From positions 310,001 to 374,000 of the forward strand of contig NZ_VYVA01000001.1 in NCBI RefSeq assembly GCF_009193215.1: a stretch of 64,000 nt of DNA, given 5' to 3'. The notes beneath the pieces are model-generated. The model had not been told where the DNA came from, searched no databases, and saw only the letters and a program-made list of their open reading frames with translations. This document shows, piece after piece, positions 1-64,000 of the stretch. The stretch's first letter is position 1. Every line of letters starts with the position of its first letter. Origin of the DNA: Flavicella marina. GTDB lineage: Bacteria; Bacteroidota; Bacteroidia; Flavobacteriales; Flavobacteriaceae. Position numbers and translations under genes: made by a program.

Positions 1-494
1 TTGTTAGATTGCCATTGAATAAAATTGGTTCTATCAACAAAATCAACAAAATGTACGCTTTCTTAGAGCAAGAAAACGAACGTCCGCCTTCTGCAGAAGA
101 GATTGCTAAGAAATTAGACATGACTGTAAATGACGTTAAAGAGTCTATGAAAAATTCTGGACGTCACGTCTCTATGGATGCTCCTTTAATTGAAGGTGAA
201 GATTCTAATTTATATGATGTCTTAAACTCTGGTGAATCACCAAATCCAGACAAAACATTATTACACGAATCTTTACGTGTAGAAATTGAAAGAGCCTTAG
301 AAACATTAACTCCTAGAGAAGCTGATGTGGTAAAATTATATTTTGGACTGGGAGAGCACCAACCAATGACCTTAGAAGAAATCGGAGAAACATTTGACTT
401 GACAAGAGAACGTGTTCGTCAAATTAAAGAAAAAGCAATTAGAAGATTGAAACACACATCTCGATCAAAAATATTGATGACTTATCTTGGATAA
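1..494 (+). CDS. rpoD: RNA polymerase primary sigma factor, C-terminal part (cut by window start)
   Basis: The reading frame is open from the first bases of the window, so this is the 3' part of a longer gene; the in-frame TTG at position 9 is not a real start. The visible ~164 residues cover sigma region 3 and region 4. Region 4.2 contains the helix-turn-helix stretch LTRERVRQIKEKAIRRL that reads the -35/-33 promoter element, preceded by LTPREADVVKLYFGLG. The family is the sigma-70 housekeeping factor, which directs core RNA polymerase to most promoters. In Bacteroidetes this factor recognises TTTG/TAnnTTTG promoters, such as several annotated in this window. A strong hairpin terminator follows directly. 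Identification is near certain; only the N-terminal half is missing. Confidence 0.97.
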   Translation, partial: VRLPLNKIGSINKINKMYAFLEQENERPPSAEEIAKKLDMTVNDVKESMKNSGRHVSMDAPLIEGEDSNLYDVLNSGESPNPDKTLLHESLRVEIERALETLTPREADVVKLYFGLGEHQPMTLEEIGETFDLTRERVRQIKEKAIRRLKHTSRSKILMTYLG

Positions 495-506
495 GTTCAC
501 TTTATA

Positions 507-538
507 AACTCTCAATACCTTATTGAGAGTTTTTTTTT
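507..538 (+). terminator. Rho-independent terminator after rpoD
   Basis: A perfect 10-bp stem (508-517 with 521-530, loop CCT) is followed by eight or more T residues. It lies 13 bp after the rpoD stop codon. Confidence 0.93.
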
Positions 539-633
539 GAATCGTTGTTTTTATAATACTACAAAAATCACTTTCAATTTTAATCGAATATTGATCGGTT
601 AATAGAATCGTTACAATAAATAACACACTACTT

Positions 634-1440
634 ATGAATATTTTAGTTATCGGAGCCGGTAATATGGGACTTACCTTTTCTTATGGAATGGCAACCAGTC
701 CTCAATTAAATAAAGAGAAAATAAATGTCTTTGATGTAGACAAAGAAAAAATAGCATCTCTCAACAAAGAACCACAGTTCAATGCTTTTGAAAACCTAGA
801 AGATTGCTTGCCCAAAGCAGACTATGTTTTCATTGCTGTTAAACCTTTTCATAGTGATGAACTATTCGAAAAAATGAAAGACTTAATTAACAATGATCAA
901 GTATTTATTTCGTTGATGGCGGGTGTAAATATAGCATCTATACAAACAAGGCTGGGAGTAAACAAAGTAGTAAGAACCATGCCCAACTTACCTGCGAAAG
1001 TCAACAAAGGCGTAACCGCATATACCGAAAGTGCAGAGATATCGAAAAACGAATTAATCATCATCAAAGCATTGCTAGATACCACAGGTGTTTCTTTACA
1101 TGTAAATAGTGAAAAAATGATAGACGCATCTACTGGCGTATCAGGAAGTGGACCGGCATATGTTTTTTATTTTGTTCAAGCGATGTTAGAAGCGGCAGAA
1201 AAACTTGGTTTTCAAAAAGACGAAGCAAAATTATTAGTAACAAACACGTTCGACGGAGCTCTAGAACTGTTAAAAACTCATGACTTTACAACTGAAGAAT
1301 GGATTGCTATGGTATCCTCTAAAGGTGGTACAACACATGCTGCAATCAATTCAATGAAAGCTGCCGGTGTCAATCAATCCATCCAAGAGGGTGTTTTTGC
1401 AGCATTCAACAGAGCAGAAGAAATTGGTAAAGAAGAATAA
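634..1440 (+). CDS. proC: Pyrroline-5-carboxylate reductase
   Basis: The 268-residue product is the usual length for ProC. It catalyses the last step of proline synthesis in the cytoplasm, NAD(P)H-dependent reduction of 1-pyrroline-5-carboxylate to L-proline. The N-terminus carries the Rossmann dinucleotide motif VIGAGNMG (residues 5-12). The C-terminal dimerisation domain shows the ProC signature region, GVSGSGPAYVFYFVQAM followed by SSKGGTTHAAI. The ATG start gives the dinucleotide-binding fold immediately, as expected. It stands between rpoD and rpe, apparently with its own promoter in the ~140-bp gap. Nothing is unusual. Confidence 0.95.
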   Translation: MNILVIGAGNMGLTFSYGMATSPQLNKEKINVFDVDKEKIASLNKEPQFNAFENLEDCLPKADYVFIAVKPFHSDELFEKMKDLINNDQVFISLMAGVNIASIQTRLGVNKVVRTMPNLPAKVNKGVTAYTESAEISKNELIIIKALLDTTGVSLHVNSEKMIDASTGVSGSGPAYVFYFVQAMLEAAEKLGFQKDEAKLLVTNTFDGALELLKTHDFTTEEWIAMVSSKGGTTHAAINSMKAAGVNQSIQEGVFAAFNRAEEIGKEE

Positions 1441-1489
1441 TTTTACAAATCAAAAACAGTATTTTCAAAAGACTAAAACAAAATAATAG

Positions 1490-1497
1490 TACTTTTG
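1490..1497 (+). promoter_or_regulatory. -7 promoter element of rpe
   Basis: TACTTTTG is an exact match to the Bacteroidetes -7 consensus TAnnTTTG and lies 28 bp before the rpe start codon. No clear TTG -33 box was seen at the usual distance. Confidence 0.6.
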
Positions 1498-1524
1498 CAT
1501 ACAAATAATTTCAAAAAACAAGTA

Positions 1525-2181
1525 ATGAGCAAATTAATTGCACCGTCGGTACTTGCAGCAGATTTTGCAAACCTTCAACGCGACATAGAAATGGTAAATA
1601 ACAGTGATGCCGATTGGTTTCATATTGATGTAATGGATGGTGTTTTTGTACCAAATATTTCTTTTGGAATGCCAGTAATTGAAGCGATTAAAAAACATGC
1701 AAAGAAAACAATGGATGTTCATTTGATGATCGTGAATCCAGACCAATACATTCCTACTTTCAAAAAAATTGGAGCAGACATTTTAACGGTTCACTATGAA
1801 GCTTGTACACATCTACATAGAACATTACAAGCCATCAAAGCTGAAGGAATGAAAGCCGGTGTTGCCTTAAATCCACACACACCTGTTGCTGTATTAGAAG
1901 ATGTTATCAAAGACATCGATATGGTTTGTATTATGAGTGTGAATCCTGGATTTGGTGGACAATCTTTTATCGAAAACACCTATAAAAAAGTACAACAACT
2001 TAAAAACCTTATTGATTTTGCTGGTGCTGACACTCTGATAGAAATTGACGGAGGTGTTACCAATAAAAATGCAAATTTATTAGTAGAAGCCGGAGCTGAT
2101 GTTTTGGTTGCTGGTAGTTATGTTTTTGGTGCAGATGACCCAACAACAACTGTTGCTGAATTAAAAGCGATGGTCAATTAA
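1525..2181 (+). CDS. rpe: Ribulose-phosphate 3-epimerase
   Basis: The product (218 residues from this start) interconverts D-ribulose 5-phosphate and D-xylulose 5-phosphate in the pentose phosphate pathway. Family signatures are visible: APSVLAADFANL at the N-terminus, the metal-binding HIDVMDGVFVPNISFG, HLMIVNP, the phosphate/metal-binding VNPGFGGQ, and EIDGGV near the C-terminus. An upstream in-frame TTG at 1495 would add ten residues, but it lies inside the TACTTTTG promoter element. The ATG at 1525 also begins exactly where family members begin, so I use that. A shared bidirectional terminator follows. Confidence 0.95.
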   Translation: MSKLIAPSVLAADFANLQRDIEMVNNSDADWFHIDVMDGVFVPNISFGMPVIEAIKKHAKKTMDVHLMIVNPDQYIPTFKKIGADILTVHYEACTHLHRTLQAIKAEGMKAGVALNPHTPVAVLEDVIKDIDMVCIMSVNPGFGGQSFIENTYKKVQQLKNLIDFAGADTLIEIDGGVTNKNANLLVEAGADVLVAGSYVFGADDPTTTVAELKAMVN

Positions 2182-2204
2182 TCACATTGATTCTTGTATA
2201 AAAT

Positions 2205-2243
2205 AAAAAAAGTACCCTTCGACTAGCTCAGGGTACTTTTTCT
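2205..2243. terminator. Bidirectional terminator between rpe and the GH82 gene
   Basis: An 11-bp stem (2207-2217 with 2231-2241), A-rich on the left and T-rich on the right, can end transcription of the two convergent genes. The loop region contains CCTTCGACTAGCTCAGGG, which resembles a dispersed palindromic element common in Flavobacteriia. Confidence 0.85.
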
Positions 2244-2260
2244 ATTTAAATAGTATTCGT

Positions 2261-3799
2261 TTATAAAACACTGATTTTCTTTAACACAGTGGAAGTTCCA
2301 GAATCAATCTTTATAATATAAAGTCCAGGTTTTAACCCTGATACATCCATACCAACTTGATCCTGTATCGATCTTATAGTCTGTATCAAGACACCCGAAA
2401 CATCAAACAAATAAATTGCACTGTTCGTAGGTGCTGTAACGATTATATTTTCAGAAGCTGGATTTGGGTAAATACTAGTCACCTTTTCTTGTGAGGAATT
2501 TTCAGCTGTCATTTTTCCTTTAGACTTATTCGCCGTACAATCGCTAATTTTTTCATCATTTGAAACCAAATAGCTTTTGTTTTCAGCTGAAAACTCCTGT
2601 AAAGACAATCCAGAAACATCTACAGAATAATAACCTTCATTTCTATCTGTTCCACCAGCAGCGAAATAAACAATTCCTGTAATTGAAGGACCATGAAAGC
2701 TTTCTTCATCTACATTCTTCTCCGAACTTAACAAGAATCTTTGACTACAAGGAATAAAATCTAATCTTTGATTTCTCAGCTGGGCATCTTCACCGTATAC
2801 CACAGTCATATTTGTAACCTTCGAGTTTGAAGAAAAATAACCACTCTTATAACCACTAAGTGGATTCCCGTCAGCATCAACTTGTCCTTTCTTTTTACTT
2901 AAGTAACCTTTATTTATGATGGCACCAGCTTCACAACTGATAGCTGTTACATCATCAATAATTACCTTTCCATTGTTAATCGTATGTGGAGATAATGTCA
3001 AAGCAGACTGCCCATTTAAACATGAAATTTTAGTCCCATAAATTCTATGCATATTTATTGTTCTATCAACAAGATTTGATTCTGCCATGATGGGAGATCC
3101 TGATTCTAGTCTTAAAGTAGCTCCACCTTCTCCTTCTAGATTCCGATATAATATATTTTTCCCTGTTTGACATTGAACTAGACCATACCCATAATGAGCA
3201 GTAGTTATTTTAGAATGTTCAACTATTCCATTTGTTGGCTCATAAATAATCATATTTGAACCAACATGAACTCCCAATGTTATTGCAGAGAACTTTGTAT
3301 TGTTATCTATAATATTAAAATCTGAAATCAAAAAATTATCAACCGCTGCTAAAAAAACAGCTCTCGATTTGATATTAGGTGCTAAATCAGAAAAATCAAA
3401 TGTAAAATACTCACTTCTATTGGTACATGTTATGCTTACATTCGATATTCTATCATCTCCATTTTTCCCTAAATAAAAAACACTCCCTTGTTCTGCTAAA
3501 GGTTTTATTACCACTCCTTTCCAAGCCTTGATATGGACATTAGATTTCAAATATATTTCTCCCAAGTGATATATCGTATTAGATTTTTGAGTCGTAAATT
3601 TAAGTATTCCACCACCTGAAGCAGCTACCTCATCTATTGCTGCTTGAACAATTTGAGTATCATCTACCCCATTGGGTACGATGGTTTTTCTAACAGCCCC
3701 TATCGAGCCATTATAAAATTGATTGTCTGCCGGTATTTGAGCTAATACCGTTGATACTATAAACAATAGCATCATTGAAAAAAAGTTTCGTTTTTTCAT
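2261..3799 (-). CDS. GH82-like iota-carrageenase, T9SS-secreted
   Basis: The 512-residue product has a signal peptide (FSMMLLFIVSTVLAQ), a parallel beta-helix body and a C-terminal T9SS sorting domain starting at YPNPASEN, so it is probably released or surface-attached. The body matches what I recall of GH82 iota-carrageenases: YLKSNVHIKAWKGVVIKP, then YGLVQCQTGKNILYRNLEGEGG, LRLES, SPHTINNG, LDFIPCSQRFLL and HGPSITGIVYFA. GH82 enzymes cut beta-1,4 bonds of iota-carrageenan with inversion. Residues equivalent to Gln222, Glu245 and His281 of the Alteromonas enzyme seem present (Q209, E232, H272 here), but the position of Asp247 looks like Gly (E232-S-G). The start at 3799 (MKKRNFFSMM) is chosen over 3847 because it begins the signal peptide. 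It stands alone beside the gal genes. A divergent GH28/pectate-lyase-like beta-helix is the main alternative. Confidence 0.78.
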   Translation of the reverse strand: MKKRNFFSMMLLFIVSTVLAQIPADNQFYNGSIGAVRKTIVPNGVDDTQIVQAAIDEVAASGGGILKFTTQKSNTIYHLGEIYLKSNVHIKAWKGVVIKPLAEQGSVFYLGKNGDDRISNVSITCTNRSEYFTFDFSDLAPNIKSRAVFLAAVDNFLISDFNIIDNNTKFSAITLGVHVGSNMIIYEPTNGIVEHSKITTAHYGYGLVQCQTGKNILYRNLEGEGGATLRLESGSPIMAESNLVDRTINMHRIYGTKISCLNGQSALTLSPHTINNGKVIIDDVTAISCEAGAIINKGYLSKKKGQVDADGNPLSGYKSGYFSSNSKVTNMTVVYGEDAQLRNQRLDFIPCSQRFLLSSEKNVDEESFHGPSITGIVYFAAGGTDRNEGYYSVDVSGLSLQEFSAENKSYLVSNDEKISDCTANKSKGKMTAENSSQEKVTSIYPNPASENIIVTAPTNSAIYLFDVSGVLIQTIRSIQDQVGMDVSGLKPGLYIIKIDSGTSTVLKKISVL

Positions 3800-3985
3800 T
3801 TTTAATTGGATTAAGTTAATTTGGTTAGTCTTATTATGTGTTCTCATAATAAGCGTTTAAATTACACATAAAACCTTAAATAAAAACAGGTAGTTTAAAA
3901 TTCAACTACTATTAGGGAGAGGCTTTATGCGAACACAGACTGTGTTTCTAATAATAAAACACACTCAAACCTTTATTAAAAAAAC
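3800..3985. other. Intergenic region upstream of the GH82 gene
   Basis: This is the gap between the GH82 start and the galT terminator. I see no ORF, and no RGGTAA tandem repeat of the kind found before other carrageenan genes here. The GH82 gene may therefore be under different control. Confidence 0.4.
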
Positions 3986-4024
3986 GAAAAAAGCCTCTGC
4001 ATATTTTCATATCCAGAGGCTTTT
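3980..4024 (-). terminator. Terminator of the galK-galT operon
   Basis: An 11-bp perfect stem (3989-3999 with 4014-4024) is followed, in the minus-strand direction, by a T-rich tract. It lies 15 bp beyond the galT stop. Confidence 0.88.
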
Positions 4025-4039
4025 AAAGTAATGTAATAT

Positions 4040-5080
4040 TTACTTCTTTGAATAATGCGTTGTTGGCAGTGCACGCAAAGTAGCTGCTGCTTGTTCAGCA
4101 GTAATATCTCTTTGTGGACTTGCGAACATTTCATATCCTACCATAAATTTCTTTACTGTTGCTGAACGCAATAAGGGTGGATAAAACGACATATGGAAAT
4201 GCCACCCTTCGTTATCCCCTCCATCAGTAGGACTTTGATGAATTCCTGCCGAATATGGGAAAGACACCTCAAACAAGTTGTCATACATGATTGTCAATTC
4301 TTTCAAGATTGCTGCATAAGATGCCATTTCACTCTCAGACAATTGACTGATGTTTTGATAGTGTTTTTTAGGCACAATCATAGCCTCATATGGCCAAACA
4401 GCCCAATAAGCAATCAATGCCACAAAATCGTCATTCTCAGCCAAAATACGTTCTCTATCGCCTTCTAATTCTTGTTTGATATAATCACCCAACAAACTAG
4501 TACCATTTGCTTTAAAGTATGCTCCTTGCTTCTCAGATTTTTTTACGATCTCACCTGGAATAGAACGCTGTGACCAAATCTGCCCATGCGGATGTGGATT
4601 ACTACATCCCATAATTGAACCTTTATTTTCAAAAATTTGAACATAATTGATTCCATCCATTGCACCTAATTCTTCGTATTCACTTTTCCAAAGCTTGATT
4701 ACCTTTTGAATCCCTTCTTCAGGCATCAAAGGAATCGTTAATGAGTGGTTTGGAGAAAAACAAACTACTTTACAAATCCCCGTTTCTACTTCAGATTTTA
4801 ACAATCCGTTTTCAAAAGTAGTTGGCTCGTCATTTAAAATAGCCGCAAAATCATTTTGAAAAATAAACGTATCCTTATAATCTGGATTTACATCATCTCC
4901 TACTCTGCTATTGGTTGGACATAAGTAACAATTTTCATCGTACTCAGTTGTATCCATTACAGCCTTGTCTTCTTTTTTTCCTTGCCAAGGTCTTTTTGTT
5001 CTATGAGGAGAAACTAAAATCCATTCTCCTGTTAAGATATTATATCTTCTATGCGACGTTTCGTTTATATTTGTTGCCAT
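4040..5080 (-). CDS. galT: Galactose-1-phosphate uridylyltransferase
   Basis: The 346-residue product has the normal length for GalT, the Leloir enzyme that transfers UMP from UDP-glucose to galactose 1-phosphate. The active-site motif NPHPHGQIW is present; the nucleophile would be the second His (H165). The zinc-site pair CYLC (C51, C54) and H112 (SPNHS) are also visible. It starts 3 bp after the galK stop, so the two genes are translationally close and form one operon with galK first. In this region it would channel galactose released from algal galactan into central metabolism. The operon has its own divergent regulator and a palindromic operator candidate. Confidence 0.96.
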   Translation of the reverse strand: MATNINETSHRRYNILTGEWILVSPHRTKRPWQGKKEDKAVMDTTEYDENCYLCPTNSRVGDDVNPDYKDTFIFQNDFAAILNDEPTTFENGLLKSEVETGICKVVCFSPNHSLTIPLMPEEGIQKVIKLWKSEYEELGAMDGINYVQIFENKGSIMGCSNPHPHGQIWSQRSIPGEIVKKSEKQGAYFKANGTSLLGDYIKQELEGDRERILAENDDFVALIAYWAVWPYEAMIVPKKHYQNISQLSESEMASYAAILKELTIMYDNLFEVSFPYSAGIHQSPTDGGDNEGWHFHMSFYPPLLRSATVKKFMVGYEMFASPQRDITAEQAAATLRALPTTHYSKK

Positions 5081-5083
5081 TGT

Positions 5084-6256
5084 TTATATTTTTTGAACTC
5101 CGTTATTCGTTTTAACTGGGATAGGTGTCAACTCTAAATTACACGCTTCTTTATAGGCCTTGGCAGCATCTGCTACAAAACTATCCACATTTTTTTCATC
5201 TATTAAATTGATGGTACATCCGCCGAAACCACCACCCATCATTCTAGCACCTAGAACACGGTCGTCTTTTCTGGCATAAGCAGCTAGAAAGTCCAACTCA
5301 GGACAACTTACTTCGTATAAATTTTGCAATCCATCATGTGATTGATTTAACAAATCACCTACCAACTCAAAATCGTTATTTTTCAAAGCTTCCACAGTCG
5401 CTTCAACTCTTTTTTGTTCTTGAATTACATGCGTAGCTCTTTTTACTCTATCTTCTCCTAATTCTTCTTTAAACTCCTCAACCATTTCTTCAGTAGCTTC
5501 TACCAACGTTTTTACTTGGGGATATTTACTTTGAATGATCTCTAATGCCGATTCACATTGCGCTCTTCTTTCGTTATAAGCACTATCCGCTAGATTGTGA
5601 GAAACATTGGTATTCAATAAAAGTAATACGTTTGATTTCATTGCAGCTGGAATCGTTTTGTACTCTAACGTATCACAATCTAATAGAATAAAGTGATCTT
5701 TCTTTCCCTTTACCACAGCAAACTGATCCATAACACCAACGTTTGCTCCAGAGAAAATACGTTCTGCATTCTGACATAGTTTTACTATTTCAATATCGTC
5801 AATACCCAATTCAAACAACTCATTCAAACCTTTTGCAAAACCACATAATAAAGCCGCAGAAGAAGAAATACCTGAACCTATTGGTAATTTACTTTCTAAG
5901 GCACAGTCAAAACCTGTTACTTTACCCGGAACTCTTTTTTCTATTTCAGATAAAACTCCTGATAAATAACTCAACCAACCATCGCCTGGTTTTTCAGGAA
6001 CAGAGATGTCAAAAGTAAACCCTTCAGAAAAATTCTTACTCAGTACGTTCGATGTTTTATCACTTCCATTTTTCTTAAAAGAATAATAAATACACTTATC
6101 AATTGCAGCTGGCAATACATTACCACCATTATAATCAATATGCTCACCAATCAAATTAATTCTCCCTGGTGCTTCAATTTTTAATACCTCAGCATCTGCT
6201 TGGGCAAAAATTTGGTCAATGTTGTCGTATTCCGACTGTGATAGTTTCGTACTCAT
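5084..6256 (-). CDS. galK: Galactokinase
   Basis: This 390-residue cytoplasmic GHMP kinase phosphorylates alpha-D-galactose at C1 with ATP. Three GHMP motifs are visible: the substrate-binding GRINLIGEHIDYNGG near residue 32, the ATP-binding GSGISSSAAL around residue 128, and the C-terminal GGGFGGCTIN. It is the first gene of the galK-galT pair and is transcribed away from the Nudix-type regulator at 6361. The 104-bp divergent intergenic region contains a perfect 10-bp inverted repeat at 6294-6316. Together these imply local, probably sugar-responsive, control separate from the RGGTAA promoters further right. Confidence 0.96.
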   Translation of the reverse strand: MSTKLSQSEYDNIDQIFAQADAEVLKIEAPGRINLIGEHIDYNGGNVLPAAIDKCIYYSFKKNGSDKTSNVLSKNFSEGFTFDISVPEKPGDGWLSYLSGVLSEIEKRVPGKVTGFDCALESKLPIGSGISSSAALLCGFAKGLNELFELGIDDIEIVKLCQNAERIFSGANVGVMDQFAVVKGKKDHFILLDCDTLEYKTIPAAMKSNVLLLLNTNVSHNLADSAYNERRAQCESALEIIQSKYPQVKTLVEATEEMVEEFKEELGEDRVKRATHVIQEQKRVEATVEALKNNDFELVGDLLNQSHDGLQNLYEVSCPELDFLAAYARKDDRVLGARMMGGGFGGCTINLIDEKNVDSFVADAAKAYKEACNLELTPIPVKTNNGVQKI

Positions 6257-6293
6257 GAATTGAATAATTTAAGTTAAAAGTTCTACAAATATA

Positions 6294-6316
6294 ATAAATG
6301 TATTATATACATTTAT
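6294..6316. promoter_or_regulatory. Candidate operator of the Nudix-type galactose regulator
   Basis: ATAAATGTAT and ATACATTTAT form a perfect inverted repeat with 10-bp arms and a TAT centre. It lies midway between the divergent starts of galK (6256) and the regulator gene (6361). Symmetry and position suggest a dimer-binding operator; the binding protein is inferred. Confidence 0.65.
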
Positions 6317-6360
6317 AAATTTTTTATAAAATCCGTTAAATTTATTTACATTTGAAAACT

Positions 6361-7062
6361 ATGAGCACACAACAGTTAGATTACTACGCAGCCCAAGACA
6401 AAATATACATTGCAACAGATTGTATAATTTTTGGTTTTGACAACCATTCTATAAAGTTACTAGTTTTTAAAAGAAGAGTAGCACCTTTTGAAGGAGAATG
6501 GTCATTAATTGGAAGTTTTGTGAAAAATAACGAAAGTGTAAATGATGCAGCAAAACGAGTATTGACTGATATTACTGGACTTCAGAATGTTTTTATGAAA
6601 CAATTAAAAGTGTATGGAGAGGTTGATCGTGATCCTGGAGCTCGTTGTATAACTGTTGGGCAATATGCTTTGATACGTATTGAAGACCAAGATATCGAAT
6701 TGGTAGAAAAACACGGTGCTGTTTGGCACGATTTAGATGAAATGCCTAATTTGGTTTTAGACCACAATCAGTTGGTTTCTGATGCTTTGGTTCAATTGCG
6801 ACTAAAAGCTAGTTACCAACCTATTGGTTTTGAATTACTGCCAGAAAAATTTACCATTCCTAGTTTACAACGATTGTATGAATCTATTTATCAAAAGAAA
6901 TTTGATGATAGAAATTTTAGAAAAAAAATAATCGCTTTGGATGTTTTGACCAAGCTTGATGAAAAGGACAAATCTACCTCAAAAAAAGGTGCGTTTTTGT
7001 ACAAATTCAATCGAAAAAAATATGACAAATTGGTTGAAAAAGGAATCAACTTTAAGTTGTAG
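6361..7062 (+). CDS. Nudix-domain transcriptional regulator (NrtR/AraR-like), likely galactose regulator
   Basis: The 233-residue product has an N-terminal Nudix fold (about residues 10-145) and a C-terminal winged-helix segment (about 155-230). This is the layout of NrtR-type regulators, and of the Bacteroides AraR regulator. The Nudix box is degenerate: in the stretch starting GSFVKNNESV, the Glu residues of GX5EX7REUXEEXGU are largely replaced (KRVLTDITGL). It therefore probably binds a ligand rather than hydrolysing a nucleotide. It is divergent to galK, with a perfect palindrome between them, so control of galK-galT is the simplest inference. I chose the ATG at 6361 over the TTG at 6352. 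Its stop codon directly abuts the stop of the convergent CBS gene. Confidence 0.82.
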   Translation: MSTQQLDYYAAQDKIYIATDCIIFGFDNHSIKLLVFKRRVAPFEGEWSLIGSFVKNNESVNDAAKRVLTDITGLQNVFMKQLKVYGEVDRDPGARCITVGQYALIRIEDQDIELVEKHGAVWHDLDEMPNLVLDHNQLVSDALVQLRLKASYQPIGFELLPEKFTIPSLQRLYESIYQKKFDDRNFRKKIIALDVLTKLDEKDKSTSKKGAFLYKFNRKKYDKLVEKGINFKL

Positions 7063-7485
7063 TTAGTTAGATTGTTTTACCAAATAATTCAACAAATCTG
7101 TAGTGGTAACGATACCTATTAACTCGTGATCTTCTACAATAGGTAGTGCATGGAATTCGTTTTTCGATAAAATTTGTGCAACCTGTTTTATTGTTTTTTT
7201 TGAATTGATTTGAATGGGCTTTTTAACCATCACCTGCTCCACCGTCATATTTTCATATATAGAACCTTCCATTTCAGTAGCTTCATCTTTGTACATATCT
7301 ACAAAACTAATGCGTTGTAAATCTGTCAAACTCAAAATACCAATGACATCTTTATCTTTCACAACTGGAATATGTCTTATTCTATAACTTTTAAATAATT
7401 GCTCTGCATCTAACAAAGTATTATTAAGGGTCAAGGCAATGACATTAGTAGTCATTATTTTCGAAATAGGTGTATTACTGTCCAT
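7063..7485 (-). CDS. Protein of two tandem CBS domains
   Basis: The 140-residue product consists of a CBS pair: first domain about residues 5-60 (ISKIMTTNVIALTLNNTLLDAEQLF and GILSLTDLQRI), second about 75-138 (TVEQVMVKKPIQINSKKTIKQV and GIVTTTDLLNYLV). Such stand-alone pairs bind adenine nucleotides and regulate partner proteins; the partner here is unknown. The gene is convergent with the Nudix regulator, with no intergenic base between the two stop codons and no clear terminator. It looks like a general regulatory protein rather than part of the galactan system. Confidence 0.85.
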   Translation of the reverse strand: MDSNTPISKIMTTNVIALTLNNTLLDAEQLFKSYRIRHIPVVKDKDVIGILSLTDLQRISFVDMYKDEATEMEGSIYENMTVEQVMVKKPIQINSKKTIKQVAQILSKNEFHALPIVEDHELIGIVTTTDLLNYLVKQSN

Positions 7486-7569
7486 CGTAAAAAGTTTTGG
7501 TTACAACATATAAATATCAACAACCTTGAATGAAAATAATATGATAACTGTCAGTATTTAAAAAACTGT

Positions 7570-7577
7570 TACTTTTG
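7570..7577 (+). promoter_or_regulatory. -7 promoter element of the 7606 gene
   Basis: TACTTTTG is an exact TAnnTTTG match, 28 bp before the start codon. The spacing is the same as that between promoter and start at rpe. Confidence 0.6.
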
Positions 7578-7605
7578 CAACTCGAACAAATAACACAATT
7601 CGACC

Positions 7606-8010
7606 ATGCATAAAAAAGTTGAAGAATATATAGAAAAACACCTAAATACAATTGCAATCTTAGATGAGGCTGGTGTGGGATATGAAAACGTAGAAATATT
7701 AAACTACAATACCCATCACGAAAATGGCAATGTATTTAAAAATCAAAAAGATGAGTTGTATGGAATTGCAATTTTAAATGCTGTAACTGCCGAAAGTGCT
7801 CAAAAAATCTCACGAGAACTTAAAAATAATAAATCAATCACTGTTGCAAAGTTGAAAGAACTTGTAGAAAAACATTATTTAAAATGTTTGGTTACGGAAA
7901 ACTCTGCTGCCTACAATGATTGGAAAAAAGGAGACAAAGGTGTTGCATCATTTACTTATGACGATCTCAAAAAAGCAATTATACCAAGTTTCACAAAAGA
8001 GACTTCATAA
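7606..8010 (+). CDS. Small cytoplasmic protein of unknown function
   Basis: The 134-residue product has no signal peptide or membrane segment. It is rich in Lys and Glu, with predicted alpha/beta character (for example LYGIAILNAVTAESAQKISREL). I do not recognise the family. It has a consensus promoter (TACTTTTG) and a strong terminator of its own, so it is a real, monocistronic gene. It lies between the CBS gene and a minus-strand lipoprotein gene. Nothing ties it to polysaccharide use. Confidence 0.75.
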   Translation: MHKKVEEYIEKHLNTIAILDEAGVGYENVEILNYNTHHENGNVFKNQKDELYGIAILNAVTAESAQKISRELKNNKSITVAKLKELVEKHYLKCLVTENSAAYNDWKKGDKGVASFTYDDLKKAIIPSFTKETS

Positions 8011-8043
8011 AAAAAGAGTTCCGTTTGGAACTCTTTTTTTTCT
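8009..8043. terminator. Bidirectional terminator after the 7606 gene
   Basis: A 12-bp perfect stem (8011-8022 with 8027-8038) with a GTTT loop has an A-run before it and a T-run after it. It can serve both the + gene ending at 8010 and the - gene ending at 8059. Confidence 0.92.
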
Positions 8044-8058
8044 TTTATAAATCGAAGG

Positions 8059-8790
8059 TTATTCACCATACTTAAAATTCACCCAAGAGTAACTCGATAT
8101 TCCCCATTCGCCGTCAATATTTTTTCCTGTAATGGTAACCAATAATGAGTTGGTTTCATGCAATCGGTCATTCACATAGCTTCCCATTACACATTTGTAT
8201 GCAACATTAAAATAGGCATCATCTTTTATTTCAATATCTAAAAAATCAACATCGGCAAACTCAACAGAAAAACCATCGATTGAAAGTATCGATTCTCTAA
8301 TATATTCTTCGTAATCATCTTGAGAAAAACGAGCTACACTAGCTGTGTCATCAGCTTCAATTGTAATTCTATTAATAAGGTATTTTTTATTAAAAAAGAC
8401 CAAAACTTCTTTAGGGTCTTTACTCTTTGCAATACTTGCCCAAGCATCATGCATTTTAAACACCATATTTTGAATGGCTTTTTCTGCTTTTGAAATAGGT
8501 GCTTTTTTATTCTGATCCGTTAATCTTTTGTTTTCATCGCTCAATATTTTATTGCGACTTCGAAGTCGGTCGATTTCCTTTTTTTGAATGTGAATTTTTC
8601 TGTAAAACAAATCTGATTTTTTATTTAGTGTATTTACACTATCAATCAAATCGTCATATTCATTCTGTTTCAATTCTAAAGAATCTGCAAGTACTAATAA
8701 TTCTTTATGTTCAATATTGGCTGTTTTTGCATCTTTACACGACGCAAAACCTACAAATAAAACTAACAAGCAAACAATTTTTATTTTCAT
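8059..8790 (-). CDS. Lipoprotein with coiled coil and NTF2-like C-terminal domain
   Basis: The 243-residue product starts with a lipoprotein signal (LLVLFVGFASC, lipidated Cys at residue 19). A Lys/Glu/Asn-rich coiled-coil stretch (about residues 30-100, including KQNEYDDLIDSVN and RLRSRNKILSDENKRL) follows. The ~135-residue C-terminal part resembles the SnoaL/NTF2-like fold in character (MHDAWASIAKSKDPKEVLVFF and later WGISSYSWVNF). Such proteins are envelope-anchored, with no assigned reaction. It is followed in the same direction, but 80 bp upstream, by the DUF2490 gene. The functional assignment is weak; the gene call is good. Confidence 0.75.
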   Translation of the reverse strand: MKIKIVCLLVLFVGFASCKDAKTANIEHKELLVLADSLELKQNEYDDLIDSVNTLNKKSDLFYRKIHIQKKEIDRLRSRNKILSDENKRLTDQNKKAPISKAEKAIQNMVFKMHDAWASIAKSKDPKEVLVFFNKKYLINRITIEADDTASVARFSQDDYEEYIRESILSIDGFSVEFADVDFLDIEIKDDAYFNVAYKCVMGSYVNDRLHETNSLLVTITGKNIDGEWGISSYSWVNFKYGE

Positions 8791-8871
8791 ATCATACGTT
8801 TTAGCAATCGTAAATATAATCGAAAAAATTGTCTATCAAAAGTATTGATGTACGTAATGACTGGTTATGTT

Positions 8872-9615
8872 TTATTTTCGAAAATCGATTGTTTGCTTGT
8901 AACCTAACCATATGATACCGAATTCTTCTGAGATAAGCGGTACATCTTTCGTTACAGAGGTATGATTATACAGCAATGTCAAAGCATTATTTTTATTAAA
9001 ATAAATGGCAGGTCCGACCAAAAAACGGTTCTGTCCCCCAAAATCAAAAAATTCATTTTTACCTGTGCTCAATAATATTTCATTCCCAATAATAAAGGAT
9101 AGTTTTTTTGTGGGATCTAATTTTGAAAGTTTTGTAATAGGGATATAAAACAAAAAGCGATATCTAAAACGTAAATTAAAGGAATGTATTAAGTTGCCCG
9201 ATTGTGGATCTTCAATATCTATAAATCGTTGCTCACTTCTAAATCTATTTTTAAATGCAACTTTTCCGAATTTAAAGTTTGAGGTAAACTCTTGATGCGG
9301 ACGAAATTCACTCGCGCTGATATCCCAATCCAAATGGGTTTTAAAACTAGCTGCTCCTAACAGCAATCTATTGTTAGCATTAAAACTATACCCTATTCCT
9401 GTTCTTATAAAAAACTGTGATTGTTGATTAAACTCACCTTCTTTAAGTCTATAACCTGTGTCTGTAGACAAACTCCATTTGTTAGAAAAAACAAGTTTGT
9501 TGTAATACTGAAACCAAATTTCACTATACACAGAACTTTCTTGCCCATGCACATTTAACGATATAAAAAGCAATCCTACTAACTTTAAAACTTGTAAATT
9601 TTTCAAGTTTTTCAT
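8872..9615 (-). CDS. DUF2490 family outer-membrane beta-barrel-like protein
   Basis: The 247-residue product has a signal peptide ending near VHGQ. The body has repeated aromatic-amphipathic beta-strands typical of DUF2490, such as EIWFQYYNKLVFSNKWSLSTDTGYR, NRFRSEQRF and FIIGNEILL, ending in an aromatic strand (IIWLGYKQTIDF). Members are predicted outer-membrane barrels of unknown role, common in Bacteroidetes. It is transcribed in the same direction as the lipoprotein gene at 8059. No link to the galactan system is visible. Confidence 0.75.
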   Translation of the reverse strand: MKNLKNLQVLKLVGLLFISLNVHGQESSVYSEIWFQYYNKLVFSNKWSLSTDTGYRLKEGEFNQQSQFFIRTGIGYSFNANNRLLLGAASFKTHLDWDISASEFRPHQEFTSNFKFGKVAFKNRFRSEQRFIDIEDPQSGNLIHSFNLRFRYRFLFYIPITKLSKLDPTKKLSFIIGNEILLSTGKNEFFDFGGQNRFLVGPAIYFNKNNALTLLYNHTSVTKDVPLISEEFGIIWLGYKQTIDFRK

Positions 9616-9735
9616 CCCAATCTTAATATTTTACAGTTCGTAAAAACTGTTATTCTAATGGACTGCAAGTTATTATATTCTTTCTAATAAGTTTGCACCA
9701 ATTCAGCTAACTTTTCAACTACTTATCACAGTTAA

Positions 9736-12700
9736 TTATTCGATACAAAACTCGTCTTTCACAACTGTTTTATCGTTCACAAGCGTGTAAAAATACAATC
9801 CTGAATTGAGCTGATTTACATGGATTTGTTCGTCATTTTTCACATATTTTTTTACTAATAATTTTCCATTTACTGAAAAAATGTTTAGTTCAGCTCCTTC
9901 AGAATTATTTTTGATCTGAATAACATCCCTAGCCGGGTTTGGGTACACATATTTTTTCTGATTAATTTTGATGGCATCTTCAAATACTCCTTGACATTCT
10001 TTGTTTGTAGCGACTGTCAATGCATTATCTCCCTCTTTCAAATTCAAAGTAATATGATTATTTTCTGTAACAAATACATCTCCATTTAGATCGATTTTAT
10101 AAATTTTCCCTCCAACCATATCAAGAGAGACTTCTTTACTTTCTGTCTTTATTTTTGTCTTCACCTCAAGAGCTCCAGGTGCTTCAATAACTATACTATA
10201 TTCTTGATTGAACTCTTGTTCGCTAGATTTTGAAACAACAACTGTGTAACTTCCTTTTTCTAATGCATCGTATTGATAAACATTCGTAAAATCAGCCGTT
10301 TCATTTGTGTTTCCTCCTTGAATCGAAACCGTATAGGTAGCATCAGTTCTAGCAGAAATTGTAACTGAACCATTAGCGCTTCCGAGACAAGATACTCCTT
10401 CGGTTCGAATACTCAATATATCATCTATTGATGAGTCTGTTGCGGTGTACCAACCACTACCTCTAGTAGAGGAATAAAACTTGCCTGGAACATTAAAATC
10501 AATCGCAATATCGTTCACTCGATCCGACTGACCATTACCTTTATTTATTTTCACCCAACTAGTACCGCCATCTTTCGACAAGAATGTACCTGCATTTCTA
10601 AAATCAACTGAAGAATTTCCTAGTGTAGAAAGTAATATAATATCCGTATTATAGCGCGCCACTTCCACTCTGTTCGTCCAAGGATAATCGAATATTTTAG
10701 TCCATGTAGCCATTGAATCTTCGCTCACCCATAAACCTCCGTTATCACGTGCTTCATTTTTGAAACCTGAGGTAATATAAATCTTTCCTTCTACATCAAA
10801 ATGTATATCATTAATACCTGAATTCCCTGAAATTGATTTGGTAGATTCTACTTCAAACCAAGAATCCCCTTTATTCGTTGATTTGTACAAACCACCACCT
10901 GTATCTATTACAGTTGCATATAGGGTACTCGGGTCATTTGGATCAAATTTTAATCTTGAAACATCTAATGAACTAGGCAGTCCATTATTAATCATTTCCC
11001 AAGTTACACCACCATCAGATGACCTATGAACTCCCCAACCTGTAACACTATCCCCTACCCATTCAAGCTTTTTTGTTGATCTTGGCACACAGAAATACAT
11101 GTAATTTGGGTTTGATTCATCGATTATCAAACTTAACTGATGTACAGCTTGATCTCCGCCATCGGCTGGTTCAGGCCAAGGCAACGGCACAGGAGTTCCA
11201 ATGCTAAACCAAGTTTTTCCGCTATCTACTGACTTTAATACCTGTCCTCGTTTGTCTTGTCTAAAAAATGTTGCAAACCAAATTTTTGGATTATTCGGAT
11301 GTACCACGATAGAACTCACAGAATGTTCTGCATTGGTCAATTCGATAACCTGAGCAGCTTGCGCATTTGCGCGAACATTTTTTCCTTCGTCGTTGGTAAT
11401 CCACAGACTATTTTCTCCTGAAGGACAGAATACTTTGTTAGGTATCGATGTAGTTTGGTAAAATCCGTGTCCCGGAACATTACTATTCCCTGCACCAACC
11501 CAACTTTCATGCGAACCCGTTGCCACATCATCTTCATCAATCCAAGTCAGCCCTTTATCATAAGACACAAAACCAATTTTAGCCATTTGTGTATAGAGAG
11601 TTTTACCATCTGCACTAAACTTAATAAAGTTACACCCTTTTCGTTCATAATCATCTCTATTCAACCAATCGCTTTTGTACTGAAAACTAACATTAGTCCC
11701 CATAGGATTATTTCTTTGAGAAACCCAATACGAATCGTCAGCCCCATTGTTCCAATTTTTACCATTTCTAAGAGTGACATACCAATGAGATCCACCGTTA
11801 GAGCTCCTCCAAATTTGCCCCGGTTTAAAATTGTTTACAGAAGCGTTGGAATAATTATTAATTAAATATAAATTATTAACATCCAGAGGATCTACTGTAA
11901 GCATATTAAATCTTTGTGTAATACTTGTTGGCATTACCGGATACAAGTTCTCTGCTTCTTCCAGAGAAGACAAACCAAAGTAATGCTCTATAGATATATA
12001 GTAATCTTTTTTTACACCTTGATTATTTTTAAAATAATTCAAATTGATAGCAATATCACCAGAAATATTTGTCCATGTTTCTCCTTTATCCTCACTTTTA
12101 TAAATCCCTCCTGCTTCATCTTCGACAGTATTTCCATTCGCTTTCCAAATAACGTTACTCAAAACAAATAATGTAATTTGATCTGTATTTTTATCATGAT
12201 GCATGTCAAATGACCGAATCATATCATGATCAATTCCGTTCGACTTTAACGTCCAAGTCTGTCCACCATCGACACTCTTATAAAAACCGTAGTTGGTGCC
12301 CGCGTATACCGTATTTGCATCAACAGGATCTACTAAAATCGTTTCAACTTCCAAACGAGAATCCAATCCCGTATTTATCAAAACCCAACTCACTCCTTTA
12401 TCAGTACTTTTCCAAATTTTCCCTTGACTTTTAGTATCAACATGTGTTCCCTTTGGTGCAGATTGAGGATATTTTAACCTTCCATAGTCTCTCATTCTTC
12501 CTCCTCCTAAAAACCAAATATTATCATCATGCGGACTGACAGCCACACAGGCTAAAATAGCATTTTGAACAGCAGAAGGAGTATTGGTTAGTAGCTCCCA
12601 TTTATGCCCCATATCTGTTGATTTGTATAATTCTCCACGTCTTTTTCCCGTACAAAATCCCAAATCAGCGTTTTGTCTTGAAAAATCGATAGAAAACATC

Positions 12701-13473
12701 TCAACTGCTCCTCGGTATCCTGAGTTATAATAGCGAGCATCTTCATCAAAAATGGTTTCAAACGTTTTTCCTTTGTCTACAGATCGATAGGCATTTCCCA
12801 TATTAGGACTTGTAAAAACGACATTCGCTTCGGTAGGATGTGGATATAATGAATTATTATTCCCGCTCATACCTGGACCAAACTGATACCATTTGATCGC
12901 TTGATTTGACACGACGTCTTTCGTTTTTAAGTCCTCAAAAAAATCTTCACTTTTTATTTCAATTAAAAAATCATCAAAATAATAAGCTCCATTTCCAGAA
13001 TTATTTGGTCGCATTGAAAGCAACAATTCACCATTAGGAGCATCAGAACTCGGAGTAAAATTAGTTGTGTATTTGGTCCAGTTACTATTTGTCAATTTAA
13101 AATTAACCTGACCTATTTTACTCCCATCAGCAGCAAACATTTTTATATTCGAACTTGAATTATCCCCTGCAACAATTGCTTTGTAATAAAAAGAAATCAC
13201 ATAGGTTTTACCAGCCTCCCAATTGATTGTTGTCTTTGGTGTCAAATTCCCCTTCTGAGAACTCATATCAAACTCCATATGGAAACCATAAAGTCCAGAT
13301 TTTTTGGATTCTGTTGTTTTATCATATGCTGGCATGTTAGAATTGAACAATTCCCACTCTGTTTCTAATTGATTCTCGAAACCGCTAGTAAAATTTATTT
13401 CTTGTGCATGCACAATGAACGTTGTAAACAATAAAAACACATTCGTTGCTACTATTAAAAATCTCTTTGTCAT
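9736..13473 (-). CDS. Large secreted BNR/Asp-box propeller protein with N-terminal CBM-like domain and T9SS tail
   Basis: The 1245-residue product has a signal peptide ending near VHAQ and then a ~150-residue beta-sandwich of CBM_4_9 character (GLYGFHMEF to YYFDDFLIEI). A long propeller region contains at least ten Asp-box repeats (YKSVDGGQTW, WKSTDKGVSW, LKSVDSGKTW, HRSSDGGVTW and others). A SprB-like beta-domain (VSCLGSANGSVTISA) follows, and a T9SS sorting domain starts at YPNPARDV. Such sortilin-like double propellers occur in GH74-type enzymes and in many uncharacterised proteins. I find no clear family-specific catalytic signature. The start at 13473 begins the signal peptide; the upstream Met at 13521 does not. 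It sits next to carrageenan genes, so a role in binding or cutting galactan outside the cell is plausible but inferred. Confidence 0.8.
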   Translation of the reverse strand: MTKRFLIVATNVFLLFTTFIVHAQEINFTSGFENQLETEWELFNSNMPAYDKTTESKKSGLYGFHMEFDMSSQKGNLTPKTTINWEAGKTYVISFYYKAIVAGDNSSSNIKMFAADGSKIGQVNFKLTNSNWTKYTTNFTPSSDAPNGELLLSMRPNNSGNGAYYFDDFLIEIKSEDFFEDLKTKDVVSNQAIKWYQFGPGMSGNNNSLYPHPTEANVVFTSPNMGNAYRSVDKGKTFETIFDEDARYYNSGYRGAVEMFSIDFSRQNADLGFCTGKRRGELYKSTDMGHKWELLTNTPSAVQNAILACVAVSPHDDNIWFLGGGRMRDYGRLKYPQSAPKGTHVDTKSQGKIWKSTDKGVSWVLINTGLDSRLEVETILVDPVDANTVYAGTNYGFYKSVDGGQTWTLKSNGIDHDMIRSFDMHHDKNTDQITLFVLSNVIWKANGNTVEDEAGGIYKSEDKGETWTNISGDIAINLNYFKNNQGVKKDYYISIEHYFGLSSLEEAENLYPVMPTSITQRFNMLTVDPLDVNNLYLINNYSNASVNNFKPGQIWRSSNGGSHWYVTLRNGKNWNNGADDSYWVSQRNNPMGTNVSFQYKSDWLNRDDYERKGCNFIKFSADGKTLYTQMAKIGFVSYDKGLTWIDEDDVATGSHESWVGAGNSNVPGHGFYQTTSIPNKVFCPSGENSLWITNDEGKNVRANAQAAQVIELTNAEHSVSSIVVHPNNPKIWFATFFRQDKRGQVLKSVDSGKTWFSIGTPVPLPWPEPADGGDQAVHQLSLIIDESNPNYMYFCVPRSTKKLEWVGDSVTGWGVHRSSDGGVTWEMINNGLPSSLDVSRLKFDPNDPSTLYATVIDTGGGLYKSTNKGDSWFEVESTKSISGNSGINDIHFDVEGKIYITSGFKNEARDNGGLWVSEDSMATWTKIFDYPWTNRVEVARYNTDIILLSTLGNSSVDFRNAGTFLSKDGGTSWVKINKGNGQSDRVNDIAIDFNVPGKFYSSTRGSGWYTATDSSIDDILSIRTEGVSCLGSANGSVTISARTDATYTVSIQGGNTNETADFTNVYQYDALEKGSYTVVVSKSSEQEFNQEYSIVIEAPGALEVKTKIKTESKEVSLDMVGGKIYKIDLNGDVFVTENNHITLNLKEGDNALTVATNKECQGVFEDAIKINQKKYVYPNPARDVIQIKNNSEGAELNIFSVNGKLLVKKYVKNDEQIHVNQLNSGLYFYTLVNDKTVVKDEFCIE

Positions 13474-13723
13474 ATAAAATCTTTGTGTTGTAAAGATATA
13501 TACATGCCTATATAATAACACCTACATATGTTTAATTTAGTATAACAATTCTTGATTTTTGATCTTAAAACACTAACACATTTTTTTCTAGGACATTGCT
13601 GTAATCTAAATATTTTTTGAAATAATCTTTTAATCATTGGAACAAATCCTTATTCAGTTGAATCAAAAATCTGTTGTAATTCAAAACAGCAAAAGATCTT
13701 TTATAGTCTTAAAACAAATTCTT

Positions 13724-16090
13724 TTAAAACACAGTACTCTCTGAAAAGAAAACTTCTCTTCCTTTTTCCAAGATTAAGTCCCCACCTTTCAATGTAATTT
13801 CATCACTCAAACGAATATCAACCGAAGAAGCTCCAAGTTTAAAAATATAAGTACCATTTTCAACTACCCACTTGTTTTCTTTGTATTGCACCAATTGCTG
13901 AGGAGACACATGAAATGTTATTCTTTTCTTTTCACCAGTTTTTAGAAAAACTCGTTGAAATCCTTTTAATTGAATATGTTTCATCGTAGAAGTAGTATTC
14001 TTTGGAGACACGTATAATTGTACTATTTCGGCGCCATCCCTGTCTCCAATATTTTCCACTGTCATTGAAATTTCAAATCTATCCTTATCGATCCCAATTT
14101 TTGATTTCATTTTTAAATCTGAATAAGCGTATTTTGTATATGACAAACCATAACCAAAAGGATACAAAGGTTTGTTATTATCCGTGTATCCATTTTGATA
14201 ATTTACCTCTTCTTTCTTTTGAGAATTTGGGTAGGTGACACATAGTTTTGCAGATGGATTCACTTTTCCGACCAAAACATCTGCAATAGCATTCCCTCCC
14301 TCTTCTCCAGGGAACCACGCATTTACAATTGCAGCACACCTTCCTTCTAACTTATCAATTACTTGTTGACGTCCTCCGAACAAAACCAAAACTACTGGTT
14401 TTCCAGTGCCTAACAATTTTTCTACGAAAGCTTCTTGCTCACCAGGTAATCCGATTCCTTTTCTGCTTCTTCCTTCTCCGTTTAATGAAATATTTTCTCC
14501 CATAGCTGCGATGATCACATCACTATCATTAGATATTTTTAACGCATTTTGTAGATTAGGTTGTTCTAAGCCTTCAACGGTCAACAACTTTAACTTCCCC
14601 AATCTACTATCTCCAAAACTTTCTTTATCTATTTTCGCTTCTAAACCAGCGCTCCAGTCACACCCTCTTTCATGAAAAATAGTAACCGAATCGCCTAACC
14701 GATTTTCTAAACCTTCTTTTAAACTAACTAATTTCGGATTCAAAGGATCGAACTGTTCACTCTTCCAAAAAGCTCGCATCGCCTGGTACGTATAATCTCC
14801 CAACAAACCTTGAACGGTTGCAGCATTTGGACCCACCAAAGCTATTTTTTTCACAGAGGCCTTCAAAGGTAATACGCCATCATTTTTTAATAAAACAATA
14901 GATTGACAAGCTGCCTCATATGCTAATTCTCTAAATTCTGGAGGATCAAAATCTAATATCCCATCTTTACCTATAATCGGATTCTTTTCTAAAAGTCCTA
15001 ATCTATATTTCATAATCAATGACCTTTTTACTGCACGATCAATCACTTCTTCCGTCACCAAACCTTTCTTCACAGCATCAAACAATAAAGGATATGAAAT
15101 AGGGTCTGACAGTTCTATATCTATCCCCGCATTGATTGCCATTGCACCAGCTGTCATCAAATCGGGCGCTTGTTTGTATTTTCTATATACCATCGGAATG
15201 GCTCCATAATCACTTACGACCATTCCATCAAAACCTATTTCTCGACGCAACATTTGATCTAGCATCGTAGGGTTTACAGAAATTGGCAAGGATTTATAAA
15301 CGCCGTAAGATGGCATCACACTTTTTGCTCCTGCAATTTTTATACAAGCTTCATGAGGCATTAAATATTCTTCATATAAAGTTTTAGCATCGTTGTTTTT
15401 GGTGCCATAACCTGCAAAGTGTTTTACCGTAGCAGCAACACCCTTTTTTAAATCATCTCCTTGAAGTCCTTCTACAAAAGCAACTCCCATTCTTGAGGTT
15501 AAATACGCATCTTCACCATAACTCTCTTGGTGACGATTCCAATGTGCGGTTCGACTCAAGTCAAGCATTGGAGACAACGCAAAAGTAGCACCTGCAGCTC
15601 TCATATTTATTCTTGTGGAAGTGGTATTCCTCTTCACCAATTCTGGATTCCAAGAACAACCTATTCCAATTTGTTGAGGAAAAGTTGTAGCTCCCAAAGT
15701 AGCAAACCCTGTAATCGCTTCTTCATGAAAAATAGCTGGAATTTGCAACCTAGTTTCTTGCAACAAAAAACCCTGTATCGAACGAACTAAATCTCTTAAT
15801 TCTTCTGGATTCAAAGCTTGCCCCGTTGAAAATTGACAAAAATGACCAATACCATTTGGAATAAGTTCTCGGCACTTTTCAACTGATAGTTTCCCATCAA
15901 CCAACAGATCTTTTATACGCATCCCAGTAATCTGAGCTATTTTTTCTTCGGTGGTCATTTTCAATACCAAACTTTCCACCATTGCGTCAATAGTTCCATC
16001 GCTATAAGTATTCGAATCAAGAGATTGACCGGATAGTATAATTGAGAAATGCATTAAAACAACACTCAACACAAAATTAATTTTCACCAT
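13724..16090 (-). CDS. GH3 family beta-glycosidase, secreted
   Basis: The 788-residue product has a signal peptide (residues 1-21, cleaved near LSGQ). The GH3 TIM-barrel domain shows FATLGATTFPQQIGIG, the KHFAGYG motif and the nucleophile motif VVSDYG (D294). The alpha/beta sandwich contains NGEGRSR, which may supply the acid/base Glu, and a fibronectin-III-like C-terminal domain is present (PLYPFGYGLSYT, then VENIGDRDGAEIVQLYVSP). Family members act as beta-glucosidases, xylosidases and, in some red-algal systems, galactan-trimming enzymes. Substrate cannot be read from sequence. It is monocistronic: 250 bp separate it from the BNR gene and a terminator separates it from the sulfatase operon upstream. 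Probably periplasmic. Confidence 0.88.
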   Translation of the reverse strand: MVKINFVLSVVLMHFSIILSGQSLDSNTYSDGTIDAMVESLVLKMTTEEKIAQITGMRIKDLLVDGKLSVEKCRELIPNGIGHFCQFSTGQALNPEELRDLVRSIQGFLLQETRLQIPAIFHEEAITGFATLGATTFPQQIGIGCSWNPELVKRNTTSTRINMRAAGATFALSPMLDLSRTAHWNRHQESYGEDAYLTSRMGVAFVEGLQGDDLKKGVAATVKHFAGYGTKNNDAKTLYEEYLMPHEACIKIAGAKSVMPSYGVYKSLPISVNPTMLDQMLRREIGFDGMVVSDYGAIPMVYRKYKQAPDLMTAGAMAINAGIDIELSDPISYPLLFDAVKKGLVTEEVIDRAVKRSLIMKYRLGLLEKNPIIGKDGILDFDPPEFRELAYEAACQSIVLLKNDGVLPLKASVKKIALVGPNAATVQGLLGDYTYQAMRAFWKSEQFDPLNPKLVSLKEGLENRLGDSVTIFHERGCDWSAGLEAKIDKESFGDSRLGKLKLLTVEGLEQPNLQNALKISNDSDVIIAAMGENISLNGEGRSRKGIGLPGEQEAFVEKLLGTGKPVVLVLFGGRQQVIDKLEGRCAAIVNAWFPGEEGGNAIADVLVGKVNPSAKLCVTYPNSQKKEEVNYQNGYTDNNKPLYPFGYGLSYTKYAYSDLKMKSKIGIDKDRFEISMTVENIGDRDGAEIVQLYVSPKNTTSTMKHIQLKGFQRVFLKTGEKKRITFHVSPQQLVQYKENKWVVENGTYIFKLGASSVDIRLSDEITLKGGDLILEKGREVFFSESTVF

Positions 16091-16252
16091 TAGTAAGTTT
16101 TCGATAGTTAAATTTTTCGCAAGTTACACGTTACAATAGATTTTCAAAAAGCATAACTCTAGGTTATCCTAAAATAAATCATTTGTCTTCTAAATCGTGT
16201 AAATTGAACATCCAGACAAACTTTCAACAAACATCTTTACCAAATTTTGAAC

Positions 16253-16287
16253 AAAAAAAAACGGAGTGTTAAACTCCGTTTTTTATT
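16253..16287 (-). terminator. Terminator of the sulfatase-GH2 operon
   Basis: An 8-bp stem (16260-16267 with 16273-16280) lies just beyond the stop of the last operon gene. In the minus-strand direction it is followed by a run of T. Confidence 0.85.
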
Positions 16288-16289
16288 AT

Positions 16290-17813
16290 TTATTTGAACT
16301 GATCGTATTCTGGATTTATTTTGGCATTTTTAAACCTAGGTCTATCTTTCCACATATCATAAGTCGCTTTAAGTTGAGCGCTTGCTTCTGGATACTGCCC
16401 CTTGTCATCAGTTTCTTTTTCCCAAGCAGTCAATACTTCTCTGTGTTTTTCTAAAACACTTTTGTATTCAGGATCAAGTGCTAAATTATGCATCTGATGC
16501 ACATCTTTTTCTAAATCATACAATTCTTCTACAGGTCTAATACCGAACCAATGTTTATCTTGATATGGCGTTAATTTACCTTCAGCATGTAGTTTTTTCA
16601 AATCAGTTACAATCGGTTTTTTATCTCTGTACCCCGCTTGCATCATAGGCCTATCGGGAAAGTAGTTTTTTATGTAACGGTATTTTTTCGAAACTACAGT
16701 TCTGATTCTATCGATTGTATAATCACAACGATCTCTTGCCCCAATAATAAACTCTTCTTCTTTATAATTTTTTGCAAATAAATCTCTCCCTACTAAATAT
16801 GATGGCATTTCAGCACCACCCATCGCCAAGGTAGTTGCCGATACATCTAACAGTGATACCAAATCATTTCTTACGGTACCTGGTTTCAATAATTTTTCAT
16901 CTCCTTTTACAATTAATGGAACCAACATCCCACCTTCATAACAAAATTGTTTATGGCGTAAAGAAGTATTGCTTCCATGGTCGGAAAAGAAAAATATAAT
17001 GGTATTTTCTAGTTCACCATCCGCTTCTAACTGTTTCAACAATTCTTCTACTTTCACATCAGAACCTCTATTTGCATTGTAGTGGTCTGTCCATGCAGCT
17101 CTTTGCGATTTGATATCAGGAAAATAAGGAGGTAAAGGCACATCATTAATTGCTAACTTTTCACCTTTTCTCACGTACTTAGAATCTTTTTTTCCACCCA
17201 TCAACTGCATTTGACCAAACCATGGTTGATTTTTATCTTTTCGATCACCCCAATTCCCAACGGTATACGACATATAGTCTACAGCAAAATTTCCTTGCCA
17301 ACCGTTCATTCCTGCTACATAATCTTCTTTGGTTCCTGTGTCATACATTGCTCTTCTATCATAATGAAAATTATAGTCATCTTTTCCACTATTGAAAGTA
17401 AAGTAGCCTGCTTCTTTCATTAATTCCGGAATCGTTTTCATGCCTTTTGGCAAATGGATTCTCAATTCTTCGGGCACCAACTCACCATTTGTATACCTGC
17501 TAGATCTATGGTTATGTGTACCCGTGGTAGTTTGCATCATCCCTGTCATGATAGCTGACCTACTCGCAGAGCAAACAGGTGCAGTAGCATACGCTCTTTT
17601 AAACAACACTCCTTCACTTGCGAACTTATCAATTGTAGGAGTATGACCTTTGTTGATAGAATCACCATAACACCCCATAAATGGAGATAAATCTTCAGCT
17701 ATGATCCATAGAATATTTGGCTTCTTTTGAGCTTCTTTTTTCGTTTGAGTACTTGAACACGCAGTAAATACCAACGCACAAATACCTAAACCAATTCCAA
17801 CTATTTTTTTCAT
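16290..17813 (-). CDS. Formylglycine-dependent sulfatase, lipoprotein (S1 family, heparan-N-sulfatase-like)
   Basis: From the start at 17813 the product has 507 residues. It begins with a lipoprotein signal (GICALVFTACSS) and is therefore anchored in the envelope. The S1 metal-site start PNILWIIAEDLSPFMGC and the Cys-type activation motif CSASR (C81) are present. The Cys would be converted to formylglycine by a maturase that is not encoded here. The closest character is the sulfamidase-like branch (S1_8-like), a tentative placement. It is the last gene of a four-gene operon, 7 bp after the GH2. The Met at 17849 would overlap the GH2 gene and precede the lipobox by 12 residues, so I reject it. 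Confidence 0.88.
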   Translation of the reverse strand: MKKIVGIGLGICALVFTACSSTQTKKEAQKKPNILWIIAEDLSPFMGCYGDSINKGHTPTIDKFASEGVLFKRAYATAPVCSASRSAIMTGMMQTTTGTHNHRSSRYTNGELVPEELRIHLPKGMKTIPELMKEAGYFTFNSGKDDYNFHYDRRAMYDTGTKEDYVAGMNGWQGNFAVDYMSYTVGNWGDRKDKNQPWFGQMQLMGGKKDSKYVRKGEKLAINDVPLPPYFPDIKSQRAAWTDHYNANRGSDVKVEELLKQLEADGELENTIIFFFSDHGSNTSLRHKQFCYEGGMLVPLIVKGDEKLLKPGTVRNDLVSLLDVSATTLAMGGAEMPSYLVGRDLFAKNYKEEEFIIGARDRCDYTIDRIRTVVSKKYRYIKNYFPDRPMMQAGYRDKKPIVTDLKKLHAEGKLTPYQDKHWFGIRPVEELYDLEKDVHQMHNLALDPEYKSVLEKHREVLTAWEKETDDKGQYPEASAQLKATYDMWKDRPRFKNAKINPEYDQFK

Positions 17814-17820
17814 ATCTCTA

Positions 17821-20286
17821 TTATTTTGAAGTGATTGTAGTTTTCGCACTTCGCAATCCTTTTGAAGTAGCTTTTAATTTTATTTTTCCGGCTTCACCTT
17901 TCTTCGTTCGGATAATTACCAATGCCAAACCATTGTAAACTTTTCTATCAGTTGCTTGAAAAGATTCATGACTTGTTGCATCTCCATTCCCTACTCCTAT
18001 AATTTCACCTGGACCTTCGATTGTATAGGAGACACTGTTATGTGTTCTGGGAACAACATTTCCTTTTCTATCAATGACCGACACGGTAACAAATGCCAAA
18101 TCTTGACCATCTGCATCGATGGTTTTTCGATCAACTTGTAGTTTTAATTTACTCGCCTTAGAGGTTGTTTTCACTTTGTCTTCTGCCCATTTCTTACCAT
18201 TTTTATAAGCAACTACTTTTAATTCTCCTGGTTTATAAACAACATCCATCCAACGTAAACGATATTCATAAGCTCCTTTTTTCTTTCTTCCTAATGATTT
18301 ACCATTCAAAAACAACTCTGCTTCGTCTCCCGAAGTGTATACAAAAACAGGTGTAATTTCACCCACTCTTTCTGGCCAATTCCAATGAGGTAAAATATGT
18401 GCCATTGGCAATTCTGGCTTCCATTTTGCCTGATATAAATAATACCTATCCTTTGGGAAGCCACATAAATCAACAATTCCAAAATAAGAACTTCTAGGAG
18501 GAATGTTGCCTCCTAATTTTTTTAACTCAGCTTTCATACGTGCCTTTTCAGCTGGGTCAGTAAAATTCAACAAGTTCGTTTTATCTTTATTATAAGGTGT
18601 TGGCTCACCAAGGTAATCGAATCCTGTCCATACAAACTCACCAAAAACATAAGGCAACTTATCTTGTGCTTCAAATTCAATATCTGGTCGATACGCCCAA
18701 TTCGGAGCAGAATAATCGTAACTACTCACTTGAAAATTACCCCCACTCCCTTCTTTTTTATTTTCTGAAAAAGGGAAAAAATACTCTCCTCTAGAGCTAA
18801 TCGTTGAAGCTGTTTCAGATCCATATATAGGTAAATCAGGATTGGCTTTATGCACCTCTTCGTATAAATGAGGTTTGTAATTCAACCCAAAAACATCTGC
18901 CGTCTTTTGAAATCCATTGGTCGTGGCTTCTGGACGACTACAGCCAAATGTTGTTGGTCTTGTTGTATCTTCATCTCTAATGATATCCGCTAACATCTCT
19001 GCCATAGGTGCATCTTGACCTTGTCTCAACTCAATCATTTCGTTACCTGTACTCCACATAACGACTGATGGATGATTACGATCTCTACGAACCATCGCTC
19101 TTAAATCTCTCTCATGCCATGCTCCAAATAATGTCGAATAATCATTGTCGACTTTTTTCTTCTCCCATACATCAAAAGCTTCTACCTGAACCAAAACTCC
19201 CATTTCGTCACACAACTCTAAAAACTCCGGTGCCGGTGGGTTGTGCGAAGTTCGAATAGCATTGGTACCAAAATCTTTCAATATTTCAATTTGTCTTTCC
19301 ATAGCACGAACATTAATCGCTGCACCTAAAGGTCCTAAATCGTGATGCTGACAAACACCATTCATCCTCAGCACTTCACCATTTAATAAAAACCCTTGTG
19401 TTGCATTGTACTCAATAGTTCTAATTCCAAAATAAGAATCGTAATCATCTATAACTTTATCTCCCTTGAAAACCTTTGTTTTTACATCGTACAAATTCGG
19501 ATTATTTAGATCCCATAATTTAGGATTCTCAATGGCAACATACCCAATTTCATTGGGTTTAACTCTAATTCTCCCAACAGAAACTGGTGACGCTTCTCTC
19601 GTAAATATTTCATGACCTATGGTAACATCTTCAATATCCCCACTGATTTCTGTTTCGATTTTCACAGTAGCTTTTGCCTTCGAAACTTCTGGAGTTGTAA
19701 CAAAAACTCCCCATTCTGACACATGGATAGGGCTTGTTTTTACCAAACGAACATTTCTATAAATTCCTCCTCCTGGATACCACCTTGAAGAAGCTTCTTT
19801 ATTATCCAAACGAACTGCTATTGTATTTACTTGTCCTACTTTTACATATCTAGAAATATCTATTCTAAATGAAGAATAACCATAAGGCCATTCCCCCACA
19901 AATCCTCCGTTTACAAATACTTTCGTACGAGACATTGCTCCATCAAATTCGACAAATATTTTTTTACCTTGATCTTCTTTCAGTGAAGTGAATTCTTTTC
20001 GGTACCAACCGATCCCAGCCCAAGGCAACTTACCCGTTTGATTCGGTAATTCTGCTCGAAACGGACCTTCAATACCCCAATCATGCGGCACATTCAAAAC
20101 CCTCCAGGCTGTATCGTCAAAAGATGGTTCATCAAGATCTTTAGGCTCATTTAGTATTGAGCCATCTGGCATGGTGCCAAACCTAGCAAACTTCCAATTG
20201 TCGTTAAATGAATTGATTTCTCTTTGCGCAAAAGTAGAAATGATTGACAAAAAATAAACGAGTGTTAAAATGTGTTTTTTTTGCAT
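17821..20286 (-). CDS. GH2 family beta-galactosidase, secreted
   Basis: The 821-residue product has a signal peptide (ending STFAQ) and a jelly-roll sugar-binding domain (about 28-190). An immunoglobulin-like domain and a TIM barrel follow, with the acid/base motif STGNEM (E416) and the nucleophile in YGSETAS (E491). A C-terminal DUF4982/Ig-like part (PELPMAHILPHWNW, LFLNGKSLGRKKKG) is typical of this GH2 branch. Such enzymes remove beta-linked galactose from oligosaccharide non-reducing ends, here probably from desulfated carrageenan oligosaccharides in the periplasm. It sits between two sulfatase genes in one operon, with gaps of 21 and 7 bp, which suggests sequential desulfation and galactose removal. 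Confidence 0.92.
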   Translation of the reverse strand: MQKKHILTLVYFLSIISTFAQREINSFNDNWKFARFGTMPDGSILNEPKDLDEPSFDDTAWRVLNVPHDWGIEGPFRAELPNQTGKLPWAGIGWYRKEFTSLKEDQGKKIFVEFDGAMSRTKVFVNGGFVGEWPYGYSSFRIDISRYVKVGQVNTIAVRLDNKEASSRWYPGGGIYRNVRLVKTSPIHVSEWGVFVTTPEVSKAKATVKIETEISGDIEDVTIGHEIFTREASPVSVGRIRVKPNEIGYVAIENPKLWDLNNPNLYDVKTKVFKGDKVIDDYDSYFGIRTIEYNATQGFLLNGEVLRMNGVCQHHDLGPLGAAINVRAMERQIEILKDFGTNAIRTSHNPPAPEFLELCDEMGVLVQVEAFDVWEKKKVDNDYSTLFGAWHERDLRAMVRRDRNHPSVVMWSTGNEMIELRQGQDAPMAEMLADIIRDEDTTRPTTFGCSRPEATTNGFQKTADVFGLNYKPHLYEEVHKANPDLPIYGSETASTISSRGEYFFPFSENKKEGSGGNFQVSSYDYSAPNWAYRPDIEFEAQDKLPYVFGEFVWTGFDYLGEPTPYNKDKTNLLNFTDPAEKARMKAELKKLGGNIPPRSSYFGIVDLCGFPKDRYYLYQAKWKPELPMAHILPHWNWPERVGEITPVFVYTSGDEAELFLNGKSLGRKKKGAYEYRLRWMDVVYKPGELKVVAYKNGKKWAEDKVKTTSKASKLKLQVDRKTIDADGQDLAFVTVSVIDRKGNVVPRTHNSVSYTIEGPGEIIGVGNGDATSHESFQATDRKVYNGLALVIIRTKKGEAGKIKLKATSKGLRSAKTTITSK

Positions 20287-20307
20287 TATGATTGTTTTCT
20301 AATTAAT

Positions 20308-21774
20308 TTATTTTGTGATGTATTTTTGATTCATTTTCAAACCAGGCTCATCATATTTTTTTAACAATTCAAACAAGGTAGTTTGCATCTCTTTCGCAAC
20401 GGTTTTGTATTTTGAATCGTAATATTTATTCTCTAGTTCGAATGGATCTTTTTCAAGATCAAACAGGTAAGGTTTTTCTTTTTTATCAATCACCAATTTA
20501 TAACGATCGTTTACAGCGGCTACCCACCAACCACCATTCTTCGCAAAATAAGTAATTCGATCAGAATCAATCTTCTTTTTAGAATTTGTAAAATCTTCTG
20601 AAGTATCAGTTCCATGGAATTTTGCATCTGTTTGTACGCCCATCATCCCAAGAATAGTTGGAGTAAAATCAACATTTGTATATGCCGTATTAATTACTTT
20701 TCCTGATTTTATTTTGTTTGGATATCGGATTACGAATGGAATTCTTGAGGAAGCTTCATAGGGTACCCCTTTGTTTCTTCTATTGTGTTCAAAAAACATA
20801 TCTCCATGATCTGAAGTAAATATAATAATCGTATTGTCTGTAAGATTGTTATCATCTAAAAACGAAAGAATCTGACCTACACAATCATCAATATGTTTTA
20901 CCATACCAAAATATTGCTTCAATGCTTCTTTTTCGTTCTCAAAAGATTTTTTATTTACTGCTTCATTATCGCCTCCTTTACCCCACATAGGTTTTGCTTT
21001 CACAAAATTAGGATCCATAGTTATTGGAGCTTTGATATCCAAATCTTTATACATACTGCTATAAGGTTCTTTGGCATGATCTGGAGTATGCGGATCTGGA
21101 ATTGACAGCATCAAAGCGAAAGATTTATTTTTATCTCTTTCTAGAATTTCTAAGGTTTTTTCAGTAAAATAATCTGTTAAATGTACTACCTCTTCCTTTG
21201 GAAATTTAGAAACCATTTTATCGTTGATAGCTTTTATTTTACCATTTTTAATATGAAAATATGGAGAATGTCCGCCTGTCATCATGTATCGATTATCGTC
21301 GAACCCTGCTTTGTACTTAATATTAAAAGTATATTTTTTGTTTCCTGCCAAATGCCATTTACCAACGTAAGATGTAGCATATCCTGCATCTTTCAATACC
21401 GTAGCGAAAGTTGGTATATCTTCACGTAAATGAAGTCCGTTTTTCGGAGCACCTGTCGCTTGCGGATATAGTCCGGTTACTAAAGAAGCTCTTGACGGAG
21501 TACATACAGGGGAAGAAGCGTAATAGCTGGTACATATTGCACCTTCCGATGCTATTCTATCTATATTCGGAGTATGCACATTATTGCCTTTCCCCCAAAC
21601 AAAAGCTTGGTCTTCCGGCAATAATTTTTGATAACAACTCAAGGTTCTAAAATTATGTTCGTCCGTATGAACGATAATTAAATTCGGTTTATCTTGAGAA
21701 AAAACTTGTAGTTGACTAAGTACAAGAAGTAAAAATAGTTTTAAATGAATTAACTGAGTAAAATTGCTCATCAT
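20308..21774 (-). CDS. Formylglycine-dependent sulfatase (S1 family), secreted
   Basis: The 488-residue product has an N-terminal signal peptide (LKLFLLLVLSQLQVFSQ). The sulfatase core begins PNLIIVHTDEHNFRTLSC, with activation motif CTPSR (C91). Later metal-site sequence TSDHGDMFFEHN is also present. Family members hydrolyse sulfate esters on algal or host glycans; regiospecificity cannot be read. It starts 4 bp after the stop of the upstream sulfatase and lies 21 bp before the GH2. Two in-frame ATGs lie side by side at the start, and either would serve. Confidence 0.9.
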   Translation of the reverse strand: MMSNFTQLIHLKLFLLLVLSQLQVFSQDKPNLIIVHTDEHNFRTLSCYQKLLPEDQAFVWGKGNNVHTPNIDRIASEGAICTSYYASSPVCTPSRASLVTGLYPQATGAPKNGLHLREDIPTFATVLKDAGYATSYVGKWHLAGNKKYTFNIKYKAGFDDNRYMMTGGHSPYFHIKNGKIKAINDKMVSKFPKEEVVHLTDYFTEKTLEILERDKNKSFALMLSIPDPHTPDHAKEPYSSMYKDLDIKAPITMDPNFVKAKPMWGKGGDNEAVNKKSFENEKEALKQYFGMVKHIDDCVGQILSFLDDNNLTDNTIIIFTSDHGDMFFEHNRRNKGVPYEASSRIPFVIRYPNKIKSGKVINTAYTNVDFTPTILGMMGVQTDAKFHGTDTSEDFTNSKKKIDSDRITYFAKNGGWWVAAVNDRYKLVIDKKEKPYLFDLEKDPFELENKYYDSKYKTVAKEMQTTLFELLKKYDEPGLKMNQKYITK

Positions 21775-21778
21775 TGAT

Positions 21779-23284
21779 TTATTTTAGTTTAGATATATCT
21801 CTTTTTAATGCTGGATCCGCATCTGCATCCACATAATTTTTTGGTTTTGGAAAATGAATTCGCTTGGCTTTTACCCTATATTTCGGGATCCATTTTTTGA
21901 ACTCTAAAATTGTTTCACGGTAACTTTTGATAGAAACTAGATTATTCCATTCTTTAGGATCATTTTTCAAATCATAAAATTCTTCGATTCCATTGAGGTA
22001 TTGGATATAATGCCATCTTTCCGTCAAAACAGATGTTCCTGATTCTGAAATTGTAATTCCAGGGTAGTCCCAATTATGTCTAGGATTGTCTAATAACATA
22101 GAAAAATCATGACCATCAATTTCTTTTGAAGGCAAACCACACAGATTTATCAATGTAGGAAACATATCAATTAAATTAACAGGAGCAGGACAATAAACTT
22201 TTTCATCCATCTTTGGCAAACGCACTATAAAAGGTGGTTTTACTGCTTCAGACCATAACGTGTTTTTTAAATACCTCAGTTTTTCACCAAGATGCCAACC
22301 ATGATCTCCCCAAATCACAACAATAGTATTTTCTGCCTTCCCACTTTCTTCTAAGGCATTTAAAACGATACCTAAACACGTATCCACATAATTAACATTT
22401 GCCAAATATGCTCGTGTTGCTTCTTTTTCTAATCCATGTTTTTTTATCCATTTGTATTCTTCTGTAGGATGAAAAGCCAACTGCCCATTTGGTTTTAAAA
22501 TATCTTGTAGGTCATTATTATAAATCTCAGGAACTTCAATAGTTTCTAAATCAAATTTGTCAAAAAATTCGCTTGGAACAAACCACGGCAAATGTGGTTT
22601 TATAAAACCTACTCCCATAAAGAAGGGTTTATCTCTTTCTTTTTTTAACTGATCACTCGCCCACTTTGCTACTCTATAATCTACAGTTTCTTCAAAATTA
22701 CTTTTCGTCGGCCCCCAGCTTAATTTTGCTTTTGCCTTAAATTCAGGCGATTTTTCACCTTTGATAATTCCTTGTTTTGCACTAGTAACATAATTAGGGT
22801 CGGCATTATCTTTCACATACCTTCTTGATCTCGAAAACTCATCAAATGCCCAATGACCAAAATCAGTACCGTGTTCAGTTGCATGCTTATGAAATATCTT
22901 ACCATCAGCCAATGTATGGTATCCATTTATTGAAAAGTATTCTGGCAACGTTGCATTTTCTTTTACCAAGTCGGTATAAATCATGTTTGTACCATTTCCA
23001 TAAACTCCTGTTTTGTTTGGCATAAAACCAGATAGAATTGCAGATCTAGAAGGACCACAAACAGGTGCAGGACATACAGCATTATTAAAAATAACTGCCC
23101 CTTTATCACAAAATTTATTCAGATTTGGTGTGATTGTTTGATTATTACCACGCAAAGGTTCAATCCAATCATTTAAATCGTCTATCGCAATAAATAATAC
23201 ATTAGGTTGTACTGAGTTCTGCGCTTTTCCATTATCATGTAATATCACCAAAAAAAATACAAGTATGTAAATAATCCTTGTCAT
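21779..23284 (-). CDS. Iduronate-2-sulfatase-like sulfatase (S1_7-like), secreted
   Basis: The 501-residue product has a signal peptide (IYILVFFLVILHDNGKAQ). The core PNVLFIAIDDLNDWIEPLRG with activation motif CGPSR (C76) and IWGDHGWHLGEK is characteristic of the iduronate-2-sulfatase branch (S1_7). Published carrageenan systems of Zobellia include an S1_7 sulfatase, so a carrageenan sulfate is the likely substrate, by inference. It is the first gene of the sulfatase-sulfatase-GH2-sulfatase operon. The upstream gap to cstA (95 bp) shows no RGGTAA tandem site. Confidence 0.9.
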   Translation of the reverse strand: MTRIIYILVFFLVILHDNGKAQNSVQPNVLFIAIDDLNDWIEPLRGNNQTITPNLNKFCDKGAVIFNNAVCPAPVCGPSRSAILSGFMPNKTGVYGNGTNMIYTDLVKENATLPEYFSINGYHTLADGKIFHKHATEHGTDFGHWAFDEFSRSRRYVKDNADPNYVTSAKQGIIKGEKSPEFKAKAKLSWGPTKSNFEETVDYRVAKWASDQLKKERDKPFFMGVGFIKPHLPWFVPSEFFDKFDLETIEVPEIYNNDLQDILKPNGQLAFHPTEEYKWIKKHGLEKEATRAYLANVNYVDTCLGIVLNALEESGKAENTIVVIWGDHGWHLGEKLRYLKNTLWSEAVKPPFIVRLPKMDEKVYCPAPVNLIDMFPTLINLCGLPSKEIDGHDFSMLLDNPRHNWDYPGITISESGTSVLTERWHYIQYLNGIEEFYDLKNDPKEWNNLVSIKSYRETILEFKKWIPKYRVKAKRIHFPKPKNYVDADADPALKRDISKLK

Positions 23285-23379
23285 ATAAAGTCACTATTTT
23301 CAGTAAAACTAAACAAACAAAAGACCAAACTTGTCATTATGAGTTAATCACATGTACTCGAAAGTAAATCAACTCAAAA

Positions 23380-24813
23380 TTAAGCCGCTTTTGCGTTCAA
23401 ATGTTTTTTACTTTTTAACAACACCACCCAGGTTGATAACAAAAGTGCAACAAGTAGCGAAACAATAACAGATATCACATACGAAAGCGCAAAACCTTCT
23501 GGCGATACAAGTATGTATGCCGCAACAACCATTGTCATAAACGCTGAGGGAATTAGCAAAAACCAATACTTGGCTCCACGCTGTCTCATATAAACTGTAG
23601 CTGCCCATAATACAATCGTTGCAAGAACTTGATTCGACCAACCAAAATACCTCCAAATAATGGCAAAATTAACTTTCGTTAAAACAAATGCTAATACAAA
23701 CATTGGAATCGTCACCCATAGTCTTTTCAACAATTTACTTTGATCTATATTGAAAGAATCCGCAATTGTAATTCTCGCACTTCTAAAAGCAGTATCACCC
23801 GAAGTTATAGGTGCGGCAACAACACCAAAAATTGCAAGTATCCCACCTATTTTTCCTAGCATAGTATTGCAAATTATATTTACTACCCATGCTGCATTAT
23901 GACCTTCAACAGCCATTGTTTCTGCCAATTTTTCGATTCCTCCGAAAAACGCCATCGCTACGGCCGCCCAAATCAGAGCCACAATACCTTCAGTTATCAT
24001 TGCACCAATAAAAACTTTTCTACCATCCATTTCGTTAGAAATACATCTCGCCATCAAAGGAGATTGCGTCGAATGAAAGCCAGAAACCGCACCACATGCA
24101 ATTGTCACAAACAACATTGGAAACAACGGATATTTCTCAGGGTTTTCATGCATATTTCTAAAAGTACCCAAAGTCAATTCGGGTACGGTATAGTCGCCGA
24201 AAACCAATGTAAAGAACAACCCTACTGCCATTACCAAAAGACACATTCCAAAAAACGGGTATATTTTACCAATTAATTTGTCTATTGGTATCAAAGTAGC
24301 CAATAAATAATATAAAAAAATACAACCGATTAAAATAGAAACATTAAAACCAGTTAGCTCTTGAAGAATTGAAGCTGGTCCTTTCACAAAAACCACTCCA
24401 ACTAAAATCAACAAACCTATCGAGAAATAGCGCATAAATTGACGCACCCCTTGACCGAGATACCTTCCTACTATTTCAGGAATACTTTGACCTCCATGAC
24501 GCATTGAAAGCATCCCAGAAAAATAATCGTGAACGGTACCAGCGAAAATACAACCAAATACAATCCATAAAAATGCGGCAGGCCCCCACAATGCCCCAGC
24601 AATTGCGCCAAATATTGGTCCTAAACCAGCAATATTTAAGAATTGAATCAAAAATATTTTACTGAGTTTCAATGGCATAAAATCTACTCCATCTTGTTTT
24701 GTAATAGCAGGTGTTTCCCTGGATACATCAGCACCAAAAGTTTTTTCAACAAACCTTCCATAAACAAAATAACCTGCAACTAATACTCCAATACAAATGA
24801 ATAACGTAATCAT
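23380..24813 (-). CDS. CstA family carbon starvation transporter
   Basis: The 477-residue integral inner-membrane protein has about 13 hydrophobic segments. The conserved core PLKLSKIFLIQFLNIAGLGPIFGAIAGALWGP is split here by family motifs such as FSGMLSMRHGGQSIPE and GFHSTQSPLMARC. CstA-type proteins import pyruvate or peptides during carbon limitation. The gene lies between sulfatase genes but is separated from both neighbours by 90-95 bp without clear terminators. Its placement suggests, without proving, joint expression with polysaccharide use; cleavage of 2-keto-3-deoxy sugars by the aldolase encoded at 29318 would also produce pyruvate. Confidence 0.92.
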   Translation of the reverse strand: MITLFICIGVLVAGYFVYGRFVEKTFGADVSRETPAITKQDGVDFMPLKLSKIFLIQFLNIAGLGPIFGAIAGALWGPAAFLWIVFGCIFAGTVHDYFSGMLSMRHGGQSIPEIVGRYLGQGVRQFMRYFSIGLLILVGVVFVKGPASILQELTGFNVSILIGCIFLYYLLATLIPIDKLIGKIYPFFGMCLLVMAVGLFFTLVFGDYTVPELTLGTFRNMHENPEKYPLFPMLFVTIACGAVSGFHSTQSPLMARCISNEMDGRKVFIGAMITEGIVALIWAAVAMAFFGGIEKLAETMAVEGHNAAWVVNIICNTMLGKIGGILAIFGVVAAPITSGDTAFRSARITIADSFNIDQSKLLKRLWVTIPMFVLAFVLTKVNFAIIWRYFGWSNQVLATIVLWAATVYMRQRGAKYWFLLIPSAFMTMVVAAYILVSPEGFALSYVISVIVSLLVALLLSTWVVLLKSKKHLNAKAA

Positions 24814-24903
24814 AACAAAATTTAGAATTTGACGCGTAAATATAATGGATTCTTACTTAGTAAGTATTGTTACCATGCAAGACTAAAACACTAAGATTGG
24901 ATA

Positions 24904-26256
24904 TTATTTTTCAAGTAACTGCTCTGGACCAAAGCTTGGGACCGCTTTCTTTTCCCATTTTGCAAGATCTTTTATCAATTTCTTTTCTATTTTCAATCCC
25001 TTACCCATCAAATCATTTTCTTCACTTCTATCTTGTACTACATTGTAAAGCTGGTATTTTCCGGAGTGGTATTTGATTAACTTGTAATCACCATTTGTAA
25101 TAGAAGCATACTGATCTTCATAACTACGAAAACCAAATAGATTTCTATTTTTTATACCTCTGCCTTCAATAATTGGTAATAGACTAACTCCTTGAATTTG
25201 TTTATCACGACACTTTTTACCCGAAGCGATTTCAACTAATGTAGGATATAAGTCAATTGATTGAACGGGAGTATGACATACTGTGTTGGGAGTTGTAACT
25301 CCAGGATAATAGATCATGAAAGGAACTCTCGCTCCACCTTCGGCAAGCGTATCTCCTCCTTTTTTCCCACCTCTTAAAGGAGCATTTGAATAGGCACCTC
25401 CTTGATCTGAAAGCACGATAATAATCGTATTATCTGCAATTCCTTTTTCTTTTAAAGCTGCTCTCACCTTACCTACTGATTCATCCATCGCCTCTACCAT
25501 CGCATGATGATGTGCATATTTTCCTGTGATTCCTTTGTCTTGGTACTTTTTCAACAAGTCCTTTCTCCCCACAGAAGGTCCATGAACAGAATAGTACCAA
25601 AAAGACAACATAAATGGATCGGCTTTGTCATAGGTTTTGATAAAATCGACCGCTCCATCGGTTAACACATTTGTCAAATAATCACCTTTTGTATATGCCG
25701 CCATAAAATTGTTTGGATCTCCTCCCTTAAAAAACGGATAGTAATAACTTTTTGGATGCCCATGATCTGTTACTCCAAATTCAGCATCAAAACCTTGATC
25801 GATTGGATACCTACCTTGATGCCCCAAATGCCATTTTCCAACAAACATATTGTAATACCCATATTCTTTCAATCGCTCAGCATAAGTAACCTCCTCTAAT
25901 GGCAAATAATTCAACGAGGGCATTTGAACTGGGTCTTTTGGCCAAGAACCAAATTTTGCATCTGGGTTCTTTGGATCTAAATGAATATGACGCACCATTT
26001 GAAGTCTGACAGCTTCTTTACCCGTTAACAACGACAAACGACTCGGACTGCAAGTTGGGGTTGGAATATAAGCTCTTTCAAAATCTAAAGATTCTGTTTT
26101 TAGTTGATCTAAATTTGGCGTTTGAAAAGAATCATTTCTATAGCCTATATCATTCCAACCGTAATCATCTACAAAAAGTAAAACTATGTTCGGTTTTTTT
26201 TGAGCCATTAAGGACACAGAGACTAAGGCAATTAGAGTGAAGAGAATATTTTTCAT
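24904..26256 (-). CDS. Formylglycine-dependent sulfatase (arylsulfatase A-like), secreted
   Basis: From the start at 26256 the product has 450 residues, with a signal peptide ending SLMAQ. The core PNIVLLFVDDYGWNDIGY with activation motif CSPSR (C69) places it in S1. The metal-site stretch VLSDQGG carries Gln where many relatives have Asn-Gly. The upstream Met at 26277 precedes the signal peptide by seven residues and is not used. A 14-bp hairpin lies 22 bp upstream. The sulfatase gene further upstream (28111) may be cotranscribed. Confidence 0.88.
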   Translation of the reverse strand: MKNILFTLIALVSVSLMAQKKPNIVLLFVDDYGWNDIGYRNDSFQTPNLDQLKTESLDFERAYIPTPTCSPSRLSLLTGKEAVRLQMVRHIHLDPKNPDAKFGSWPKDPVQMPSLNYLPLEEVTYAERLKEYGYYNMFVGKWHLGHQGRYPIDQGFDAEFGVTDHGHPKSYYYPFFKGGDPNNFMAAYTKGDYLTNVLTDGAVDFIKTYDKADPFMLSFWYYSVHGPSVGRKDLLKKYQDKGITGKYAHHHAMVEAMDESVGKVRAALKEKGIADNTIIIVLSDQGGAYSNAPLRGGKKGGDTLAEGGARVPFMIYYPGVTTPNTVCHTPVQSIDLYPTLVEIASGKKCRDKQIQGVSLLPIIEGRGIKNRNLFGFRSYEDQYASITNGDYKLIKYHSGKYQLYNVVQDRSEENDLMGKGLKIEKKLIKDLAKWEKKAVPSFGPEQLLEK

Positions 26257-26277
26257 TATTATATTTTTATGATACAC

Positions 26278-26312
26278 GAAGAACAGAAAAATAAATACTT
26301 TTTCTGTTCTTC
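26278..26312. other. Strong hairpin in the leader of the 24904 sulfatase
   Basis: A perfect 14-bp inverted repeat (26278-26291 with 26299-26312) has a 7-base loop. No T-run follows on either strand, so it is not a standard terminator. It could stabilise or process the transcript between the two sulfatase genes. Confidence 0.6.
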
Positions 26313-26368
26313 AGAGTTTATTATACGTCTTACAGCGTACATAACGATTTACAATCGCTGATTTTTTT

Positions 26369-28111
26369 TTAAGAATTCATCTCCACGATTAACGTTCTTG
26401 CGAAAGTTATAGCACCAGATTTTACATGCACCACATAGTGCCCTGATTTAATTTTGTTATTCATTTCAAACTGAACCGAACCATTATCGGAAACAGCAAT
26501 ATTCATTTCTTTTTGAAGCAATCGTCCTTGTTGGTCAAAAATCGTAACATCAATTGGGTCATAAACTTCTGAATTAAACCCTATCGAAAGACTTAATTTG
26601 TCAGTTGGATTTGGGTACACATAACCAGAAATAGTTTCATCTTCCCATACATTAGTTACAGCTAAAGAAGACGGAAACGTTTTGTTCCAGTTTGGCATAT
26701 TATTATTTTGCCAATTTGTTTCTAGTGAAGGATTATCGAAAAACAACGGTTGAATATGAGTTTTAGACCAGTTATAAGCTTCTTCAATCATTTCTTCCAT
26801 AATATCAGCATTTGAAGAACTAACATCTGTAGTTTCACCAATGTCATTTGTAATATTGTAAAGCTGAAACACTCCATTCCCTGCACTGTATAATTTCCAT
26901 TGGTCTTTTCGAACACCAATTCTATTATTTGTTGCCGTATGGCGCATTGCAAAAATAGGTTTACCACTACGAGCATTTGTATTCGCCACTACATCGTCAA
27001 GGATATCAATACCATCTATAACTTTTGAATTTGGAATTGTTGCACCTGCAAGATTTGCAAACATAGGATAAAAATCCAAAGCAGATACAGGGTAATCGTA
27101 CACGGAACCCGCAGGTATTTTAGCAGGCCAGTGAAAAAACATCGGAACTCTAAAACCACCTTCAAAAGTATCTCCTTTTGCTCCTCTAAGTGGTGTGTTA
27201 TTACCCATTCCTATATTATCGGTTCTACCACCATTATCACTCAAAAAAACAATCAAGGTATTGTCAAATTCTCCATTTGCTTTTAATGCATCTACCAACT
27301 CTTTGACTCCTCTATCTAAAGAGTAAACCATCGCAGCATAGATATGTCTTCTATCGTTCGTATAAGAAAAATTATAAGGAGCTGCACTCAACGCATCTTT
27401 ATCAGATTGTTTCGCTTCAATAATACTATGTGGAGCGTTGTAAGACATAAACAACATAAATGGTTCATCGTCATTTGCTTCAGCATTTTGAATAAATTCA
27501 ACTCCTTTTGTTGAGAATAAATCTGTGATATATAAATCACGTGGTTCATTCGCCAATCCAAAATTTTCACGCAACGGTCGTAAATAATCCCAATTTTGTC
27601 CGTTTGCATGCGCATCTAAATATTGAGACGTAAAATACTTATGTCCGCCTCCCAAAAAGCCGTAGAAATAATCAAAACCTCTATTATTTGGATGATACTG
27701 TTCCTCTTCTCCTAAATGCCATTTACCAATCAAACCTGTATTGTAATCAGACTCTTGTAAAACTTTACTAAAAAACTTCTCATTTGTATCTATTCCGTCA
27801 GGTGTATCTTGAGGCAAATTAAATTGAGACCCCAACGCATGTGGATACCTACCTGTTAATAAACCTGCTCTACTTGGACCACAAAATGAATGTGCAACAT
27901 ATGCTGAAGAAAAAATTGTTCCATCCGTTGCAAGTTTATCCAAATTCGGAGTTGCAACATCTGTTCCTCCATTGAACCCGACATCTGCATACCCTAAATC
28001 ATCAGCTAAAATGAAAATAATATTGGGTCTTAGTGGTGGATCTGAGGCAAACGTCGTTTGTATTGATACAATCAATAGTGTTATTACTGAGATAAAACTT
28101 TTAAAGGTCAT
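26369..28111 (-). CDS. S1_19-like sulfatase with T9SS sorting domain
   Basis: The 580-residue product has a signal peptide (ending TTFAS). The sulfatase core PNIIFILADDLGYADVGFNG has activation motif CGPSR (C77) and FLSDNGGRTDN. An extra C-terminal T9SS domain starts at YVYPNPTDK, so the enzyme is exported to the cell surface or medium. The first 450 residues closely resemble the lipoprotein sulfatase at 40413, including YVAHSFCGPSRA and GFLGGGHKYF. S1_19 enzymes of carrageenan degraders remove galactose 4-sulfates, which is the expected role here. A paralog with different localisation is a notable feature of the locus. Confidence 0.9.
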   Translation of the reverse strand: MTFKSFISVITLLIVSIQTTFASDPPLRPNIIFILADDLGYADVGFNGGTDVATPNLDKLATDGTIFSSAYVAHSFCGPSRAGLLTGRYPHALGSQFNLPQDTPDGIDTNEKFFSKVLQESDYNTGLIGKWHLGEEEQYHPNNRGFDYFYGFLGGGHKYFTSQYLDAHANGQNWDYLRPLRENFGLANEPRDLYITDLFSTKGVEFIQNAEANDDEPFMLFMSYNAPHSIIEAKQSDKDALSAAPYNFSYTNDRRHIYAAMVYSLDRGVKELVDALKANGEFDNTLIVFLSDNGGRTDNIGMGNNTPLRGAKGDTFEGGFRVPMFFHWPAKIPAGSVYDYPVSALDFYPMFANLAGATIPNSKVIDGIDILDDVVANTNARSGKPIFAMRHTATNNRIGVRKDQWKLYSAGNGVFQLYNITNDIGETTDVSSSNADIMEEMIEEAYNWSKTHIQPLFFDNPSLETNWQNNNMPNWNKTFPSSLAVTNVWEDETISGYVYPNPTDKLSLSIGFNSEVYDPIDVTIFDQQGRLLQKEMNIAVSDNGSVQFEMNNKIKSGHYVVHVKSGAITFARTLIVEMNS

Positions 28112-28217
28112 AATGATATAATTATATTTTAAGCTAATTTGAACTGTAAATTTACAAGGATGACAAAGTGAAAAATAAACTTATATATTCCTATATGTGT
28201 AAAAATTAATCCTTTTT

Positions 28218-28256
28218 AACCAAAAAAGAGTCAAAGCTATCTAAAGCTTTGACTCT
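28218..28256 (-). terminator. Terminator of the catabolic operon
   Basis: A 12-bp perfect stem (28227-28238 with 28245-28256) is followed on the minus strand by six T residues. It lies 23 bp after the RhaT-like gene stop. Confidence 0.88.
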
Positions 28257-28278
28257 ACATGAATGTATTTTTAGAATT

Positions 28279-29286
28279 CTATAATCCCATTACTACAACA
28301 GCAACTATAATTACAGCAACTCCCAATAACATAATATTAAAAGGCTTTTTAGCTCCATCCCACTCTTTGTTCATATAAGACCAAACATTACCAACAATAA
28401 GAGATAATCCAAGCATTATTGGCCATGCAATAACTTTCCCTATTTCTCCCATTAATGTTGCTCCTTGTCCGTAAATACCTAAAGCCCCAAACCATAATAT
28501 TGCAGCTACTATTGACCACATATATGCTTTGCCTGCATTCGGAGTGCTAAAAGAGCTCCAAGTATTGTTTTTAAATAATAAAAACAAAGCATACAACGCA
28601 TTGATTGCGAATCCACCCCAAAGCACAACAACCCAAATTGCCAAGCTACTGTTTCTAGAAATCGCTCCTGCATCTTGAGCTATTTTACCAATGGCACTAC
28701 CTTCAGCAAAACCTACAGCTAAAAATGCTGATAAAAACCCACTTAAAATTGCAATAACTAACCCTGCTTTTAAGTTGATTTTTTGTTCTGAACCACCTGC
28801 TTGTAATTTATCTTTTTGCACACCTGCATATGCAGTAAGTGCAACACCGATCAACATAATTACAACTCCTCCATAGATATATGGCAAATGCGGAGCCATT
28901 TCTTGATATCCTGCATCATCCGCAGTAAATAAAGGAATCAAACCACCAGCAGCAGAACAAACTCCCATTACAATACCATACGTCAAAGAAATCCCAATAA
29001 AAGGAACACTTTTCCCAAACATAATTCCACCAACTCCCCATAATGCACCGAAAGCCATGGCAGTAAGAATTACATTTGAAGGGGCACTTGTAACAACTGT
29101 GAACAAATCTGGAGTTACAAAATAAGCCCAAGCTGTTGGCAATAATATCATCGCAAAAATCGAATGAACGAGCCACCAAGCCTCCCATTTTAAAGGTTCC
29201 ATAAATTTCATTCCAAGCCCAAAAGAACCTTGAAATACACTAGCAACGATTACTAGTAAAAATGGTAAAAACATAGTTGATTCCAT
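28279..29286 (-). CDS. RhaT-like sugar/proton symporter
   Basis: The 335-residue inner-membrane protein has about ten transmembrane segments. The N-terminal FQGSFGLGMKFMEPLKWEAWW and later YGIVMGVCSAAGGLIPLF are typical of the L-rhamnose-proton symporter RhaT family. It is the last gene of an operon with an enolase, an aldehyde dehydrogenase and an aldolase, not with rhamnose genes. The transported sugar is therefore probably 3,6-anhydro-D-galactose or another galactan product, by inference from context. The gap to the aldolase gene is 31 bp and a terminator follows. Confidence 0.88.
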   Translation of the reverse strand: MESTMFLPFLLVIVASVFQGSFGLGMKFMEPLKWEAWWLVHSIFAMILLPTAWAYFVTPDLFTVVTSAPSNVILTAMAFGALWGVGGIMFGKSVPFIGISLTYGIVMGVCSAAGGLIPLFTADDAGYQEMAPHLPYIYGGVVIMLIGVALTAYAGVQKDKLQAGGSEQKINLKAGLVIAILSGFLSAFLAVGFAEGSAIGKIAQDAGAISRNSSLAIWVVVLWGGFAINALYALFLLFKNNTWSSFSTPNAGKAYMWSIVAAILWFGALGIYGQGATLMGEIGKVIAWPIMLGLSLIVGNVWSYMNKEWDGAKKPFNIMLLGVAVIIVAVVVMGL

Positions 29287-29317
29287 ACTGTTTTGATTAA
29301 GTTTAGTTTAATTAATA

Positions 29318-30073
29318 TTATTTTACTTGTGAAGTAATTTCTTTAAAAGCATTCATTACAATTCCAACATCCACTGCATAAGAAATGTATTGAACACCAA
29401 TTTCTTTCCACATTTTAGCTTTTTCTGGAGACTCAGTAAACGTTCCTACAGATTTTCCGTATTTTTTGGCCGTTTCGACGGCAGCTTTCATTGCATCCAC
29501 AACTTTAGGGTCATTTACTTGACCCGGAACACCACAAGATTGAGACAAATCGTAAGGACCTAAAAATATAACATCAATCCCATCTACTTGAACAATTTCT
29601 TCAAGGTTTTCTATCCCCTCCATACCTTCGATATGAATTATTGTAGTGACAGAGTCATTTGCTTTACCAAAATGATCTGCGCCTGAAATATTAGTATATT
29701 CTGCAGCACGTACATAGCGACACATTCCTCTTTCTCCTTTCGGATAAAACTTTGTAGATTTTACTAATTTATCTGCGTCTGCTTTGGTACATATTTGAGG
29801 TACTTGAATACATTTCGCTCCGATATCTAACGTTCGTAGAATCAGCGTTTCTGAATTTTCAGTAACACGCACCACTGGTGTAATACCTTTAGCTTCTGCT
29901 GCTCTAATCATATTCTGAGCAGATTCAATGCTATAAGGCCCATGCTCCATATCAATGATTACAAAATCAAATCCACTAAACGCGGCAATCTCAACAATTG
30001 CTGGGTCTTGCAATTTGCAAAACGGTCCGACAAGTGTTTTTCCTTCACCTAAACTTTTTTGTAAGTTATTCAT
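29318..30073 (-). CDS. HpcH/HpaI family 2-keto-3-deoxy-sugar-acid aldolase
   Basis: The 251-residue cytoplasmic product is a class II metal-dependent aldolase of the HpcH/HpaI family. These cleave 2-keto-3-deoxy acids into pyruvate plus an aldehyde. Visible active-site features are the base His in DMEHGPYS (H44), Arg in VVRVTENSE (R69), the metal ligand Glu in HIEGMEG (E149) and Asp in LGPYDLS (D175). It starts 1 bp after the stop of the aldehyde dehydrogenase, so translation is coupled. In context the natural substrate would be 2-keto-3-deoxy-galactonate formed by the enolase. That would be a non-phosphorylated alternative to the kinase/KDPGal-aldolase route known for anhydrogalactose. Confidence 0.88.
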   Translation of the reverse strand: MNNLQKSLGEGKTLVGPFCKLQDPAIVEIAAFSGFDFVIIDMEHGPYSIESAQNMIRAAEAKGITPVVRVTENSETLILRTLDIGAKCIQVPQICTKADADKLVKSTKFYPKGERGMCRYVRAAEYTNISGADHFGKANDSVTTIIHIEGMEGIENLEEIVQVDGIDVIFLGPYDLSQSCGVPGQVNDPKVVDAMKAAVETAKKYGKSVGTFTESPEKAKMWKEIGVQYISYAVDVGIVMNAFKEITSQVK

Positions 30074-30074
30074 A

Positions 30075-31529
30075 TTATAAAGCTGTTGTTACACGTTTTT
30101 TAACTAAGTAATCTTCTAATGCAAGGTGAGAACAATCATGCCCTATTCCACTATTCTTGAAACCACCATGAGGTAAATAAATAGCATATTTCACTCCATT
30201 CACTTGCACTTCACCAAACTCTAATTCCTCCGAAAATCTTTCAATTCTTCTATGGTTGTTTGTGAATATATAAGATGCCAAACCAAATTCAGTATCATTT
30301 GCCAATTCCAATACTTCGTCATCCGTATCAAATGGCATAACACCAGCAACTGGACCAAAAGTTTCTTCATTAAATAATTTCATATCCATGTTGGCTCCAG
30401 ACAAAATCGTTGGCTCCATCCAGTTACCACCTTCTGGCAAACCTTCTGGAATATTTCCTCCAAATTCTAATTTTGCTCCTTTGCTAGTTGCATCTTTGAT
30501 CAATTCAAACATCTTTTCTCTTGCTTTAGGATCTGCCAAGGGCCCCATAAAAACATCTTCGTTTTCCTTGATTCCAAATCCTACTTTTACATCTGCAGCT
30601 CTTTTTACATATTCTTTGATAAACTTATCATAGATATTTCTATGCACAAAGATTCTATTCGCTGCAACACAAATTTGACCTGTGTTTCCGAACTTCAAAC
30701 CAATAGCTAAGTTCAAGGCAGTATCTAAATCAGCATCTTCAAACACAATAAAAGGAGCATTTCCACCCAATTCCATTCCTAATTTTTTAATAGAAGTTGT
30801 ACTATCAGCGATTACCTTTTGACCTGTTTGTGTAGAACCAATCATTGTCAATACAGCAGGTATTTTACTCGTTGTCATTGTTGTTGCAACTTCACTACTT
30901 GGACCTGCCAATATATTCACAACTCCCGCAGGAAAATCGATACTATGTAAAATCTCACCAATCAAATAAGAAGAAAGTGGTGATAAACCAGAAGGTTTGA
31001 TAATTAATGAGCATCCTGATGCCAATGCTGGACCAATTTTATACCCAACATTTAACAACGGAAAATTCCAAGCTAGATACGCAACCGCAACACCTGCTGG
31101 TTGAGAAATCATTTTATGAATATGTGTATTGTCATGATCCGGAATTTGCTCTTCTCTTAAATTTTGCATTGCACTTGGATACCACTCTAAGGCCTCAGTA
31201 AGTCTATCTATATCTTCTTGAGAACCTGCATAGGTTTTACCCATTTCATGAACCATTGCAGTTCTTAACTCGTGCTCTTTTTCTAAAATAGCATCTCTCA
31301 GCTTTAACATCCACTTTGTTCTTTCGTTTAAAGAAAGTTTCTTCCAAAAGTTAAATCCTTTTTTAGCTGAGACCAATGCTTTTTCAGCATCTTCCTTCCC
31401 TGCTCTTGCAACTTGCGCAATAACTTCACCAGTTGCAGGACAAACAACATCATCTTTTTCACCACTTACTGAATCGACCAACTGACCGTCGATGTATAAT
31501 TTTTTATATCCGAATTTCTCTGTTTTCAT
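30075..31529 (-). CDS. NAD(P)-dependent aldehyde dehydrogenase, candidate 3,6-anhydrogalactose dehydrogenase
   Basis: The 484-residue cytoplasmic product has the normal length for the ALDH superfamily. The coenzyme-binding segment AYLAWNFPLL, IIKPSG, the general base in MELGGNAP (E253) and the nucleophile in GQICVAANR (C287) are all present. ALDHs of this type oxidise 3,6-anhydrogalactose to the anhydrogalactonate in red-algal galactan degraders (DauA in the carrageenan route). The neighbouring enolase and aldolase fit the next two steps. The specific substrate is inferred; succinate-semialdehyde-like or lactaldehyde-like activity is the sequence-level alternative. Confidence 0.9.
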   Translation of the reverse strand: MKTEKFGYKKLYIDGQLVDSVSGEKDDVVCPATGEVIAQVARAGKEDAEKALVSAKKGFNFWKKLSLNERTKWMLKLRDAILEKEHELRTAMVHEMGKTYAGSQEDIDRLTEALEWYPSAMQNLREEQIPDHDNTHIHKMISQPAGVAVAYLAWNFPLLNVGYKIGPALASGCSLIIKPSGLSPLSSYLIGEILHSIDFPAGVVNILAGPSSEVATTMTTSKIPAVLTMIGSTQTGQKVIADSTTSIKKLGMELGGNAPFIVFEDADLDTALNLAIGLKFGNTGQICVAANRIFVHRNIYDKFIKEYVKRAADVKVGFGIKENEDVFMGPLADPKAREKMFELIKDATSKGAKLEFGGNIPEGLPEGGNWMEPTILSGANMDMKLFNEETFGPVAGVMPFDTDDEVLELANDTEFGLASYIFTNNHRRIERFSEELEFGEVQVNGVKYAIYLPHGGFKNSGIGHDCSHLALEDYLVKKRVTTAL

Positions 31530-31541
31530 CTTTTATGCTTT

Positions 31542-32702
31542 TTATAAAATACTACTTAGTACTATTCCGTTTTTTTTATATGTATATCTTTCCAAAACTT
31601 CTTCATCAACATCTATGCCCAATCCTGGTCGGTTAGGAACATCAATCATCCCGTCTTTCATCTCGATCGAAGGAAAGGTAAGGTTTTCTCTTAAACCATT
31701 TTCTGTTTGATCGTATTCCATTAAGAAATTTGGCTGATACATTCTACCAGGTATCGACTCTATATTCGAAATAAAATGCAAAGCCACGTGGATACCAATA
31801 GCTGTTCCCCAAGTATGAGGTATGATATCAATTCCATTAGCACTCGCTAAGGCACCGATACGTTTTGCTTCGGTTAAACCTCCACTAGCACAAATATCTG
31901 GTTGAATGATATCTACAGATTTATTTTTAATCAATTGATTGAAACCAAATCTTGTATATTCACATTCTCCTCCTGCAATTGGAATTGTAGTTTTTGTTTT
32001 CAACTCACTATATTGATCATAAAACTCAGGAGATATTGGTTCTTCAAACCAACCTATATCGTACTTTTCAATTTTTCTTGACAATTCGGTTGCTTCTCTT
32101 AAAGTGTATGCATGATTTGAGTCTACCATTAATTTAGATTCAGGACCTATTAAATCTCTTAACAACTTTACATTCTTAACATCTGCTTCAATCCCTAAAC
32201 CAACCTTCATCTTAAAAGCCTTAAAGCCTTGAGATAAATACAATTTCGCTTCTTTTTCAAAATCTCTTGCAGGATTATCGTGGTCCATATAATAAAAACC
32301 AGTAGCATATGGCTGAACCTGATTTCTATGTGAACCCCCTAACAAGGTTGAAACAGGTAGGTTTAAAACTTTCCCTTTCAAATCCCAAATGGCAATATCA
32401 ATGGCACTCATCGACGCCATCAAAACACCTCTTCTAGCAAAATCAGCTGTCTTTCGGTACATCTTATTCCAAACAACCTCATTTTCTAAAGGATTTTCTC
32501 CGATTACTATAGGTTTTAAGAATTCAATTCCTGATTCTAATATTTCTGCAGGACCGTAGCCTTCACCCCATCCGTATTGACCATTTGACGCGGTAACTTT
32601 TACCACACAAATCGCTCTTTCTGCATATTCCCACTGTGAAAAGAAAAAACTCTGAGAAAGTTTATCTTTTAACACAAAAGTTTCAATTTTTTCTATTACC
32701 AT
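31542..32702 (-). CDS. Mandelate racemase/muconate-lactonizing family enolase, candidate anhydrogalactonate cycloisomerase
   Basis: The 386-residue product belongs to the enolase superfamily. Visible residues are the KxK base motif (K164, K166 in AFKMKVG), metal ligands D194 (MVDSNHAY), E220 (WFEEPI) and E246 (GGECEY), and the Asp-His dyad D269/H296 (IIPHTWG). This is the mandelate-racemase/sugar-acid-dehydratase branch. Next to an aldehyde dehydrogenase in a galactan locus, it fits 3,6-anhydrogalactonate cycloisomerase, giving 2-keto-3-deoxy-galactonate. Galactonate dehydratase is the alternative. It is the first gene of the operon and its promoter carries three RGGTAA-like repeats, so the pathway appears to be induced with the SusCD genes. 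Confidence 0.9.
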   Translation of the reverse strand: MVIEKIETFVLKDKLSQSFFFSQWEYAERAICVVKVTASNGQYGWGEGYGPAEILESGIEFLKPIVIGENPLENEVVWNKMYRKTADFARRGVLMASMSAIDIAIWDLKGKVLNLPVSTLLGGSHRNQVQPYATGFYYMDHDNPARDFEKEAKLYLSQGFKAFKMKVGLGIEADVKNVKLLRDLIGPESKLMVDSNHAYTLREATELSRKIEKYDIGWFEEPISPEFYDQYSELKTKTTIPIAGGECEYTRFGFNQLIKNKSVDIIQPDICASGGLTEAKRIGALASANGIDIIPHTWGTAIGIHVALHFISNIESIPGRMYQPNFLMEYDQTENGLRENLTFPSIEMKDGMIDVPNRPGLGIDVDEEVLERYTYKKNGIVLSSIL

Positions 32703-32764
32703 ATTCTTCTATTTGTAAGATATACCACCACTGAAAACCAATATCTTCAAGGTGAATATGAATG

Positions 32765-32852
32765 TAAAAATAACGATTAACTAAAATTTCAAACCACTAT
32801 AAATTACCTTATAATAATCGAATTTTACCTTCTCATTGACTCAATATTACCT
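32765..32852 (-). promoter_or_regulatory. Promoter and tandem operator of the catabolic operon
   Basis: On the minus strand the -7 box is TATTTTTA (32765-32772). Read on the plus strand, TTACCT repeats stand at 32804 and 32825 (21 bp apart) and a third at 32847. The first repeat begins 39 bp from the box, the same geometry as at six other promoters here. Confidence 0.72.
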
Positions 32853-32893
32853 AAAAAAAAAGAGTGTTTCTTTTGTCTAGAAACACTCTTTTT
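32853..32893 (-). terminator. Terminator of the susCD1 operon
   Basis: A stem of about 11 bp (32859-32869 with 32881-32891) is followed on the minus strand by a long T-run. It lies 20 bp beyond the last lipoprotein gene of the operon. Confidence 0.88.
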
Positions 32894-32911
32894 ATTTGAT
32901 TATTATTATCA

Positions 32912-33358
32912 TTAGTTATAAACCTCAGCTTCCGTTATTACTACTGTATGGTTCGTAACATCCGTAGATCCATCTGGATAGGTAGCTGTAGCTACCATCG
33001 TTCCATTGCCATCCGCTTTTAAAGCATTGACAACTCTCACAACAGTAAATGTTTCAACTACATCAGAAACTGTTCTTTCTTCCGAAACCGTCCATTGAAA
33101 CACAAAGTCAGTATCAGTTGAAGTATCTGCATAATCACGGGTAACCGCACTAAAGACATTTATATCGGTTAAATAATTAACTACCAATGCTTTTTGCTTA
33201 TATACATTCATCTGAACAAGAGCACTATTGCTAATATTAGTAATTCCGTAAACAGGCGTTAATTGAATCCCTGAACTTGGGTATTTGTTTTCTGATTCGC
33301 AGGCCATGAAAGACAACGCTATTGCGAAAAGAAATATACTACTTATTAATTTTTTCAT
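32912..33358 (-). CDS. Small lipoprotein of the susCD1 operon
   Basis: The 148-residue product has a lipoprotein signal (FLFAIALSFMACES, Cys at residue 20). The short beta-rich body (FQWTVSEERTVSDVVETFTVV, ATYPDGSTDVTNHTVVI) looks like one Ig-like domain. No catalytic motif is seen and I recognise no named family. It is the last gene of the susC-susD-SGBP operon, 12 bp after its neighbour, so it probably sits on the cell surface with the import complex. Confidence 0.82.
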   Translation of the reverse strand: MKKLISSIFLFAIALSFMACESENKYPSSGIQLTPVYGITNISNSALVQMNVYKQKALVVNYLTDINVFSAVTRDYADTSTDTDFVFQWTVSEERTVSDVVETFTVVRVVNALKADGNGTMVATATYPDGSTDVTNHTVVITEAEVYN

Positions 33359-33370
33359 CTTTTTTTGTTT

Positions 33371-35140
33371 TTAGGGTCTTAACTCAACTTCAATAAATTC
33401 TAACTCATCAAGATACAATACCTGTGCTCCTGTAACACCAGCATTATTACCACCCGGTAAAATCGATGTATTATTACGTTTCGCTAAACCAGAACTTCCA
33501 GTTAAATCTGTAGCTACAACTAAATCATTACTCGCTCTAACACGAACCCATTGTCCTTTCGCGATTCCTGAAATATCAAACTTTGCGACATCTGTAGTCC
33601 CTCCGAATCCGAATGTAAGTTCATTGATTGTAGTTCCTGGCTCTACATATACCCAGTGGAATACTCTGTAAGTACCAGCTGGAATTCCGTCAGGACCATC
33701 CGCCAATCCAAATCCAAAAAGTTGTAAGGTATGCAATGCTGTTGCTTCTGCAGGTATTTCGTATTTCATACTTGCACCTCCTGTATAAGCTCTAAATTCA
33801 GATCTAGCCCAAATTTCATTTCCTGCGCCGTACCTCCAGTTCCCTGTAGCACCTCCACCTCCTGGAATCCAGTATTTGTTGGTTGCAAAAGCATTCGTAT
33901 GATTACCACCAGACGGTTCAAAACTTGCTACCGAATTTGTAGGAAGGATACTGTTACCATAATGCATCGCAACAACCTCAGGTCCAAAAGCCTGTAAGGT
34001 TCTGTTGTCAGCAGAAGTAATTGCACCGTTTCCATCGTATGATAACTCAACAGTATCACTATTGTAAATAGGCTGTGAAAGTTTTATTTCCATAAAAATT
34101 GGATTCTCATCATTCACCCTAACAGATTCTACTGGAATTACTTGATCAAATCCATTGGCATTTGTTACATGTACACTAAAATTACCTTCTTTACCAGTAA
34201 AAGGAGTTAACTCACCATTTACTCTAAAAGAAATCAATTCGTTTTCATCTTCTCTTAACACTCCATCAAAATTAAAAGGTTGTGTAGACTGTACAACTTT
34301 AACTTTTAAAGGAATTAGCTTTTCTTGATTTGAAGTTGGCAATGGCGCGACTCTTAAAGAACGGAAAGTTCCCACATTAAAAGTTCCCAACTTATAAAAA
34401 TTAATATTGACTGGCTGAGCAGCTCCTGCTCTACTAGGCACACCGTCTTCAACAAACCACGTACCTCCATTAGGTCTACCTTGCGTTGAATTGTCTATAA
34501 ATGTCAATCCAGTTGCAGCTTCAACTTCAACCACATCCCAGTTTGCTTCGTCAGCCAAACTTGGGTTATCAGATTCTGTAATCGTTAACACGGTAGCTCC
34601 ATCTTTCTGAACCGTAAAGGCAGGATTCAAATAGTCATAGATATCGAAAATAAACTCCACTTTGAATGTATATTTTCCATTCTCCTCTGTAATTTCTTCT
34701 TTCACATAATCTTGATAAGTATCACTCATATTTGAGGCAACTTCCGTATCAAAAGTATTGATCAAAGTAACTTTGTTCTCTCCTGGAGTTCTAAACAAAA
34801 CATGTGCTTTATCATTTGTAGATGTTGTCCCTAAATTTGGGTCAATAAACAAAGGCAAAGAGTCACTTTGTGTAAAACCTTCTGTCAAGAAGTAATTCCC
34901 TTCTTCAAGTATCCACTCAGAACTATTCGCTCCTTGTGCCAGATTGAAAAAAGAAATACTTGAATCAGCATTTAATGCAAATTGAGCGTCTGCACCCAAC
35001 TGTGGATTTAAACCTGCTAACCAAGAAACATCTTCAAAATTGTCTTGAGGAGCAGTATAATCGGCATATTCTTTACCGCAGCTCGCTATAAACAGAGAAC
35101 TTACAGAAAGTAATAATAATTTTATATTTTTCATCTTCAT
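33371..35140 (-). CDS. Surface glycan-binding lipoprotein (SGBP, SusE/F position)
   Basis: The 589-residue product has a lipoprotein signal (LLLSVSSLFIASCG, Cys near residue 21). It is built of beta-sandwich domains, rich in Trp, Asn and Gly, with no enzyme motif. Segments such as GGTWFVEDGVPSRAG and the C-terminal jelly-roll-like part (YWIPGGGGATGNWRYG to VLYLDELEFIEVEL) suggest two or more carbohydrate-binding modules. By position (third gene after susC and susD, 10 bp gap) it is the surface glycan-binding protein that captures oligosaccharide for the SusCD pair. Ligand unknown; carrageenan is inferred from context. Start could also be the second ATG two codons later. Confidence 0.85.
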   Translation of the reverse strand: MKMKNIKLLLLSVSSLFIASCGKEYADYTAPQDNFEDVSWLAGLNPQLGADAQFALNADSSISFFNLAQGANSSEWILEEGNYFLTEGFTQSDSLPLFIDPNLGTTSTNDKAHVLFRTPGENKVTLINTFDTEVASNMSDTYQDYVKEEITEENGKYTFKVEFIFDIYDYLNPAFTVQKDGATVLTITESDNPSLADEANWDVVEVEAATGLTFIDNSTQGRPNGGTWFVEDGVPSRAGAAQPVNINFYKLGTFNVGTFRSLRVAPLPTSNQEKLIPLKVKVVQSTQPFNFDGVLREDENELISFRVNGELTPFTGKEGNFSVHVTNANGFDQVIPVESVRVNDENPIFMEIKLSQPIYNSDTVELSYDGNGAITSADNRTLQAFGPEVVAMHYGNSILPTNSVASFEPSGGNHTNAFATNKYWIPGGGGATGNWRYGAGNEIWARSEFRAYTGGASMKYEIPAEATALHTLQLFGFGLADGPDGIPAGTYRVFHWVYVEPGTTINELTFGFGGTTDVAKFDISGIAKGQWVRVRASNDLVVATDLTGSSGLAKRNNTSILPGGNNAGVTGAQVLYLDELEFIEVELRP

Positions 35141-35150
35141 TATTTTTTAA

Positions 35151-36929
35151 TTAGTCTATCGAACGGTTAGTACTAGTTTCATCAAACGGAATAGGGTACG
35201 TACCATGCCTATCTTCACTATAATTTAAGAAAGGTGTATTGTATTCATAGTCAACTGTCAAATAAAAACCAGAAGTAGGTTGTGTTGCAACAATGCTTGC
35301 GTTATTATTCCTAGCAACCACTTGCTCAGTATCCCAGTTATAGTAAGAAATATTCACTCCGTAAAAAACAGATGTAGCAAGTTCACCTAATCTTTCTTTA
35401 AAACCATAATTATCACTTTTCTTCCATCTTTGGAAGTCCAAGAATCTAATATTATGACCTTCTACACTAGTCTCCAATGGTTTTTCTACACGCATTAAGT
35501 GTTGCATCAATGAATTTTGATCGTATGGTAACTCATCGTAAGTATGAGCAACATCACCGTTAGGCATACCTAATAATACTAAGCCCCATCTTTTACGAAT
35601 ATCATTGATCAATTCTAACGCTCCATCAACATCACCAGTTTTAATCAAACATTCTGCTTGCATCAAGTAAACGTCAGACAATCTATTCATAACAATATTT
35701 TTAGAAGAATACGCTTGTCCTCCAGGCAATTCTCCTTCTGTACTAACGATATCATCATTGGTGTAAATTTTCCACCAACCGTATCCCCAGTTAGCACCAC
35801 CAAATCTGTTATACTGACTTGTCGTTCCGTCTAAGTAGTAGATCGTTTCATTGTCATCGATTACCGCCATTATAGACGAACATCTCAACGGCACATGACG
35901 TAAGGCTGTTGCACCATTTTCATCTGTATAATAATTTGCAGAATTCAAAGGATCCATTGGCTCTGTCTTATAAGCATTTACCGCCCATGCTGGAGCTACA
36001 GCCGCCTTCGTTTGTGCCGTACGAACGTTGACCCAGTTTGTACCTGAATCACCTTCCCAAGGTTGTAAATCTAATCTCGCTTGCTCTGGAGCAAAATTAA
36101 TCTCAAAAATAGATTCACTATTAAACTCACCTGCAGTTGTAAACATTTTTGACAAATCAGTTTCTAAAGTATATCCATGATTCTGAATCACATCAGAAAA
36201 ATATGTCATCGCCTTTGTATAATCTAACTCGTACAAATATGATGTTCCTAAAATTGTTGCAGCTGCACCAGAAGTAACTCTACTTAAATCTCCGTCAGGA
36301 TATTCACCATTCTTATATAAGTTACTATATGCAAATTCTAAATCAGCTCTTAAGAAATCTAACACTTCTTGTTTCGATGACAATCCTTTTGCAAAATCTT
36401 CCTCCGTTACAGGCACTTTATCTCTGATAATGATGCTACCATCATTATAACTTGTTGCTAAATAAAAGTGAAATAATCCTCTAAAAAATCTAGCTTGGGC
36501 CATTTGAGATCTATATTCTGGTAAATCTCCAAAAGTTAACTCTAAACCTTCAAGCGCTTCAATAACCTGATTTGCTCTAAAGATTCCTAAGTAACAGTTT
36601 TGCCATTTCCCAAGTACTTGTTCAGAACTTGCAGTGTATAAATGCAAATATGATTCTTCTGTATTGTTAGGATTTGGTCTACCATAGCCTGGATATCCCA
36701 TATCTGATCTTAATATTTCTTCAAACTTATTTAATAGATCATTTCTATGTAAAGTTTGATACACTGTATTCAGTGTTGCTCCTGTTTCTGATAAGTTCGT
36801 CCAATACGTATCCGTAGATATTAAGTTTGGATTTTCTTGATCTAAATCTACTATTGATGTTATTTCACATGAGTTTAATAAACCCAATGTTAATACAAGT
36901 AGTGTATATTTTGAAATTAGTTGTTTCAT
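35151..36929 (-). CDS. SusD-like nutrient-binding outer-membrane lipoprotein (pair 1)
   Basis: The 592-residue product has a lipoprotein signal (LLVLTLGLLNSCE). The SusD/RagB alpha-helical fold is evident: an N-terminal TPR-like part (MAQARFFRGLFHFYLATSYND) and a C-terminal SusD motif (YLMQAECLIKTGDVDGALELINDIRKRWG). SusD proteins form the lid of the SusC barrel and bind oligosaccharide before import. It lies 15 bp after susC and belongs to the same operon, whose promoter carries the RGGTAA tandem sites. Confidence 0.95.
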   Translation of the reverse strand: MKQLISKYTLLVLTLGLLNSCEITSIVDLDQENPNLISTDTYWTNLSETGATLNTVYQTLHRNDLLNKFEEILRSDMGYPGYGRPNPNNTEESYLHLYTASSEQVLGKWQNCYLGIFRANQVIEALEGLELTFGDLPEYRSQMAQARFFRGLFHFYLATSYNDGSIIIRDKVPVTEEDFAKGLSSKQEVLDFLRADLEFAYSNLYKNGEYPDGDLSRVTSGAAATILGTSYLYELDYTKAMTYFSDVIQNHGYTLETDLSKMFTTAGEFNSESIFEINFAPEQARLDLQPWEGDSGTNWVNVRTAQTKAAVAPAWAVNAYKTEPMDPLNSANYYTDENGATALRHVPLRCSSIMAVIDDNETIYYLDGTTSQYNRFGGANWGYGWWKIYTNDDIVSTEGELPGGQAYSSKNIVMNRLSDVYLMQAECLIKTGDVDGALELINDIRKRWGLVLLGMPNGDVAHTYDELPYDQNSLMQHLMRVEKPLETSVEGHNIRFLDFQRWKKSDNYGFKERLGELATSVFYGVNISYYNWDTEQVVARNNNASIVATQPTSGFYLTVDYEYNTPFLNYSEDRHGTYPIPFDETSTNRSID

Positions 36930-36944
36930 TACAAATAAATTAAA

Positions 36945-39900
36945 TTAAAAATCGAAGTTTACACCCAACATCCACAATTGCGAGATCGGTCCTGTACTCT
37001 TATCAAGTCCTCTTGCTGCGATTCCTCCACCAATCTCTGGGTTGTAACCAGAATACTTTGTAAATGTTAATGGATTTTGAGCTCTCACATAAAAACGTAG
37101 TCTATTTACATCCCACTTTTCTACTATCTTTCTAGGAATACTATATCCTAAAGAGATTTGTCTTAACCTAAGGTAAGATCCGTCTTCTAAGAATAGATCA
37201 GAATAACCTGTATAGTTTGGATGTCTTCTAACATCGTCTCTATATGCTGGAATCGAAGATGTTGGATTCACATCTTGCCATTGATAAACTAAATCTTTGT
37301 GTCTACCAAATCCATAAGCATAGGCGTTAAAACCATTCATTATTTCTTGTCCGATTGCTGCGTACCAGTTCATTGAGAAATCAAAGCTTTTCCAGTTTGC
37401 ATTGAAGGTATAACCAATTTCATAGTCAGGCAATCCACTTCCACTGTAAACTCTATCATTTACATCTAGTTGGTTATCACCATTTTGATCAATAAAACGT
37501 GTATCTCCCATTTGAGCATTGGCATTGATCTTTTGATATTCAGCTAATTTCTCTTCCGTATCAATAATACCGTCTGTTCTCCATAAGAAAAAAGCCGCTG
37601 CTTCATGACCTACTGCTAATGCAGTAACCCTAGATTGTTGAGGCGCTCTTGAAACCAATCCATTATCGTTGGTTAGCATAAACTCGGTATCTCCATTAAT
37701 TTTTGTGATTTCATTATGATTTGTAGAGAAAGTAGCATTCATTCTATAGTTAACTTTTCCGGCACGTCCTCTAAACCCTGCAGTAAACTCAAAACCACTA
37801 TTGATCATGTCTCCAACATTCAATACAACTTGCGCGTTGTTACCACCACCCGTTGATGGAGGAATAAATACTGGAAATAACATATCTGATTTATCAGAGT
37901 GATAATATTCTGCTGCAAAAGTCAATCTGTTCTTAAACAAGCCTAAATCAACACCAATATTTCTTTGTGTAGTTGATTCCCATTTTACTTCTTGATTAAC
38001 ATAATCAGTTTGAGCTGCTCCCAAACTTACACCTCCTCCTGAGGTATGGTAGTTCAAATCTTGTGTTATTCCAGCAGCGAAGGCATAAGACTGAATTCTA
38101 TCTACACCCACCGTACCTTGACTTACTCTAAACCTAAAGTTATTGATGGTTTTTTTGCTCCACCATTTCTCATCAGAAATATTCCACGCAAAAGCTAATG
38201 ATGGGAATGTTTCAAAAGGATTTTTTTTGAATTTAGAAGAACCATCTTTACGAATACTCGAACTAAAAATATACTTTCCTTTATAGGCATATTGTAATCT
38301 ACCAATCATACCTATTCTCGTATCTACCCAGTCAAAACCAGAAGACACCGCTTGGGTACCAGTAGCACCATCTAACACAGAAATATTAGGATTCGTAGCT
38401 CCATTTCTTCTTGCAGTAAACGCCTCACTTCTACTCTCTTCAGCAGTAATAAACCCAGTAAATGTAAGATCATGATCTTCGAAAAGCACTTTATTATAAG
38501 TAACCCCTAATTCTCCAACGACATTCGTACTAAATCTAGTTCTCATATCAATATAACTATCTTCTGGTTGACTTTGAAGACGAGGAGGATTTTGTGTATT
38601 GTATATTTCAGTATATGGACGAACGATTTTTCCAATAGTATTATTAGTAGTCAATCCAAAATTCCCTGATAATGAAAGTCCTTTCATCAATTCATAGTTC
38701 AAGTTTAAAGAAGCATTTGCTCTTGTTCCTTTTTCTACGTTTGTCGTTTGTAAACTTTCGATTACCCAACCTAATCTATTTACGTCATCTCCACCTTGAC
38801 TTAGATCATCGTATCCATTAACATCAATACCATTTTGTGTTGGTCTATATACAATTGATTGTGACAATAAGAACCCTTGTGGTATATCTCTTTTACTAGT
38901 TTGCAACGCAACACTCGATTGAATTCTTAATTTATTCTTCTTGTAAACCGTACTGGCTCTCATGTTCATTCTTTGGAATCCAGAGTTTATTTGAAGTCCT
39001 TCTTGATCGTAATAACCAAGATTCACATTGTAAGTAATATCTTCAGTACCACCTGAAACGTTGATGTTATAATTCTGAGTAGGTACATTTTGTTTGAAAA
39101 TCAAATCATTCAAATTTGTTTCATTTTGAAATTGGTTTGTTTGTTGTTTGATTTGCAAACTTACTTGGTCATCAAAAGCGCCGTTTACATTTCTACTTTG
39201 AACGATATCAGCATATGTTTGCTCAACAGAATTCATTAATGGAATCGCAGCATTTCTATGGTTGATACCATAACTTGCATTCAAACGAACTTGTAATGAA
39301 CCCGGCTTCCCTTGTTTTGTTGTTATTAAAATAACTCCTGTAGCTCCACGAACTCCATAGATAGCAGTCGAAGAAGCATCTTTTAAGATATTAATCGACT
39401 CAATCTCTGATGGTGGAATATTCGGATCACCATCTTGAACAATACCATCTACTACGTATAGCGGTGTATTATTTCCTGACAAAGAAGTAATACCTCTAAT
39501 CAAGATTGACGATTCTCCTCCAGGTTCAGCGGAAGCTACAACATTTACACCAGCTGCCTGACCCTGCAATGCAGAAGCCAAATCTGGTGTTTGTACTGAA
39601 GTAATCTCAGCCGCTTTTACCTGCGTTACAGCACCTGTAATTTCTTTTTTCTTTACAGCACCATAACCAATAACAACTACTTCTTCTAACTCATCTACAT
39701 TCGCAACCATACTCGCATTTAGAGTTGTTCCATTTACAACAACCTTTTGATCAGTCATTCCCAAATAGCTAAATAACAACTCTTCACCCTGTATTGCTTC
39801 AATAGTGTATTCTCCGTCAAAGTTCGTTGTAACACCAACTGTTTTACCGTCACGCACAAGCGTTACAGATACACCAGGAATTGGGTTACCATCCTCTGCT

Positions 39901-40028
39901 CCAGTAACAACACCTTGTATTGTCTCTTTCTGCCCTTGAGCAGAAATAGTAATGCTCATCGCCAAAAAAATAAAAAGGACTGAATGCTTCAATCTTTTCT
40001 TAAAATTTAATTTTTGTTTAATTTTCAT
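36945..40028 (-). CDS. SusC-like TonB-dependent transporter (pair 1)
   Basis: The 1027-residue outer-membrane protein has a signal peptide (residues ~15-31). A carboxypeptidase-regulatory-like domain (IQGVVTGAEDGNPIPGVSV) is followed by a plug domain with LEEVVVIGYGAVKKKEITG and YVVDGIVQDGDP, then a ~800-residue 22-strand barrel. The final residues NFDF (terminal aromatic) suit BAM-dependent insertion. It imports oligosaccharides with the downstream SusD. The likely transcription start lies ~205 nt upstream, giving a long leader. No FecR/anti-sigma partner is present, so control is probably by the AraC proteins or the HTCS. Confidence 0.95.
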   Translation of the reverse strand: MKIKQKLNFKKRLKHSVLFIFLAMSITISAQGQKETIQGVVTGAEDGNPIPGVSVTLVRDGKTVGVTTNFDGEYTIEAIQGEELLFSYLGMTDQKVVVNGTTLNASMVANVDELEEVVVIGYGAVKKKEITGAVTQVKAAEITSVQTPDLASALQGQAAGVNVVASAEPGGESSILIRGITSLSGNNTPLYVVDGIVQDGDPNIPPSEIESINILKDASSTAIYGVRGATGVILITTKQGKPGSLQVRLNASYGINHRNAAIPLMNSVEQTYADIVQSRNVNGAFDDQVSLQIKQQTNQFQNETNLNDLIFKQNVPTQNYNINVSGGTEDITYNVNLGYYDQEGLQINSGFQRMNMRASTVYKKNKLRIQSSVALQTSKRDIPQGFLLSQSIVYRPTQNGIDVNGYDDLSQGGDDVNRLGWVIESLQTTNVEKGTRANASLNLNYELMKGLSLSGNFGLTTNNTIGKIVRPYTEIYNTQNPPRLQSQPEDSYIDMRTRFSTNVVGELGVTYNKVLFEDHDLTFTGFITAEESRSEAFTARRNGATNPNISVLDGATGTQAVSSGFDWVDTRIGMIGRLQYAYKGKYIFSSSIRKDGSSKFKKNPFETFPSLAFAWNISDEKWWSKKTINNFRFRVSQGTVGVDRIQSYAFAAGITQDLNYHTSGGGVSLGAAQTDYVNQEVKWESTTQRNIGVDLGLFKNRLTFAAEYYHSDKSDMLFPVFIPPSTGGGNNAQVVLNVGDMINSGFEFTAGFRGRAGKVNYRMNATFSTNHNEITKINGDTEFMLTNDNGLVSRAPQQSRVTALAVGHEAAAFFLWRTDGIIDTEEKLAEYQKINANAQMGDTRFIDQNGDNQLDVNDRVYSGSGLPDYEIGYTFNANWKSFDFSMNWYAAIGQEIMNGFNAYAYGFGRHKDLVYQWQDVNPTSSIPAYRDDVRRHPNYTGYSDLFLEDGSYLRLRQISLGYSIPRKIVEKWDVNRLRFYVRAQNPLTFTKYSGYNPEIGGGIAARGLDKSTGPISQLWMLGVNFDF

Positions 40029-40238
40029 TTCCTAAATTATTGGATTAGTTTATTCATTATTTTTTGTTAGACAACCTCTCCAAATTAATTCGGATACAGT
40101 TTTATATATAGGTTCTTCATTTTTCTGCTCATAATTAATCGGTTTTAGATTGTGTTATTAAGTATTCGTTTTTTTTACATATCTAAAAATAAACAACACC
40201 CTTCGGTATCGGATGACTTCAATAGACATGTAATAGGG

Positions 40239-40304
40239 TAAAATTAACAGATACTTAACAATTCGAAAGTCATTTTTTTACCCCATAATTAACCTATATT
40301 ACCT
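40239..40304 (-). promoter_or_regulatory. Promoter and tandem operator of susC1
   Basis: On the minus strand the -7 box is TAATTTTA (40239-40246). Plus-strand TTACCC at 40278 and TTACCT at 40299 are 21 bp apart, and the first begins 39 bp from the box. Confidence 0.75.
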
Positions 40305-40342
40305 GATAAAAATCCAAGTAAAAAATAACAAATAGTTCTAAA

Positions 40343-40380
40343 CAAAAAAAACACACTTTTAACAAAGTGTGTTTTTTTTG
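40343..40380 (-). terminator. Terminator of the 40413 sulfatase gene
   Basis: An A/T-flanked hairpin pairs AAAACACACTT (ending near 40359) with AAGTGTGTTTT (40365 onward). On the minus strand it ends in a long T-run. Confidence 0.88.
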
Positions 40381-40412
40381 AATTACTTTCAATTTTTTTT
40401 AACCTTAAGGTA

Positions 40413-41906
40413 TTATTTTTTTGAGGCTGTCTGATTCAATTTATTCACTTCAAAAGTTTCTTTGAAGTTTGGCATTCTTCCTTCTTCCCACAATAATTCA
40501 TCCATGGCTGAATAATACCATAATGGTTTCACAAAACTCTGGGTCCAATTAGCAATTTCGCCGACCATTTCTTTCATTTTATCCGGGTATCTGTACCCCA
40601 AGTTTTTCTTTTCTCCCATGTCTTTTTCAACATCAAACAACAACCAAGGCTCGTTACCCATTCGAGTAACTTTCAGATTTCCTTTCCTTCCAGCTACATC
40701 ACAATAACCATGTCTGTACCTAACGGCATAAATCATATCTTCTTTATACACATCTTCTCCTTCAAACAAAGCTTTGCTCAGATCTTTACCTGCCAAGGTT
40801 TTATTTTTAGGTAATTTAGCTTTCGAAAGACTCAAAAAAGTTGGGTACAAATCCAACGCCGATACAGGATACTTGTATATTTGACCTCTTTGAATTTTTG
40901 CCGGCCAATGTACGAACATAGGAACTCGAAATCCACCTTCCCAAGTATCTCCTTTCGTACCTTTTAGAGGATAGTTATTTGCACCATGATCAAAATTACC
41001 TCCATTATCACTTAAAAAGACAATTATCGTATTGTCAAATTGATTCGTTTCTTTAAGAGTCTGAACAATCTTACCAACACCTCTATCTAAAGCATACACC
41101 ATACCTGCATAAATTTTACGATCTTTATCCTTAATCTCAGGGAACACATCCATATCTTCTTTCTTCGCTTCCAATGGCACGTGTGGTGCATTATAGGCAA
41201 GGTAAATAAAGAAAGGCTTTTTATTCTTTGCTGCTACTTTTATACTATTAGCAGCCTCTCTTGATAATGCATCTGTTATGTATTCCGTTTCTTTTACCTC
41301 TTTTCCGTTATGTTCTAAAGGTAGTATATAATCACGAATCACTTTTGCACCAGCATTTACTTGATTCGCGTATTGCTTCTGATACTTACTTGGGAAATAG
41401 TTATGTCCACCTCCTAAGAATCCATAAAAATTGTCAAAACCTCTTTTGTTTGGATGAAATTTAGGCGCAGCTCCCAAGTGCCATTTTCCTATTGCAGAAG
41501 TATAATATCCTTCTTTCTGTAGTGCTTTTGGCATAAACACTTCATTTGTAGGTATCCCCATATTATCTGCATCGGCTTCGCTTGAATTTGAATGCAAATT
41601 AAAAGGAACCCCTACTTGATGGGGATAACGCCCTGTCATTAGAGCCGCTCTTGATGGACCACAGAATGAATGAGCAACATAGGCCGAAGTAAATATTGTT
41701 CCGTTATTCGCCAATTTATCTAATTCAGGTGTGATTATATCCGGTGAACCATTAAATCCAACATCCGCATACCCAAGATCATCACACAAAACGACTAATA
41801 TGTTCGGTGGAGTTTTCTTTTTTACAGGTTCAGCAGCTCTCGAGCCACAACTTACAATTGACAAAGCAAGTCCTAAAACGATATTGAAAGATTTCATTTT
41901 TTTCAT
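40413..41906 (-). CDS. S1_19-like sulfatase, lipoprotein
   Basis: From the start at 41906 the product has 497 residues, with a lipoprotein signal (LGLALSIVSCGS). The core PNILVVLCDDLGYADVGFNG with activation motif CGPSR (C82) and FLSDNGGNFDHG places it with S1_19, the group used for galactose 4-sulfate removal in carrageenan systems. It is a close paralog of the T9SS-tailed enzyme at 26369 but lacks that tail, so it is membrane-anchored. The upstream TTG at 41924 is rejected; the ATG at 41906 begins the signal sequence. Terminators stand on both sides, so it is monocistronic. A weak, imperfect operator-like sequence lies upstream. Confidence 0.9.
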   Translation of the reverse strand: MKKMKSFNIVLGLALSIVSCGSRAAEPVKKKTPPNILVVLCDDLGYADVGFNGSPDIITPELDKLANNGTIFTSAYVAHSFCGPSRAALMTGRYPHQVGVPFNLHSNSSEADADNMGIPTNEVFMPKALQKEGYYTSAIGKWHLGAAPKFHPNKRGFDNFYGFLGGGHNYFPSKYQKQYANQVNAGAKVIRDYILPLEHNGKEVKETEYITDALSREAANSIKVAAKNKKPFFIYLAYNAPHVPLEAKKEDMDVFPEIKDKDRKIYAGMVYALDRGVGKIVQTLKETNQFDNTIIVFLSDNGGNFDHGANNYPLKGTKGDTWEGGFRVPMFVHWPAKIQRGQIYKYPVSALDLYPTFLSLSKAKLPKNKTLAGKDLSKALFEGEDVYKEDMIYAVRYRHGYCDVAGRKGNLKVTRMGNEPWLLFDVEKDMGEKKNLGYRYPDKMKEMVGEIANWTQSFVKPLWYYSAMDELLWEEGRMPNFKETFEVNKLNQTASKK

Positions 41907-42005
41907 TTTTATTATTTTTTTCAAATAGTGATATAAAATTACGGTATATCATCTTTCCATTTTCACCCAAAATACACCTAAACCTAATCAAAATTAACTC
42001 ATAAC

Positions 42006-42039
42006 AAAAAAAGCACTGTCAACGAGACAGTGCTTTTTT
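42006..42039 (-). terminator. Terminator of the 42060 GH127-type gene
   Basis: A stem of about 14 bp, AAAAAGCACTGTC with GACAGTGCTTTTT and loop AACGA, has T-runs on both strands. It lies 20 bp past the stop codon. Confidence 0.92.
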
Positions 42040-42059
42040 CAATATTAATCTTAACCTGG

Positions 42060-44090
42060 TTATTCCCAAATAATTGGAACCCAAACAGACATTTCGCTTT
42101 TCCCACGGTTACTCCATGCATAATAAGGCACAAACTGCGTTGATACTTTTTCCCAAGTTGGTTTATCAACAGATCGATACATTTTTGAAGATTTATCTTT
42201 TCTAAGAAGCACATCTGCGTCTATTGTAGTTAACCCTCCTAAAAAGTCAGGTTTATATACAGCATTTAATTCAGATGTAGACGGCAGGTATACATCTAAA
42301 ATTTTAGTGTCTTCAGGTAAATCCGCAGTTTCAACGCAATAAACGACCGGACCACGTTGCACAGCAACTTGATTTCTAACTTCTTCAATTCTAGGATGTC
42401 CTTGAACATATTTTACCTCCATGGGCATATCGATCGTTATCACATCACCTTTTTTCCATTTTCTTGATACTGAAGCAAACTCACCAGGCACAACTGATGT
42501 GTTAATTTTTTCACTATTTACAAATATCTGTGTTCCATCAGCCCAAGATGGAATTCTTAACAAAATTTCGAAAGCAGAGCGTTTTGCTTTTTTCAGAGTG
42601 ATTTTGACTTTACCTTCCCAAGGGTACTTTGTTTCTTGCTCTAAAGAAATTTTTGAACCATCCAACAAATTCGTATTCAATACATTTCCACCATACAAGT
42701 TTACAGCTATTCCATTTGGAGCTAAACTATAGGCCCAACCAGAAGTTTTTGCAATGGTTCTAACCAAATTTGGCGGACAACAAAAACAACTGATATACGG
42801 TTGACGAACTTCTGTTTCCGTTCTGTCTTTCTTTTGTTTTCTCGTATTTAAATTCACACGTAAAGGGTTTGCATAAAAATAATCTTTCCCTTCAATACTT
42901 ATTCCTGATAGACCACTATTAAACAACACTTTCTCAACGATATCTGCATGCTTTGATTCTCCCTTCAAACTAAGCATTCTATAACTAAACATAGCATTAC
43001 ATAGATTCGCACAAGTTTCGTTATAAGCCGTGGAATTAGGCATCATATATTCATTAATAAACGCTTCATGCACCATATCAACCCTCGAAGAAGACCCATG
43101 ATGTGTTTGTCCAACAGCCCCAGTTACATACATTTTTTTGTCGGTTACATTTTCCCACAACCTATCCAATGCATCAATCAATGCTTGCTCCCCTGTTTCC
43201 GCTGCCACATCTGCGGCACCGGCATAAAAATAAAGTGCCAGAACTGCATGTCCTACTGCTTCTGTTTCTTTTCTGATTGGCACACGCTCTTGGGTCATAT
43301 CTCCCATCATTTTAACACGAACAGACGGATCATCAACAACTTTTGACTTACCTCTCATGTTGATAAATATTTCGGCCAACTCAAGATATCTATTGTCTTT
43401 GGTAGTTCGATACAACTCAACCAACCCCATGATTTGAACTTGATTAAAACCAAATCTCGATAATTCCTTTGGCTGCGGCTGAAAGGTTTTGTATAAATTA
43501 TTTGCGTGCTTTATGGCAATGTTTAAAAATTTATCATCACCAGTAATTCTATGATGAATACACGCACTGATGTACAAATGCCCGCTATTGTACATCTCAT
43601 GAAAGCGTATTTCAGAAAAAGGTTTCCTGTTGTTCAAAGTAATCGCAGTTTGAAGATATCCATTCTCTAATTGAGCTTTACCGATGATATCTATATAACC
43701 ATCAATCTCGTCTAATATCTTTTTATCTTTATTTTGAGCATAGATATACATAGATGCCTCCATCCATTTATAAAAATCTCCATCATGCCAATGCATCCCC
43801 TTATGCTTCCCATCTTTTAAACCAGCAGCAATCTTAAAATTATTTAGTGCATGCCCTACATCACCAGTTAATAAAGTTCCCATATGAGGTACCATAACTT
43901 CTTCCGCAACCTTAAATTTATCTGCCCAAAAACCCTCTGTCCATTGACAATCACCAATATTGATGCTTTTTAATTTTACAAATTTACTCTCCTTATTATT
44001 AATTATTCCTTTTGTTTGTCCATTTGCTACTAGTGTTGACATTGCAACTGCCAATAATAAAATTAGTTGAACCTTTACTGAATACTTCAT
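42060..44090 (-). CDS. DUF1680/GH127-type enzyme, candidate 3,6-anhydro-D-galactosidase (copy 1)
   Basis: From the start at 44090 the product has 676 residues with a signal peptide ending LVANGQ. It has an (alpha/alpha)6 barrel followed by beta-sandwich domains. The zinc/thiolate site of GH127 is intact: NETC (E358, C360) and CFCCPPN (C437, C438); in the Bifidobacterium arabinofuranosidase HypBA1 one Cys of this pair is the nucleophile. GH127 members in the Zobellia carrageenan regulon release 3,6-anhydro-D-galactose, the probable role here. Copy 2 at 45362 is very similar. The upstream gap has no RGGTAA tandem but holds an 8-bp inverted repeat. The Met at 44144 precedes the signal peptide by 18 residues and is rejected. 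Confidence 0.88.
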   Translation of the reverse strand: MKYSVKVQLILLLAVAMSTLVANGQTKGIINNKESKFVKLKSINIGDCQWTEGFWADKFKVAEEVMVPHMGTLLTGDVGHALNNFKIAAGLKDGKHKGMHWHDGDFYKWMEASMYIYAQNKDKKILDEIDGYIDIIGKAQLENGYLQTAITLNNRKPFSEIRFHEMYNSGHLYISACIHHRITGDDKFLNIAIKHANNLYKTFQPQPKELSRFGFNQVQIMGLVELYRTTKDNRYLELAEIFINMRGKSKVVDDPSVRVKMMGDMTQERVPIRKETEAVGHAVLALYFYAGAADVAAETGEQALIDALDRLWENVTDKKMYVTGAVGQTHHGSSSRVDMVHEAFINEYMMPNSTAYNETCANLCNAMFSYRMLSLKGESKHADIVEKVLFNSGLSGISIEGKDYFYANPLRVNLNTRKQKKDRTETEVRQPYISCFCCPPNLVRTIAKTSGWAYSLAPNGIAVNLYGGNVLNTNLLDGSKISLEQETKYPWEGKVKITLKKAKRSAFEILLRIPSWADGTQIFVNSEKINTSVVPGEFASVSRKWKKGDVITIDMPMEVKYVQGHPRIEEVRNQVAVQRGPVVYCVETADLPEDTKILDVYLPSTSELNAVYKPDFLGGLTTIDADVLLRKDKSSKMYRSVDKPTWEKVSTQFVPYYAWSNRGKSEMSVWVPIIWE

Positions 44091-44127
44091 CTGATAACTT
44101 AGTTTGAAAATATTTTTATTAATTACA

Positions 44128-44160
44128 CAAAACAAGAATAGCACAATCGAGTCTATTCTT
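44128..44160 (-). promoter_or_regulatory. Putative promoter with overlapping inverted repeat before GH127 copy 1
   Basis: AAGAATAG (44134-44141) and CTATTCTT (44153-44160) form an inverted repeat with an 11-bp spacer. It overlaps a TTGTTTTG -7-like box (44128-44135, minus strand). Confidence 0.4.
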
Positions 44161-44200
44161 TGTTTCTGAGGGTATATAAAATGTATGTATTTGTATGTTA

Positions 44201-44235
44201 AATAAAAAACTCAGTTATGTTTAGTAACTGAGTTT
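44201..44235 (-). terminator. Terminator of the GH16 gene
   Basis: An 11-bp perfect stem (44207-44217 with 44225-44235) is followed by a T-rich stretch on the minus strand. It lies 10 bp past the GH16 stop. Confidence 0.85.
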
Positions 44236-44245
44236 AAATGTATTG

Positions 44246-45217
44246 TTATTTCTTCTTTTGCCAGATTCGCACATATTCTATTTCGTAATCTACTACGCCA
44301 TCTTCTTTTTCTCCCTCGGGACTATTCAATTCTAGATCCTCAAGAGAATCTGGGACTCCGTGCCAAGGAAATGTTTCTTGATCTAACCAAATGCTAATTT
44401 CACCATCTAACACCCAACCATTCGGATAACCTTTTGCCTTTGCATAGGCATCAACTTGTTCTCTAGTGGCACCTGTTTTGTATTTCCCATCAACGTAAAG
44501 TTTGACACCATTCTCATTCCATTCTATTCCGTAAACATGAAAATCATCTGCAACTCTAAATCCATAGTCTAAATGTTCTGTGTAAACACTTTTTCCTTTT
44601 CCTTCTCTGCTCCAATCATGAATAGACCACCACATTTCTGTATCTAAATGTTGTTTGTTCGGGTTTCTGCCGCTACCAAATTGCTCAAATATATCCAATT
44701 CAGTACCGCTACCGATCCCCCAAAAAGCACTTGTAATTTCAGCATCAGCCGCTTTGCTCTTGATTTCCATATAACCATACTTGAAAAATTTTCTACCTAT
44801 TAAACAAGCCGTAGTAATGTTTTCGAATTTACTACGTATGTTATTTTTTCCCCACGGTTTACTTAACTCATCGCTAAACGGAAAATCTGGCTCCCATCTT
44901 GTTTCTAAAATTAACTTTCCATCTTCTAATCTATAGTTTTCACCAGAAAACTGAGATGGAGCTCTACCTTTCCATACTTTTTTATTTGGCTTATCTGGGT
45001 GTTTGTATACCGGTTTCCCTCTTTTTAATTTACCTACAACATACCACCTATCTTCATCTAAACGACGCTCTTCAAACTCATCACTAGCCTCTTCGTTTAA
45101 AACCCAAGCTCCCTTGTTCTCAGGATCTGAAAACGGAAACACCTCCTGTGCAAAACTATCCTGCAATGCAAAAAATGCAAGAAATAATACGATGATACTT
45201 ATATTTTTATGAAACAT
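44246..45217 (-). CDS. GH16 family galactan hydrolase (carrageenan/furcellaran/agar type)
   Basis: The 323-residue product has a signal peptide (ending DSFAQ) and a single GH16 jelly-roll. The catalytic signature ELDIFE supplies the nucleophile E173, assisting D175 and acid/base E178. Other strands such as GYMEIKSKAADAEITSAFW, DTEMWWSIHDW and FPWHGVPDS are typical of marine galactanases. Context (GH82, GH127, S1_19) favours a beta-carrageenan or furcellaran hydrolase (GH16_13-like) over an agarase or porphyranase; this is inference. No sorting domain or lipobox is seen, so it is periplasmic or released. Its promoter carries the tandem operator, and a second GH16 paralog lies at the right edge of the window. 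Confidence 0.9.
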   Translation of the reverse strand: MFHKNISIIVLFLAFFALQDSFAQEVFPFSDPENKGAWVLNEEASDEFEERRLDEDRWYVVGKLKRGKPVYKHPDKPNKKVWKGRAPSQFSGENYRLEDGKLILETRWEPDFPFSDELSKPWGKNNIRSKFENITTACLIGRKFFKYGYMEIKSKAADAEITSAFWGIGSGTELDIFEQFGSGRNPNKQHLDTEMWWSIHDWSREGKGKSVYTEHLDYGFRVADDFHVYGIEWNENGVKLYVDGKYKTGATREQVDAYAKAKGYPNGWVLDGEISIWLDQETFPWHGVPDSLEDLELNSPEGEKEDGVVDYEIEYVRIWQKKK

Positions 45218-45243
45218 ATTTATAAAATTAAATTAAACCACTA

Positions 45244-45309
45244 CAAAGTAAGTACTATAAACTACTTGCAGCTTTATATTAATTAACTACGAATAGTTCT
45301 ATTTTACCA
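45244..45309 (-). promoter_or_regulatory. Promoter and tandem operator of the GH16 gene
   Basis: On the minus strand the -7 box is TTACTTTG (45244-45251). Plus-strand TTAACT at 45283 and TTACCA at 45304 are 21 bp apart, and the first begins 39 bp from the box. The second repeat overlaps the A-run of the next terminator. Confidence 0.72.
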
Positions 45310-45342
45310 AAAAAACCTCAAATCGATATGATTTGAGGTTTT
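45307..45342 (-). terminator. Terminator of GH127 copy 2
   Basis: A 13-bp perfect stem (45312-45324 with 45330-45342) and a minus-strand T-run lie 20 bp past the stop codon. Confidence 0.92.
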
Positions 45343-45361
45343 CCAAACTAAATCTTTGTTA

Positions 45362-47428
45362 TTACCAAACCACCGGTAAGAACACACTCATTTCACTTTC
45401 TACACCTTTATTTCTATTTGACCAAGAATAATAAGGTACAAATTGCGTACTATAAGATTCTAAAACAGGTTTCGAAACCTTATTGTACATATTCTGATCT
45501 GACTTGTCTTTTCTCAATAAAATATCTCCAGAAATTGTCGTTACACCACCTAAAAAGTCAGCTTTATACTCAGCTTTCAAGGCAGAAGCATCACCTTTTA
45601 CGTAGGCATCAACAATATTCGCATCTTTTGGTAAGTCTGCAGATTCTAAACAATATACCACTGGACCTCTTTTGATTGCAACTTGATTTCGAACTTCTTC
45701 AATTCTAGAATGACCTTCTACAAAAGTTACATCCATTGGGAAATCAATTGAAATTGCATCTCCTTTTCTCCACTTACGATTAATTACCGCAAATTCTCCG
45801 GCTTTCACAGCAACATCAACTGGCTTTCCGTTTACCATAATTGAAGTTCCTTCAGCCCAATTCGGAATTCTTAACATTACATCGAAAGCACTGCGTTTGG
45901 CTTTAGTTACTGTAATTTTAACAGCTCCTTCCCAAGGATACATAGTTTCTTGCTTTAAAGAAATCTTTGATCCATCTAATAACTTTGTATTTAAAGTATT
46001 TCCACCGTATAAATTTACAGCAACACCGTTTGGAGCTAAACTATATGCCCAACCTGATACTTTTGCCACAGTTCTTACTAAGTTTGGAGGACAACAAAAA
46101 CAATCTAAATAAGGTTGACGTGTTGGATACTCCGTGTTCATTTTTTTGTAATCTCTTGATCCTTCAATCACTCTAAGAGGGTTTGCGTAATAGTACTTGT
46201 CTCCTTCTAGGTTAATTCCAGACAATGCACTATTATACAATACCAACTCCATGATGTCAGCATATTTAGATTCTCCATGCAAACCTAACATTCTATAACT
46301 AAACATTGAGTTACAAACATTTGCACAAGTTTCATTGTATGCTGTCATGTTTGGCATCATATACCCATCGATAAATCCTTCTTCAATTTTATCTCTATTT
46401 GTAGAAGCTCCATAATGTGTTTGACCTACAGCACCTGTTACGTACATTTTTTCTTCAGTCACATTGCTCCAAAGTCTATCCAATGCATCTACCAAGGCTT
46501 GTTCACCTGTCTCAGCGTATACATCTGCAGCACCAGCATAATAGTACAACGCCAATACAGCGTGCCCAACAGCCTCGCTTGATTTTCTCAATGGTGTACG
46601 CTCTTGTACCATATCACCAATCGGGTAACCAATTGTAGTAGATACTTCTGTAACTTTATATTTACCTCTATTATTGATAAACTTCTCTGCTAATTCTAAA
46701 TATTTTTTATCATTTGTAGTTCTATACATTTCAACCAATCCCATTATTTGAGTTTGGTTAAACCCGAAACGCCCCAATAATTTATTATCTGGCATAAACT
46801 GCGTGTGTAATAAATCAGCATGCTTGATAGCAATATCTAAAAAGTTTCTCTGACCTGTTGTTCTATAATGAATACAAGCAGACGTCATTAAATGTCCTGA
46901 ATTATACATTTCATGGTACTTACGATTCTCGTAACGATCTACATCTTCATTTAACTGAATTTGTGTTTGTAAATAGCCATCATTAGCTTGTGCTTTTTTA
47001 ATGATTTCTATATAACCATCTAACTCTTTTAGTAAGTTTTCATCACCATTTTGAGAGTATAGGTAACACTCGGCTTCCATAAATTTATAAAAGTCACCAT
47101 CATGCCAACGCATTCCTTTGTGCTCTCCTTCTTTTAATCCAGCTGCAATTTTAAAGTTATTCAATGCATGACCAACATCGCCAGTTAAAACTGTACGCAT
47201 ATAGGGAATCATCGTCTTTTCTGCAATTTTAAACTTCTCAGCCCAAAATCCTTCCGTCCAATGACAGTCTCCCATGTCGATACTTTTTAGCTTTACATGT
47301 TTACTATCAGAATTGTCAATAATACCTTTGTGCTGCGCACTTGCACTGTTTACCGCTAAAATTGAGCAGCTTGCAAATACCAATGCTTTCACTAAAGATT
47401 TTTTTTGTTGTTTGTTTCTCAAAATCAT
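45362..47428 (-). CDS. DUF1680/GH127-type enzyme, candidate 3,6-anhydro-D-galactosidase (copy 2)
   Basis: The 688-residue product has a signal peptide ending VNSASAQ. Its (alpha/alpha)6 barrel and beta-domain architecture is that of GH127. The metal/thiolate residues are intact: NETC (E366, C368) and CFCCPPN (C445, C446). It aligns end to end with copy 1, with shared stretches such as YMMPN, GDVGHALNNFKIAAGLK and ANPLRV. The two copies probably act on differently substituted or linked oligosaccharides. Unlike copy 1 it is preceded by the RGGTAA tandem operator with the exact shared geometry. It is monocistronic, with terminators on both sides. Confidence 0.9.
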   Translation of the reverse strand: MILRNKQQKKSLVKALVFASCSILAVNSASAQHKGIIDNSDSKHVKLKSIDMGDCHWTEGFWAEKFKIAEKTMIPYMRTVLTGDVGHALNNFKIAAGLKEGEHKGMRWHDGDFYKFMEAECYLYSQNGDENLLKELDGYIEIIKKAQANDGYLQTQIQLNEDVDRYENRKYHEMYNSGHLMTSACIHYRTTGQRNFLDIAIKHADLLHTQFMPDNKLLGRFGFNQTQIMGLVEMYRTTNDKKYLELAEKFINNRGKYKVTEVSTTIGYPIGDMVQERTPLRKSSEAVGHAVLALYYYAGAADVYAETGEQALVDALDRLWSNVTEEKMYVTGAVGQTHYGASTNRDKIEEGFIDGYMMPNMTAYNETCANVCNSMFSYRMLGLHGESKYADIMELVLYNSALSGINLEGDKYYYANPLRVIEGSRDYKKMNTEYPTRQPYLDCFCCPPNLVRTVAKVSGWAYSLAPNGVAVNLYGGNTLNTKLLDGSKISLKQETMYPWEGAVKITVTKAKRSAFDVMLRIPNWAEGTSIMVNGKPVDVAVKAGEFAVINRKWRKGDAISIDFPMDVTFVEGHSRIEEVRNQVAIKRGPVVYCLESADLPKDANIVDAYVKGDASALKAEYKADFLGGVTTISGDILLRKDKSDQNMYNKVSKPVLESYSTQFVPYYSWSNRNKGVESEMSVFLPVVW

Positions 47429-47517
47429 TATTAAATATTTTACCGTGAATGAATAGCCATTTCTAAAAAAAGGTCTATTCGTTTTTTTTCATTACCAACG
47501 ATAGGTTCATTACTATA

Positions 47518-47583
47518 CAAAGTAAATTCATAATATCAATTTTCCGTAAATAAAACTTACCCTCTATAGGCATTATTTTACCC
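47518..47583 (-). promoter_or_regulatory. Promoter and tandem operator of GH127 copy 2
   Basis: On the minus strand the -7 box is TTACTTTG (47518-47525), identical to that of GH16. Plus-strand TTACCC at 47557 and 47578 are 21 bp apart, and the first begins 39 bp from the box. Confidence 0.8.
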
Positions 47584-47605
47584 ATATAAGGATATAAACA
47601 AACTA

Positions 47606-47641
47606 CAAAAAAAATACCGAGAAGATCACTTCTCGGTATTT
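47606..47641 (-). terminator. Terminator of the susCD2 operon
   Basis: A 13-bp perfect stem (47612-47624 with 47629-47641) has an ATCA loop and a minus-strand T-run. It lies 23 bp past the susD2 stop. Confidence 0.93.
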
Positions 47642-47664
47642 CATTCAACTATTTTTATGAAAAA

Positions 47665-49386
47665 TTATAAATCATAACCATAATTTTGCACTAAAGTCGG
47701 AGCTTTATTTACTTCACTTTGAGGAATCGGTAAATAATACAATGCTTCAAACCAAGGTCTTGTTACTACTGTTACTTCAGTAGGAGAAACAACACCAGCA
47801 GCATCTTTAGTCCATGAAAGTCCTTTTACATCGTAACCACCAACATGAGCTTGATTTCTCCATCTTCTTTCGTCGAAAAAGTTATGTCCTTCAAAACAAA
47901 GTTCAACTCTTCTTTCTCTCTTAATAGCCTCTAACAAATCTGCACCCGTAGCAGTAATTGCTGGCTGTAATGCTCTAGTAGATACTTTGTTCAAATATTT
48001 ACGAGCCTCTACTTCGTTTGAAGCTGGCAAATTAAATTGCGCCTCAGCATAATTCAAATAGATCTCAGCCAAACGATACAAAATTCTAGGTCTCCCAGCA
48101 GATACAGTAGTTAAAGTAGTCAATGACTCATCTAGAAACTTTCTAATATTATACCCCGTTTTTGAAGAGTGTAAAGCATTCCCTAGACCTTCTGGAGAGT
48201 CTAATCCATGAGGATGCACATTCACATCTTCAGATAAGAAATACTCAACTTCTCTATCTCTATAGGTAGCTCCATTATAATTTAAATCCGCATAATAACG
48301 CATCTCTCTATTGTCATTAGGAGCAGCAGCATTGTACGAACCTGTTTCTGTATCCGATCCATCTGCCATATTAAACTCTAGTGCAAAATTAAGTGAAGGA
48401 GAACTTAGTGCCCATCCCCCGTAACCACTAGGCGACATTGTTTGATCCCATAAAGAGTTTACATCCGTACCGAAATCGTAATAAGCAGCCCCAAATGGTC
48501 TTGCAAATAAAATATCGTCATTCGGAGATAAAAATAAATTTTGGTACTCTGTTGCATCTGCAACAGCAATTAAATCTCGCTCTCCTACCAAATCAATGAT
48601 TGCCTTAGCTGCATCAGATGCATCTTGCCATTTGGTAGTTTTCGTGTAATCATACATTGGTCCCATAGGTTCTGCACTACCGTCATGTAAAGGACTGGCA
48701 GCATATAACAAAACTCTAGATTTTACAGCCATGGCAGCAAGTCTTGTTGCTCTACCAAATTCATCTGCTGGTCTTGATACTGGTAATAAAGGAATCGCGG
48801 CATCTAAATCTTTTACGATAAAATCAACACACTCTTCATACGTATTTCTAACAATTGCAAAATCATCATCTAATTCATGGGCGGAATCAAAAAGAGGCAC
48901 TCCTCCAAAATAATTGATCAATTTTGCATAACAATTTGCTCTTAAAAATAACATTTCAGCTTTGATAACATTAACTTTTGCTGGATCTTTAGCCATTGCT
49001 TCACTAGCATCGATTCTATCCATAAACTCATTAACTTCACGTATGTATAAGTAATAATTTCTCCATTTGTCTCCAAAAACACCTACATTTGATGGATTCC
49101 AACCAGCTCTCAATCTAAACTGATCTAAGTCTTTAAAATTAAATTTCCCTTCAAACGAAGCTGCTTCAATATTAAACCTTCGCCCCCACCAGTTGAACTT
49201 ATTTACTCCCCAGCTTTCTGTACTATTGTATACTGAGTATAGCATTTTTTCAACTTGATCAGGATCACTATAAATCAAATCTTCACCAAAGGCGTCTGTC
49301 ACATCTATATCTAAAATATCGTCGTTACAACTGGTTGCAAGAAATATCATTGCAACGCAGATATATATATATTTTATATTTTTCAT
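47665..49386 (-). CDS. SusD-like nutrient-binding outer-membrane lipoprotein (pair 2)
   Basis: The 573-residue product has a lipoprotein signal (VAMIFLATSCND). It carries the SusD/RagB fold: MLFLRANCYAKLINYFGGVPLF in the N-terminal TPR region, and RPRILYRLAEIYLNYAEAQFN with RERRVELCFEGHNFFDERRW in the C-terminal domain. It binds oligosaccharide above its SusC partner. It starts 17 bp after susC2 and ends the operon. It belongs to a different SusD subfamily from pair 1, suggesting distinct ligands. Confidence 0.95.
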   Translation of the reverse strand: MKNIKYIYICVAMIFLATSCNDDILDIDVTDAFGEDLIYSDPDQVEKMLYSVYNSTESWGVNKFNWWGRRFNIEAASFEGKFNFKDLDQFRLRAGWNPSNVGVFGDKWRNYYLYIREVNEFMDRIDASEAMAKDPAKVNVIKAEMLFLRANCYAKLINYFGGVPLFDSAHELDDDFAIVRNTYEECVDFIVKDLDAAIPLLPVSRPADEFGRATRLAAMAVKSRVLLYAASPLHDGSAEPMGPMYDYTKTTKWQDASDAAKAIIDLVGERDLIAVADATEYQNLFLSPNDDILFARPFGAAYYDFGTDVNSLWDQTMSPSGYGGWALSSPSLNFALEFNMADGSDTETGSYNAAAPNDNREMRYYADLNYNGATYRDREVEYFLSEDVNVHPHGLDSPEGLGNALHSSKTGYNIRKFLDESLTTLTTVSAGRPRILYRLAEIYLNYAEAQFNLPASNEVEARKYLNKVSTRALQPAITATGADLLEAIKRERRVELCFEGHNFFDERRWRNQAHVGGYDVKGLSWTKDAAGVVSPTEVTVVTRPWFEALYYLPIPQSEVNKAPTLVQNYGYDL

Positions 49387-49403
49387 CTTCTAAATTGTTT
49401 TAA

Positions 49404-52400
49404 TTAAAATGTAAAATTCATACCTAAAGTATACGTCTTCAAAGAAGGATATGTACTTCCTCTAAAGTTGTTGTACCCAGCTGCTTCTGGATCCAATCCT
49501 AAATCATACACGTCTGAGAAAAATGTAAATAAGTTCAATCCTCTTACGAATAGTTTTACATCTGCAAATCTAATCTGAGATTTATTGAATGTATATCCAA
49601 CCTCGATTTCTTTCAATCTCACGAAAGAAGCATCATGCAACCAGAAATCTGCTCCTTCAAAATTCTCAGAATCCCCACTTTGGTTTCCACTATATGGATC
49701 TCCTTGACCAAAGGCTCTTGGATAACGAGAGTCACGATTTTCTGGAGTCCATCTTTGTGTAAATACATGCTCAGGTTTCGCACCATTTTGATCAAAGAAC
49801 ACTAACATCTCAGCTTTTGCTTGACCTTGAAACAAGAAATGGAAATCGAAGTTTTTATAATTCAATCCTCCTGTAATACCATATTGAATTTGAGGAACAT
49901 TTGACGTAAATGTTCTCACACGGTCATCTGCGTTGATCGTACCATTTTCATCTGTATCAATATAATAAGGTTCTCCTTCTACGGTTCCGTTTAATTTAGC
50001 AGGTGCCGCATCTACTTGAGCTTGATCTCTAAACACACCATTTGTTGGGTATACTATATAAGAATCAATAGAGTGACCTTCTCTTCTTAACTTATCTGGG
50101 ATATCAACCGGTTCTGGCCATGACACTACTCTGTTTTGAGCATTTGTGAAATTCAATCCTAAATTGTACCCGACATTTCCAACTCTATCATTCCATGCCA
50201 ATTCAATCTCATATCCAAAACTATCAACAATACCAATATTTTTTTCAGGTAAGTTGTTTATCCCTATTGCATCAGGAATAGCTGCTGTTTCATCCACCAA
50301 AATATCTTGTCTGTTTTGGTAGAAATAGTTTAAATCTCCTGTAAGTCTTCCACTAAACATCCCAAAACTCAAACCAATATTTTGCATGTAAGCTGTTTCC
50401 CAAGTAACATCAGGGTTTGGAACCCCAGCTGAACGAAATCCATTATTACTAACACCACCTTCACCTACGACATAAAAATTAGGTCGAGCTACATTGGTAC
50501 CACTTCCGTAATCATATCTTGTTCTCCATTGATTTGGATCATCTGTTCTATCATTACCCATTTTGGCCCATGATGCTCTAAGTTTCAATGTAGACAACCA
50601 TGAAACGTTGTTCATAAATCCTTCTTCGTGAATTGCCCAAGAAGCAGCTACACCAGGAAAAGTACCAAATCTTTTATTTGGTCCGAAATTACTAGAACCA
50701 TCATGTCTGATTGTGAAGTCTAAGTAGTATTTTTTATCATAGTCATAAGACAATGCTGCAAAATAATTCACTCTTGACCAACTTTGTGATTCTCCATACG
50801 ATTGTTGTCCATCATCATCTCCTGCAAATAACTCAGAATGATCAGGTGTTGGGAATCCTCTTCTTTCAGCCCAAAAATTTCTACGAGTAGACTCAGCCTG
50901 CTCATATCCAACAAATCCACTTACAGAATGAACATCATCAAACAATCTATTATAATGAACGGTTGCGTTTAACACTGTTTCATCGAATTTCCAAAAAGAT
51001 TCACGTAAAACACGTTGTTGTCCTTGCTGAGAAAATCCTAAAGAAGGAACATATTCATCAGAACCTTCTTGGTATGTGTATACCGTCCAAGGTGTGTACC
51101 AGTTCTTCTCATCGTAACTTTGCTTTCTGATACCAGCCCATCCTTTTACAGAAAGCCCATCAGTAAGTTTATTCAAGTTCCAATCAAAAGAAAATCTACT
51201 ACGTAAATCGTTGTCTTTTCTATTTACATTTCCAGAAGCATCCGTAGCCATTATATATGGGTTAGATCCATTTTCTCCACCCCAAGCAGGCAATCCGTTT
51301 GGATAGACACCAACTTCAGTTGGGAAGTTTGTATATACGTGTTTGTATATATAACTTTGAGATACACCTGGTGCATTTCTATCTCCAAATCTTCCTGATA
51401 AATCAACTCCAACTTTGAAATCTTTTGTAAGATTGATATCAATATTTGAACGAACCTGATTTTGTTTAAAGTTTAAGGACCCTGTACGGAACATCCCTTC
51501 TTGTTTGATGAAATCACCACTCACAAAATACTTTACTCTTTCTGTACCTCCTGATACCGAAATAGATGTTCTAGATTCTGGTGCTGAGCTCTTAAAAGTT
51601 AAATCTCCCCATTGTGTACTCGGGTAATTTAAAGGATCGTTACCAGCAGCGTATTTTGCAATATCTTCATCAGAAAAAGGTTGTGTTAACCCATTTCTTT
51701 CAGCAATTTCATTTTCGTAAATAGCATATTGCTCAGAAGTCATTTGATTAGGAAACGCAGAGAATTGCGAGATACCATAAGAAGTGGATAAGTTTACCGT
51801 TGGTTTTCCAATACCACCACGTTTGGTAGTAATTAAGATAACCCCATTGGCTGCTCTTGCACCATAAATAGCCGCTGCCCCATCTTTTAACACCGTTAAC
51901 GATGCGATATCTTGAGCAGATAATTGAGAGAATGACCCTGAAGGCACACCATCAATCAAAATTAAAGGCTGATTGTTTCCTGGTGTTGCTTTACCACGAA
52001 TCAAGATTGAAAGATCATCTTCATCAGTAGATCCAGGTACACCACCTCTATCACTAATGATCACCCCAGTAACTTTACCAGAAAGTGATTTTGCTAAATC
52101 TTTGTTTGTTGTTTGTTGTAATGTTTCAGACCCTACAGTACTTACAGACCCTGTTACATCACCTTTTTTTCTCGTAGTATATCCTAGAACTACTACTTCA
52201 TCAAGGCCTTCCACATCGGCCTTCATTGTAACGTTAAGATTTGTGTTGGTACCTACTGAAATTTGCTGGTCAGAAAATCCAATATAAGAAAAAACCAAAA
52301 CAGCATCTCTGCTGTCTACATTGATTTTGAAATTACCGTCAAAATCTGTTTGCGTTCCTTTTGAAGTACCTTTGATCATTACATTTACTCCTGGCATTGG

Positions 52401-52643
52401 TCCCTGATCATCTGAAACCGTACCTGTAATTTCTATTTGCTGAACTGGAGCAAATACAACTTCTTCAGAAGTCAAATTTAAGTCACTTGATTTGATTGCA
52501 GTGAATTCATTTGCATTCACTTCATTTAAACCTAGTGATACACAAAAAGCAGAGAAAAGTGCTTTCTTGAAAAATCGACTAGTCACTATGCCATCTAAAT
52601 TAAGACAGGTAGTAACCGGTTCTAGTTTTCTAATTTTTTTCAT
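49404..52643 (-). CDS. SusC-like TonB-dependent transporter (pair 2)
   Basis: The 1079-residue outer-membrane protein has an unusually long N-terminal leader before the hydrophobic segment (FFKKALFSAFCVSLGLNEVNANE). A CarboxypepD-regulatory domain (ITGTVSDDQGPMPGVNVMI) and a plug with LDEVVVLGYTTRKKGDVTG and LILIDGVPSG follow. The rest is barrel, with a terminal aromatic residue. It pairs with SusD2. The probable transcription start lies ~157 nt upstream, and the leader holds a perfect 8-bp inverted repeat (52721-52746). The promoter carries the tandem operator. Confidence 0.94.
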   Translation of the reverse strand: MKKIRKLEPVTTCLNLDGIVTSRFFKKALFSAFCVSLGLNEVNANEFTAIKSSDLNLTSEEVVFAPVQQIEITGTVSDDQGPMPGVNVMIKGTSKGTQTDFDGNFKINVDSRDAVLVFSYIGFSDQQISVGTNTNLNVTMKADVEGLDEVVVLGYTTRKKGDVTGSVSTVGSETLQQTTNKDLAKSLSGKVTGVIISDRGGVPGSTDEDDLSILIRGKATPGNNQPLILIDGVPSGSFSQLSAQDIASLTVLKDGAAAIYGARAANGVILITTKRGGIGKPTVNLSTSYGISQFSAFPNQMTSEQYAIYENEIAERNGLTQPFSDEDIAKYAAGNDPLNYPSTQWGDLTFKSSAPESRTSISVSGGTERVKYFVSGDFIKQEGMFRTGSLNFKQNQVRSNIDINLTKDFKVGVDLSGRFGDRNAPGVSQSYIYKHVYTNFPTEVGVYPNGLPAWGGENGSNPYIMATDASGNVNRKDNDLRSRFSFDWNLNKLTDGLSVKGWAGIRKQSYDEKNWYTPWTVYTYQEGSDEYVPSLGFSQQGQQRVLRESFWKFDETVLNATVHYNRLFDDVHSVSGFVGYEQAESTRRNFWAERRGFPTPDHSELFAGDDDGQQSYGESQSWSRVNYFAALSYDYDKKYYLDFTIRHDGSSNFGPNKRFGTFPGVAASWAIHEEGFMNNVSWLSTLKLRASWAKMGNDRTDDPNQWRTRYDYGSGTNVARPNFYVVGEGGVSNNGFRSAGVPNPDVTWETAYMQNIGLSFGMFSGRLTGDLNYFYQNRQDILVDETAAIPDAIGINNLPEKNIGIVDSFGYEIELAWNDRVGNVGYNLGLNFTNAQNRVVSWPEPVDIPDKLRREGHSIDSYIVYPTNGVFRDQAQVDAAPAKLNGTVEGEPYYIDTDENGTINADDRVRTFTSNVPQIQYGITGGLNYKNFDFHFLFQGQAKAEMLVFFDQNGAKPEHVFTQRWTPENRDSRYPRAFGQGDPYSGNQSGDSENFEGADFWLHDASFVRLKEIEVGYTFNKSQIRFADVKLFVRGLNLFTFFSDVYDLGLDPEAAGYNNFRGSTYPSLKTYTLGMNFTF

Positions 52644-52720
52644 AAAAATTGAGTTTAGTTAGAATTGGTTAAATAATTCGTAGAAACCTCAATCTTGTAA
52701 AATCAGAGAATCAACACATG

Positions 52721-52746
52721 ACATAGGTTAATACTTTTACCTATGT
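52721..52746. other. Inverted repeat in the susC2 leader
   Basis: ACATAGGT (52721-52728) and ACCTATGT (52739-52746) are perfect complements across a 10-bp spacer. The repeat lies inside the predicted 5' untranslated leader, about 80 bp from the start codon. It could be an RNA hairpin or a second protein-binding site. Confidence 0.5.
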
Positions 52747-52805
52747 TAATGTCTTAAATTAACATAAAAATGTTGAATTTTAACAAAAATTTAGTTTCTA
52801 CTCTA

Positions 52806-52871
52806 CAAAACTCAATATTTATTAGACGCATAAACGGATGAAATTTACCCACCGATCACCTTATTTTACCA
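52806..52871 (-). promoter_or_regulatory. Promoter and tandem operator of susC2
   Basis: On the minus strand the -7 box is GAGTTTTG (52806-52813). Plus-strand TTACCC at 52845 and TTACCA at 52866 are 21 bp apart, and the first begins 39 bp from the box. Confidence 0.75.
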
Positions 52872-52883
52872 TCGGGATAATTT

Positions 52884-53741
52884 TTATATTGAGCGTCTAT
52901 AATTTTTTGGAGTACAACCCATCACTTGTTTGAATTGTTTATTAAAATTAGTAACAGACTTATAACCAACAAGGTAACAAACCTCATTAACAGGATAGTC
53001 TTCCTGTACTAATAGTCGAGAAGCATTTCTAATTCTTACCTCATTCAAAAAACGAGTAAAAGACTTATTTGTCATTTTTTTAAAAAACCTACAAAAAGAA
53101 TTTGTAGTCATACAAGCAACATCTGCCACATCTTCTAGTGAGATATAACTAGCATAGTTGTCAGAAATAAACTTTAACACTGTATCGATACGATCTGAAT
53201 TATTTGTCGTGTATTGTCTCATGTCGGATGATGACAATTGAATACGATCTTCAGATATAGATAAATTATACAATATATTCAAAAGCTTAATCGATTGTTC
53301 AGGTCTCGTTGCATCGTAGATACCAATTAAATCTTTATGTAATTTTTTAGATATTTTATTGCCAAATGAAACTCCGTACTTTGACTGAGAAAGCATTTTT
53401 TTAATCTCTGCAAATTCTGGATTATCAAAAGCACCTTCACCAAGAAAATCATAATTGAATTTCATTACAATGGTGTTCACACTATCAAACTGTCCTTCGG
53501 TATAGTATTCAGGATCATTTCTCCAAAGGTGTGGTAAATAGGGACCTACTAAAACCAAATCACCAGGCTCAAAATGTGCAACACTATCACCAACAAATCT
53601 AATTCCAGTACTTTTCGTTATGTACAACAATTCGTATTGTGCATGGTAATGCCAAGTAGCATCTAAGCAAGGAACTTCCTTTTTAGTAACACTCAATCTT
53701 TCGTTAACTAACGTGTCTGTATTTTTTAAAACTAACTTCAT
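52884..53741 (-). CDS. AraC family transcriptional regulator (paralog 1)
   Basis: The 285-residue cytoplasmic product has an N-terminal cupin-like sensor domain (about 1-160; DATWHYHAQYELLY and VGDSVAHFEPGDLVLVGPYLPHLW). The C-terminal AraC DNA-binding domain has two helix-turn-helices (about 185-283; SLEDVADVACMTTNSFCRFF and VNEVCYLVGYKSVTNFNKQF). It is strongly similar over its whole length to the AraC gene at 62616. Its 3' end is 12 bp from the susC2 operator. The region upstream holds two pairs of 21-bp-spaced repeats and a consensus -7 box. It is a prime candidate for the activator that binds the RGGTAA tandem sites. Confidence 0.93.
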   Translation of the reverse strand: MKLVLKNTDTLVNERLSVTKKEVPCLDATWHYHAQYELLYITKSTGIRFVGDSVAHFEPGDLVLVGPYLPHLWRNDPEYYTEGQFDSVNTIVMKFNYDFLGEGAFDNPEFAEIKKMLSQSKYGVSFGNKISKKLHKDLIGIYDATRPEQSIKLLNILYNLSISEDRIQLSSSDMRQYTTNNSDRIDTVLKFISDNYASYISLEDVADVACMTTNSFCRFFKKMTNKSFTRFLNEVRIRNASRLLVQEDYPVNEVCYLVGYKSVTNFNKQFKQVMGCTPKNYRRSI

Positions 53742-54087
53742 GGCTAAAATATTGGTAAAGTTAAAATCGGTTTATTCTATCTCTCGTTTTGTTTTCAATT
53801 AACAAAAGAGACATACACAAATCTAGGCACAGCTTGCATCTCATAATTAAACCTGAGTACATGAGATATATACCTGAGTACACAAACACTCTAACACACC
53901 GTATTCATTGAGAAAAACAAAACAAAAAACACAGTATAAAAACACACGAAATAGTTTCTACACACTCAGAATTAACCCTTAAAAGATTTAAAAACATGGG
54001 TAATATCCGAGAAAACATGGTTAAAATACGACCAATCAAGTCAAATAGCTTGAACGCAGAATTAACGTAATATTGACAATAGCAACT
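53742..54087. other. 346-bp region between HTCS gene and araC paralog 1
   Basis: No ORF is seen. It holds the araC promoter and ACCTGAGTACA repeats, plus a second pair, ACATGGGTAA at 53994 and ACATGGTTAA at 54015, again 21 bp apart. On the minus strand these read TTACCCATGT and TTAACCATGT, the opposite orientation to the other sites. No terminator is evident after the HTCS gene. Confidence 0.6.
53818..53882 (-). promoter_or_regulatory. Promoter and 21-bp-spaced direct repeat before araC paralog 1
   Basis: TAGATTTG (minus strand of 53818-53825) matches TAnnTTTG exactly. Upstream lies ACCTGAGTACA twice, at 53851 and 53872, an 11-bp perfect direct repeat with a 21-bp period. The distance to the box differs from the other seven promoters. 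Confidence 0.65.
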
Positions 54088-57000
54088 CTATATTACCCCT
54101 CCTTTTGACGCGTAAACAGATGGAGACACACTATAAAACTCTTTAAAGGCTTTGTTAAAATGAGGTCTATTTTTAAATCCTGTTGACAAAAACACTTCAT
54201 TTACCGACATTTTTTGTTGTACCAACATCGTTGCAGCTTTCTTCAATCGATATGTTTTTAACAAATTATATGGTGTTTGATCAGTAAGTGCCTTTACCTT
54301 TTGGAAAAAATGAGTTCTGCTTAAAAACAGTTCTTTAGCAAATGAATTGATATCAACATCGGGATTGTCTATGTTATCATCCATCAAACTATAGAGTTTC
54401 TCTAAAAATGCCAAATCGACATTAACGATTTCATCTTTTTTTCTCGTCAACGGAAGATTTACCTCAAACCGCTCGCGAAGCAACTTTCTACCTTGTAATA
54501 TCGATTCTAATTTAGAGATCAACAGTTTCATTTCAAATGGCTTCGTGATATAACTATCAGCTCCATCCATTAATCCTTTTACCTGTTCATCAACATCAGC
54601 ACATGCAGTAAGCAATACGATTGGAATATGGCTCGTATTGATATCTGATTTCACTCTTCTGCACAATTCAAACCCATTTAATTCAGGCATCAAAACATCA
54701 CTAATAATAAGATCAGGCCATTCGGTCGCAAGTGCATCGAGGCAAAGTTTTCCATTTCGAAATGTAGAAACCTTAAAATATCCGCTTAGCGCGTTTGAGA
54801 TAAACATGCGCATATCGTCATTATCTTCAGCTAAAAATATACTCGCACCAGAAATACTTTCATCTACATCGATATTTTCTAATTGCTTTTGATCCGGAAC
54901 AAACTTAACGCTATTATATTCCCGCTCAGTTGCAAGAACCTCTTTTTCTTTCTCTATTTGTACTTCTGAATAACCTTCAATGACAATCGGGAGCTGAAAC
55001 GATATAATGGTACCTTTTTCAAATTCACTTTCAGCGACAATATTACCATAATGCATTTCAACAAGACGTTTAGAAAATGCCAATCCGATTCCGGACCCTC
55101 CAACACCAAAACTATTTTTCTTTCTCGAATGGTAAAATCTATCAAAAACATGTGGTAAATCTTCGGGCTCAATTCCTTTGCCAGTGTCTTCAATAGCTAC
55201 ACATAATTTATTGCCTTCTTGATAGTAGCGAATAGTAACTGTATCGTCGGGTTCCGTAAACTTGAAAGAATTACTCAATAAATTGGTCAAAACTTTCTCT
55301 ATTTTATCATAATCAGCAAAAACATAGATCGCATGTTCTGGCTTCTGGATTTCCAGCTTCTTTTGGTGGTTTATCACATGTAACTCAAAATCTTTTGAAA
55401 CCTCATCTATCAAGTCTTTAAAATAAAAATGTGATTTATTGAGCTTTAGCGCATTCGCATCAGATTTTTGGAAATCGTGAACTTGATTGACTAGCTGTAT
55501 GATTTTTCTTGTCTGTCTTTGAATCATTTCTAAATGACCATAAATATCAGTTTGTTTTCTAAACTTTTCTGACAAGATAGATACAGGACCAGAAATAAGG
55601 GTGAGCGGTGTTTTGATCTCATGGGAAATATCTGAAAAATACCTCAATTTTGCTGCACTTATCTCATTTACCTTATCTTTTTCGAATTGCTCTAATTCTA
55701 AATCATGCTCTAGTCTAATATATTGTAATCTATAATTCACAACTCCAAAGACAACTACTACAATCAACAAGACATATAGCAACCTTGCGATGGTAGTATT
55801 CCACCAAGGTTGTAAAATTTTTATTTTTAACTCTTTTGCATCTGTCCAATCGTTCAATGAGTTTGAGGCCTTGCATTTCAATATATATTCTCCTGGAGGC
55901 AAACTGTTAAAGTTTATTGTTTTCTGTGAACTAGGAACTTTTATCCATTCAGCATTGGTAGGGTACAGTTGATATTTTATATAATATTTACTTGGGTTAG
56001 AAAAATGCAACGAAACTACATCAATTGAAATGATATTTTGGTCGTGCTCTAAAACCAACTCATTTGTATAATCAAGATTACTATTTAAAACAACACTGCC
56101 ATTTATTGTATCTTTTGGTTTGATTTCGTGATTCAGCACTTTTAGTTTGGTAAAACTCAATTGCGGCAGTGGCTTATAAAGTTCTAGTTCTTCATATTTG
56201 AAATAGAAAAACCCTCGATAGCCATTCAACAATAAAGTACCATTATCAAATAAGGTATTTATATCTCTAAACTCTTCAAATGGCAAACCATCTTCTTTAT
56301 AAAACTTGGCAAAACTTTCTTCTTTAGGATTGAATTTATTGAGTCCGAAATTTGTCGGAATCCAAATGTTATTCTTTTTGTCAACGAATAAATCCTGCAC
56401 ATTGTTATCAGACAGACCTTCAGTTTCTGTATATGATTTGAAAGTTAATTTGTCATTATCTTCGTTTACTTTACTGATTCCACCTCCTGCAGTTCCAACC
56501 CACAATACATTATTTGGCCCTCTTTTTATTGCACTTACATAATTATAAGGTAAAGATTCAACATCATTCACATCTGCTATACATTGAATAATTGGCAATT
56601 GATCCAATGGGACATCTTTTTTTAATTCAATACGATACAAACCATCATGTATGGTACCCAGCCACAAATAATTATAAATCGGATCGAAATAAAAATCGCG
56701 CATGTAGTACAACTTGTCTTTGATGAAAAATGGGTTATTAGAAAGCAATTCTGCATTAGAAAATTTATCATTCTCAAACTTGAGACGAAAAATAGAATTC
56801 ACACTATGAATCCAAATATCTCCAAACTGATCTTCTTCGATAGAACGAAATGAAATCAAATCAGCTAAGTCTTCACACTTTATCAGTTCAACCTTTTTGC
56901 TTTTATTATGGACTTTATATAACTTTTTATTTCGATACCAAACCCAAGTATTGTCTTTAGAATCAACCAAAATATCAACAACATTGCTATTGGAAATTCT

Positions 57001-58200
57001 CCTAAAACTTATGGGTAATTTTTCCTTTTTCCCGGTGGCTATGTTTATTAAATCTACACGACCATTTCTGGTAATCACATACGCTCGCTGATCATCAATC
57101 TTTGATATATTTAATATTCTGTAGGCGTTGATGTCGTTACTCAACACATCTTCATTAGAGAATTGCTTGAAGGGTGTTTTTCTGGATTTCAATTTATAAA
57201 CACCTTTATCAAAAGAACCTATCCAGGCTCCCTTATTTTCCGTTATCAGGATAGATGTTATATTACTATGTTCCGTTTCTATTTTAAACTGAGAGTGTAC
57301 AACATTCTTCTCGAGTATAAGCTTGAAAACATTATCTATAAAAGACAAACCTGTATATCGTTTTCCTAACCATAAATTACCTTGTTTGTCGATAGTTGCA
57401 ACGTTAAATCTCGTGTTTTGAAATCCCTTATACAAGTTTGTATAAAAGAACCCTTCTTCAAGTATTTTAAAAGAATAAATAGCAACTCCTGTTTCAAGTG
57501 TAACCAAAAGCTTATCATTATCGAAAACTTGCAAAGCCTTTGCATTCTCAAAAGTAACATCAGGAAGTAATTTGTATTTTTTAGTGACTGTATTAAAATG
57601 AAGCATTCCAATATTTGAAGAAATCAATAAGTTATTGACATCTAACAAAACCAAATCGTTTAATAAAATTGGAGTATTCGATAATTCCGAGGGTATCGAA
57701 TGTTTATCCAACAACCTTTGACTTGAATTAAAAACCAAAACACCTTCTTGCCATGTCATGGCATACAATAGCCCTTTACTATCATTCTCAACTATTTTCA
57801 ACACCCCAGGTCCCTTGTCTAATTTATTCTTGAGTTGATTTGAATACAAGGGAGTAAATCGATCTAAAACATAATCATAGATAGTAATTCCATTATCTGT
57901 CCCGATCCAAATAAGCCCATTTGCATCTTCCCAAAGAGATCGAATTCTATTACTAACTAGTATTTTTTTATTGGTAGTATTTCTATATTTCTTTATGTCA
58001 TAGCCATCATACCTATTCAATCCATTAAAAGTACCAATCCAAATATACCCCCTTGAATCTTCTAACAAACAGGTTACACTATAATCCGACAAACCTTCAG
58101 AAACAGAAATGTGCGATATCGGTTTTAATTGACTTTCTTGTGCGAACAACGCCTTCGAAAGAAAGAAAAACGCAACATAAAGGAAGTACTTTTTTACCAT
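54088..58200 (-). CDS. Hybrid two-component system sensor/regulator (HTCS)
   Basis: The 1370-residue product carries a complete phosphorelay in one chain. A signal peptide is followed by a periplasmic sensor of Reg_prop propeller repeats (about 30-700; GYIWIGTFNGLNRYDGYDIK and others) and a Y_Y_Y domain (about 705-790). One transmembrane segment lies at ~806-822. HisKA follows with phospho-acceptor H860 (SDISHEIKTPLTL), then HATPase_c (about 965-1075; LLSNSFKF, DTGKGI, GGSGIGLAFSK). The receiver domain (1119-1237) has Asp1168 (IISDVLMPEL), and an AraC DNA-binding domain ends the protein. HTCS proteins sense PUL oligosaccharides in the periplasm and activate nearby susCD genes. Coexistence with two AraC paralogs suggests two-layer control. 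Confidence 0.95.
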   Translation of the reverse strand: MVKKYFLYVAFFFLSKALFAQESQLKPISHISVSEGLSDYSVTCLLEDSRGYIWIGTFNGLNRYDGYDIKKYRNTTNKKILVSNRIRSLWEDANGLIWIGTDNGITIYDYVLDRFTPLYSNQLKNKLDKGPGVLKIVENDSKGLLYAMTWQEGVLVFNSSQRLLDKHSIPSELSNTPILLNDLVLLDVNNLLISSNIGMLHFNTVTKKYKLLPDVTFENAKALQVFDNDKLLVTLETGVAIYSFKILEEGFFYTNLYKGFQNTRFNVATIDKQGNLWLGKRYTGLSFIDNVFKLILEKNVVHSQFKIETEHSNITSILITENKGAWIGSFDKGVYKLKSRKTPFKQFSNEDVLSNDINAYRILNISKIDDQRAYVITRNGRVDLINIATGKKEKLPISFRRISNSNVVDILVDSKDNTWVWYRNKKLYKVHNKSKKVELIKCEDLADLISFRSIEEDQFGDIWIHSVNSIFRLKFENDKFSNAELLSNNPFFIKDKLYYMRDFYFDPIYNYLWLGTIHDGLYRIELKKDVPLDQLPIIQCIADVNDVESLPYNYVSAIKRGPNNVLWVGTAGGGISKVNEDNDKLTFKSYTETEGLSDNNVQDLFVDKKNNIWIPTNFGLNKFNPKEESFAKFYKEDGLPFEEFRDINTLFDNGTLLLNGYRGFFYFKYEELELYKPLPQLSFTKLKVLNHEIKPKDTINGSVVLNSNLDYTNELVLEHDQNIISIDVVSLHFSNPSKYYIKYQLYPTNAEWIKVPSSQKTINFNSLPPGEYILKCKASNSLNDWTDAKELKIKILQPWWNTTIARLLYVLLIVVVVFGVVNYRLQYIRLEHDLELEQFEKDKVNEISAAKLRYFSDISHEIKTPLTLISGPVSILSEKFRKQTDIYGHLEMIQRQTRKIIQLVNQVHDFQKSDANALKLNKSHFYFKDLIDEVSKDFELHVINHQKKLEIQKPEHAIYVFADYDKIEKVLTNLLSNSFKFTEPDDTVTIRYYQEGNKLCVAIEDTGKGIEPEDLPHVFDRFYHSRKKNSFGVGGSGIGLAFSKRLVEMHYGNIVAESEFEKGTIISFQLPIVIEGYSEVQIEKEKEVLATEREYNSVKFVPDQKQLENIDVDESISGASIFLAEDNDDMRMFISNALSGYFKVSTFRNGKLCLDALATEWPDLIISDVLMPELNGFELCRRVKSDINTSHIPIVLLTACADVDEQVKGLMDGADSYITKPFEMKLLISKLESILQGRKLLRERFEVNLPLTRKKDEIVNVDLAFLEKLYSLMDDNIDNPDVDINSFAKELFLSRTHFFQKVKALTDQTPYNLLKTYRLKKAATMLVQQKMSVNEVFLSTGFKNRPHFNKAFKEFYSVSPSVYASKGGVI

Positions 58201-58257
58201 GATTTAATATTACGATATTTTTTAATTATTTTTTAGGAGGTTTTTACCTAATTCTGA

Positions 58258-58296
58258 AACAAAAAAACTGCTTTGCATAAAGATACAAAGCAGTTT
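58258..58296 (-). terminator. Terminator of the LacZ-type GH2 gene
   Basis: An 11-bp perfect stem (58265-58275 with 58286-58296) is followed on the minus strand by a T-run. It lies 20 bp past the stop codon. Confidence 0.9.
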
Positions 58297-58316
58297 GTAG
58301 TAGAATAACAATCTTG

Positions 58317-61670
<3,354 letters not shown>

Positions 61671-61689
61671 CTACTTTTATTTTAGGAAT

Positions 61690-62043
61690 CTAAATATTCT
61701 TTAATTCTGTACGCATTCTATCCATAAAAGGTTTTAGTTCAGGATACGTTTTTCCAGTGATTTTAATTAACTTATTATTAAACTCTTTATTGACTTCATT
61801 GATTTGAGTCTTTATATCCTCAGCAGAAATTTCACCTGCTTTGCCTTTTTTCATGATAGCAACATAATCATTAAAATAAGCGACTCTTTCATCTAACAAG
61901 TTTTTCTCTTCAGCTTCGTCTAAGTCAAATTCTTCTGCAGCTGCAGATACATAATAATTGATTTTTTTCATTTGGTATTTATCTTGAGCAAAAACACCTT
62001 GTATTGAAAATACCAAAACAGCGAGTAAAATTATTTTTTTCAT
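61690..62043 (-). CDS. Small secreted helical protein of unknown function
   Basis: The 117-residue product has a clear signal peptide (LLAVLVFSIQGVFAQ). The mature part is short, charged and helical (EFDLDEAEEKNLLDERVAYFNDY, then TQINEVNKEFNNKLIKI). I recognise no family and see no catalytic motif. It lies between the VOC-protein gene and the GH2 gene, 135 bp after the former, with its own terminator. It may be read from the VOC promoter or from an unseen one. Confidence 0.7.
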   Translation of the reverse strand: MKKIILLAVLVFSIQGVFAQDKYQMKKINYYVSAAAEEFDLDEAEEKNLLDERVAYFNDYVAIMKKGKAGEISAEDIKTQINEVNKEFNNKLIKITGKTYPELKPFMDRMRTELKNI

Positions 62044-62178
62044 TTTTTGAAACTTTTAAATTGTTATTATATTTCTGAAGAAAAGCAATACCCACTTATA
62101 AACTAACCAAAACCAAATCAAAAGCGAAACTTAAAAAACTTCAACTCTTATCTAAGCAGGTATATGCTTCTTCAATTT

Positions 62179-62499
62179 TTATTCTTTTACTTCCATAAAT
62201 TCAACCGGAGAACCGTTGTGAACAATAAAAGCCACTCTAACTCCTTCACCTGGTGAAAAGGTTTCGACTAATATTTCTTTCCCTTCAATAGCTTCCTCGA
62301 TATTATCTACTAAAAATGCGACATGAGGCAATTTCTGCATCATTTCAGGCATAGGAGAATCCGAATCAAACTTTATCCATTCTACTCCATATTCATCTTT
62401 ACTAAAATCTGTATAATGAATCTTCCCTGGCTCGTAAAAACCATCCCAATTTTTTTCTTCTGTTGTTGGGATTCCAATATGACTAAATTTATAATCCAT
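62179..62499 (-). CDS. Small VOC (glyoxalase/bleomycin-resistance fold) protein
   Basis: The 106-residue cytoplasmic product has the short paired beta-alpha-beta-beta-beta layout of VOC proteins (FSHIGIPT at the start, KLPHVAFLVDNIEEAI in the middle, GSPVEFMEV at the end). The two His (H7, H78) and the final Glu (E101) stand where many VOC proteins bind metal. The reaction is unknown; VOC members include isomerases, epimerases and dioxygenases. Its promoter carries the tandem operator with the exact shared geometry. This places a protein of unknown function inside the galactan regulon, so a role in anhydrosugar conversion is worth considering. Confidence 0.82.
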   Translation of the reverse strand: MDYKFSHIGIPTTEEKNWDGFYEPGKIHYTDFSKDEYGVEWIKFDSDSPMPEMMQKLPHVAFLVDNIEEAIEGKEILVETFSPGEGVRVAFIVHNGSPVEFMEVKE

Positions 62500-62546
62500 T
62501 GCTGTTGTTTAAGTTTATATTATAGTTGGAAAGTTACTTCCTGTTA

Positions 62547-62612
62547 CAAAATTGGCTTAATTATTAGTAATTAAAACTATGGTTTTTACCCTACACCAAC
62601 ATTATATTACCT
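62547..62612 (-). promoter_or_regulatory. Promoter and tandem operator of the VOC gene
   Basis: On the minus strand the -7 box is CAATTTTG (62547-62554). Plus-strand TTACCC at 62586 and TTACCT at 62607 are 21 bp apart, and the first begins 39 bp from the box. Confidence 0.78.
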
Positions 62613-62615
62613 TTA

Positions 62616-63491
62616 CTAATCGCCAATCATATTATAATATCTGTATTCGTTTGGTGTACTACCCATAGCTAACTTAAATTGCTTATTAAAATTATTAATC
62701 GAATTATAACCCACCAAATAACATATTTCAGAAACCGATTTTTCTTTGTGCACCAAATACCTCAATGCTTTTTTTATTCGAACTTCATTCAAAAACTGTA
62801 CGAACGATTTATTTGTCATTTTTTTAAAAAACCTACAGAAGGAATTAGGTGTCATACATGCCAAATTGGACACATCTTCAAGGGATATATTTTGTGTATA
62901 ATTATCTGAAATATACTTTAAAACCGTATCCAGTTTATCGGTTTTATGAGGGACCACCTGCCTCATATCTGTGTTTGATAATCTAACCTTATCATTTGTT
63001 CTAGCCAACTTAAGTAATATTTCCATCAAATGGATTGATTGGTTCGCAAGAGGCATTTTTACAATTTTTGCTAATGTATCATGTAATTCTTCGGTGATCT
63101 CAGAACCAAAACTGACTCCAAATTTTGACTCATCTAACAGTTCCCTAATCTCAATAAACTCTGGTCTCTCAAATGTTTCTACACTGATAAACTCTTTCTT
63201 AAACTTCAGTACCGTTGTTTCAACTTGCTTGTTTCCTTCATTCTTATGATCATAGAAAGACGCATCATTTCTCCAAAGATGAGGAACATATGCACCTACC
63301 AAAACTAGATCTCCAGGATGAAAAGACGCAACGCTATCTCCGACAAACCTGATACCGCTACTTTTAGTAACATATAACAACTCAAATTGACTATGGTAGT
63401 GCCACGATGAGTCAATACAAGGCACCTTGTTTCTTAAAACGCTTAGCCTCTGATTTACAATATCTTTAGAGTTCTTTAAAAATAATTTCAT
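62616..63491 (-). CDS. AraC family transcriptional regulator (paralog 2)
   Basis: From the start at 63491 the product has 291 residues. It matches paralog 1 throughout: cupin-like sensor (DSSWHYHSQFELLY, VGDSVASFHPGDLVLVGAYVPHLW) and C-terminal double helix-turn-helix (SLEDVSNLACMTPNSFCRFF, VSEICYLVGYNSINNFNKQF). The start is set by this alignment; the Met at 63527 would add 12 unmatched residues. Its own promoter carries the RGGTAA-type tandem site, so autoregulation or cross-control with paralog 1 is likely. It is flanked by the VOC gene and a GH16 gene. Confidence 0.93.
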   Translation of the reverse strand: MKLFLKNSKDIVNQRLSVLRNKVPCIDSSWHYHSQFELLYVTKSSGIRFVGDSVASFHPGDLVLVGAYVPHLWRNDASFYDHKNEGNKQVETTVLKFKKEFISVETFERPEFIEIRELLDESKFGVSFGSEITEELHDTLAKIVKMPLANQSIHLMEILLKLARTNDKVRLSNTDMRQVVPHKTDKLDTVLKYISDNYTQNISLEDVSNLACMTPNSFCRFFKKMTNKSFVQFLNEVRIKKALRYLVHKEKSVSEICYLVGYNSINNFNKQFKLAMGSTPNEYRYYNMIGD

Positions 63492-63514
63492 AAAATCTAA
63501 TTGTTGGTCTTCTA

Positions 63515-63580
63515 CAAATTGAATCATTATTACGCCTCACTAATTGTTAAAAATTATCTATCCGTCTCACGTTTTTACCT
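63515..63580 (-). promoter_or_regulatory. Promoter and tandem operator of araC paralog 2
   Basis: On the minus strand the -7 box is TCAATTTG (63515-63522). Plus-strand TTATCT at 63554 and TTACCT at 63575 are 21 bp apart, and the first begins 39 bp from the box. Confidence 0.72.
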
Positions 63581-63604
63581 CAAAATTTTATTCTTAAAGT
63601 AAAA

Positions 63605-64000
63605 TTATTGCCAAAGTCTATAATATTCTATCTCGAAAAACACACTTCCATTTGTACCTAATTCTGACTTAGAATCTGGAACTCCATGCCATGGAAAAGT
63701 TTCTTGATCGAACCAAACATAAATTGGTTGTGTTACTACAAAGTTTTCACGATCACCGTTTCCTCCTCCTAAGTTGGTATCATCATAAGCATTTATAACT
63801 TCTCTAGATACATTTCTAAACAGCTGGCCATCTATATATATTTTCACTTCATTTTCGTTCCACTCATAACCATAAATATGAAAATCATCTGCAACTCTAA
63901 ATCCTAGATCATGATGTTCTGTATAAGTTGTTCTACCATTTCCAAAGTTAGTCCAATCATGAATAGACCACCACAATTCTCTCTCTTTTCCTGCTCTCTC
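63605..64000 (-). CDS. GH16 family galactan hydrolase, C-terminal part (cut by window end)
   Basis: The frame stays open to the last base of the window, so the 5' half, including the ExDxxE catalytic motif, lies outside. The visible ~131 residues match the C-terminal half of the GH16 at 44246: WWSIHDW, then TEHHDLGFRVADDFHIYGYEWNENEVKIYIDG, VWFDQETFPWHGVPDS and a final EIEYYRLWQ. It is thus a second GH16 galactanase, with an extra Gly/Asn-rich loop (TNLGGGNGDREN). No sorting domain follows. Cotranscription with the AraC gene is possible, but the latter has its own promoter. Confidence 0.88.
   Translation of the reverse strand, partial: ERAGKERELWWSIHDWTNFGNGRTTYTEHHDLGFRVADDFHIYGYEWNENEVKIYIDGQLFRNVSREVINAYDDTNLGGGNGDRENFVVTQPIYVWFDQETFPWHGVPDSKSELGTNGSVFFEIEYYRLWQ

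Follow-up and report, generated by a model that had tools for sequence, protein, structure and literature searches.

Genes and operator-promoters of the carrageenan locus

The window, which is the whole 64-kb stretch of DNA analysed, carries the following genes, with the assignments given in brackets.

28279-29286, minus strand: RhaT-type symporter (Pfam)
29318-30073, minus strand: HpcH/HpaI aldolase (Pfam)
30075-31529, minus strand: dauA-like aldehyde dehydrogenase (Pfam)
31542-32702, minus strand: dauB-like 3,6-anhydro-D-galactonate cycloisomerase, an MR/MLE enolase (Pfam MR_MLE_C 4.5e-61; named from gene context with ZGAL_3156, PMC5698469)
35151-36929, minus strand: susD_B (Pfam)
36945-40028, minus strand: susC_B (Pfam)
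44246-45217, minus strand: GH16 enzyme (Pfam GH16 1.8e-12)
45362-47428, minus strand: GH127_1, dagA-like (Pfam GH127 1.7e-93)
47665-49386, minus strand: susD_A (Pfam; with susC_A, cgtA/cgtB-like by context)
49404-52643, minus strand: susC_A (Pfam; with susD_A, cgtA/cgtB-like by context)
52884-53741, minus strand: AraC1, a regulator with cupin and AraC-type HTH domains (HTH_18 6.3e-22, weak Cupin_2; orthologue distribution, tree and AlphaFold model)
62179-62499, minus strand: VOC/glyoxalase-like protein of 106 aa (Pfam Glyoxalase E=0.0075, under the gathering cut-off)
62616-63491, minus strand: AraC2, a paralogue 58% identical to AraC1 (HTH_18 4.9e-20)

The genes at 28279-31529 probably belong to the dauB operon, judging from their spacing. 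The GH16 enzyme is possibly kappa-carrageenase-like, with an NCBIfam K_carrageenase match of 2e-9 that is far under the cut-off of that model. Protein alignment places the start of araC2 most likely at 63491 rather than at the ORF start, 63527.

Each of the seven minus-strand sites listed in the first-pass annotation is present at its coordinate.

32765-32830, minus strand: dauB-operon operator-promoter (distal box 32825-32830, proximal box 32804-32809, -7 TTTA 32765-32768; dauB is the first gene behind it)
40239-40304, minus strand: susC_B/susD_B operator-promoter (boxes 40299-40304 and 40278-40283; -7 TTTA within ATTTTACC, an inverted half-site)
45244-45309, minus strand: GH16-gene operator-promoter (proximal box AGTTAA, the weakest of the set; motif-bearing GH16_a relatives in genomes G213, G383 and G138)
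47518-47583, minus strand: GH127_1 operator-promoter (exact three-block match)
52806-52871, minus strand: susC_A/susD_A operator-promoter, between araC1 and susC_A (motif also 5' of SusC_A relatives elsewhere)
62547-62612, minus strand: operator-promoter of the VOC-like 106-aa gene (exact three-block match; motif-bearing relatives in G002, 81% identical, and G084, 59% identical)
63515-63580, minus strand: araC2 operator-promoter (found by pattern and matrix)

The spacing described earlier also holds at all seven sites, with 39 bp from the -7 tetramer to the start of the proximal box and 60 bp to the start of the distal box, and the sense-strand consensus RGGTAA-N15-RGGTAA-N35-TTTG/A fits every one of them. 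Read on the forward strand, TTACC is perfect in both boxes at five of the seven; the imperfect proximal boxes are TTAACT (45244) and TTATCT (63515). Five sites have TTTG as their -7 tetramer, and 32765 and 40239 have TTTA. At the 32765 promoter there is also an additional half-site, AGGTAA, 22 bp further upstream. Since the spacers differ in sequence from site to site, the sites are not recent copies of one another, in agreement with the first-pass annotation.

The arrangement is rare. With up to one mismatch, the three-block pattern occurs six times in the window against 0.02 expected (100 dinucleotide shuffles, maximum 1), and with up to two mismatches seven times against 0.23 expected from dinucleotide shuffles. 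In the whole genome (3,155,273 bases) only eight places match with up to one mismatch, namely the six in the window, C7:374646-374711 and C7:822943. The genome scan suggested in the first-pass annotation therefore does not show a similar frequency before unrelated genes, as seven of the eight places belong to the carrageenan locus or its immediate surroundings. Without the -7 box, the two-box pattern at up to one mismatch shows no genome-wide enrichment (92 matches versus 161 for a reversed control), so much of the signal comes from the fixed register to the -7 box; discrimination needs the three-block pattern or a matrix, and the two boxes are insufficient for it.

The genes behind the sites are those of the D-anhydrogalactose and carrageenan pathway of Zobellia galactanivorans, which are co-induced by carrageenan (PMC5698469). 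The earlier list of genes served, comprising the dauB catabolic operon, both susC genes, GH16, GH127, araC2 and a VOC gene, stands except that the VOC call is weak at its Pfam score. Start codons lie a median of 62 bp from the -7 tetramer.

Conservation of the operator and its co-occurrence with AraC proteins

Among 397 genomes of the family, dauB was found in 34. R1, a sequence-only model built on the seven sites, has strong matches near dauB in 13 further genomes from 13 genera, so the same architecture, which the first-pass annotation had proposed to look for in other Flavobacteriaceae, is present there. Carrageenan loci from these 13 other genomes, 581 kb in all, contain 47 same-strand GGTAA pairs at exactly 21 bp, where other spacings average 3-4, and 25 of the 47 have TTTG at exactly N35 after the proximal box. 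The peaks at 21 bp and at N35 define two direct half-sites with fixed spacing and a fixed -7 register, as in a class-II position. A motif-free test over all pentamers in the 13 other genomes likewise finds GGTAA the most enriched at 21 bp (z = 24).

A 75-bp matrix of 34 bits, seeded by the two-box pattern and trained on the 13 other genomes only, finds 89 sites above 16 bits in the training loci and none above 12 bits in Markov-simulated sequence. Trained in this way without the window, it scores the seven window sites at 24-42 bits, and no other position there exceeds 13. The genes next to the sites in these relatives include dauB, SusC_A, SusC_B, GH127, GH16, S1 sulfatases and GH2, as well as 2-keto-3-deoxygalactonokinase (dauC), a KDPG-type aldolase (dauD), transporters and T9SS-tailed secreted proteins.

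AraC1 and AraC2 both have a C-terminal double-HTH AraC domain, matched by solved AraC-family DNA-binding domains, and an N-terminal cupin-like sensing domain, for which the Cupin_2 match (about 5e-5) is under the gathering score. The AlphaFold model of AraC1 (mean pLDDT 85.9, pTM 0.63) consists of a cupin and an AraC-type domain. Its nearest PDB structures are AraC-family proteins, and the sensor part resembles the regulatory domains of RhaR and AraC. AraC1 orthologues (61-72% identity) occur in exactly the 13 genomes with consensus-type motif matches, where they mostly share a locus with dauB, and in several genomes a motif immediately follows the araC1 orthologue.

The tree joins AraC1, AraC2 and the clade-1 orthologues in a single group (100/100) and places ten clade-2 proteins in a second one (100/100). 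The clade-2 proteins are 37-40% identical to AraC1, and in most genomes their genes are about 3.5 kb away from dauB, in the order AraC, 430-aa gene, RhaT, dauB, which parallels ZGAL_3159-3158-3157-3156. By gene position, AraC1 and AraC2 appear to be CgrA-like. The HTH recognition helices (SFCRFFKK; NFNKQFK) are nearly alike in AraC1, AraC2 and clade 2, and those of the other AraC paralogues of this genome are more divergent. The sites share one operator, which cannot be apportioned between the paralogues AraC1 and AraC2.

A site precedes dauB in 11 of the 13 other clade-1 genomes; G383 and G138 have no above-threshold site 5' of this gene. A refined model has strong matches in all three clade-2 genomes scanned with it, G236, G001 and G334 (best E 5e-8, 2e-7 and 5e-7), and ten clade-2 loci have matrix sites preceding RhaT, GH127, sulfatase, susC or dauB. 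G236 and G001 also have sites before susC genes distant from the locus. The clade-2 sites have two-part half-sites, GGnTAAAATAaTGcTA, as would be expected for a double-HTH protein contacting two turns of DNA. The genome designated G334 is that of Maribacter vaceletii, with 12.5 kb at 100% identity.

In Wenyingzhuangia, three loci have one weaker site each, and the matrix scan of Flammeovirga GH127 loci found no site. G237 and G238 have variant half-sites (GGTAATT.TTGA type) before dauB, which were found by the matrix and missed by R1. These two genomes lack an AraC1 orthologue and have only a distant AraC, 34-37% identical, so a more distant AraC would have to serve the variant that they keep. 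Among 16 control genomes without dauB, the refined model has no match below E=8.8e-4. The best control match, in G018, lies 5' of an AraC paralogue gene whose product is 35% identical to AraC1, and the geometry is thus not exclusive to carrageenan. Both the G237/G238 variant and the G018 match fit a wider AraC subfamily that shares one geometry. Overall, the site is a conserved operator across about twenty genera of marine bacteria.

Proposed mode of control

The seven sites are very probably the operator-promoters of one carrageenan/3,6-anhydro-D-galactose regulon, activated from a class-II position by a dimer of a cupin-HTH AraC protein with a carrageenan product as inducer. Most likely, an AraC-type regulator would turn on all genes for the use of carrageenan, a red-algal polysaccharide, together through this shared site. 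A dimer of AraC1 and/or AraC2, which are relatives of CgrA, is proposed to occupy two direct half-sites of 16-17 bp, GGTAAAATAnTGcTA-like, that are 21 bp, or two helical turns, apart. The Flavobacterium sigma-A box, TAnnTTTG, is at -12 to -5 (PMC9723704). A -7 TTTG ending at -5 would put the half-sites at about -70 to -54 and -49 to -33. There is no TTG excess at the expected place of a -33 element (30 observed versus 29 shuffled). Because the proximal half-site reaches about -33, the bound protein may stand in for the missing element and recruit sigma-A polymerase, as in class-II AraC activation. The cupin pocket may bind a carrageenan breakdown product, with D-anhydrogalactose or an oligosaccharide as the likely inducer, and the site upstream of araC2 could provide feedback by auto- or cross-regulation.

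The window also encodes a hybrid two-component regulator (HTCS, 54088-58200) that adjoins the locus and has an AraC-type HTH. For the Bacteroides HTCS family, the predicted motifs are direct repeats with an average of 21 bp (PMC3878776). An architecture of this kind is thus already known, and the operators might be thought to belong to this HTCS. That is quite improbable, since no relative of it in the motif-bearing genomes exceeds 45% identity and many of these genomes (G119, G138, G145, G169, G213, G246 and G320) have none above the cut-off. AraC1 orthologues at 61-72% identity occur in all of them, mostly close to the sites. The HTCS was rejected as the operator binder because the motif does not co-occur with an orthologous HTCS. 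Nor do the boxes look like a generic Bacteroidota promoter element without a dedicated regulator. The N35-TTTG register does couple them to the core promoter, but eight places in 3.16 Mb at up to one mismatch, all but one at or next to the carrageenan locus, together with the E values in the 16 dauB-less controls, make this reading extremely improbable.

Repression is conceivable from the same geometry. A protein bound to the proximal half-site, as far as about -33, could occlude polymerase, and some -7 boxes contain an inverted half-site, so AraC1 might block sigma-A access until released by inducer. This is highly improbable, as the undetectable -33 element fits dependence on an activator, and growth of a Zobellia cgrA deletion mutant on carrageenan is delayed and reduced, in keeping with positive control (PMC5698469). 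Activation by an AraC dimer remains the preferred reading. The earlier proposal of a single AraC-controlled carrageenan regulon is supported by the GGTAA/21 bp test, the pathway genes, the AraC co-occurrence and the Zobellia data, namely pathway co-induction, RNA-seq and the cgrA deletion phenotype (PMC5698469); its site count of seven is too low.

On top of a fixed operator geometry, the conserved gene-specific -7 boxes (TTTA/TTAG at dauB, the inverted half-site ATTTTACC at susC_B and TTTG elsewhere) might sort the promoters into response classes. This is a speculative and rather unlikely extension, but if true it could explain the partial induction of the Zobellia regulon by D-anhydrogalactose alone.

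Known systems and further members of the regulon

E. coli AraC binds araI1-araI2, a pair of direct half-sites separated by about two helical turns, with the proximal one abutting the -35 region. The half-site arrangement and the AraC fold are common to that system and the present one. The present system differs in having another half-site and a Bacteroidota sigma-A whose box is TAnnTTTG, and a distant looping site was not identified in it. The operators of the Bacteroides HTCS (PMC3878776) share tandem direct repeats of about 21 bp 5' of polysaccharide-use genes and an AraC-type HTH. They differ in half-site and in regulator, which is proposed here to be a one-component cupin-AraC protein rather than a membrane hybrid kinase, and the fixed N35 to the -7 box is established in the present sites.

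A scattered, co-induced carrageenan regulon in marine Bacteroidota, for which one AraC-family regulator is important, is already known. Zobellia needs the AraC protein CgrA (ZGAL_3159) to grow normally on carrageenan, and ten genes of its locus are induced by D-anhydrogalactose (PMC5698469). The two regulons have in common dauA, dauB, dauC, dauD, dagA, cgtA/B, sulfatases and GH16, an AraC-family regulator near dauB, and some members located away from the main locus. Here, unlike in Zobellia, the susCD pairs are within the locus and there are two AraC paralogues. AraC1 is also 37-40% identical to the clade-2 proteins in the CgrA position, ZGAL_3159 being compared by gene position. The main text of the Zobellia paper does not describe an operator (PMC5698469), and no published operator for CgrA was found among the main texts searched. 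The motif makes CgrA-type control testable.

With a fixed-spacing motif of 66 bp, regulon members can be listed genome-wide, including unlinked sulfatases and secreted proteins of unknown function. The term "seven-promoter" regulon proves to be an undercount, as an eighth promoter lies shortly beyond the window edge and there are four unlinked candidates. The eighth, at C7:374646, lies about 650 bp beyond the window before a second GH16 gene. C7:478387 is a candidate site before an S1 sulfatase (E = 0.0035, without orthologue support). C14:253158 is a candidate site before another sulfatase, with TTTG at N34, and relatives of this sulfatase in G002 and G323 (76% and 72% identical) also have the motif. 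The candidate sites C7:822943 and C7:824068 precede secreted proteins. The protein behind C7:822943 has partial similarity to one in G084 (39% over 170 aa), and the protein behind C7:824068 has motif-bearing homologues in G383, G213 and G138 with 44-47% identity over nearly the full length.

-7 boxes and half-sites at dauB and susC_B

The dauB promoters (window 32765-32768 and those of related genomes) have mainly TTTA or TTAG as the -7 box, and less often TTTG. TTTG is found in 4 of 18 dauB promoters, versus 85 of the 125 other motif promoters (Fisher p=4e-4, with promoters that are not phylogenetically independent). The dauB operator, a predicted RGGTAA-N15-RGGTAA-N35-TTTG/A site, also has a third half-site, AGGTAA at window 32847-32852, located a further 22 bp upstream, beyond the distal box.

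Five of the nine susC_B promoters (window 40235-40246 and those of genomes G072, G084, G323 and G383) have TTTACC at -7. This is the reverse complement of GGTAAA, an inverted half-site that overlaps the -7 box.

Predicted operators at sulfatase genes

A degenerate predicted operator (12.9 bits under the matrix trained on carrageenan loci of 13 other genomes) lies at window 41925-41999, before the sulfatase gene 40413-41924, and strong sites are present at relatives of this sulfatase. Elsewhere in F. marina (L159, G000:C14:250653-253184), an unlinked sulfatase gene with a predicted operator has as its neighbour an AraC paralogue that shares 35% identity with AraC1, the proposed operator-binding regulator.

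Wider AraC subfamily and variant sites

Genome G018 lacks dauB and has a strong predicted operator (L164, G018:C8:17553-17625) before an AraC gene whose product shares 35% identity with AraC1. This arrangement suggests that AraC genes of the wider subfamily are autoregulated. In G237 and G238 (loci L136 and L137), the half-sites before dauB are variant, with the 21-bp and N35 geometry unchanged. These variant half-sites occur together with distant AraC proteins, and it is possible that regulator and site are diverging in concert.
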